In this document: positions 1 through 30,236 of the stretch, one piece after another
Position numbering within the stretch: the stretch's first letter is position 1
How the letters are laid out: each line of letters opens with the position of its first letter
Assembly: GCA_040757115.1 (NCBI GenBank)
Contig: JBFLYA010000021.1
Coordinates: 1 to 30,236 of the forward strand
Direction of reading: 5' to 3'
DNA length: 30,236 nt
Origin: a bacterium
GTDB lineage: Bacteria; UBA9089; CG2-30-40-21; SBAY01
Notes under the pieces: generated by a model
What the model was told of the DNA's origin: nothing
Database searches by the model: none
Seen by the model: only the letters and a program-made list of their open reading frames with translations
Position numbers and translations under genes: made by a program

Positions 1-5
1 CTTTA

Positions 6-280
6 TAGCACTTATTAATCGAAATTTGACCCAGATATGGTTATGAAATTCCAAATCACAAATTCCAAATTCCAATTAGCAGATATGGTTATGAAATTCC
101 AAATCACAAATTCCAAATTCCAATTAGTGAATTAGTGAATTAAGCGAGTTAGCGAATTAGTAAAATCTAATCTCTAATTCACTAATCTCTAATTCGCTTT
201 TTGGTATGTGGAATTTGGTGCTTGGGATTTGGGATTTTTTACTTATCCACTCTGAGTAAAATTTTGATTAATAACTGCTA
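6..280. mobile_element. TA-flanked MITE, copy 1
   Basis: Non-coding element with 15-bp terminal inverted repeats: TAGCACTTATTAATC at 6-20 and GATTAATAACTGCTA at 266-280, one mismatch. It is flanked by TA on both sides (4-5 and 281-282), as expected for an IS630/Tc1-mariner type transposase acting in trans. A related copy lies inverted at 25748-25977. This copy is longer because a 48-bp internal unit is tandemly duplicated (32-79 and 80-127). The interior carries 7-bp units of the AAATTCC type (46-73 and 94-121). No transposase is encoded; family assignment is inference from ends and TA duplication. Confidence 0.8.
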
Positions 281-290
281 TAGTAGTTAG

Positions 291-476
291 TTATTGGTCA
301 CTTTTTAGTTTTTTCTCTAAGACAACCGGTAATTTTTCGAGTAAGTCAATTACCTGGTTTAGCGAATCAACTATCTGTTTTAATCGAGAAAAAAGGATAG
401 TTGATAAAGAAAAAGCCCAGATAAAAAATAGTGTCCAGATAGCTAAGATGATATAAAACATATATTGTTCTTCCAT
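291..476 (-). CDS. small single-pass membrane protein, unknown function
   Basis: Sixty-one residues. Residues about 5-28 form one hydrophobic segment (ILAIWTLFFIWAF), followed by a charged amphipathic helix with leucine/isoleucine spacing (LKQIVDSLNQVIDLLEKL). An AAGGAGG ribosome site lies about 8 bases upstream of the ATG at 476, which is the main reason to accept so short a gene. The shape is like small DUF948-type membrane proteins, but I do not recognise a family. The stop codon is close to the MITE that ends at 280. It is on the same strand as queC but 348 bases of repeat-rich DNA separate them. Confidence 0.6.
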   Translation of the reverse strand: MEEQYMFYIILAIWTLFFIWAFSLSTILFSRLKQIVDSLNQVIDLLEKLPVVLEKKLKSDQ

Positions 477-504
477 AATTCAATTCCTCCTTATTCTTTT
501 ATTC

Positions 505-594
505 CTTAGAATTCTGCAAAATTAGGAAACTGTAGTTTTTAAGCGGGTATTTAAAACCTCTATTTTTATCAATTTCCTCCAAAGAGCAAAATGC
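505..594. repeat. 90-bp dispersed repeat, left copy
   Basis: Reads, on the minus strand, as a near copy of 27774-27864: both run from TGCATTTTGCTCTTTGG through a segment ending TTTTGCAGAA(T/C)(T/C)CTAAG. A shorter piece (TTTTGCAGAACCCTA) also occurs at about 813-827, next to the queC stop. The copies are inverted relative to each other and 27 kb apart. No coding potential. Confidence 0.75.
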
Positions 595-602
595 ACAACT
601 CA

Positions 603-694
603 TTTATAGTTTATAGTGTATAGTTTATGGTTTATAGTTTATAGTCTATAGTCCTTCAACTATAAACTATCAACTATAAACTATCAACTATCTA
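603..694. repeat. inverted pair of 7-bp tandem arrays (TTTATAG)n / (CTATAAA)n
   Basis: Seven consecutive 7-bp units of TTTATAG type at 603-651 are followed after 8 bases by five units of CTATAAA/CTATCAA type at 660-694, the reverse complement of the first set. The two arms can fold into a long hairpin. A further three-unit array (TGATATT) lies at 767-787. The rest of 595-824 shows no gene. Confidence 0.8.
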
Positions 695-824
695 CTACAT
701 TTCAGCGTTAAAATACTTAAAGCAAAGATATTACCAATTTGAAATTTGATTTGTAATTTTGCATTTTGATATTTGATATTTGATATTTATTTGTTGTCTC
801 CCCCCAATCCTATTTTGCAGAACC

Positions 825-1490
825 CTATTTTATTCCTGCCTCCTTAAATCCTTTACTTCTTAAAACACAACTATCACACTTCCCACACGGTTTTTTCCCA
901 CCCTTGTAGCAAGACCAGGTGAGTTCAAAAGGCACCTTCAGTTTAATTCCCAGTTGGACAATTTCAGCCTTAGATTTGTCAATTAAAGGGGTAAGGATTT
1001 TTATCTTTGACCCCTCAACCCCTGTTTTAGTGGCTAATTGGGCTAAATTGTTAAATGTGCTATAATATTCAGGTCTGCAATCTGGATAGCCGCTATAATC
1101 TAAGGCATTCGCACCAATAAATATAGTTTTAACACCCATTGTCTCAGCATAGGATAAAGCAAAGGCAAGAAAGATAGTATTGCGTGCCGGGACATAGGTG
1201 GATGGGATTTCGGATTTCGGATTTCGGATTTCGAATTTCGAATTAGTCGGAATAGGTATTCTTTTATCAAGCAAGGAACTACCCAACCAGGGTAATTGGA
1301 ATTTAATGATTTGGTATTCACAGCCTGTAATCACGGCTATTTTCCTGGCACATTGGACTTCTTTGCGGTGTCTTTGCTGGTAGTCAAAGATAAGGCAATG
1401 ACACTTATATCCTTTATTTTTTGCCCAATAAAGTGTCGTAGTTGAATCCAATCCACCAGAAAGTAAAATAACTGCCTTTTTTGTCTGCAT
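825..1490 (-). CDS. queC: 7-cyano-7-deazaguanine (preQ0) synthase QueC
   Basis: QueC converts 7-carboxy-7-deazaguanine, ATP and ammonia to preQ0 in queuosine synthesis. The protein has 221 residues, normal for the family. The PP-loop ATP motif SGGLDST is at residues 11-17, the family block STYVPARNTIFLAFAL follows at about 97-112, and the zinc-binding cysteines are at the C-terminal end (CYKGGKKPCGKCDSC). Residues 83-95 (NSKFEIRNPKSEI) are unusual: they are encoded by a 7-bp tandem array at 1205-1246 and sit in the variable loop just before the STYVPARN block, so they look like a recent repeat-derived insertion. The gene is last in the minus-strand series after guaA, but a mobile element separates the two. 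No preQ1 riboswitch is evident. Confidence 0.95.
   Translation of the reverse strand: MQTKKAVILLSGGLDSTTTLYWAKNKGYKCHCLIFDYQQRHRKEVQCARKIAVITGCEYQIIKFQLPWLGSSLLDKRIPIPTNSKFEIRNPKSEIPSTYVPARNTIFLAFALSYAETMGVKTIFIGANALDYSGYPDCRPEYYSTFNNLAQLATKTGVEGSKIKILTPLIDKSKAEIVQLGIKLKVPFELTWSCYKGGKKPCGKCDSCVLRSKGFKEAGIK
1205..1246. repeat. 7-bp tandem array (GGATTTC)n inside queC
   Basis: Six units: four perfect GGATTTC (1205-1232), then GAATTTC and GAATTAG. Total 42 bases, a multiple of three, so the reading frame is kept. It encodes the extra loop NSKFEIRNPKSEI of QueC. Confidence 0.85.
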
Positions 1491-1504
1491 AATATTCCCA
1501 TTTC

Positions 1505-1777
1505 GTAAGCGTTTGGGTAATCCTTTACCGCAGAGACGCAGAGAAACAGAGAGGAAAATATCTTTTTTTCGTGTTTCTCGGGACGGTTCCTTTTATCGTT
1601 TTTCCTATGATTTTTGTTGGAAATTAGAAATTGGGCTTTTGTCTCTCTCCCTAATTTCCAATTTCTAATTTCAATCCGCAATCTTTCAAACAAAAGTGAA
1701 CCGTCCCGAAATTTCTGTCTCTGGTGAATAGATTTTAATTTTTTCTCTGCGTCTCTGCGTCTCTGCGGTGAATAGTT
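1505..1777. mobile_element. degraded GTAAC-type element with nested MITE
   Basis: Fills the whole gap between queC and guaA. The left end GTAAGCGTTTGGG (1505) and right end GGTGAATAGTTTT resemble the GTAAC-family ends seen elsewhere. Inside, ACCGCAGAGACGCAGAGAAA faces CTCTGCGTCTCTGCGGT. The right end touches the guaA stop codon. TGGGAATA-like sequence occurs on both sides, but four bases out of register, so a target duplication is not secure. A second element (1579-1708) is nested in the centre. Confidence 0.55.
1579..1708. mobile_element. nested MITE with CGGGACGGTTC ends
   Basis: Terminal inverted repeat CGGGACGGTTC (1579-1589) and GAACCGTCCCG (1698-1708). The interior contains a further inverted pair, GGAAATTAGAAATTGG near 1619 against CCAATTTCTAATTTC near 1658. 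GGGACGGTTC-type ends are common in REP-like elements of environmental bacteria; here no transposase is present. Confidence 0.65.
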
Positions 1778-3298
1778 TTATTCCCACTCAATCGTTCCTG
1801 GTGGTTTAGAGGTAATGTCATAGACAACGCGGTTTATGCCCTTAACCTCATTAACAATTTTAGTCGCAATTTTATTTAGCAGGGAATGAGGTAGTTGTGC
1901 CCAATCTGCGGTCATAGCATCTTGCGAGGTGACCGCACGAACTGCAATCACATCCTCATAAGTTCGTTCATCTCCCATCACGCCTACTGTCTTAACCGGT
2001 AAAAATACAGCAAAACATTGCCAGAGTTTGTGATATAAATTAGCCTTTTTTATCTCCTGCTCAATTATCCAATCTGCCTCACGAAGGATATTTAATCTTT
2101 CCATAGTTATTTCGCCAATGATTCGCACGGCTAATCCTGGTCCTGGAAATGGATGTTGCCAGACAATTTCATCTGGTAAGCCTAATTCTTTAGCCAGAAT
2201 TCGAACCTCATCCTTAAATAATTCTCTAAACGGCTCAATTAACTTCAGATGCATCTTTTCAGGCAGTCCACCAACATTATGATGTGTTTTAATCGTTGCC
2301 GAAGGACCTTTAGTTGAAACACTTTCAATTACATCTGGATAAAGAGTCCCCTGGGCTAAAAAATCCACATCACCTATTTTTTTTGCCTCTTCCTCAAATA
2401 CCTTGATAAATTCGTTTCCAATAATCTTGCGTTTTAATTCCGGGTTGGTGACATCTTTAAGTTTTGTTAGAAATCTTTCGCTCGCATCGCAATAATCTAA
2501 ATTGACATGGTAATAATCTCTAAAAGTCTTTATCACTCGTTGGGCTTCATATTTTCTTAGCAAACCATTATTGACAAATATGCAGGTCAATTGATTCCCA
2601 ATTGCCTTATGAAGCAGAACAGCCACGGTTGATGAATCTACACCACCACTTAAGGCACAGATAATCTTTTTATTTTCTACCTTTTCTTTTATTTCCTTTA
2701 TTTCATGGTCAATAAATGATTCCATTGTCCAGGTAGGTGCAAGCTGGCAAATTTTAAACAGGAAATTTTTGATTATTTGCATTCCATAGGTCGTATGAAC
2801 TACTTCCGGGTGAAATTGAAGTCCATAGATATTTCTCTCCTCGTTTGCTATGGCACAGGCAGGTGAATTAGCGGTTTCCCCAATCACCTTGAATCCTTCA
2901 GGTAGATGTTCTACTTTATCACCATGGCTCATCCAGACCTGTGAAGATGCAGGAAGTTCTGTAAAAAGAGCGGAAGAACTCATTATCTGTAATTTTGCTT
3001 TACCATACTCACGGCTTTTGGCACTTTTAACTTCACCTCCCAGACATTGCACTAACCATTGCATACCATAACAAATGCCTAAGACAGGTAGCCTTAACTG
3101 CAAAATTTTTGGCTTTCCAAGAGGTGCATCTTTATCATAAACGCTTGCCGGGCCCCCAGAAAGTATTATCCCTTTAAATTGCTTTAGTTCCTGTGCTGAA
3201 ATGTTATAAGGCAATATTTTACAATAAATATGTTCTTCTCGCACCCGGCGGGCGATAAGTTGTGTGTATTGTGAGCCAAAATCTAAAATTGCTATCAT
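1778..3298 (-). CDS. guaA: GMP synthase (glutamine-hydrolysing)
   Basis: Makes GMP from XMP, ATP and glutamine. The class I glutamine amidotransferase domain is at the N-terminus, with the nucleophile Cys76 in GICYGMQ and the His163/Glu165 pair in QFHPEV. The ATP pyrophosphatase domain follows, with SGGVDSS at residues 217-223, and then the dimerisation domain ending IEWE. At 506 residues it is full length, with all key residues present. It starts at ATG 3298, with AAGGA upstream. It probably belonged to one transcript with amiC and the GerMN gene, but a 237-bp mobile element has entered the spacer upstream and another abuts its stop codon. Confidence 0.97.
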
Positions 3299-3350
3299 TA
3301 TTAATTATTATATCCTTCCCACTTTCTCACTTTTCCTGATTCTGGTATTT

Positions 3351-3587
3351 GTAACCGTTCAGGCTATATATCAAAAGTGTAAGAAAGGGGATAAGGAGAT
3401 AAGAGTGATATGGAGATAAGATAATAGAAATAGATTGAAATTTATAGAAATAGGTAGAAATTGATTGTGGAAAACAACAAATTTCCATAAATTTCTATTA
3501 GTTTCTATTAATTTCAATTTTTTTAATAATATCTCCCTATCTCCTTAATCTCCACATCTCCTTTTGTTACACCACCTGAACGCTTAC
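3351..3587. mobile_element. GTAAC-type element E1 with 8-bp target duplication
   Basis: Ends are GTAACCGTTCAGG (3351-3363) and CCTGAACGCTTAC (3575-3587). TGGTATTT occurs on both sides (3343-3350 and 3588-3595); a ninth base (C) could also be shared. GTAA ends with 8-bp duplications fit the IS66 family (established rule for IS66; assignment is inference). The interior is made of concentric inverted repeats: GGAGATAAG against TATCTCC, and 10-bp units of GAAATAGATT type against TTTCTATTAA type. There is no ORF. The right end supplies the stop codon of the GerMN gene. Confidence 0.9.
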
Positions 3588-4147
3588 TGGTATTTTTTAT
3601 TTTTATGTTGATAAATAAGCGAGAGATTTTGTTTAAAGGGCATAGTGGTATCAATATGCCCGGCAATTGTTTCAACTTCCTTCCCCTCGACTAAAATTTG
3701 AACATATTTGATTTTGGGAAAGTTAATCGTAAGGGTATTAACGATAGAGAATATCGTCTGGATTTCACCACAACTCCCACCAGGGTGTTTTGTGGTTAAG
3801 TCGGCTGAAAAATCTACATAAGCCGTATCCTCATAGAGATAGACCGCTCGGACTTGCGTTTCTTCAGGTATGGTGGGAAATAAATCCTTTGATTCTGGTC
3901 CTTTTATGAGTTCATTGAGAACTTCTTTAGCCTGTAAAAGTGGGTCGGCTAATCTGGGTATTCGATGTTCTTCTAAAACAAGGGAGTTAGCGTCTTTAGA
4001 GGAAAAATATAATTTTACTTTTATCTCTTTAGGCTTGAAGAATGGGATTTGAAACTTAATATCCTCTCTTTGTGTAAAGAAAAATATTATCAATCCTAAT
4101 AAAATAAGGGGAATAATAATTAAAAAAGAAAGTTTTTTAATCTTCAT
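3584..4147 (-). CDS. membrane-anchored GerMN-domain protein
   Basis: 187 residues. An N-terminal hydrophobic anchor (residues about 7-25, FLIIIPLILLGLIIFFF) precedes a GerMN-type domain at about 40-170 (for example VYLYEDTAYVDFS and GEIQTIFSIVNTL). GerMN domains occur with cell-wall hydrolases; this gene follows amiC with a 4-base ATGA overlap, so a periplasmic cell-wall role is likely. The last codons CAG TAA come from the end of element E1. Removing the element and one TGGTATTT copy would restore reading through NQEK to a TGA, so the gene has lost four residues. Confidence 0.85.
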   Translation of the reverse strand: MKIKKLSFLIIIPLILLGLIIFFFTQREDIKFQIPFFKPKEIKVKLYFSSKDANSLVLEEHRIPRLADPLLQAKEVLNELIKGPESKDLFPTIPEETQVRAVYLYEDTAYVDFSADLTTKHPGGSCGEIQTIFSIVNTLTINFPKIKYVQILVEGKEVETIAGHIDTTMPFKQNLSLIYQHKNKKYQ

Positions 4148-5436
4148 TTGTTATTCACCTCTAATTTTTTCTCATATAAATCTTTGTATTGAACAATTGC
4201 CTCACAAATAGCCTCTGACATTTCATTTTTAAAACTTTCACTTGTTAATCTTTGAGATTCATAAGGATTAGAAATAAAGCCTGTTTCAATAAGAACTGCG
4301 GGCATCATTGCATCTTTAATAACCCAGAAAAAGGCACTTTTAATACCACGGTCATCAAGATGTAATTTTTTACAAACGATATTTTGTATTATTCCTGCTA
4401 ATTCAATACTTTCATCTATAAACTCTTGTTGAGCCAGGCCACCGAGGATAATTTGTGTCAAATCAGTTTCATTTGGGTGTGTTTTTTCTTTTTCAAGCTC
4501 AACAACCTTATTTTCTATCGCGGCTATTGCCCTTGCCCTTTCATCAGAAACCGAGGCATTTGGTGAGAGGTAATAAACTTCAAATCCACTTGCCCCTTTT
4601 GAATAAGCGGCATTAGCGTGAATACTAATAAATAAATCTGCCTTTTTATAATTTGCAAATCCTGTCCGTTCTCTTAATGGAACAAAATAATCTGCATCCC
4701 GGGTGAGGAATATTTTTACATCCGGAAGGTTATCTTTAAGTAATTGGGCTAGTCTTTTTCCTATGTCTAAAACAACATCTTTTTCTAATGCATTTGGTCC
4801 AATTGCACCCGGGTCATGCCCTCCATGTCCTGGGTCAATAACAATCGTTTTTATTTTAAATCCTTCGCTTGTGATGGTGGGGGTTAAAGGTGGTGTTTTC
4901 GTTCCAATTTGTTGTTCTCTTTTAGGTTCTTCAACCCCAGTTGAAGAAAGTGGGAAATATTCAGCAATGGTAGGTTGATTAGTTAAAGAAACAGGTGGGG
5001 TAAAAATTTTATTATCAATGGTTAATTTTTTGTTCTTCTTATCCCAGCTAACGATGACATCAAACGCCTGTGGAAACCTATCTTTGACAAATTTTACCGG
5101 AATAAATACCCTTCCTGTAATTATCTCCGCCGGCATATCCATTAGCACCGTTTGGTCATTTATCTGGACTAAGGCACTACCTATATTGAAGGTGATAGAA
5201 TCTACCCCTTTAGTTAAAGTAATCTTTTTGGCAATAGGATTCCATTGACTTAAGGTTTTAAATACATTCGCTATGTCAGATAAAGAAACAAGTTCTTCTT
5301 CATTTTTGACCAGAAATTCTAAAGAAATCCGGCGCTCATGGATATTATCTACGACAGTAATGACTGATGCCGCATTAACCTCTAAAGGGAAAATACTTAA
5401 AAGACTGAAAAATATCAGGTAAATCCATAACCTCAT
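4144..5436 (-). CDS. N-acetylmuramoyl-L-alanine amidase, AmiC/CwlM type
   Basis: 430 residues. It has an N-terminal signal peptide (WIYLIFFSLLSIFPLEVNA) and then a copper-amine-oxidase-N-like domain (about 25-150), often fused to amidases. A proline-rich linker follows, then an Amidase_3 catalytic domain (about 195-420). Zinc ligands are visible in IDPGHGGHDPGA, as the later ISIHAN histidine and as the glutamate of VLIETGFISN. The enzyme cleaves peptidoglycan stem peptides in the periplasm. The start ATG is at 5436, with GGGGAGG upstream and a consensus promoter at 5474-5502. It is the first gene of the minus-strand operon. Confidence 0.93.
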   Translation of the reverse strand: MRLWIYLIFFSLLSIFPLEVNAASVITVVDNIHERRISLEFLVKNEEELVSLSDIANVFKTLSQWNPIAKKITLTKGVDSITFNIGSALVQINDQTVLMDMPAEIITGRVFIPVKFVKDRFPQAFDVIVSWDKKNKKLTIDNKIFTPPVSLTNQPTIAEYFPLSSTGVEEPKREQQIGTKTPPLTPTITSEGFKIKTIVIDPGHGGHDPGAIGPNALEKDVVLDIGKRLAQLLKDNLPDVKIFLTRDADYFVPLRERTGFANYKKADLFISIHANAAYSKGASGFEVYYLSPNASVSDERARAIAAIENKVVELEKEKTHPNETDLTQIILGGLAQQEFIDESIELAGIIQNIVCKKLHLDDRGIKSAFFWVIKDAMMPAVLIETGFISNPYESQRLTSESFKNEMSEAICEAIVQYKDLYEKKLEVNNK

Positions 5437-5473
5437 TGATATTTTCCTCCCCTGTTAATTTTAACTGGTGATT

Positions 5474-5502
5474 ATTATATCATAATATTTGTTATTTGTC
5501 AA
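5474..5502 (-). promoter_or_regulatory. consensus sigma70-type promoter for amiC operon
   Basis: On the minus strand TTGACA (5497-5502), 17-bp spacer, TATAAT (5474-5479). The leader to the ATG at 5436 is about 30 bases and includes GGGGAGG. The rest of the gap to 5686 shows no gene. Confidence 0.85.
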
Positions 5503-5686
5503 ATTATTTCGATTGTAAAGTAGTAATTCTCATTATAGCAGAACTTGTGTAAAAAAGTGAAGAGGTGCAAGGGAGTTTATTTTCTACCTTGAACCTTGCT
5601 CCTTATTCCTTTGGCTAATCTTTAAAACTTGTGGGACAGGCTAAGTTAATATATCACAAAATTTACCAGTTTGGGACAAAATTTCG

Positions 5687-5715
5687 TTGACATTTACCTT
5701 ACCATCATATATACT
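5687..5715 (+). promoter_or_regulatory. consensus sigma70-type promoter of the dead gene
   Basis: TTGACA 5687-5692, 17-bp spacer, TATACT 5710-5715. ATG codons follow at 5718 and 5721, at about the expected transcription start, so the transcript would have been leaderless or nearly so. Confidence 0.75.
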
Positions 5716-5717
5716 TA

Positions 5718-6572
5718 ATGATGGCAGAACGGGGTCAGAGGTCAGACCACAAAGGAAACCCTTTGTTCCACTCATCTTTACCCCTCAAAAACCGAATGAT
5801 GAATTCGCAAAAATTGCCAATAAATACTGGGACGAACTCCAAACTCAATTAACGGAGTTAGAAACGAAACTTGGGACATCTACCAGGATATATCATGAAT
5901 TGGTCTCTATAGGTGGTGAAGCTTATCGTTACCCACAAGTCGAAATATAGTTAATTGACAATTATCAATTAGACATTATCAATTCACAATTAATATTTGA
6001 TGTTGACAAAATTAACAAATAATGGTCAATTGTTAATTGTAAATTGTCAATTGTTAATTATTGGGGCTGCATATCTCTGTTATTTCGCAGTATTTCCCCT
6101 CAAAAATCTTCCCTCTCAAGATGTGGGTAACGATAAGGTGGTGAAGAGGGGGTTAAAGTCATTGAAGAATTGAGTAAGGGAAGCTGTCAAATTGTCAAGT
6201 CCAGGTGAGACAAAGGAGCCCCACTTGAGCTGATCGAAGATAGAGAATTATTATCTGAGTTTATGGATTGGAGTAAATGTCTGATGGTGGAATTGGAGAA
6301 GGTATTTGATAAGGTTTATGCATTCTATACAGATGCCCAGCAAAAGAGGAATAAGTATATTGAGAAACAGATAGACGAGACATTAGGAGAAAATGAAGCG
6401 GGGATATTATTAATGTAAGAACATCATCAGGTGCAATTCCCACAAGGGGTACAGGTATTTTATGTTACCCCAGCTTCATTAGACGAATTAGACGCTGGAT
6501 TAGAACACATGTCTATGAAATTTAAAAAGAGAACACGAATGATACGAATTACACAGTACATAGCATTGGAGT
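5718..6572 (+). pseudogene. broken gene of unknown family, interrupted by a MITE
   Basis: Removing the element at 5922-6137 and one copy of GTGGTGAAG restores one frame from about 5750 to the TAA at 6572. It reads FVPLIFTPQKPNDEF, then HELVSIGGEEGVKVIEEL, SEFMDWSKCLMVELEK, YTDAQQKRNKYIEKQIDETL, VQFPQGVQVFYVTPASL and ends IALE. Two further in-frame stops remain: TGA after QIVKS-R (about 6208) and TAA after GILLM (about 6417). At the N-terminus, the promoter position favours ATG 5721, which is in another frame; a one-base shift near 5750 is therefore likely. I do not recognise the family. It looks like a soluble helical protein of about 210 residues. Confidence 0.7.
5922..6137. mobile_element. 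216-bp MITE with 16-bp perfect ends and 9-bp duplication
   Basis: Perfect inverted ends CTTATCGTTACCCACA (5922-5937) and TGTGGGTAACGATAAG (6122-6137). GTGGTGAAG is duplicated at 5913-5921 and 6138-6146. The insertion splits an ORF, which proves its mobility. The centre is an inverted pair of 7-bp arrays: AATTGAC/AATTATC units at 5953-5994 and CAATTGT/TAATTGT units at 6027-6061. No ORF inside. Confidence 0.9.
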
Positions 6573-6618
6573 AACAGCAGTTGTGCTGTTATGACGCCAC
6601 AAGTGGCATCAATCCGCT
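6570..6618. repeat. two adjacent perfect hairpins
   Basis: TAACAGCA-GTTG-TGCTGTTA is followed directly by GACGCCAC-AA-GTGGCATC (one mismatch). They lie between the dead gene and the nucleotidyltransferase pair. They could be a REP-like pair or a terminator for the dead gene, but no T-tract follows. Confidence 0.55.
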
Positions 6619-6639
6619 ATCATTAAAGGTTGTAAAATT

Positions 6640-6924
6640 ATGAGTCTTGATAAAACTATTTGGAAGGAAGCTATTAGTCAATATAAAGCCTGGAATGAAG
6701 CCAAATTTACTGAACAGGTGTTGTCTGCTGGCAAAAAAACATTGTCTGATAAATGGCGAGAATATGAAGAGTTAATGTCTCTATGCTGGAAACTTAAACC
6801 AAACCCAGGATTAACCCAGCAACAGCGTGCTATGGAAGAATGGGAAACTTATTATGCCTTTATCCGTCGATTCGAGGAAAAAAGAAAAAGATATGGAAAG
6901 GCAACTTCTACCAGTATTACATAA
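6640..6924 (+). CDS. small protein upstream of nucleotidyltransferase, possible antitoxin
   Basis: 94 residues, mostly helical and charged (IWKEAISQYKAWNEAKF; YAFIRRFEEKRKRYG), with no family I recognise. Its 3' end overlaps the likely start of the nucleotidyltransferase by 32 bases, so the two are translationally linked. By position it could be the partner or antitoxin of that protein, but the sequence alone does not show this. The ribosome site is weak (AAAGG about 10 bases upstream). Confidence 0.6.
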   Translation: MSLDKTIWKEAISQYKAWNEAKFTEQVLSAGKKTLSDKWREYEELMSLCWKLKPNPGLTQQQRAMEEWETYYAFIRRFEEKRKRYGKATSTSIT

Positions 6925-7468
6925 AGCTATCACTTTGTTAGAAGAATACGGTTACCGTTATGCTGTGATTGGAGGTCTTGCTGTTTCTAAATGGGGGTGG
7001 ACCAGAGCTACTTATGATGTGGATATTAAGGTCTTAGTGACGGATACTGATTATTCATCTGTTCGTGCGATCATTCGTTCTGCTTTTTCAGAACGTGCCC
7101 GTCCACATATTCTGGAAAATCCATTGATTGTGGATACGAAAATAGATGAAGTTATTGTTGATTTTTTGCTGGCAGTACCAGGTTATGAGGAAAATATTAT
7201 CACTCGTGCCATATCTTGCGACATAAATGAGTTAAAGGTTTGGATTTGTTCACCAGAAGATTTGATTATTCAAAAAGCTGTCGCCAGCCGACCACAAGAT
7301 TGGCAAGATATTGAAGGAATACTCACCGAACAATATGAACATCTCAATATGGATTACATAAATGATTGGCTTAAGGAATTTGCAGAGGTTTTAGAACGGC
7401 CAGAGATGTTGAATCAATATCAACATATACAGGAAGTTATATTAAATGTAAGGGGAGAGAAGGAATAA
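6893..7468 (+). CDS. nucleotidyltransferase, AbiEii / DUF6036-like
   Basis: 191 residues from ATG 6893; an upstream ATG at 6827 is in frame but lies inside the preceding gene. The fold signature is AVIGGLAVSKWG followed by the acidic metal-binding pair in TYDVDIKV, then VIVDFLLAVPG and the SPEDLIIQKAVA block typical of AbiEii-like and DUF6036 nucleotidyltransferases. Known relatives act as toxins that modify tRNA or as phage-defence proteins. With the small overlapping gene upstream this is a plausible toxin-antitoxin unit. It lies between a dead gene and a repeat element, which suggests accessory DNA. Confidence 0.8.
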   Translation: MERQLLPVLHKAITLLEEYGYRYAVIGGLAVSKWGWTRATYDVDIKVLVTDTDYSSVRAIIRSAFSERARPHILENPLIVDTKIDEVIVDFLLAVPGYEENIITRAISCDINELKVWICSPEDLIIQKAVASRPQDWQDIEGILTEQYEHLNMDYINDWLKEFAEVLERPEMLNQYQHIQEVILNVRGEKE

Positions 7469-7499
7469 TTTTGATGCGAAAATTATTGATAAGTATTTT

Positions 7500-7759
7500 G
7501 TAACTATTCAGCCACTGATTAACACGGATTAGCACGGATAAATACAGAGGGCAGAAGGCAGAGGGCAGAGGGCAGAGAGCAGAGGGTAGAAGGCAGAGAG
7601 CAGAGAGCAGAGGACAACAGGAGGAAAAACCTTCAGCCTGATTACGGACGCGATTCACGAATCCTCAGTGTTTCATCTATGTCCATCTGTGGCTGAATAG
7701 TTACCAATAAATTTTAATTTTTTTTCTCTGCGTCTCTGTGTTCTGCGGTGAACAGTTAC
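7500..7759. mobile_element. GTAAC-type composite element E2
   Basis: The inner element runs from GTAACTATTCAGCCAC (7500) to GTGGCTGAATAGTTAC (7704). It is followed by CAATAAATTTTAATTTT and CTCTGCGTCTCTG, to an outer end GGTGAACAGTTAC (7759). The same order occurs at 22682-22882 and 25678-27766. The 8-bp flanks differ (AGTATTTT and AAAAAGGA), so this copy may be a recombinant. It contains nine 7-bp GCAGAGR units (7551-7613). It ends 14 bases before the carB start. Confidence 0.8.
7551..7613 (+). repeat. 7-bp tandem array (GCAGAGR)9
   Basis: Nine consecutive 7-bp units, all purines apart from one C or T: GCAGAAG, GCAGAGG, GCAGAGG, GCAGAGA and so on. Lies inside element E2. Confidence 0.9.
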
Positions 7760-7773
7760 AAAAAGGAAATATT

Positions 7774-10700
7774 ATGCCAAAACGAACAGACATACATAAG
7801 ATATTAATTATTGGTTCAGGACCGATTATCATTTCACAAGCCTGTGAATTTGACTACTCCGGGACACAGGCCTGTAAGGCTTTAAAAGAGGAAGGTTACA
7901 AGGTCATTCTGGTCAATTCAAATCCTGCGACCATTATGACTGACCCGCAAATGGCTGACCAAACCTACATTGAGCCTATTACGCCGGAGGTTGTGGGTAA
8001 AATCATAGAGATTGAACGACCTGATGCCATTTTACCAACACTTGGTGGTCAGACAGGACTTAATGTCGCGGTTAAGGTATGCGAGATGGGAATCCTTAAA
8101 AAATTCAAGGTAGAGATGATTGGAGCGAATTACCAGGCGATTAAAAAGGCTGAAGATAGAAGTCAATTCAAACAGGCGATGTTAAAAATTGGTCTTGCGG
8201 TGCCCAGAAGTGGGTTAGCCTACAATCTGGATGAGGCTAAAAACATCGCCCAGGAAATTGGTTTCCCGATAATTATCCGACCAAGCTTTACCTTAGGTGG
8301 GACAGGTGGAGGAATTGCCTACAATATTGAAGAGTTTGAAAAAATAGCCTCAACCGGTCTGGAGGCAAGTATGATTTCAGAGATATTGATTGAAGAATCT
8401 GTTCTTGGCTGGAAGGAATATGAGTTAGAGGTGATGCGTGACATCAAAGATAATGTGGTGATTATCTGTTCTATCGAGAATTTTGACCCAATGGGTGTTC
8501 ATACAGGTGATTCAATCACAGTTGCCCCGGCTCAAACTCTCTCAGATAAAGAATATCAACTGATGCGGGATGCGGCTATTGCTATCATCCGTGAAATTGG
8601 CGTAGAGACTGGTGGGTCAAATATTCAATTTGCAGTGAATCCTGATAATGGTAAAATGATGGTGATTGAAATAAATCCCCGTGTTTCAAGGAGTTCTGCA
8701 TTAGCCTCAAAAGCCACCGGCTTTCCTATTGCTAAGATGGCGGCTAAATTAGCCGTTGGCTATACCTTAGATGAAATCCCAAATGACATTACCAAAAAAA
8801 CACCAGCCTCTTTTGAACCGACTATTGACTATTGCGTGGTCAAAATCCCAAGATTTACCTTTGAAAAATTCCCGCAGGCAGAGGATGTTTTAACCACTTC
8901 GATGAAATCTGTTGGTGAGGCAATGGCTATCGGACGGACATTTAAAGAGGCACTTCAAAAAGGACTGCGGTCTCTGGAAATAGGTAAATTTGGTCTTGGT
9001 GCTGATGGCAAAGATAAACCTCAAGATTTAGCAGAAATTAAGAAAAACCTCATTGTCCCGAATTCAAAAAGGCTATTTTACATTAGATATGCCCTGCAAC
9101 ACAGGATGACTGTAGATGAAATCTATGAATTGAGTAAGATAGATAAATGGTTTTTGGAAAATATCAAGCAGATTGTAGAGATGGAGGGAGAGATTCAAAA
9201 TTCAAAATTCAAAATTCAAAACATTAAAAAAGCAAAGCAATATGGCTTTTCGGATAAACAGTTAGCACATCTTTTAGATTCAGATGAGGAATCTATTCGG
9301 CAGATACGAATGAAAAATGATATAAAAGCTACATTCAAATTAGTTGATACCTGTGCGGCTGAATTTGAGGCTTATACACCCTATTATTACTCTACCTACG
9401 AAACCGAAAATGAAATCCGTCTATCTACCAGAGAAAAGGTGATGATACTTGGTGGTGGTCCCAATCGCATTGGACAGGGAATTGAGTTTGATTATTGTTG
9501 TTGTCAGGCCTCCTTTGCCTTAAAAGAAGAAGGTTATGAAAGTATTATGGTCAATTGTAATCCTGAAACCGTCTCAACCGACTACGATACATCAGATAAA
9601 CTTTACTTTGAGCCAATGACGATTGAGGATATTTTAAATATCGTTGAAATGGAAAAACCAAAAGGCGTCATCATTCAACTGGGTGGACAGACACCATTAA
9701 ATTTAGCCATTCCATTAGAAAAAGCCGGGGTAAAGATTTTAGGGACTTCAACGGATGCGGTTGACCGTGCAGAAGACCGGGGTAGATTCAAGATGCTTCT
9801 TGAAAAATTGAATCTTAAACAAACACCAAATGGCATTGCCTTTTCACCAGAAGTGGCAAAAAAAATCGCCCAGGAGATAGGTTATCCGGTGCTTGTTCGT
9901 CCTTCTTATGTGCTGGGTGGTCGAGCAATGGAGATTGTCTATGATGAGGCAGAACTAAAAAAATACATCCAGTCTGCGGCTGAAATTTCACCTGAACATC
10001 CAATTTTAGTTGATAAATTCCTTGAAGATGCCATTGAGGTTGATGTCGATGCTATCGCAGATGGAGAAACAGTGGTTATTGCGGGGATTATGGAACACAT
10101 TGAGCATGCAGGCATACACTCAGGGGATTCTGCCTGTGTCCTTCCACCTCATACCCTGCCAAAACCAATTATTGCTGAACTTAAAAAACAAACCTATGCC
10201 CTGGCAAAAGAACTTGAAATAATCGGATTGATTAACATTCAATATGCTATTCGAGAAGGTGAAATATATGTTTTAGAGGTTAATCCAAGGGCATCCCGAA
10301 CAATACCTTTTGTCTCAAAGGCGATAGGTGTCTCTTTAGCTAATTTGGCAACTAAAGTTATAGTTGGAAAAACACTTAAAGAACTTGGATTCACTCAAGA
10401 AGTCCTACCAAAACATGTGACAGTTAAAGAAGTGGTCTTCCCATTTGTTCGATTTCCTGGCACAGATACCATTTTGGGTCCAGAGATGAAATCCACTGGT
10501 GAAGTAATGGGCATTGACACAGATTTTGGCCTGGCATTTGCCAAATCGCAAATAGCCGCAAATCAACTCTTGCCTCAAAAAGGAAATGTCTTTGTCTCGG
10601 TCAAGGATAAGGATAAACCAGTAATCCTGCCTGCGATTAAGAAGCTGGTAGAGTTAGGATTTAACTTAATTGCAACTGAAGGGACACATAACTTCTTTAT

Positions 10701-11082
10701 GCAACATAACTTGCAGATGACTAAAATTGCAAAGGTAGGAGAAGGCAGACCTGATGTGATTGATTTAATGAAAAATCAAGAGGTGCAACTTCTGATAAAT
10801 ACGCCAGGTGGTAAAAAGCCGCGACAGGATGAGATGAAAATGCGCACCAATGCCTATCTTCACAATATTCCAATTATTACTACGGCTCAAGGTGTTTTAG
10901 CCGCCGCTGATGGCATTTGTGCACTTATACAGGGTGAATTTGGAGTAAAACCTATTCAGGAATATCACAGCCAGATATTAAATAAAAGTAACCGTTCAGC
11001 CACAGAGGCACAGAGAACACAGAGGGAATATATAACTACGAATGAACACAAATACAAAAAAATTTGTAGTACGAGGCTTTAG
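7774..11082 (+). CDS. carB: carbamoyl-phosphate synthase, large subunit
   Basis: Makes carbamoyl phosphate for pyrimidines and arginine. The order is: first ATP-grasp half ([17 protein letters not shown] near residue 10), oligomerisation domain, second half ([17 protein letters not shown]) and C-terminal MGS-like regulatory domain ([14 protein letters not shown]). The start is ATG 7774 with AAAAGGA 8 bases upstream, rather than an in-frame codon further up inside element E2. It has 1102 residues, compared with about 1070 usually. The excess is partly a C-terminal tail of about 31 residues (from [12 protein letters not shown]) read from element E3, and partly a repeat insert at residues 474-483 (QNSKFKIQN) in the oligomerisation domain. 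carA is not in the window. Confidence 0.96.
9193..9220 (+). repeat. 7-bp tandem array (ATTCAAA)4 inside carB
   Basis: Four perfect ATTCAAA units encode QNSKFKIQ-type residues in CarB. The protein motif closely resembles NSKFEIRNPKSEI in QueC, which also comes from a 7-bp array. Confidence 0.85.
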
Positions 11083-11220
11083 CCTCGCTTCTGGCAAGCC
11101 AAAAGGCGAACCTAAAGATTCGCACTACATTTATGGGATGTCAGAGGTTAATTCGTGTGCATTTGTGGTTAATTTCCTTAATTCTCTGTGAACTCTGTGC
11201 CTCTGTGGCTGAACGCTTAC
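10988..11220. mobile_element. GTAAC-type element E3 at the 3' end of carB, with nested repeats
   Basis: Ends are GTAACCGTTCAGCCAC (10988) and GTGGCTGAACGCTTAC (to 11220). The 8-bp flanks differ, so no target duplication is visible. Inside are CAGAGGCACAGAG against CTCTGTGCCTCTG, then ACGAATGAACACAAAT against ATTCGTGTGCATTTGT, then a REP-like pair (11063-11131). CarB translation continues into the element to a TAG at 11080-11082. Confidence 0.8.
11063..11131. repeat. REP-like double hairpin
   Basis: Two inverted units, TTGTAGTACGAGGCTTTAG and its partner ending CGCACTACA. Each contains its own hairpin: CGAGGC-TTTA-GCCTCG, and CGAACC-TAAA-GATTCG with one mismatch. The layout is like the paired REP units moved by REP-associated transposases. 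Confidence 0.7.
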
Positions 11221-11245
11221 GAAGATTTTTTATCAAATTTTATGC

Positions 11246-11275
11246 TTGACAAATTAGGGATTATTCTGATACAAT
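11246..11275 (+). promoter_or_regulatory. promoter of response regulator, near-leaderless
   Basis: TTGACA 11246-11251, 18-bp spacer, TACAAT 11270-11275. Expected transcription start is about 11282, four bases before the GTG start at 11286. No ribosome site fits between. Confidence 0.75.
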
Positions 11276-11285
11276 AGATACCAAT

Positions 11286-11657
11286 GTGGCAAAGATTTTA
11301 ATCGTTGATGATGATAGCTATATAATTGATGTTGTGAAGGTTGCTCTGGAAATACAAGGATATGAGATTATTGATGCCTTTGATGGTGATGAAGCTTTAG
11401 CAAAAACAATACATGAATTTCCTGACCTTATCCTCTTAGACCTTTTGATGCCAAAAATGGATGGTTGGGAGGTATATGAACAACTTAAAGGAGAGACAAA
11501 AACAGCTCATATCCCAATAATAATCATAAGTGCCTTATCTGAGGAAACAAGTATGCCAGAGGGAATGGAAGTTGAAGATTATATTGCAAAACCATTTGAA
11601 ATGAATGATTTATTAAATAGGGTAAAGAAAGTCTTGAGAAAATATGAGCGGGGGTAG
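11286..11657 (+). CDS. single-domain response regulator (CheY-like)
   Basis: 123 residues, receiver domain only. The acidic pair is at residues 8-10 (VDDD), the phosphoacceptor Asp lies in LILLDLLMPKMDGWE at about residue 53, the conserved Thr/Ser position is IIISALSEE, and the Lys is in YIAKPFEM at about 105. It starts at GTG 11286. No output domain and no kinase are nearby, so its partner is unknown; stand-alone receivers often serve chemotaxis or hybrid kinases. Its stop codon TAG (11655-11657) lies inside the tRNA-Gly gene, with 10 bases of overlap. Confidence 0.93.
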   Translation: MAKILIVDDDSYIIDVVKVALEIQGYEIIDAFDGDEALAKTIHEFPDLILLDLLMPKMDGWEVYEQLKGETKTAHIPIIIISALSEETSMPEGMEVEDYIAKPFEMNDLLNRVKKVLRKYERG

Positions 11658-11723
11658 CTCAGTTGGTAGAGCAACGGCCTTCCAAGCCGTTGGCCGCGGG
11701 TTCGAATCCCGTCCCCCGCTCCA
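11648..11723 (+). tRNA. tRNA-Gly (anticodon TCC)
   Basis: Full cloverleaf: acceptor GCGGGGG pairs with CCCCCGC, D arm AGCTCAGTTGGTAGAGC, anticodon arm ACGGC-CTTCCAA-GCCGT with anticodon TCC, T arm GCGGG-TTCGAAT-CCCGT, discriminator T and encoded CCA. The first ten bases are also the last coding bases and the stop of the response regulator, so both are probably on one transcript that needs 5' processing. Confidence 0.97.
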
Positions 11724-11798
11724 AAAGGAAAAACTGAAGTAATGGAGTGGTAATTTTAGAACCATTACTCCATCTCTCCATCACTTTAGTCATCCTAT

Positions 11799-11980
11799 TG
11801 TCGTGTTGAACAAATAACGCACGGAATTTGATTCTGGTAACTGGTGATTGGTAACTGGTAATTAAATACCGTTCGGCTGATCTCAGGACGAAACTATTTA
11901 ACCAATTACCAGTTACCAATTATCCGTTTGCAGGTTATGAAATCTGATGATACCCCGTGCAAAACTTACTCAACACGACA
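11799..11980. mobile_element. MITE with TGTCGTGTTGA ends and 4-bp duplication
   Basis: Perfect 11-bp ends TGTCGTGTTGA (11799-11809) and TCAACACGACA (11970-11980). CTAT flanks both sides (11795-11798 and 11981-11984). Inside, 7-bp units GGTAACT/GGTGATT (11836-11863) face their reverse complement AACCAAT/TACCAGT (11900-11920). The duplicated CTAT touches the ribosome site GAGGTG of the first MotB gene. No ORF of its own. Confidence 0.85.
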
Positions 11981-11994
11981 CTATGAGGTGTAAA

Positions 11995-12795
11995 GTGGCA
12001 AAGAAGAAAAAAGACGGTGGTGGAGAAGGAGGAGCGAAGGTTGAAACTGCGGGTGGGTTACGCTGGCTAATTACTTATGCAGATATGATTACACTCCTTC
12101 TGGGAGTATTTATTATTTTATGTTCTGGTGGTGCTCCGAGTGAATCGGAAATGCAACAACTTACCACTGCATTTGAAAAGGTATTTAGTATTAGTGAAGG
12201 TGGTGGTGGAGAAAAGGTTGTCACAGGAGCAGGTGGTAAAAAGGTATTAGAGGGTAAAAGTGGTGTCCTATCCGCTACAAAAGATTTAATCTCTCCTAAG
12301 GCATTAATTACCCGTAAATATACTCAAACCTTTAGTTCTGAAATTAAAAAAGGTAAGATGGCGGTTAAATCGACTAAAGATGCCCTGGTAATTAGATGTT
12401 ATGAAACATTATTATTTGAGCGAGGGAGTCCCCTAATAAAACCAGAGGCATATCCTACACTTGAGCGGATTGGTCTTTTAATCTCAAGAATTCCTAATAA
12501 AATCGCCATTGAAGGACATACGGATGCCTCATTACCAGCACAATTCCCATCTAATTGGGAACTATCAACTGCTCGGGCAACAAATGTCTTACAGCACCTG
12601 ATAGATTATGCAGAGAAAAGTGGTCTATCTCCAACAGAGATTGAAAATATTCAAAAGAGATTGTCTGTATTTGGCTATGCTCAATTTCACCCGGTAAATG
12701 ATGACCCTTATGCTAAAGTTAATAACCGCATAGATATTATTATCTATCATCATAAAACAGCGGAAGAATTACTTTTTAAAGAAGAGGAGAGTTAA
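11995..12795 (+). CDS. MotB-like stator / OmpA-domain protein, paralogue 1
   Basis: 266 residues from GTG 11995. GAGGTG lies 5-6 bases upstream, and the N-terminus MAKKKKDGGGEGG matches that of the next gene, so this start is preferred to ATG 11947. One membrane helix (LRWLITYADMITLLLGVFIIL) carries the proton-channel Asp of the MotB family in YADM. A glycine-rich linker and an OmpA/MotB peptidoglycan-binding domain follow (IEGHTDAS, NWELSTARA). MotB with MotA forms the ion-driven stator of the flagellum; no motA is present here. It is followed 2 bases later by a paralogue. Confidence 0.9.
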   Translation: MAKKKKDGGGEGGAKVETAGGLRWLITYADMITLLLGVFIILCSGGAPSESEMQQLTTAFEKVFSISEGGGGEKVVTGAGGKKVLEGKSGVLSATKDLISPKALITRKYTQTFSSEIKKGKMAVKSTKDALVIRCYETLLFERGSPLIKPEAYPTLERIGLLISRIPNKIAIEGHTDASLPAQFPSNWELSTARATNVLQHLIDYAEKSGLSPTEIENIQKRLSVFGYAQFHPVNDDPYAKVNNRIDIIIYHHKTAEELLFKEEES

Positions 12796-12797
12796 AA

Positions 12798-13580
12798 ATG
12801 GCGAAGAAGAAGAAAGGTGGTGGAGAACATGGTGAAGGACTTGAAACCGCAGGTGGCTTACGGTGGCTAATTACCTATGCGGATATGATTACCTTACTTC
12901 TTGGAGTATTTATTATTTTAGTCTCGACATCTCAAATGGAAGGACCTAAATCAGCGGCTTTAGGTGAGGCATTAGAACGAATATTTTCTATATTTAAACG
13001 CGAGGGAGGAGATAAAGCTAATGCCCCGCAATCAGGAGGAGATAGTGTTCTTCCCAAACGCACAGCAGAAGAAGGAATCAGGGCAACCGCTGTTATCCGA
13101 ACAGCAATCATTAAAAAAAGATTAGTCCAGAGTATACCCCAGACCGTTGCTGAGGGAAAAATAGTTACTGAAAAAACTAAAAAAGGATTAGTGGTAAGTT
13201 ATCATGATTCGTTGTTTTTTGATGTCGGCAGGGCTAATATAAAAGAAGAATCTTATGCCAGTCTGGATAAAATTGCCCGAACCCTTGAGATAATCCCAAA
13301 TAAAGTCATAATTGAAGGGCATACAGATGCCTCACCAATTTCCACTCAAGAGTTTAAATCTAACTGGGAATTATCAACGGCAAGGGCTAATAATATCTTA
13401 CATTATTTTATTGAACATGCTAAAAAAAGCGGTTTTGATGAAGAAAAATTAGAGGAATACGAACAAAGATTTGCTATTGCCGGCTATGGTCAATTCCAGC
13501 CTATTGATGAAAATCCTTCTTCTCCTCAAAACAGAAGAATCAATATTGTTATCCTGGATAAAAAAACAAAGGAATTTTAA
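12798..13580 (+). CDS. MotB-like stator / OmpA-domain protein, paralogue 2
   Basis: 260 residues. Domain order is the same as its neighbour: basic and glycine-rich N-terminus, helix LRWLITYADMITLLLGVFIIL with the channel Asp, linker, then an OmpA-like domain (IEGHTDAS, NWELSTARANNIL, NRRINIVIL). The membrane segment is nearly identical to paralogue 1 while the linker differs, so the pair came from a tandem duplication and may form a hetero-oligomer or two stators. A ribosome site (GAGGAGAG) precedes the ATG. ychF begins at the next base. Confidence 0.9.
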   Translation: MAKKKKGGGEHGEGLETAGGLRWLITYADMITLLLGVFIILVSTSQMEGPKSAALGEALERIFSIFKREGGDKANAPQSGGDSVLPKRTAEEGIRATAVIRTAIIKKRLVQSIPQTVAEGKIVTEKTKKGLVVSYHDSLFFDVGRANIKEESYASLDKIARTLEIIPNKVIIEGHTDASPISTQEFKSNWELSTARANNILHYFIEHAKKSGFDEEKLEEYEQRFAIAGYGQFQPIDENPSSPQNRRINIVILDKKTKEF

Positions 13581-14669
13581 ATGGGCTTTACCTTAGGGAT
13601 TATTGGGCTGCCAAATGTAGGTAAATCTACGGTTTTCAACGCCTTAACCAAACTACATGTCCCCGCAGAAAATTTTCCTTTCTGTACAGTAAGACCAAAT
13701 GTAGGTATGGTAAGCATAAAAGATAGTCGTCTAAACGAATTGTCGAAATTAATTGATGCGGTGGAAACAATCCCAACAACTATTGAATTTATTGACATCG
13801 CGGGTTTGGTTCGTGGAGCAAGTAAAGGAGCAGGACTGGGAAATCAATTTCTATCTCATATTCAGGAAGTAAATGGACTTGCTCAGATTATTCGTGCCTT
13901 CATCGACCAGAATGTCTCGCATATTGAGGGAGAAATCTGTCCACAAAAGGATATTAATATCATAAATATCGAACTAATTTTAAAAGACCTGGAGACGATT
14001 GAAAAACGGATAAATAAAATAACCCCATATCTTAAAACAAAAGATAAAATCTATAAAGAAGAAATAGCGGTTCTAAATAAACTTAAAACTCACTTAGATT
14101 CCGAAAATCCAGTGAGGGGATTGGACCTTGACGAAAAAGAAAAGGAATTTGTCAAAACTTATGGACTACTTACGGCTAAACCGATAATTTATGTGGCAAA
14201 TATTAATGAAAATACACCTGACGAGTTAATTGGTCAGGTTAAACTCAAGGGATTAAAAGAGGGATTAGAGGTAATTATCTTAAATGCTAAATTGGAAGTA
14301 GAATTATTAGAAGATTTCGATGAAGATGAGGCACAAAGATTTAGAGAAGAACTCGGCATTCAAGAATCTGGCTTACAAAAATTAGCCCAATCAGGATATA
14401 AGGCACTTAATCTCATCACCTTTTTTACGGTGGCAAATAGAAAACTTCGAGCCTGGACGATTGAGAAAAATACATTAGCCTCAAAAGCCGCCGGGAAAAT
14501 ACATACGGATATGGAAAAAGGATTTATATGTGCTGAGGTTATTCCATATCAAAAATTGAAAGAAATAGGTTCGTGGACAAAGGCAAAAGAAATGGGCGAG
14601 ATTAAGCACGAAGGCAGAGAATATTGTGTTTGTGATGGAGATGTTATTACTTTTAAATTTAATCCTTAA
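13581..14669 (+). CDS. ychF: YchF/OLA1-type P-loop ATPase
   Basis: 362 residues, full length. Walker A is GLPNVGKS at residues 9-16, with switch region DIAGLVRGASKGAGLGNQF. The NINE motif at about 205 replaces NKxD and is the mark of ATP preference in this family. A coiled-coil region follows, then the C-terminal TGS domain (AWTIEKNTLASKAAGKIH; EYCVCDGDVITFKF). It is a ribosome-associated regulatory ATPase. It follows MotB 2 without a gap. Confidence 0.96.
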   Translation: MGFTLGIIGLPNVGKSTVFNALTKLHVPAENFPFCTVRPNVGMVSIKDSRLNELSKLIDAVETIPTTIEFIDIAGLVRGASKGAGLGNQFLSHIQEVNGLAQIIRAFIDQNVSHIEGEICPQKDINIINIELILKDLETIEKRINKITPYLKTKDKIYKEEIAVLNKLKTHLDSENPVRGLDLDEKEKEFVKTYGLLTAKPIIYVANINENTPDELIGQVKLKGLKEGLEVIILNAKLEVELLEDFDEDEAQRFREELGIQESGLQKLAQSGYKALNLITFFTVANRKLRAWTIEKNTLASKAAGKIHTDMEKGFICAEVIPYQKLKEIGSWTKAKEMGEIKHEGREYCVCDGDVITFKFNP

Positions 14670-14676
14670 AATTTTA

Positions 14677-14705
14677 TTGACACAATATTGATTTTTTGAT
14701 ATACT
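14677..14705 (+). promoter_or_regulatory. consensus promoter before coiled-coil gene and rpsF operon
   Basis: TTGACA 14677-14682, 17-bp spacer, TATACT 14700-14705. GGAGG follows at 14712-14716. Since the next genes overlap or are closely spaced, it probably also drives rpsF-ssb-rpsR. Confidence 0.85.
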
Positions 14706-14721
14706 TATTTTGGAGGAAATG

Positions 14722-15630
14722 ATGACAATATTAGAGTGGATTAACTCAGTTCAGGGAGTAATTACTATTCTCGGAAGTATTCTCGGAGGAATAATTACTC
14801 TAATAGGAACCATTATTGGTGGTATATTATGGTTACAAAGAAAGTTTGCGGCAATTGATGCAAGGTTCGAGGCAATTGATGCAAGATTTGCGGCAATTGA
14901 TGCAAGGTTCGAGGCAGTTGATGCAAGATTTGAAATAATTGAAAGAAAACTTGCGACAATTGATGCAAGATTAGCGGCAATTGATGAAAGGTTTGCGACA
15001 ATTGATGCAAGATTAGCGGCAATTGATGAAAGGTTTGCGACAATTGATGCAAGATTAGCGGCAATTGATGAAAGGTTTGCGACAATTGATGCAAGATTAG
15101 CGGCAATTGATGAAAGGTTTGCGACAATTGATGCAAGATTAGCGAAAGTTGATGCAAGGTTTGCAACAACTGATGAAAAATTTGAGAAGTTAGTTAACGC
15201 AATGAGGATAATGGCTGAAAATATAAGTGAGAATACGAGAGTTCTAAAAATGGTGGATGAAAATATAATTACAGTCCTGGCTCGGGCACATCTTATTTTA
15301 CCGGAGGAACAAATTACACTTTATAAAAGTTTTAGTGATAGTCATATAAATACATTTGAAAATACAGTAAAATGGCTAACAGGAAAAGCTAATCCTTTCA
15401 GCAAAGAAGAAGTTGCAAGATTAGTAAAATATAAAGATATGGCTACGGGGGGAAAAATATTTTCGCTTGAAGAAGCCAAAGATTTCCATGAACTCGCTCA
15501 TAAGCTGGACCGTGAACCAGGTGCCCCAGGCGAAGGGGTGGGATTTTTATTAGCCTTAACGGCTTATATCTTTGGAGTAAGTCTGGGCATTGAAGATGAT
15601 AAAAAAAAGGAGGTGAGGGATAAAAATTGA
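14722..15630 (+). CDS. membrane-anchored coiled-coil protein with 14-residue repeats
   Basis: 302 residues from ATG 14722, 5 bases after GGAGG; ATG 14719 is too close to the ribosome site. An N-terminal membrane helix lies at about residues 8-36 (VITILGSILGGIITLIGTI). It is followed by a heptad coiled coil (about 45-155) whose centre is the 14-residue unit RLAAIDERFATIDA. A folded C-terminal part (about 165-295) ends with FLLALTAYIFGVSLGI, perhaps a second membrane contact. The 42-bp repeat is identical in four copies. I do not recognise a function. It overlaps the rpsF start by four bases (TTGA). Confidence 0.8.
   Translation: MTILEWINSVQGVITILGSILGGIITLIGTIIGGILWLQRKFAAIDARFEAIDARFAAIDARFEAVDARFEIIERKLATIDARLAAIDERFATIDARLAAIDERFATIDARLAAIDERFATIDARLAAIDERFATIDARLAKVDARFATTDEKFEKLVNAMRIMAENISENTRVLKMVDENIITVLARAHLILPEEQITLYKSFSDSHINTFENTVKWLTGKANPFSKEEVARLVKYKDMATGGKIFSLEEAKDFHELAHKLDREPGAPGEGVGFLLALTAYIFGVSLGIEDDKKKEVRDKN
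14953..15144 (+). repeat. 42-bp coding tandem repeat, 4.6 copies
   Basis: Four identical 42-bp copies at 14953-14994, 14995-15036, 15037-15078 and 15079-15120, then 24 bases of a fifth. Perfect identity means recent expansion or active homogenisation; copy number may vary between strains. The flanking coiled coil shows older diverged copies. Confidence 0.95.
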
Positions 15631-15965
15631 GATGTTATGAATGTATGTTAATTGTTAACCCACAAGTAAAAGAAGAAGAGGTCGAAAAGTTAATCAAAAA
15701 GGTAGAAAAAATAGTCGAAAAACATAGTGGAGAAATTAAAAAGGTAACAAAACTGGGGTTAAAAAAATTAGCAAATCCCATTAAACATAAAAGGGAAGGG
15801 ATTTATTACCTGCTAAATTTAGAAATTGACCCTGTCTCAATTAAAGAATATGAAAATATTCTGAAACTCTCTAATATTGTTTTAAGATTTCTTACCCAAA
15901 CATCAACTGCACCAGTAGTTGAAACACAACCAGTAAAGGAAGAACTAATAAAGGAGGAAGCATAG
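15627..15965 (+). CDS. rpsF: 30S ribosomal protein bS6
   Basis: 112 residues. The N-terminus MRCYECMLIVNP matches the bS6 family start (MRKYE), so the TTG start at 15627 is right. AAGGAGGTGAG lies 9 bases upstream. S6 sits on the small subunit next to S18, which is encoded two genes later. The acidic tail ends EELIKEEA. It is first in the rpsF-ssb-rpsR order conserved in many bacteria. Confidence 0.96.
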   Translation: MRCYECMLIVNPQVKEEEVEKLIKKVEKIVEKHSGEIKKVTKLGLKKLANPIKHKREGIYYLLNLEIDPVSIKEYENILKLSNIVLRFLTQTSTAPVVETQPVKEELIKEEA

Positions 15966-15967
15966 TC

Positions 15968-16387
15968 GTGGCAAATTATAATCGTGTGATAATAGCCGGT
16001 AATTTAACCCGTGATCCAGAATTGAGATATATTCCAAGTGGTCAACCTGTAGCAAATTTTACAGTTGCGATTAATAGGAGTTATATAACTCAAGCAGGAG
16101 AGCGACGGGAAGAAACAAGTTTTATACCAGTGGTAGTCTGGAGAAAGCAAGCGGAAACTTGCAATCAGTATTTAAGTAAAGGGAGTCCTGTTTTAGTCGA
16201 AGGCAGACTTCAACAACGCTCATGGGAAACTCAAGAGGGACAAAAAAGAAGCATCATCGAAGTAGTGGCAGATAGAGTAGTTTTCTTAGGAGGAGCTAAA
16301 CCTCCGGTGGAAGAAGTAGAAGAAGGAGTATCTGAATCTCAAAACAATAGAACTCCAGAAGATAAAAATGAGGATGTGCCTTTTTAA
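15968..16387 (+). CDS. ssb: single-stranded DNA-binding protein
   Basis: 139 residues with GTG start at 15968 and AAAGGAGG upstream. An OB-fold is shown by YNRVIIAGNLTRDPELRY, VANFTVAINR and VVWRKQAE, and the C-terminal acidic tip is DVPF, used to bind replication partners. The length is normal. It lies between rpsF and rpsR as in many bacteria. Confidence 0.97.
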   Translation: MANYNRVIIAGNLTRDPELRYIPSGQPVANFTVAINRSYITQAGERREETSFIPVVVWRKQAETCNQYLSKGSPVLVEGRLQQRSWETQEGQKRSIIEVVADRVVFLGGAKPPVEEVEEGVSESQNNRTPEDKNEDVPF

Positions 16388-16410
16388 AGGAGGAAAAAAA
16401 TTAATAGATT

Positions 16411-16665
16411 ATGTTAAAAAAAACACAGACAAAAAAAACAACTAATTGGGCCGATCCAAAACGAAGGAGAAAATGTTATTTTTGTGTGGATAAAAAGAAA
16501 GAAATTGACTATAAAGATATGGATGGTTTAAGAAGATACATATCTGAAAGAGGAAAGATTTTGAATAGACGAATTACCAAAAATTGTGCAAAACACCAGC
16601 GTTTGGTAACCAGAGCCATTAAACAAGCAAGAAATCTGGCGATTTTACCATACACTGTAGAATAG
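16411..16665 (+). CDS. rpsR: 30S ribosomal protein bS18, zinc-binding form
   Basis: 84 residues. CYFC and CAKHQR retain the cysteine/histidine ligands of the zinc-binding (C+) form of S18, which are lost in E. coli. The conserved block is [29 protein letters not shown]. The ATG at 16411 is 17 bases from the only good ribosome site (GGAGG 16389-16393), which is unusually far; an in-frame stop rules out a start further upstream apart from ATT at 16408. Confidence 0.96.
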
Positions 16666-16693
16666 ATTTATCCTTTTATAACGGGTAAACAGT

Positions 16694-17042
16694 ATCACAA
16701 GCATCGTACCTGTTTAGCGTGGTCAGAGAACACAAATGAATGGTAGTGACTTAGTGCGAACCCACTTCAAACACAATAAGTTGTGTAATACAAAATCAAA
16801 AATTAAATATTAAAATGCAAAATGACATATCAAATATCAAAAATCTTGACTTCGTGTTTAATTTAGTGTCTGACAAGTATTTGTGCATTTTGCTTTGTCC
16901 TTTTGCTTTGGACATTTTGATATGCGCATTAAATTCCTTGTGGAATATTTCGCACCGGTATCCTATTGTTTAACAAAGAGTTAAGTCTCAAATCAACGCA
17001 ATTTGGAACACGCTAAACACCTACAAGCATCTTGCTTGTGAT
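16694..17042. mobile_element. MITE-like element between rpsR and rplI
   Basis: The left end ATCACAAGCA...CTGTTTAGCGTG (16694-16721) is matched by inverted CACGCTAAACA...TGCTTGTGAT (17010-17042). The interior has ATGCAAAATGACATATCAAA against TTTTGATATGCGCATT. No ORF. It breaks the usual rpsF-ssb-rpsR-rplI cluster. A hairpin CAATCT-GGA-AGATTG lies just outside, at about 17056-17070. No clear target duplication seen. Confidence 0.6.
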
Positions 17043-17146
17043 TATTTTATTTCTCAATCTGGAAGATTGAACTACCTGTTACTACTCTCCGTGCTAATCA
17101 AATTATCAGTGACAGAATAATAGTTAACCAATTACCATTTAACCAA

Positions 17147-17209
17147 TTACCAGTTACCAATTACCAATTACCAGTTACCAATTACCAGTTACCAGTTACC
17201 AATTACCAG
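17147..17209 (+). repeat. 7-bp tandem array (TTACCAR)9
   Basis: Nine perfect 7-bp units TTACCAG or TTACCAA in the order G A A G A G G A G, with degenerate units before them from about 17122. Ends 17 bases before the rplI start. It matches the GGTAACT units at 11836-11863. Confidence 0.92.
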
Positions 17210-17226
17210 AATTAAGGATATAGATA

Positions 17227-17682
17227 ATGGAAGTAATATTAAAAACCGATATTACAGGAGTGGGGAAAAAAGGTGAGATTAAAAATGTGGCTGAAGGATA
17301 TGCGAGGAATTTTTTAATCCCAAAAGGATTAGGGGTGCCAGCTACAAAGAGTAATTTAGAAAAGCTCAATGAGGAGAAAAAAAGAATAGCAGTTTTCGCC
17401 CAGCGCGAAAAACAAACAGCCATAGAATTTAGTCAAAACCTTAAAAACACTACCATAACTATTACGAGAAAAGCAGGTGAGGGAAATAAAATTTTTGGCT
17501 CGGTAACTAAAGAAGACATTGTTGAAGCAGTGGCTAAAAAAGGTTTTGTAATGGATAAAAAGATGGTTGATATTCCGCAACCAATAAAACTTTTAGGCGT
17601 CTATACAATTCCAATTAAACTCCATAAAGAAGTCGAAACAGAAATAAGTCTTAGAGTAGTCCGAGAAAAAGGAGGTGAATAA
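17227..17682 (+). CDS. rplI: 50S ribosomal protein bL9
   Basis: 151 residues. The N-terminal RNA-binding domain [20 protein letters not shown] with [13 protein letters not shown] is followed by a long helix and the C-terminal domain ([17 protein letters not shown]). The length is normal. AAGGA lies 8 bases upstream of the ATG. It normally follows rpsR closely; here 560 bases of repeats lie between. Confidence 0.97.
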
Positions 17683-17737
17683 TAAGGTTTCACGAAATTG
17701 GTGATTGACACCGACATCCGAAATAGAAAAAAAGCCA

Positions 17738-17915
17738 CCTGTGCGATTAGACTAATTCATCGCAGAGACACAAAGGAAAAATAAATGTAAAATGTAAAAT
17801 AGGAAATGAAAAATGGGAAATTTTACTACTTCGCAAGACTCATTACCTTTCAGTTACACATTTTCATTTTACATTTCTCATTTTACATTATCCATTTTAC
17901 ATTTAACCGCACAGG
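17738..17915. mobile_element. MITE-like element between rplI and dnaB
   Basis: Ends ACCTGTGCGATTA (from 17737) and TAACCGCACAGGT (to about 17916), one mismatch. The centre has 7-bp units AAATGTA (17783-17803) facing six units of CATTTTA/CATTTCT/CATTATC (17865-17906), their reverse complement. No ORF. It ends just upstream of the dnaB ribosome site. Confidence 0.7.
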
Positions 17916-17939
17916 TTGAAAAAAAGGGAGGGGATACAA

Positions 17940-19283
17940 ATGAGTTTGCCAGAAGCAATTGCAGAAAAGATTCAACCACAATCAATCGAAGCTGAAGTAT
18001 CCGTTATCGGTGCAATGTTAATGGATAAAGATGCAATTTGTAAAGCGGTTGAGGTCTTAAGTGAAGATGCTTTTTATAAAACTACGCATCGTAAAATATA
18101 TAGTGCTATTTTAGATTTATTTGAAAGAAATGAACCAGTAGATTTAGTTACTTTAACTAATGAATTAAAGAGAAAAGGTGAGTTGGGTAATGTTGGTGGT
18201 CCACTATACCTGACCACTATCTTAAATAGTGTTCCGACAGCGGCTAATGTCGAATATTATATTCGAATTGTCAATGAAAAAGCCGTAATAAGAGGACTTA
18301 TCTCCGCGGCAACTGAGATTGTCTCTATGGCATATCAACAAACCGAAGATGTTTCACAAATGTTGGATAATGCCGAACAATTGATCTTTAACATCGTCCA
18401 GCGTAAAATAAGCCGTGATTTTGTTCATATTGGCGAAATGTTACATGATAGTTTTGAGATGATTGAAAATCTCTACGCAAAAAAGACTTATGTAACAGGC
18501 ATACCAACTGGTTTTGTGGATTTAGATATTCTTACATCAGGATTTCATCCCTCAGATTTAATTATTATTGCTGGAAGACCATCTATGGGGAAATCAAGTC
18601 TGGCGTTGAATATTGCTCAGTATGCCAGTACTCGCGAAAAGATTCCAGTTGGAATATTCAGTTTAGAGATGAGCAAAGAACAATTAGTTCAACGAACTTT
18701 ATGTTCAGAGGCAAGAGTAGATGCCCAGAAGCTAAAAACAGGTTATTTAGGAGAGGCTGATTGGCCCAAACTTACGACCGCGGCGGGAATATTAGCCGAC
18801 GCACCGCTTTACATCGATGATACCCCAGCTATCCCAATATTAGAAATAAGGGCTAAGGCACGAAGACTTAAAGCAAAATATAACATCGGCTTAATTTTAG
18901 TCGATTATTTACAACTTGTTCAAGGCAGGATGCAGATTGATAATCGCCAACAGGAAATATCCGAAATATCTCGCTCTCTGAAATCTTTAGCCAGAGAATT
19001 AAATATCCCGATAATAGCCTTATCTCAACTTTCACGAGAGGTAGAAAAACGAGGTGATAGAAAACCACAATTATCTGATTTACGCGAATCAGGGGCGATT
19101 GAACAGGATGCAGATGTGGTAGCATTTGTCTATCGCGAAGAATACTACAAACCTACTCCTGAAAATGAAGGGATAGCAGAAGTAATCATTGGGAAACAAC
19201 GCAATGGTCCTATTGGAACGGTAAAATTAGCCTTTATAAAAAAATATACTCGATTTGAAAACCTCGCAAAGGTAGAAGAATGA
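17940..19283 (+). CDS. dnaB: replicative DNA helicase DnaB
   Basis: 447 residues from ATG 17940, with GGGAGGGGA upstream. The N-terminal primase-binding domain is at about 12-115, and the RecA-like C-terminal domain follows with Walker A GRPSMGKSS (212-220), LEMSKEQL, Walker B LILVDYLQL at about 318, LSQLSREVEKR and the C-terminal GKQRNGPIGTVKLAF. It unwinds DNA at the replication fork. No intein. The stop overlaps the next ATG (ATGA). Confidence 0.97.
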   Translation: MSLPEAIAEKIQPQSIEAEVSVIGAMLMDKDAICKAVEVLSEDAFYKTTHRKIYSAILDLFERNEPVDLVTLTNELKRKGELGNVGGPLYLTTILNSVPTAANVEYYIRIVNEKAVIRGLISAATEIVSMAYQQTEDVSQMLDNAEQLIFNIVQRKISRDFVHIGEMLHDSFEMIENLYAKKTYVTGIPTGFVDLDILTSGFHPSDLIIIAGRPSMGKSSLALNIAQYASTREKIPVGIFSLEMSKEQLVQRTLCSEARVDAQKLKTGYLGEADWPKLTTAAGILADAPLYIDDTPAIPILEIRAKARRLKAKYNIGLILVDYLQLVQGRMQIDNRQQEISEISRSLKSLARELNIPIIALSQLSREVEKRGDRKPQLSDLRESGAIEQDADVVAFVYREEYYKPTPENEGIAEVIIGKQRNGPIGTVKLAFIKKYTRFENLAKVEE

Positions 19284-20029
19284 AAAAAAGAATCTACTGT
19301 TTCCTTGAGGAAATTGGTGGAATGAGTCTTCTCTTGCCACAAATTATCATTCAAATATTTAAACCACCATTTAGACCTAAATATATCATACACCAATTAG
19401 TTGAAATTGGGGTAAATACCTTACCCATAGTTAGTCTTATGTCATTATTTGTTGGAATGGTTTTAGCTTACCTGGCATATCTTCAGTTTAAATTAGTTGA
19501 ATTTGAAATGTATACCGGCAGTTTAGTTGGTGCGTCTATGGTTATGGAATTAGGGCCGGTATTAACCGCGATTATCGTTGCAGGAAGAATTGGCGCCGCT
19601 ACTGCCGCTGAAATAGGCAGTATGAAAGTAACCGAGCAAATTGATGCACTCTATACCCTGGCAGTTAATCCAATTAAATACTTAGCGGCACCCAGATTTT
19701 TAGCCGCGATTATTATGCTCCCATTACTAACTATATTTGCTGATATTATTGGGATGTTTGGTGGATATATGATTGGCGTGTGGCAGTTTGGAATCCAACA
19801 TTCCGTTTATATTAACAAAACACTTGACTTTTTAGCCCCAGATGATATAATATGTGGGTTGATAAAAACTATGTTCTTTGGAGCAATGATTGTTCTTGTC
19901 AGTTGTTACAAAGGCTTTACGACCTATGGTGGGGCGGAAGGGGTTGGAAAGGCAACGACTTCCGCCGTCGTTATCTCAATCGTGCTTATCTTAGTGATGG
20001 ATTATTTCTTAACCATTGTGCTTTTTTAA
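19280..20029 (+). CDS. mlaE: MlaE-type lipid ABC transporter permease
   Basis: 249 residues, five to six membrane segments. The family block is YTGSLVGASMVMELGPVLTA followed by AGRIGAATAAEIGSMKVTEQIDAL. It is the membrane part of the MCE/Mla system, which moves phospholipids between inner and outer membrane. It overlaps dnaB by 4 bases and is followed by the ATPase and the MCE protein. Confidence 0.94.
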   Translation: MKKRIYCFLEEIGGMSLLLPQIIIQIFKPPFRPKYIIHQLVEIGVNTLPIVSLMSLFVGMVLAYLAYLQFKLVEFEMYTGSLVGASMVMELGPVLTAIIVAGRIGAATAAEIGSMKVTEQIDALYTLAVNPIKYLAAPRFLAAIIMLPLLTIFADIIGMFGGYMIGVWQFGIQHSVYINKTLDFLAPDDIICGLIKTMFFGAMIVLVSCYKGFTTYGGAEGVGKATTSAVVISIVLILVMDYFLTIVLF

Positions 20030-20068
20030 TTACATCCAACTACAAATATCAAAAGTGGAGAGGTAAGG

Positions 20069-20815
20069 ATGATTCTTATTACTGATTTATGGAAGAACTT
20101 TGGGGAAACTCAAGTTTTAAAAGGTGTTAATATCCAGATAAATAAAGGTGAAGTCATTGTCATTATTGGCAGAAGTGGCTGTGGAAAAAGTGTTCTCTTA
20201 AAACATATCATCGGTATTCTAAAACCTGATAAAGGTAAAATAGAAATTTTTGGTAAAGATATTGCGAAAGTTAAGGAAAATGAATTAAATCAAATCAGGA
20301 GAAAGTTTGGCATGCTTTTTCAAGGTGCGGCATTGTTTGACTCGCTAACCGTGCGGGAAAATGTGGGCTTTTTCTTAGATGAACATACTAAATTAAATAA
20401 TGCGACTATCTCAAAGATAGTTTCTGAAAAACTAAAACTTGTAGGTCTGTCTGGGGTAGAAAATTTAATGCCTTGCGATTTAAGTGGTGGTATGAAAAAA
20501 AGGGTTGGATTAGCCAGAGCGATTGCCGCAGACCCTGAAATTATCCTCTATGATGAACCAACAACAGGTATTGACCCAATTATGGCAACGGCAATAAATG
20601 GATTAATTAAAGACCTTCAGGCAAAACTATCATTAACTTCTATTGTTGTTACCCATGATATGACTTCCGCATATCAAATTGCGGATAGGATTGCAATGTT
20701 AGAAGATGGAAAGATTATTGAAGATGGAACACCTGAAGAAATAAGAAATACCAAAAAACCTGTTGTTAAACAATTCATTACAGGAGGAAAACCAATAAAT
20801 GGAGTATTGGAGTGA
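20069..20815 (+). CDS. mlaF: MlaF-type lipid ABC transporter ATPase
   Basis: 248 residues. Walker A is GRSGCGKS (about 34-41), signature LSGGMKKRVGLARA, Walker B IILYDEPT, then DP at the D-loop and the switch His in VVTHDM. It powers the MlaE permease. The ribosome site AGGTAAGG lies just before the ATG. It lies 39 bases after mlaE and six bases before mlaD. Confidence 0.95.
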   Translation: MILITDLWKNFGETQVLKGVNIQINKGEVIVIIGRSGCGKSVLLKHIIGILKPDKGKIEIFGKDIAKVKENELNQIRRKFGMLFQGAALFDSLTVRENVGFFLDEHTKLNNATISKIVSEKLKLVGLSGVENLMPCDLSGGMKKRVGLARAIAADPEIILYDEPTTGIDPIMATAINGLIKDLQAKLSLTSIVVTHDMTSAYQIADRIAMLEDGKIIEDGTPEEIRNTKKPVVKQFITGGKPINGVLE

Positions 20816-20821
20816 AGATAA

Positions 20822-21778
20822 ATGAAAATAAGTCCTGAATTAAAAGTTGGAATTATGGTCACTGTCGCATTAACTATTTTAGGCATATTAATTATCGTTG
20901 CCAGTGGACCATATTTTTTCTACAAAGGATACTTAATACGCGTCCATTTTGACTATGTTAGTGGTTTAGATGCGGGTGCACCAGTAAGATTAGCCGGGAT
21001 GGAAGTTGGTGAAGTAAAAGACCTTAAATTAGTTAATGAGAAGATTGAAGTAACATTAAAATTAAACCACACGGCTCAAATTAGAAGTGATTCGCAGGTT
21101 ACAATAAATTCCCTCGGTATTGTTGGAGAAAAATATGTGGAAATTACTCGGGGAACACCTCAAGGTAAAATTCTTAAATCAGAAAGTGTAATTCAGGGAA
21201 TAAATCCGGTGAATGTAGAAGAAATGCTTAATAGAACAGAGGCTGTCGTTTATAAATCAGAGAAAATAATTGCTTTTCTGGATAAAATGTTAGGCGGAGA
21301 AGAACTCTGGGTAGAACTTGATAAAATCATTAAAAATATCTCTATTTTTACCATTACCCTGAATGAATTAGTAGTTGAAAATAAAGATGAATTAAATTCA
21401 ACGATTAAAGACCTCCACGCAATCTGTGCCTCATTAAAAAAGATAATTAAAGAAAATAGTGAGGATGTTAAAATAACTACCGAGAAACTTAAGCAAACCA
21501 CAATTCAATTAAATAAAACCGTCGAGAATATAAACAATACTGTGCTTGGAACAAAAAAGGATATAACTAATACATTTACAGAATTAAGTCAAACCATAGT
21601 TTCTCTCCAGAATATACTTGAAAAAGTAGAAAAAGGAGAAGGTAGTCTGGGTAAATTATTAGCTGATGAAGAAATCGCTAATCGTCTCACAAACGCCTCT
21701 AAAAACATAGAAGAACTAACATTGGATTTAAAAAAACATCCATGGAAATTATTACAAAAAGGGGGGACGACTAAATGA
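20822..21778 (+). CDS. mlaD: MlaD-type MCE-domain substrate-binding protein
   Basis: 318 residues. One N-terminal membrane helix (about 10-35) is followed by the MCE domain (about 38-120: VSGLDAGAPVRLAGMEVGEV and NSLGIVGEKYVEI). A long helical coiled-coil tail follows, rich in T, N, L and I (about 130-290), longer than in E. coli MlaD. It binds lipid in the periplasm. It overlaps the next gene by 4 bases. Confidence 0.93.
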   Translation: MKISPELKVGIMVTVALTILGILIIVASGPYFFYKGYLIRVHFDYVSGLDAGAPVRLAGMEVGEVKDLKLVNEKIEVTLKLNHTAQIRSDSQVTINSLGIVGEKYVEITRGTPQGKILKSESVIQGINPVNVEEMLNRTEAVVYKSEKIIAFLDKMLGGEELWVELDKIIKNISIFTITLNELVVENKDELNSTIKDLHAICASLKKIIKENSEDVKITTEKLKQTTIQLNKTVENINNTVLGTKKDITNTFTELSQTIVSLQNILEKVEKGEGSLGKLLADEEIANRLTNASKNIEELTLDLKKHPWKLLQKGGTTK

Positions 21779-22674
21779 AAAAGATAATCTTTGGGCAACG
21801 GCTCATTTTCGCTCTTTTTTCCGTGATTCCTCTGGTAACACTAATAAATACTTCTGTGGCAAATGCCTATGTGCAAATCTCAGATTTTTGTGGAAACTAT
21901 AATATTAATATTAATGGATTAAAAGGAACTTTGCAATTAATCCTGTGCTTGGAGGAAAAGGATTACAATCTTCAAGGCACATATACTAATGATAGTGAAC
22001 AAATCTTTCAAGTCAAAGGGTTCACAGGACATCTTAATCAGAGTATTCCATTGCATAAAATTACTTTCTATATTGATTTTCCACAAAATAGGCAAATGTT
22101 TGAAGGATATTTAATGTGTGAGAGCAGGGATGCTATTGCTGGATATACGATTGAGAAGAAAGTCCCTGTAGGATTCTATGCAATTAAAATGCCAAAATAT
22201 CAAATGCCAGAAGAAAAACAGCAGAAAAAATCATTTCTGCAAAAACCAATAAAAGATAAACTTTCAGACTTAAAATATATCTTAAAGGATATACGATATG
22301 CAATCCTAATCTATAATGGTCAACATCATCGTCAGGCTAAATTAGGATTTATATGGGATGAAAGGACACAAAAGCAAATTGCATATACTGATGGTAAAGA
22401 TGTAATGACACAACTACTCCAACGCACCGATAAAAATGGCTTAACTAATACTACTGAGGCACAATTTGGCCCATATTTCCATGAGTTTCGCATAAATCCA
22501 TTTACTTTAGGAAACACGATTCACATCGTTGATTCACCTCTACCAATTAAAGAAATCATTACCTCAGCTGAAAACTATGATTGGATTTTTAATGTCCGCA
22601 CTTCTGAATTTAGAGCAGGCGGAGAGGTAGTTTTACCTGATGATATTTCCGAACACTCTTTACAGGATTTTTAA
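21775..22674 (+). CDS. secreted protein of Mla operon with pseudopilin-like C-terminal domain
   Basis: 299 residues. It has a signal peptide (FALFSVIPLVTLINTSVANA). Residues 33-140 look beta-rich and unassigned. From about residue 165 the pattern LKDIRYAILIYNGQHH...TDKNGLTN...FGPYFHEFRINPF...YDWIFNVRTSEFRAG follows the globular part of type II secretion pseudopilins (aligned by eye), but without the N-terminal pilin helix. By overlap with mlaD it is co-expressed with the lipid transporter and probably periplasmic; no known Mla component matches it. It ends 7 bases before element E4. Confidence 0.7.
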   Translation: MKKIIFGQRLIFALFSVIPLVTLINTSVANAYVQISDFCGNYNININGLKGTLQLILCLEEKDYNLQGTYTNDSEQIFQVKGFTGHLNQSIPLHKITFYIDFPQNRQMFEGYLMCESRDAIAGYTIEKKVPVGFYAIKMPKYQMPEEKQQKKSFLQKPIKDKLSDLKYILKDIRYAILIYNGQHHRQAKLGFIWDERTQKQIAYTDGKDVMTQLLQRTDKNGLTNTTEAQFGPYFHEFRINPFTLGNTIHIVDSPLPIKEIITSAENYDWIFNVRTSEFRAGGEVVLPDDISEHSLQDF

Positions 22675-22681
22675 AAATGGG

Positions 22682-22882
22682 GTAATTGTTCACCGCCCAG
22701 ACGCAGAGAAACAGAGAAGACATAGAAATAAAGTAACTATTCAGCCACTGATTAACACGGATTAGCACGGATAAAAAAATAAAATCAGTGTTTCATCTGT
22801 GTCCATCTGTGGCTGAATAGTTACCAATAGATTTTAATTTTTTCTCTGCGTCTCTGCGGTAAAAGATTACCTGAACGGTTAC
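22682..22882. mobile_element. GTAAC-type element E4 with 8-bp target duplication
   Basis: Ends GTAATTGTTCACC (22682) and CCTGAACGGTTAC (to 22882). AAAATGGG is duplicated at 22674-22681 and 22883-22890. The right copy contains the ATG of the DUF4416 gene, so the insertion separated that start codon from its original upstream sequence. A second element (GTAACTATTCAGCC to GGCTGAATAGTTAC, 22733-22824) is nested inside. Confidence 0.92.
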
Positions 22883-22885
22883 AAA

Positions 22886-23413
22886 ATGGGTGAGATTAAA
22901 TTACCAAAGCCAGTAAAATTAATCGTGGGAATGATTTCCGGGGATAATAAATTATTTGAATTGGCACAACAAAAATTAATGGAACGGTTTGGTGAAGTTG
23001 ATTTTTTTAGTCAGATTTTACCATTTGACTCTACAAATTATTATTGTCAGGAAATGGGAATAAGTCTAAAGAGGAAATTTATTAGTTTTGCCATCTTAAT
23101 TGACCCCGGTCAACTTCCAGACATTAAAATTTTTACTAATTTAACTGAAAAAGAATTTAGTTTTGATTCAAAACGAAGGATTAATCTTGACCCCGGCTAC
23201 ATTTCCCTGTCAAAACTGGTGTTAGCGACAACTAAAGATTATCAACATCGTATTTACCTGCGTGATGGGATTTATGGTGAGGTAACATTACGATTCAAAT
23301 CAAAAGGATTTCAAAACTGGGAATGGACATATCCGGATTATAGAACTGAGACTTACCAAAGGATATTTTTGGAGATACGGAAATTGTATGTTGAACAATT
23401 GAAAAGTAGGTAA
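22886..23413 (+). CDS. DUF4416 family protein
   Basis: 175 residues matching the DUF4416 pattern: N-terminal KPVKLIVGMISGD, then FFSQILPFDSTNYYCQEMG, INLDPGYISLSKLVLATTKDYQHRIYL and WTYPDYRTETY. The function is unknown; some relatives are called GTP-binding, but no P-loop is seen here. Both ends were set by mobile elements: the ATG lies in the target duplication of E4, with no ribosome site visible (an AGGA lies before E4 instead), and the stop TAA is the second to fourth base of E5. Without E5 the gene would end SS-TAG rather than SR-TAA. Confidence 0.88.
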   Translation: MGEIKLPKPVKLIVGMISGDNKLFELAQQKLMERFGEVDFFSQILPFDSTNYYCQEMGISLKRKFISFAILIDPGQLPDIKIFTNLTEKEFSFDSKRRINLDPGYISLSKLVLATTKDYQHRIYLRDGIYGEVTLRFKSKGFQNWEWTYPDYRTETYQRIFLEIRKLYVEQLKSR

Positions 23414-23567
23414 CCGTTCAGGTAGTCTGGTATCTGGGTGTCTAAGTGTCTGGGTTACATAGACTACCAGACACATAGACACCCTTTACGCAAAATTGTA
23501 GGATTTGTTACTATCCTGATTTCCTGGATGTTAACTGATTGCTGATACCTGATGGCTGAACGCTTAC
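23410..23567. mobile_element. GTAAC-type element E5 with 8-bp target duplication
   Basis: Ends GTAACCGTTCAGG (23410) and GGCTGAACGCTTAC (to 23567). AAAAGTAG is duplicated at 23402-23409 and 23568-23575. The interior (GGTGTCTAAGTGTCTGG against CCAGACACATAGACACC) is unrelated to that of E1 or E4. No ORF. Confidence 0.92.
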
Positions 23568-23613
23568 AAAAGTAGTTAGCGATGAGGAATATTCCTTTCA
23601 GGAGATATGGAAA

Positions 23614-24672
23614 ATGTTATATGGTATCATCTTAGCCGGTGGGTATGGTGAACGATTTTGGCCAAAAAGTCAACCTGATACCCCAAAACAATTATTATCA
23701 ATTACCAGTAAAAAAACATTATTAGAAGAAACACTGGATAGAATCGCAGATTTAATTCCTCGCGAGAGAATATTAATTGTAACAAATAGGACTATCGGAG
23801 ATAAAATTTTATCGGCAACCCCTGCCCTGACGATGAATAACATTATCGCAGAACCAATGCGTAAAAATACTGCTCCAGCAATTGCATTAGCCACTTTATA
23901 TCTAAAAAATAAAGATAAAGAGGCGGTGATGGCGGTCTTACCCGCAGACCATTTTATTCCGGATAAAGAAAGATTCTTAAAAATTCTGTCCATTGCTTAT
24001 GAAGTGGCTAAAGAGAAAAAAGACCTTGTAACCTTTGGAATTAAACCAACAAGACCTGAAACCGGATACGGCTATATAGAAGTGGGAAAAAAAGTAGCCA
24101 CACAAAATGGCATCTCGACTTATGAGGTCATCTCATTTAGAGAAAAACCTGACCTAAATACAGCAAAAGAATTCCTTGCAAAAGGAAATTACCTGTGGAA
24201 CAGTGGAATGTTTATCTGGCATATCCAAACAATCCTTGATGCCTTTTCTAACCTTATGCCAGACTTATACTCAAAATTAATGAAAGTTGAAAATGACCTG
24301 AAAGTAGAAGAATTTTATCAAGGGGTAGAAAATATCTCCATAGATTTTGGAATAATGGAAAAGGCTAAAAATATCTTGATGATTGAAGGAGATTTTATCT
24401 GGGACGATGTGGGTTCCTGGAGGGCATTAGAAAGGATATATTCTCAAGATGAGAATAAAAATGTAATTTTAGGCAATCACATCGGAATTGATACTCAAAA
24501 TTGTATTGTTATGGCTGAGGAAAAATTAGTCGCTACAATTGGAATCTCTGATTTAATTGTAGTCAGCACAAAAGAAGCAACCTTTATCTGTCCAAAACAA
24601 AGGGCAGAAGAAGTAAAAAAAATAGTCGAGAAATTAAAAAATGGAGGTAAATTATGTCAGAAAGATGTTTAA
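23614..24672 (+). CDS. manC: mannose-1-phosphate guanylyltransferase
   Basis: Makes GDP-mannose from mannose-1-phosphate and GTP. 352 residues, the single-domain form without the isomerase part. The nucleotide-binding loop GGYGERFWPKS is at about 9-19, followed by AEPMRKNTAPAIAL, VLPADHFI, TGYGYIE, FREKPD, WNSGMFIW and WDDVGSW. AGGAG lies 9 bases before the ATG. It overlaps gmd by 19 bases. Confidence 0.94.
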   Translation: MLYGIILAGGYGERFWPKSQPDTPKQLLSITSKKTLLEETLDRIADLIPRERILIVTNRTIGDKILSATPALTMNNIIAEPMRKNTAPAIALATLYLKNKDKEAVMAVLPADHFIPDKERFLKILSIAYEVAKEKKDLVTFGIKPTRPETGYGYIEVGKKVATQNGISTYEVISFREKPDLNTAKEFLAKGNYLWNSGMFIWHIQTILDAFSNLMPDLYSKLMKVENDLKVEEFYQGVENISIDFGIMEKAKNILMIEGDFIWDDVGSWRALERIYSQDENKNVILGNHIGIDTQNCIVMAEEKLVATIGISDLIVVSTKEATFICPKQRAEEVKKIVEKLKNGGKLCQKDV

Positions 24673-25622
24673 TTACGGGTATCACAGGATTTGCAGGGAG
24701 TTATTTAGCTGATTTCTTGCTTGAAAAAGGAAATGTCGAAATTTATGGGATTAAAAGATGGCGTAGTCGAATGGAAACCATTGAGCATATTAAAGATAAA
24801 ATAACACTAATCGAATGTGATTTAAGAGATGCAACATCAGTTCTCAATTGTATTGAAGAAATGCAACCTGATAAAATCTTCCATTTAGCCGCTCAAAGTT
24901 TTGTTCCTACTTCATGGCTGGCACCTACTGAAACCTTAATGACTAATATCTTAAGCACTTTAAATATATTTGAGGCGGTGCGTAAAGCTCATTTAACTCA
25001 TACAAGAATTCAAATTGCCGGCTCTTCTGAAGAATATGGAATGGTTTATGAGGATGAAGTCCCTATCAAAGAAACTAATCCTCTAAGACCTTTAAGCCCT
25101 TATGGTGTCAGTAAAGTAGCTCATGATTTATTAGGATACCAATATTATATGAGTTATAATCTCTATATTGTAAGAACAAGGGGATTTAATCATAGTGGTC
25201 CTCGAAGAGGTGAGGTATTTGTAGAAGCAGATTTTGCTAAACAAATTGCTGAGATAGAGAAGGGATTAAAAGAACCAATTATATATGTAGGAAATCTTGA
25301 GGCAAAAAGAGATTTTACGGATGTGCGGGATATGGCTAAGGGATATTGGTTATCACTTGAGAAATGTGACCCCGGCGATGTCTATAATATCTGCTCTGGA
25401 AAGGCGTATGGCATAGAAGAGGTTTTAGATATGTTACTTTCTCTTTCTACGGTAAAAGTGGAAGTAAAACAAGATCCCTCGCGAATGCGTCCTTCTGATG
25501 TTCCGATATTATTAGGAGATTTCACTAAATTTAGAGAAAAGACCGGTTGGCAACCAACTATCCCTTTTGAAAAAACACTTAAAGATATATTAAACTACTG
25601 GCGTGAATATTATCAGGTTTAG
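24654..25622 (+). CDS. gmd: GDP-mannose 4,6-dehydratase (SDR family)
   Basis: 322 residues. The NAD(P) loop is GITGFAGSYL (about 7-16), with HLAAQSFVPTSW, the catalytic SSEEYG and YGVSK with Tyr/Lys, RGFNHSGPRRGE, and RDFTDVRDMAKGYW near the C-terminus. Coupled to manC it directs mannose to deoxyhexoses (such as rhamnose or fucose types) for surface polysaccharide. It could instead be the related 4-keto-6-deoxy reductase; SSEEYG and the GDP-sugar context favour the dehydratase. Confidence 0.85.
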   Translation: MSERCLITGITGFAGSYLADFLLEKGNVEIYGIKRWRSRMETIEHIKDKITLIECDLRDATSVLNCIEEMQPDKIFHLAAQSFVPTSWLAPTETLMTNILSTLNIFEAVRKAHLTHTRIQIAGSSEEYGMVYEDEVPIKETNPLRPLSPYGVSKVAHDLLGYQYYMSYNLYIVRTRGFNHSGPRRGEVFVEADFAKQIAEIEKGLKEPIIYVGNLEAKRDFTDVRDMAKGYWLSLEKCDPGDVYNICSGKAYGIEEVLDMLLSLSTVKVEVKQDPSRMRPSDVPILLGDFTKFREKTGWQPTIPFEKTLKDILNYWREYYQV

Positions 25623-25747
25623 TAATAAAATATTAACGGCTCCAGCATAAAAGAAGTTTTTGCGAAACAAAAAAGGAGTAACCGTTCAGGTAGTCTTTTA
25701 CCGCAGAGACGCAGAGAAACAGAGAAGACATAGAAATAAAGTAACTA

Positions 25748-25977
25748 TAGCAGTTATTAGTCAAAACTTTACTCAGAGTGAATAAGTAAAAAAATCCCAA
25801 ATCCCAAGCACCAAATCTCAAATAAGCACCAAATTCCACATACCAAAAAGCGAATTAGAGATTAGTGAATTAGAGATTAGATTTTACTAATTCGCTTAAT
25901 TCACTAAATGGAATTTGGAATTTGTGATTTGGAATTTCATAGCCATATCTATGTCAAATTTCGATTAATAAGTGCTA
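25748..25977. mobile_element. TA-flanked MITE, copy 2 (inverted)
   Basis: Ends TAGCAGTTATTAGTC (25748-25762) and GATTAATAAGTGCTA (25963-25977), with TA at 25746-25747 and 25978-25979. Removing the MITE and one TA rejoins GTAAC-TA-TTCAGCCACTG, the sequence of the intact element elsewhere, so the empty site is known exactly. It carries 7-bp GGAATTT units (25910-25937). Confidence 0.92.
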
Positions 25978-26102
25978 TATTCAGCCACTGATTAGCACGG
26001 ATAGAAAAATAAAATCAGTGTTTCATCTGTGTCCATCTCTGGCTGAATAGTTACCAATAGATTTTAATTTTTTTCTCTGCCTCTGTTATGTAAAGTGTCA
26101 AG

Positions 26103-26583
26103 CTTTTTTTATTTTTTTATTTAAGAAAAAAGTCTACGACTTATCTCTACAACTTTCTTTGCTTTCTCTTTTTAGCCTGTCGAGGTTGTCGGGGCACCCG
26201 CTTGCGGGTCGTCCTCGAGCAGGGGTTTTCTCTAAAGCAGAGGCAAAGGGGTTAGATGATTGACAACTTCTTTTATTAACCCCTTTGGAGAAAAGAGAAA
26301 ACCTAAATAAAAGTCCTTAAAGATATATCTGTTGCAGTGAACAGTCGCGAAAAATGAATCTTGTACCTCCTTTTGTTCTTTGATAGATATAAAAGGTAAC
26401 CGTAACTTTCTATTATACGTGGCAACCTGAGTTTTTATAAAACAGCAGGTTCACACTCATTGATTCTTTCGTTTTGATTTTTTTGAGTCTCTTTCTGTGC
26501 TCGAGTATTACTCTTTCACGGACCGAGGCGTCTCAAAAAAATACGTTACCAATTACAATTGATACCTTATCAAAGACCACTAT
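26103..26583 (-). ncRNA. candidate bridge-RNA region of the IS1111-type element
   Basis: Non-coding DNA downstream of the transposase, where IS1111 elements encode their guide RNA (established for the family). Two stem / internal loop / hairpin structures are visible. The first has outer stem 26224-26233 with 26294-26303 (10 bp), inner stem 26244-26254 with 26277-26287 (11 bp) and internal loops AAAGCAGAGG and GAGAAA. The second has CGAGG/CCTCG around hairpin ACCCGC-TT-GCGGGT (26181-26217). On the RNA strand the first loop reads GCCTCTG, which matches the target next to the left junction (26078-26085, TGCCTCTG). RNA ends unknown. Confidence 0.5.
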
Positions 26584-27654
26584 TTAAAAATGTGGAATAT
26601 ACTTTCTTTCTTCTTTTAAGATACGATAGATAATCGCAGTTAATTTACGAGCAACAGCAGTAATGGCTTTCTTTTTAGCAATCTCTGAATGATGTCTGTT
26701 TTTGATTCGGCAATAAAACTGATAGAGTCTGATGTCTTTTCGAATGGCAACCCAGGCTGCTTCTATAAGTAGAAACCGTAATACCTTGTCGCCTAAATGA
26801 GTAATAGAGCCTCTATTAACATCATCACCAGTAGAGTTTTCTCTTGGCACAAGACCAACAAAGGAGGCTAATTCTCGTGGGTCTTTTAAGTTCTTGGGAT
26901 CACCTATGTTACCGAGTAAAGTAACTGCCACAACAAATCCTATTCCAGGAATTGATTGCAAAAAACTGAGGTAATTCTTAATGTTTTCATGGCTGTTACA
27001 AAAACTTCTTAGAACACGGTGAATGGTTAATAGTTGTTTTCGGGCATAGAAAAGGTCATCTATCAACATATCTAAACAATCTCGAATAGCTGGCTGACAA
27101 GGAATCTTTTTGATTTCATTGATGTGGTTACAAGACCATTTTTGATAAGGGTCTTTGATATAACCATCCAGATGAGCAAACAAAAGTAAAGCTTTGATGC
27201 GTTGTTGAGTAACCTTACGCAAAGAAGCATAGTTCTGGCGAATTTTAACTAAATGACGAAGTTCTCGCCATTCATCTTGAGGTACTCTTATAGATTTTAA
27301 ACTCCCAGCTTTAAGTAGCGCCGTTAGTTTTACTGAATCTATACGGTTAGTCTTTACTCGTTCATTCGGTGCTTTAGGGATAGATAGTGGTGGCACAACC
27401 AGACAAGGAATATTTTTCTGTGTCAGATAGTCATAAAGATGATATCCTGTAGGACCTGCTTCGTAAGCACAGATAATCTGTTTGTTAGAGTAGTTGTTTT
27501 GCAGGTAATTATAAAAATATTGTGGTTGTGCTGGTATTGTTTTTGTCCGTTTCATAATATTGTGGTCCTGAATGGTAAAAGAAAAACTCTTTTTATCCAC
27601 ATCTAGCCCAATGAATAGTTCATAATCTTTCGGTAAATATGTTGTTTGTGTCAT
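26584..27654 (-). CDS. IS110-family transposase
   Basis: 356 residues, intact. The N-terminal DEDD RuvC-like domain has GLDVDKKSF, CAYEAGPTGYHLYDYL and NRIDSVKLTALL. The C-terminal Tnp20 domain has SIPGIGFVVAVTLL, ASFVGLVPRENSTGD, RGSITHLGDKVLRFLL and EAAW, which bear the conserved Ser region. The start is ATG 27654, with AAGGAGG 9 bases upstream and a promoter at 27697-27725. It probably uses an RNA guide encoded in the adjacent 480-base region. Confidence 0.94.
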   Translation of the reverse strand: MTQTTYLPKDYELFIGLDVDKKSFSFTIQDHNIMKRTKTIPAQPQYFYNYLQNNYSNKQIICAYEAGPTGYHLYDYLTQKNIPCLVVPPLSIPKAPNERVKTNRIDSVKLTALLKAGSLKSIRVPQDEWRELRHLVKIRQNYASLRKVTQQRIKALLLFAHLDGYIKDPYQKWSCNHINEIKKIPCQPAIRDCLDMLIDDLFYARKQLLTIHRVLRSFCNSHENIKNYLSFLQSIPGIGFVVAVTLLGNIGDPKNLKDPRELASFVGLVPRENSTGDDVNRGSITHLGDKVLRFLLIEAAWVAIRKDIRLYQFYCRIKNRHHSEIAKKKAITAVARKLTAIIYRILKEERKYIPHF

Positions 27655-27696
27655 AAGTTTGTCCTCCTTATTTTAGTCAGTTAATACTTTTTGTAT

Positions 27697-27725
27697 AGTA
27701 TACCACAAAATCTTTCGCAGGTCAA
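27697..27725 (-). promoter_or_regulatory. promoter of IS110 transposase
   Basis: Minus strand TTGACC (27720-27725), 17-bp spacer, TATACT (27697-27702). The -35 hexamer overlaps the end region of the element. Confidence 0.7.
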
Positions 27726-27773
27726 ACTTGACACTTTATCATATCATCTCTGCGGTGAACAGTTACTGCTTTT

Positions 27774-27864
27774 TGCATTTTGCTCTTTGGAGAAAATTGA
27801 TAAAAATAGAGGTTTTAAATACCCGTTTAAAAACTACAGTTTCCTGGTTTTGCAGAACCCTAAG
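27774..27864. repeat. 90-bp dispersed repeat, right copy
   Basis: Inverted copy of 505-594 (TGCATTTTGCTCTTTGG to TTTTGCAGAACCCTAAG). It begins 7 bases after element E6 and ends 27 bases before the lpxL-like start. Confidence 0.75.
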
Positions 27865-27891
27865 ACACATCCACCAGAGGAGGATACAAAT

Positions 27892-28797
27892 TTGAATTTA
27901 AGTAATCTAAAACAACTATTTTATTACTTTCCCTTACGCTGGTTGGCAACTTTATTGCCAATTTCATTAATTGGTGTTCTTGGGACTCTGTGTGCCTATA
28001 TTGAGATTTTGACGATTCGTCCTGGCACTAAAAAAAGGCTTTTTGTGAACCTGATGACTGCCTTAGGTTTGGAGAATGATAGCCAAAAATGTGCTACCTT
28101 ATGTTTCAATGTCATCCGCCATTACATTTGGAATATTCTGGAATTTACCTTGGCTCATCGTTTATGGAAAGGAAGGAAAACAAATTTTATCCAGCTGGTT
28201 GGTTTTGAACATATCACCCAATCTCTACGACAGGGTAGAGGAGTTGTTCTTGTTGGGGGACATTTAGCCACATTTGAATTCCACACAACGGCAGTTGCCT
28301 GGCAGGGATATTCTTCGGCACAGGTGGAACCCAGAGAAACGCAGTTAGACAATATCCCATCTGGTATTCCACGAATTATCCAGATATATCGGCGTCGTCA
28401 CCAGACTCGATATTTGCAATATGAAACAATATATACGGGAATGGGATTTCGCCAGGCATTAAAATTTTTGAAACAAGGTAGGGTAGTTGGAATTGCTATT
28501 GATTATCCGGTGGTAACTCATTCGGTTATCTGCCGATTTCTTGGTCAAGAACGCAAGGTGCCACTCGGACCTGCCTATCTGGCAATGAAAACGGATGCAG
28601 ATATTGTCATTGCTCACCTGGAAAGGATAACTTTTGGCAAGAATCGATTAACATTTATCCCTGTGCCAGTCATCAAAACAGAAGACTTTATAGCCGATAT
28701 CTCTTCCCTATCTCTTCAATTAGCACAGACTTACGAACAGTTCATCCTTAAACATCCTGAACAATGGGCATGGCAAATGTGGTTACAAAATCAATGA
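27892..28797 (+). CDS. lipid A biosynthesis acyltransferase (LpxL/HtrB family)
   Basis: 301 residues from TTG 27892, chosen because GAGGAGG lies 8 bases upstream; the longer frame runs through the IS end and repeats. An N-terminal membrane helix (LRWLATLLPISLIGVLG) precedes the acyltransferase with HX4E motif GGHLATFEF, then the block AIDYPVV, VPLGPAYLAMKTDADIV and C-terminal HPEQWAWQMW. It adds secondary acyl chains to lipid A or a similar lipid at the inner membrane, supporting an outer membrane in this organism. Confidence 0.9.
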   Translation: MNLSNLKQLFYYFPLRWLATLLPISLIGVLGTLCAYIEILTIRPGTKKRLFVNLMTALGLENDSQKCATLCFNVIRHYIWNILEFTLAHRLWKGRKTNFIQLVGFEHITQSLRQGRGVVLVGGHLATFEFHTTAVAWQGYSSAQVEPRETQLDNIPSGIPRIIQIYRRRHQTRYLQYETIYTGMGFRQALKFLKQGRVVGIAIDYPVVTHSVICRFLGQERKVPLGPAYLAMKTDADIVIAHLERITFGKNRLTFIPVPVIKTEDFIADISSLSLQLAQTYEQFILKHPEQWAWQMWLQNQ

Positions 28798-28840
28798 GAA
28801 TGCGTAAATGAAGAATAACAACCTTCTTTTAACAAAATGA

Positions 28841-28869
28841 TTGACAAGGACTTTGGGTAATGATATAAT
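28841..28869 (+). promoter_or_regulatory. perfect-consensus promoter, leaderless riboflavin synthase
   Basis: TTGACA 28841-28846, 17-bp spacer, TATAAT 28864-28869. The expected transcription start is the A of the ATG at 28876. No ribosome site and no room for an FMN riboswitch. Confidence 0.85.
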
Positions 28870-28875
28870 TAAATT

Positions 28876-29502
28876 ATGTTCACTGGAATTATAGAAGAGA
28901 TAGGGATAATTAAACAAAAATCTAATAATTTCTTGGTTATTCAAGCTAAAAAGGTATTAGAGGATTTAAAACAAGGAGATAGTATCAGCGTCAATGGTGT
29001 TTGCTTAACTACAATTGAATTTACTAAAGATACCTTTAAGGTTAATATGATGCCTGAAACACTAAAACTAACCAATTTAGGGATGGTTTCTATAGGAGAT
29101 GAGGTTAATTTAGAGCGGGCACTTCGCCTGACTGATAGACTTGGCGGACATATAGTCACGGGACACATTGATGGACTGGGCAGGATTGTGGATAAAATAA
29201 CGCAGGGTGATAATCAAATACTACAAATATCTATCTTGCCGCAGGTGAGTAAATATATTGTTAAAAAGGGGTCGGTGGCGGTTGAAGGACTTAGTTTAAC
29301 TGTTGCAGATGTCCAGACTGAAGAATTTAAAATATGCCTTATCCCTCATACCCTTAAAATAACTACATTAGGGAAAAAGAATATTGGTGATTTACTTAAT
29401 ATTGAGGTAGATATACTGGGTAAATATGCCGAGAAATTTTTAAATAAAGGTGAAAAAAAAGAGATTAGTCTTGATTTTTTATCTATGCAAGGTTTTGCCT
29501 GA
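28876..29502 (+). CDS. ribE: riboflavin synthase, alpha chain
   Basis: 208 residues. Converts two 6,7-dimethyl-8-ribityllumazine molecules to riboflavin. Start MFTGIIEEIG is the family signature. Two similar halves follow: GDSISVNGVCLTTIEF...FKVNMMPETL, and GSVAVEGLSLTVADVQ...FKICLIPHTLKITTLG. GHIVTGHIDGLG marks the join. It is a single gene away from other rib genes. Element E7 begins one base after the stop codon. Confidence 0.96.
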   Translation: MFTGIIEEIGIIKQKSNNFLVIQAKKVLEDLKQGDSISVNGVCLTTIEFTKDTFKVNMMPETLKLTNLGMVSIGDEVNLERALRLTDRLGGHIVTGHIDGLGRIVDKITQGDNQILQISILPQVSKYIVKKGSVAVEGLSLTVADVQTEEFKICLIPHTLKITTLGKKNIGDLLNIEVDILGKYAEKFLNKGEKKEISLDFLSMQGFA

Positions 29503-29503
29503 T

Positions 29504-29745
29504 GTAACTATTCAGCCACTGATTAACACGGATTAGCACGGATAAATAGTCAGAAGACAGAACTCAGAGGAGAGAGGAGAAATGGGGAAACGGAGAAAGG
29601 GAGAAACAGAGAAGGAGAGGAGACACGAGGTACTATACCTGAATTTTCAGCCATCAGCCTTCAGCCTGATTACGGACACGGAAAACGGACACGATTTACG
29701 AATTTTCAGTATTTCATCTGTGTCCATCTGTGGCTGAATAGTTAC
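29504..29745. mobile_element. GTAAC-type element E7 with extra end
   Basis: Runs GTAACTATTCAGCCACTG (29504) to GTGGCTGAATAGTTAC (29745). The interior has purine-rich GGAGA runs and ATCAGCCTTCAGCCTGATTA. The 8-bp flanks differ (TGCCTGAT, AATTTTTG). A second, unpaired end GTAACTATTCAG lies at 29753-29764, so part of another copy may be lost. Confidence 0.75.
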
Positions 29746-29789
29746 AATTTTTGTAACTATTCAGCAAAAAGAAGGATGATGGAGAAAGA

Positions 29790-29937
29790 TTATAGATAAG
29801 ATTTAAGTTTTGTTCCTCGTGTTCCGATATAAGTAATATAAGCGAATAAAAACACGGGGGAATTAATGACCATAGAGAGTATTAATCCTGCAATCGGCAA
29901 GTAGGCTAACCAGAATAGCGTTAACCCCTTGATATAT
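29790..29937 (-). pseudogene. C-terminal remnant of a membrane protein
   Basis: On the minus strand an open stretch reads LTLFWLAYLPIAGLIL, SMVINSPVFLFAYITYIG and TRGTKLKSYL before a TAA at 29790-29792. The two hydrophobic segments and basic tail look like the end of an integral membrane protein. It is cut at about 29937 by a stop and a change to the unrelated DNA that precedes the right-edge gene. Family not recognised. Confidence 0.5.
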
Positions 29938-29948
29938 CAGTAGTTAAT

Positions 29949-29978
29949 CTGTTGAAAAATCTGTAGATTTTTTAACAG
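29949..29978. repeat. 14-bp stem hairpin
   Basis: CTGTTGAAAAATCT and AGATTTTTTAACAG separated by two bases, with one G-T pair. It lies 6 bases before the -35 box of the right-edge promoter. It may be the end of a mobile element or a block to transcription from outside. Confidence 0.6.
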
Positions 29979-29984
29979 AAATGA

Positions 29985-30013
29985 TTGACATTGGCCTCCT
30001 TCTATGCTATACT
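29985..30013 (+). promoter_or_regulatory. consensus promoter of right-edge gene with palindrome
   Basis: TTGACA 29985-29990, 17-bp spacer, TATACT 30008-30013. AGTAAT-TAAC-ATTACT (30021-30036) lies at the expected transcription start, as an operator or leader hairpin would. Confidence 0.85.
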
Positions 30014-30063
30014 TTAGGTAAGTAATTAACATTACTAAAGTTAACATAAAAAGGAGACCAATT

Positions 30064-30236
30064 ATGATTACTTCTTTAACCTCTCAAATAGATACCCGTC
30101 CTCGTCGGGAACGACGACCAGAAATTATCGCTCTGGAGAAAAGAAAACGAAAATTGGCTCGCAAACTCAGACATGTTAATCTCCAGGTTGAATTCGATAA
30201 TGATACAGTCACCCAATTTGGTAACTTCCATACCAT
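30064..30236 (+). CDS. partial gene, N-terminus only, possibly transposase
   Basis: 57 codons, cut by the window end. AAAAGGAG lies 9 bases before the ATG. The start MITSLTSQIDTRPRRERRPE is followed by a very basic helix (KRKRKLARKLRHVN) and then VEFDNDTVTQFGNFHT. The basic N-terminus, strong private promoter and upstream hairpin would suit a DDE transposase (for example IS1380 or IS4 type), but 57 residues do not prove it. Confidence 0.5.
   Translation, partial: MITSLTSQIDTRPRRERRPEIIALEKRKRKLARKLRHVNLQVEFDNDTVTQFGNFHT

Follow-up and report, generated by a model that had tools for sequence, protein, structure and literature searches.

Tandem arrays with a shared 7-bp period and many unrelated units, some of them inside MITE-like elements, in a bacterial genome

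In most genomes, heptamers outnumber every other class of long simple repeats (Mrazek, Guo and Shah 2007 PNAS, as summarised in PMC4679880; also PMC4692102). The same 2007 study, according to PMC4679880, put forward slippage together with a 7-nt DNA polymerase contact, and our literature search yielded neither a test of the contact proposal nor a tested cause of the heptamer bias. The TAACTGA repeats of Beggiatoaceae (PMC4679880), and the GGGAATC repeats of Xanthomonas and GGGGA(C/T)T repeats of Nostoc (PMC4692102), are intergenic heptamer arrays of varying copy number, as are many of those reported here; these accounts describe one dominant unit per genome, whereas we found many. Cyanobacterial STRR repeats consist of a few fixed heptamer units, unlike the many units of the present genome. 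The stretch of DNA analysed here (the window, 30,236 nt) carries arrays that belong, with the others of its genome, to the heptanucleotide long simple sequence repeats: they have 7-nt units, they are over-long for the genome, and heptamers are the commonest class.

Stretches of the window's own genome, including the window, were sampled to a total of 816 kb (19% of the genome) and screened at each lag from 2 to 40 for places matching at 19 or more of 21 positions. There were 108 such places at lag 7, and its multiples followed with 79 at lag 14, 49 at 21, 30 at 28 and 18 at 35, against at most 6 at each remaining lag and none at any lag in an order-4 Markov control screened in the same way. 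The commonest period that is not a multiple of 7 was 8, with 6 islands, and period 7 stood more than tenfold above every other period from 2 to 13. The sample yielded 31 consensus units. It was non-random, consisting of long contigs, and eleven of these were placed with earlier matches in view, mostly TTACCAR arrays, so that the TTACCAR count is inflated; selection by period entered only via this heptamer. The first-pass annotation had claimed a period of 7 shared by arrays of unrelated units, to be abandoned if repeat periods in the genome were flat or varied. The lag-7 count, set against the other lags and the Markov control, goes against a flat or varied spectrum, and the shared period is borne out both across the sample and in relatives. 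In an Rfam search the sole match was tRNA.

Period 7 with different units was also found in G001, a member of the same genus, in five other genomes (G002, G003, G006, G008 and G014), and in 4/40 genomes from elsewhere in the domain. Related genomes keep the period and have largely different units, and units turn over within family and phylum. A scan for the TTACCAR unit placed it, among the matches listed, in at least Cyanobacteria, Chloroflexi, Poribacteria, WOR-3, Bacteroidia, Verrucomicrobia, Gammaproteobacteria and CPR, this spread being a lower bound from loci ascertained by one heptamer. These public scan loci, most of them from cyanobacteria, contain some 70 further heptamer units and almost no other period, which does not support the earlier view that cyanobacteria differ from the present genome in having few fixed units. 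Sharing of units between phyla beyond TTACCAR is weak: 6 units were common to the window's genome and the scan loci, the searched unit aside, vs. 3.0 expected (p ~0.05). At scan loci in other phyla neighbouring units resembled each other more than after shuffling (0.919 vs. 0.857; 0/1000 shuffles) and similarity fell with distance. The same test gave the opposite outcome in the window's genome, where neighbouring units were no more alike than shuffled and an alternation of two units was seen.

Every array listed for the window by the first-pass annotation was found in place with period 7, three of them (5953-5994, 17783-17803 and 17865-17906) in degenerate form with 66-78% matches at that period. 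Additional period-7 stretches lie at 166-193, 200-237, 16787-16845 and 25792-25823. The same kinds of element also contain period 8 (at 1529, 1744, 3385, 7725, 11001, 22704 and 25704), period 10 (3424-3515, 7513, 22746 and 29517) and periods 15, 20 and 48. Several arrays had been described as facing their inverse in the centre of a mobile element; the central position in such an element holds for 603-694, 7551-7613, 11836-11920, 17783-17906, 46-121 and 25910-25937, whereas 1205-1246 and 9193-9220 lie in genes and not in mobile elements. The first of these genic arrays, GGATTTC (GAAATCC; 1202-1245, minus strand), is inside a queC-like gene and yields the peptide NSKFEIRNPKSEI; 686 bp around it align to G001 at equal length. 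The second, ATTCAAA (9190-9223, plus strand), specifies 13 residues in carB and is identical in G001. A TTACCAR array (17127-17209, plus strand) is intergenic and does not fold; its orthologue in G001 has a net 27 bp less. A degenerate AATTGAC array facing CAATTGT (5953-6061) lies in an 804-bp stretch absent from G001.

The MITE-like element at 4-282 (TIR TATAGCACTTATTA/TATAGCAGTTATTA) has a related copy at 25746-25979 and no exact flanking duplication beyond its TA ends; its AAATTCC arrays (46-75 and 94-123, span 46-123) derive from a single array that a 48-bp tandem duplication (32-127) has made into two. An element of about 321 bp at 507-827 (TIR TAG(A/G)(A/G)TTCTGCAAAAT) is flanked by 10-bp direct repeats, TTTTATTCCT, and corresponds to a clean empty site in G001. 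It carries a TTTATAG array facing its inverse CTATAAA/TCAACTA (603-697), with a predicted single-strand DNA hairpin of -18.9 kcal/mol (z -7.6), and an ATTTGAT/TGATATT array (737-788). Within the element at 11799-11980 (TIR TGTCGTGTTGA, 4-bp flanking duplication CTAT), which is absent from that place in G001, where another element lies nearby, a GGTAACT array faces TACCAGT (11835-11922; predicted hairpin -20.1 kcal/mol, z -6.9). The element at 17737-17916 (TIR ACCTGTGCG(G/A)TTA; 16 elements in the samples) is likewise absent from the same place in G001 and contains an AAATGTA array facing CATTTTA (17783-17906), where copies differ by 7, 14 or 20 bp. Three arrays, AAATCCC (25792-25823), ATTAGAG (25854-25881) and GGAATTT (25909-25937), lie in the TATAGC-type element at 25746-25979, which is nested in an IS66-type MITE. 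A GCAGAGR array (7545-7613, plus strand) is inside the IS66-type MITE at 7500-7704 (TIR GTAACTATTCAGCC); other copies differ here by 7, 13 and 14 bp, and the orthologous site in G001 bears this MITE too, but lacks the array. Across the samples of the window's genome and G001, 23/198 arrays are inside five recognised MITE families, and 133/198 are intergenic and outside them.

IS66-type TIR pairs beginning GTAA numbered 132, of which 45 had an exact 8-bp flanking duplication and 77 had none, many of the latter nested or degraded. The elements at 3351-3587, 7500-7704 and 23410-23567 are, as a group, IS66-type MITEs with GTAA TIRs and 8-bp duplications, the duplication being present at the first and third and absent at 7500-7704. 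The genome has five DDE_Tnp_IS66 matches, the best one with two stops.

Array length differences between MITE copies are mostly whole heptamers. Among full-length copies of the TGTCG MITE, the family of the element at 11799-11980, the sole differences are of 7 or 14 bp and lie in the array; in the period-8 stretches of other MITEs, copies differ by 8 bp; length change therefore follows the local period. Copy number thus varies by whole units, as seen from MITE copies and one orthologous change of +7, slippage itself not having been observed. The window's genome and G001 are about 96-98% identical where aligned and have many polymorphic arrays, but few orthologous array changes were seen, one of +7 and one of net 27 bp, which is not a multiple of 7. 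Indels outside arrays, in 68.6 kb of alignment, were 5 of 4 bp, 3 of 5 bp, 6 of 6 bp and 2 of 7 bp, with no excess at 7 that would indicate a general 7-bp indel ruler.

In the non-coding DNA of the window's genome, two-copy duplications of 6 bp were about as frequent as chance would give (77 vs. 59 expected), and those of 7 bp (119 vs. 14.5), 8 bp (47 vs. 3.8) and 9 bp (18 vs. 0.5) exceeded expectation, with 2 at 10 bp; the lag-7 count is inflated by interruptions of longer arrays. Such a pattern would follow from a requirement of slippage for roughly 7 bp of re-pairing. Arrays of three or more copies numbered 22 at 7 bp and 3 at 8 bp, and no other size between 5 and 13 bp gave more than 1. 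It had been argued that slippage alone would give varied periods, and the excess of 8- and 9-bp duplications agrees with this in part, but those duplications rarely grow.

On balance we favour, with somewhat better than even confidence, the explanation that the arrays are heptanucleotide long simple sequence repeats produced by local slippage under a 7-bp re-pairing minimum and copied by MITEs. What is observed is an almost complete restriction to period 7 and its multiples, with many unrelated units, in intergenic DNA and inside several unrelated MITE families. Local slippage or misalignment would create short tandem duplications; units of at least about 7 bp could re-pair and prime further slippage where shorter ones cannot, and longer units would arise or grow less often, so that 7 would be strongly favoured. 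MITE transposition would then copy some arrays around the genome, and inverse-facing pairs may be favoured where MITE interiors or palindromes permit fold-back. No dedicated enzyme, template or selected function would be needed, and the account may explain why the lower edge falls at 7 and the preference in growth with it. Against this account, a minimum pairing length predicts a smoother fall above 7 than the one observed: two-copy duplications of 8 bp are present but seldom grow (47 to 3, compared with 119 to 22 at 7 bp). The lack of likeness between neighbouring units in the window's genome, the net 27-bp orthologous change, and the presence of the bias in some lineages and not others also count against it. 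We give limited weight to the possibility that, in several bacterial lineages, a host mechanism indifferent to sequence acts as a true ruler of 7 bp (e.g. through a contact of exactly 7 nt made by a polymerase or in repair) and expands only period-7 duplications.

The other explanations are less probable. A view of the arrays as sequence families that move or spread horizontally in their own right, comparable to the STRR repeats of cyanobacteria or to TAACTGA repeats, would agree with the recurrence of TTACCAR across several phyla among the matches listed, with a 71-bp TTACCA stretch present in G001 and absent from the window's genome at one gene boundary, and with the copying of arrays within the genome by MITE families. 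Other units are nevertheless hardly common to this genome and the scan loci, units turn over within lineages, and mobility accounts for the spread of units, not for all of them being 7 long; we consider it unlikely. Inverse partners were found within 250 bp of 33% of arrays in the window's genome, 49% in G001 and 22% at scan loci, about tenfold over the control (~3%). Together with the strong folding of several pairs and the Geobacter metallireducens precedent of paired sites on opposite strands (PMC2700814), this could reflect selection on hairpin geometry, which had been suggested for the window, or a protein-binding array of regulatory sites that holds the period at 7. Most arrays are without a partner, however, which speaks against selection for hairpins; no folding is seen for the array at 17127-17209, and partner spacing is wide (0 to >200 bp). 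Units vary from genome to genome and inside each genome, so that no single binding protein could recognise them all, and selection of either kind is quite unlikely.

A dedicated polymerase or reverse transcriptase adding 7-base steps, telomerase-like from a short template, would account for the sharp restriction to 7 and its multiples. The search for reverse transcriptases that the first-pass annotation had proposed did find two in the window's genome, but one is an RT-PrimPol fusion and the other the defence RT AbiP2, and no RVT_1 match was found in the array-rich drafts G008 (96% complete) and G034 (94%). A fixed template would fix the unit, yet there are 31 in one fifth of the genome, and unit similarity decays with distance in other phyla. 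The arrays thus show neither a unit set by one template nor a reverse transcriptase in every array-rich genome; many units per genome and array-rich genomes lacking the enzyme both argue against a templated enzyme, which we regard as very unlikely. Least probable of all is the seeding of the repeats by a transposon that duplicates 7 bp of its target and leaves them as a footprint on excision (raised in PMC4679880). This would supply a sequence-independent 7-bp ruler, but the elements here have flanking duplications of 8 bp (45/132 IS66-type pairs), 4 bp and 10 bp, the longest flanking duplication was 7 bp in only 3/132 IS66-type pairs, and none of the elements examined was recognised as having 7-bp target duplications.

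The genus of the window's genome and G001 is a natural setting in which to measure repeat growth against unit size, and MITE copies provide many replicate arrays within one genome. If the bias stems from replication or repair enzymes, a physical ruler could be read from genome sequence. For annotation, arrays without stop codons give spurious reading frames and in-frame inserts, as in queC and carB.

Eukaryotic foldback elements have long inverted repeats built of short tandem repeats, with units longer than here, and the likeness is one of architecture only. The paired heptanucleotide sites of Geobacter metallireducens are closer, being tandem, paired on opposite strands at variable distance, both intergenic and intragenic, and present in many copies, but they comprise few unit families and are read as regulator-binding sites (PMC2700814), in contrast to the variety of units described here. 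The BrickBuilt MITE of Porphyromonas gingivalis (PMC4596501) also carries a tandem array inside a MITE with multiple intergenic copies, but its unit is 23 nt and it is one MITE family, whereas here inverse-facing 7-nt units occur in several unrelated families. Compared with the heptanucleotide repeats of Mrazek and colleagues the arrays are of the same class, distinguished by the more than tenfold predominance of period 7, the frequency of inverse-facing pairs and the carriage of some arrays by MITEs. The heptamer bias is thus known, having been documented from 2007 onwards in many bacteria, and the window's genome exemplifies it very strongly, with MITE-borne inverse-facing array pairs as an added variant.

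We sampled 816 kb of the 4.32-Mb genome to which the window belongs (G000), the window included, and counted islands in which 19 or more of 21 positions matched at a given lag, for lags 2 to 40. Lag 7 yielded 108 islands and its multiples 79 (lag 14), 49 (lag 21), 30 (lag 28) and 18 (lag 35), against at most six at each remaining lag; an order-4 Markov control sequence yielded none. The 108 islands represent 31 consensus units. The suggestion of the first-pass annotation that the period is fixed, and the units are not, was thus borne out across the sampled genome. Because some stretches were picked for TTACCAR arrays and contig C77 carries a higher-order repeat, counts of the TTACCAR and C77 repeat units are inflated; the first 427 kb, sampled mostly blind, gave the same period picture.

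In the window, every noted 7-base array was verified by Tandem Repeats Finder and direct sequence inspection, and the units are unrelated as described, but one pair is a single array copied by a 48-bp duplication and several arrays are degenerate. Arrays of periods 8, 10, 15 and 20 are also present. Two arrays are intragenic, in a queC-like gene and in carB, the latter identical in G000 and its sister genome G001. Upstream of carB lie a gene for a nucleotidyltransferase-like protein (DUF6036/DUF2204; 6827-7468) and an adjoining 94-aa ORF with no family matches. At 14845-15184, in-frame 21/42-bp repeats in a predicted coiled-coil protein differ between the two genomes by 21-bp units.

The 68.6-kb alignment of G000 and G001 contained 86 indels. 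Among those outside arrays, lengths of 4, 5, 6 and 7 bp were about equally frequent, and therefore nothing there points to a 7-bp ruler acting generally. Changes within or beside arrays were +7 bp (L010), a net 27 bp (array 17127-17209) and 15 bp (L045); a 71-bp TTACCA stretch occurs in G001 only. Heptamer arrays follow one another in tandem, cassette-like, at L014 15723-16230 and L044 13340-16200, those of L014 set apart by repeats that contain an imperfect palindrome (GTGAGCCTTGGCTCATG ... CCTGAAAAT), and a 492-bp stretch of L014 is missing in G001. What lies between flanking ACTACTG arrays is a short spacer in G000 (L014 13382-13552) and about 960 bp of unlike sequence in G001 (L052 7279-8241).

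MITE-like elements are dense in the window. The element at 507-827 has 10-bp flanking repeats and a clean empty site in G001; that at 11799-11980, with CTAT duplications, is absent at the G001 spot, where another element lies nearby, and that at 17737-17916 is absent from G001. The insertion at 7500-7704 is common to G001, where the array is missing. In the G000 and G001 samples, the terminal inverted repeat GTAA(C/G)N(A/G)TTCA formed 132 close inverted pairs, of which 45 are flanked by an exact 8-bp duplication. IS66 elements have GTAA ends and 8-bp target duplications, which these pairs fit; G000 holds IS66 transposase remnants, the best match containing stops. An IS110-family transposase gene occupies 26584-27654. 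Full-length TGTCG copies differ in length by 7 or 14 bp only, always within the array, ACCTG copies by 7, 14 and once 20 bp, and period-8 stretches in other families by 8 bp. Only 23 of 198 arrays in both samples lie inside five recognised MITE families, at 0.70 per kb versus 0.43 per kb in the remaining non-coding DNA. MITEs spread arrays by copying and do not account for their origin.

Other sources were considered. Target duplications of 7 bp were not found in quantity among the elements surveyed in the G000 and G001 samples. The first-pass annotation had proposed an enzyme copying in 7-base steps, for which reverse transcriptase or unusual polymerase genes were the check, or selection on hairpin geometry. 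Two array-rich draft genomes had no reverse transcriptase, and G000 has one RT-PrimPol fusion and one AbiP2-type enzyme, which argues against a copying enzyme of the reverse-transcriptase kind. Inverse partners of arrays are about tenfold enriched, yet most arrays have none, and one of the longest in the window does not fold; hairpin selection is weakened accordingly. The fusion (L236, contig C42, ORF 659-2986) joins a reverse transcriptase via TPR repeats to an archaeo-eukaryotic primase and matches the PADLOC CRISPR-associated RT and PrimPol adaptation models and Pfam AEP-TOTE; the AbiP2-type enzyme (L237, contig C231) is a defence reverse transcriptase.

Two-copy duplications in non-coding G000 barely exceeded expectation at 6 bp (77 vs 59) and rose far above it at 7 bp (119 vs 14.5), 8 bp (47 vs 3.8) and 9 bp (18 vs 0.5). 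Arrays of at least three copies numbered 22 at 7 bp, three at 8 bp and at most one at each other size from 5 to 13. These counts look like a re-pairing threshold of about 7 bp, beyond which 7 would be additionally favoured as arrays grow. The threshold agrees with the proposal of Mrazek et al. 2007, as summarised in PMC4679880, that DNA polymerase contacts a stretch of 7 nt; alone, it is insufficient for the growth preference. Adjacent units in G000 were no more alike than when shuffled, and alternation of two units was observed.

Lag-7 islands also occurred in the sister genome G001, in G002 and G003 of the same family, and in the more distant G006, G008 and G014, with mostly unlike units (AAAATCC, AATAGTG, ACCTGAT, AAAAATT, AGCATCG, AAGACTG, AAGTGGG); G004 and several other thinly sampled genomes gave none. 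Forty genomes elsewhere in the domain (592 kb) yielded seven, spread over four genomes, and at most three islands at other lags up to 13. We also searched for three TTACCAR units and counted lags in the sequence surrounding the matches, in pieces no longer than 8 kb. The matches listed included Cyanobacteria, Chloroflexi, Poribacteria, WOR-3, Bacteroidia, Verrucomicrobia, Gammaproteobacteria and CPR bacteria; the pieces around them held 296 lag-7 islands, and lag 7 remained far above other lags with the searched unit left out. At these loci in other phyla, adjacent units resembled each other more than they did after shuffling, which is what local slippage would give.

Sequence alone does not decide what causes the 7-base preference. 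Cyanobacteria had been set apart as having a few fixed units; about 70 units occur at the loci of the listed matches, and cyanobacteria are therefore not restricted to few. The arrays of G000 are a genuine, unusually strong instance of the known heptamer bias, and the MITE-borne arrays facing their inverse are a variant of it.

What the first reader, a model, noticed from the sequence alone, without database searches (positions are those of the whole stretch)
26078..26303. Candidate bridge RNA whose internal loop matches the IS insertion site
In the 480-base non-coding part of the IS1111-type element, a 10-bp stem, asymmetric internal loop (10 and 6 bases), 11-bp stem and 22-base loop form the layout of a target-binding loop. 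On the RNA strand one side of the internal loop reads (U)GCCUCUG; the DNA at the left junction is TGCCTCTG (26078-26085). The other side reads UUUCUC, also present in the target (TTTTCTC). Guide RNAs of IS110/IS1111 elements are established; this element, its fold and its repeat-targeting guide are inference. It would be a guide aimed at a multicopy repeat.
Basis: partly seen in the sequence, partly recalled or inferred. Interest (0 to 1): 0.75.

Follow-up and report, generated by a model that had tools for sequence, protein, structure and literature searches.

The report
Repeat-targeting IS1111 element with guide-type RNA

Summary
The element is real: an IS1111-type IS, 26085-27749 (minus strand, 1665 bp), with a DEDD/Transposase_20 gene, subterminal inverted repeats and a 3' non-coding region of 499 bp. 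A consensus promoter forms only when its ends join. A close relative in a sister genome gave 45 junctions (25 left, 20 right). With those of the window's genome, 24 of 28 left junctions lie at TNCACCNCAG| of a repeat found about 150 times per genome, and flanks rejoin to the empty repeat. A control, IS4321, gives guides at once with my scan (p<0.01). The best alternative in the window is T 26396-26403 plus B 26333-26346 (4 of 1500 shuffles), tentative. Known kind (compare ISPa11 on REP, IS4321 on transposon ends); the exact guide is unresolved.

The parts
26085..27749 (-). IS1111-type insertion sequence, 1665 bp
   Evidence: Ends set by the published 7-bp/3-bp rule and confirmed by many junctions and empty sites in two genomes
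26584..27654 (-). DEDD transposase, 356 aa
   Evidence: Pfam DEDD_Tnp_IS110 and Transposase_20; NCBIfam transpos_IS110 207 bits against a 140 cut-off
27724..27738 (-). left subterminal inverted repeat
   Evidence: 15 nt, 93% complementary to 26091-26105
26091..26105 (-). right subterminal inverted repeat
26096..26101 (-). -35 half TTGACA of the promoter formed when the ends join
   Evidence: TTGACA-N17-TATGAT on the joined ends
27738..27743 (-). -10 half TATGAT of the same promoter
26147..26324 (-). conserved ncRNA core (stems P1, P2, P3)
   Evidence: covariance model R1 and compensatory changes
26295..26303 (-). P1 5' arm (3' arm 26224-26232)
26277..26287 (-). P2 5' arm (3' arm 26244-26254), 22-nt apical loop
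26238..26245 (-).
   Evidence: identical in C47 and C112, similar in C29 and G006; p 0.1-0.45
26396..26403 (-). candidate guide pairing with the top strand (ACGGUUAC), tentative
   Evidence: with the next part, 4 of 1500 shuffles
26333..26346 (-). candidate guide pairing with the bottom strand (GACUGUUCACUGCA), tentative
   Evidence: 14-nt match to the left flank with 2 wobbles, p 0.0075
26480..26542 (-). domain D1 (outer stem, two loops, small hairpin), second candidate target-binding domain
   Evidence: layout like IS4321; differs among three copies in its two loops
26060..26084 (.). repeat flank on the transposase-3' side (target half)
   Evidence: about 40 partial copies in the same genome
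27750..27768 (.). repeat flank on the transposase-5' side (CTGCGGTGAACAGTTAC..., target half)
   Evidence: 147 pattern matches in the genome

Best explanation
26085-27749 is an IS1111-type element. Its transposase most likely binds an RNA from the 3' non-coding region (seekRNA or bridge RNA), excises the element as a circle whose joined ends make a promoter, and reinserts it at one point, TTCACCGCAG|AGA, of a short dispersed repeat. Shown here: the family of the transposase, the ends, the empty and filled sites, site preference over many insertions, a conserved and covarying ncRNA. Inferred: that the ncRNA is the guide and that the circle forms.
For: Pfam and NCBIfam matches; sTIRs; 7/3-bp end rule gives flanks that rejoin exactly to the empty repeat CACCGCAG|AGACACAGAGACG; 24 of 28 left junctions at the first CAG of the repeat (binomial p about 1e-8 against one in three); right flank AGACGC in 0 of 22 insertions against 20 of 53 empty repeats (Fisher p 0.0004); junction promoter TTGACA-N17-TATGAT; ncRNA conserved with compensatory pairs in P1, P2 and P3, also next to a 26%-identical transposase; nearly the whole non-coding region kept in a copy without transposase gene.
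Against: No RNA data. No guide with clear statistical support spans the junction in the window, whereas IS4321 gives one at once. The body of the multicopy sister element is absent from its assembly, so its guide could not be compared. Repeat preference alone does not prove RNA guidance.
Confidence: 0.82

Rival explanations
1. One reading: the P1/P2 internal loop is the target-binding loop and UGCCUCUG is the guide.
For: RNA CUUUGCCUCU matches the flank CTCTGCCTCT up to the junction, 10 nt with one wobble.
Against: p 0.1-0.45; the same loop in elements with other flanks (C47, C112) and nearly the same in C29; both sides match one strand, against the T/B rule; last base is IS.
Confidence: 0.08
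2. The guides are T 26396-26403 and B 26333-26346, on both sides of the hairpin ACCUUUU...AAAAGGAGGU, pairing with GTAACYGTTCACCGCA next to the junction.
For: B match p 0.0075; T plus B in IS1111 order and overlapping on the target, 4 of 1500 shuffles; pairs with the stretch (YGTTCACCGCA) that most insertions share.
Against: Post hoc; both lie on one side of the junction, unlike IS4321; B is missing in C47; the stretch could be a stray piece of the repeat.
Confidence: 0.3
3. The guides are the two loops of domain D1 (26480-26542).
For: Layout outer stem, loop, hairpin, loop as in IS4321; in the sister-genome copy the loops read UCUGCG and CAGAGA, both matching the junction; loops differ among copies that are otherwise about 90% identical.
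Against: Not significant (p 0.24 there, 0.96 in the window).
Confidence: 0.25
4. Site choice is by the protein alone, or by the folded repeat DNA; the RNA has another role.
For: The repeat is conserved and CAG-rich; guide matches in the window are weak.
Against: All IS1111 elements studied in PMC11187229 use an RNA; the RNA here is conserved more than the protein.
Confidence: 0.1

Closest known systems
ISPa11 (IS1111 family, targets P. aeruginosa REP repeats; PMC11187229)
   Same: IS1111 layout, 3' non-coding RNA region, one fixed insertion point in a dispersed repeat
   Different: different repeat; guide shown experimentally there, unresolved here
IS4321 (IS1111 family, targets the terminal repeat of Tn21-type transposons)
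   Same: 7/3-bp ends, 3' non-coding region, transposase alignable (24% identity)
   Different: its two guides flank a small hairpin and span the junction; no equally clear pair in the window
IS621 bridge RNA (IS110 group; PMC11208160)
   Same: DEDD recombinase with a structured RNA; insertions largely in REP elements

Membership tests
IS1111 family | DEDD transposase with PF01548 and PF02371, about 330-360 aa | tested here: met
IS1111 family | G-L-x-P-x4-S/T-G motif | tested here: met
   GLVPRENSTG in the alignment
IS1111 family | subterminal inverted repeats of about 11-13 bp | tested here: met
   15 nt, 93%
IS1111 family | 7-bp and 3-bp terminal extensions, no target duplication | tested here: met
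   flanks rejoin to the empty repeat; the left repeat needs a 1-nt bulge to reach ATG
IS1111 family | long non-coding region 3' of the transposase gene | tested here: met
   499 bp from stop codon to the IS end
IS1111 family | promoter formed at the circle junction | tested here: met
   sequence only: TTGACA-N17-TATGAT
IS1111 seekRNA / bridge RNA | conserved RNA secondary structure in that region | tested here: met
IS1111 seekRNA / bridge RNA | two segments complementary to opposite target strands, top-strand one first, overlapping at the insertion point | tested here: inconclusive
   method finds them in IS4321 (p<0.01); window best p 0.9 with junction overlap, alternative pair 4 of 1500 without
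IS1111 seekRNA / bridge RNA | RNA bound by the transposase and needed for transposition | not testable with these tools
   needs experiment

The most novel reading that the evidence does not exclude
A lineage of IS1111-type elements in which one RNA scaffold is shared and exchanged between transposases that are only about 26% identical, with short elements that keep the RNA region but lack the gene, and with guides lying beside rather than across the insertion point.
Probability: 0.15. Interest if true: 0.55.

Novelty: new member of a known kind. Interest (0 to 1): 0.36.

Why it matters
It adds a well-supported natural case of an IS1111-type element aimed at a dispersed repeat outside the model bacteria, with empty and filled sites to define the target to the base. 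It also shows how easily an 8-base match in a pyrimidine-rich loop can be mistaken for a guide, and gives a control-tested scan (hairpin with T and B segments) for finding the real ones. The RNA core being better conserved than the protein would, if it holds in more elements, bear on how guide RNAs and recombinases are paired.

Tried and rejected
Single-protein scans of genome and viral contigs and a degenerate loop pattern in viral contigs: no relative. Alignment scan of genome contigs: only relatives of about 26-34% for near-full-length matches, and none of those tested carried this RNA core. Rfam: nothing credible. The ends first set at 26088-27745 were dropped for 26085-27749 once many junctions were seen. 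The match GUAGAGAUAA at 26139-26149 was dropped: no partner segment. A donor-guide reading of the apical loop (AUCAUCU) was dropped: not significant. C29 gives a T-hairpin-B pair (p 0.02) only if its ends are set by an AG core and not by the 7/3 rule, so it is not used as proof.

Full report
What was checked. The finding lies in the 3' non-coding region of an IS110/IS1111 transposase gene on the minus strand (26584-27654). The text TGCCTCTG at 26078-26085 is correct.

Ends and target. IS1111 elements have 7 bp outside the left subterminal repeat and 3 bp outside the right one, and make no duplication (PMC11187229). Applied here this gives 26085-27749. The window's genome (G000) has one full copy, one left end (C59) cut off after the first codons of the gene, and a short copy on C47. 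A sister genome of the same genus (G005) holds 25 left ends and 20 right ends of a close relative (most left ends 97-98%, right ends 92-95% identical), most at contig ends; two of the left ends belong to shorter, more diverged copies. Of 28 left junctions in both genomes, 24 end in TNCACCNCAG; the others end in ACGCAG, CCACAG, TCACAG or AAAAG. Right flanks begin with AG, mostly AGACACAGAGACGCAG. Empty repeats read CACCGCAG|AGACACAGAGACG, exactly the rejoined flanks. The repeat pattern GTAACNNTTCACCNCAGAG occurs 147 times in G000 and 158 in G005, its reversed control never. The repeat offers several CAG|AG points, but the element takes the first one (p about 1e-8 against one in three), and no insertion has AGACGC on the right although 20 of 53 empty repeats do (p 0.0004). 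So the target is specific and longer than CAGAG.

Joining the ends gives TTGACA-N17-TATGAT, as known for circles of this family.

The RNA. DNA and covariance-model searches found the core (26147-26324) in the C47 short copy, in two C112 copies, in a G005 element (C29) whose transposase is only 26% identical, in a G006 remnant, and in a diverged short element on C47 (L212, 36.5 bits). P1, P2 and P3 keep pairing through changes on both sides: P2 AAAGGGGUUA/UAACCCCUUU, AAAGAGGUUA/UAACCUCUUU, AAAGGGAUUA/UAAUCCCUUU and a wholly different pair in L212; P3 CCUG/CAGG, CCCG/CGGG, CUAC/GUAG. This is strong support for a structured RNA. No Rfam family matches. The C47 element keeps both ends and nearly the whole non-coding region but has no transposase gene.

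The guide. The 3' side of the loop is CCTCTGCTTTA in the window, C47 and C112, CTCCTGCTTCA in C29 and TTCCTACTTCA in G006. The right flanks are AGAGGCAG (window), AGACCCGG (C47), and AGG-TGACCC (C112 and C29). Caveat: C47 lacks the gene and C112 is a remnant, so their flanks need not be the product of their own RNA. The match scores p 0.1 to 0.45 against dinucleotide shuffles and about 0.2 for shuffled targets.

Control. The same scan on IS4321, target known, returned AAAACGGAAAG, hairpin GGCU-CAUUGA-AGCC, UAUUUUCUG: both strands, right order, across the junction, score 38 against a null maximum of 31. For the window no hairpin reaches this (best 21, p 0.9). Without asking for junction overlap the best segment is GACUGUUCACUGCA (26333-26346; p 0.0075), and with ACGGUUAC (26396-26403) it forms a pair in the right order overlapping on the target, reached by 4 of 1500 shuffles. 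Domain D1 (26480-26542) has the IS4321 layout and varies in its loops between copies, but is not significant. I leave the guide position open and prefer the region upstream of P1.

Verdict. A new member of the IS1111 family aimed at a dispersed repeat, like ISPa11 on REP.

Noticed in passing
26191-26213: A 23-25 nt hairpin repeat (GACGACCCGCAAGCGGGTGCCCC) sits in the P3 loop of the RNA and recurs almost unchanged at many unrelated places in several genomes of the phylum; it looks like a small mobile or spreading repeat.
   Followed up: partly
L003 (G005 C29), 2640-2792: An IS with a transposase only 26% identical carries a closely similar RNA core (72% identical in the DNA match); RNA better conserved than protein.
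   Followed up: partly
L097 about 1462-1897 and L212 about 1455-1760: Short elements without transposase gene: C47 keeps both ends and nearly the whole RNA region; L212 has the RNA core between possible inverted-repeat ends.
   Followed up: partly
L099 and L098 (G000 C112): Two copies of the RNA core in a duplicated rhs-like region; same loop as the window but right end and flank of the C29 type.
   Followed up: partly
L177 1494-1644: A second left end in the window's genome; the transposase gene stops matching about 14 codons in, apparently because other mobile DNA was inserted there.
   Followed up: no
25978-26049 and 29505-29750: Other dispersed repeats that share the GTAACTATTCA start (GTAACTATTCAGCCACTGATTAACACGG...), often as inverted pairs; origin of this repeat class unexplained.
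   Followed up: no
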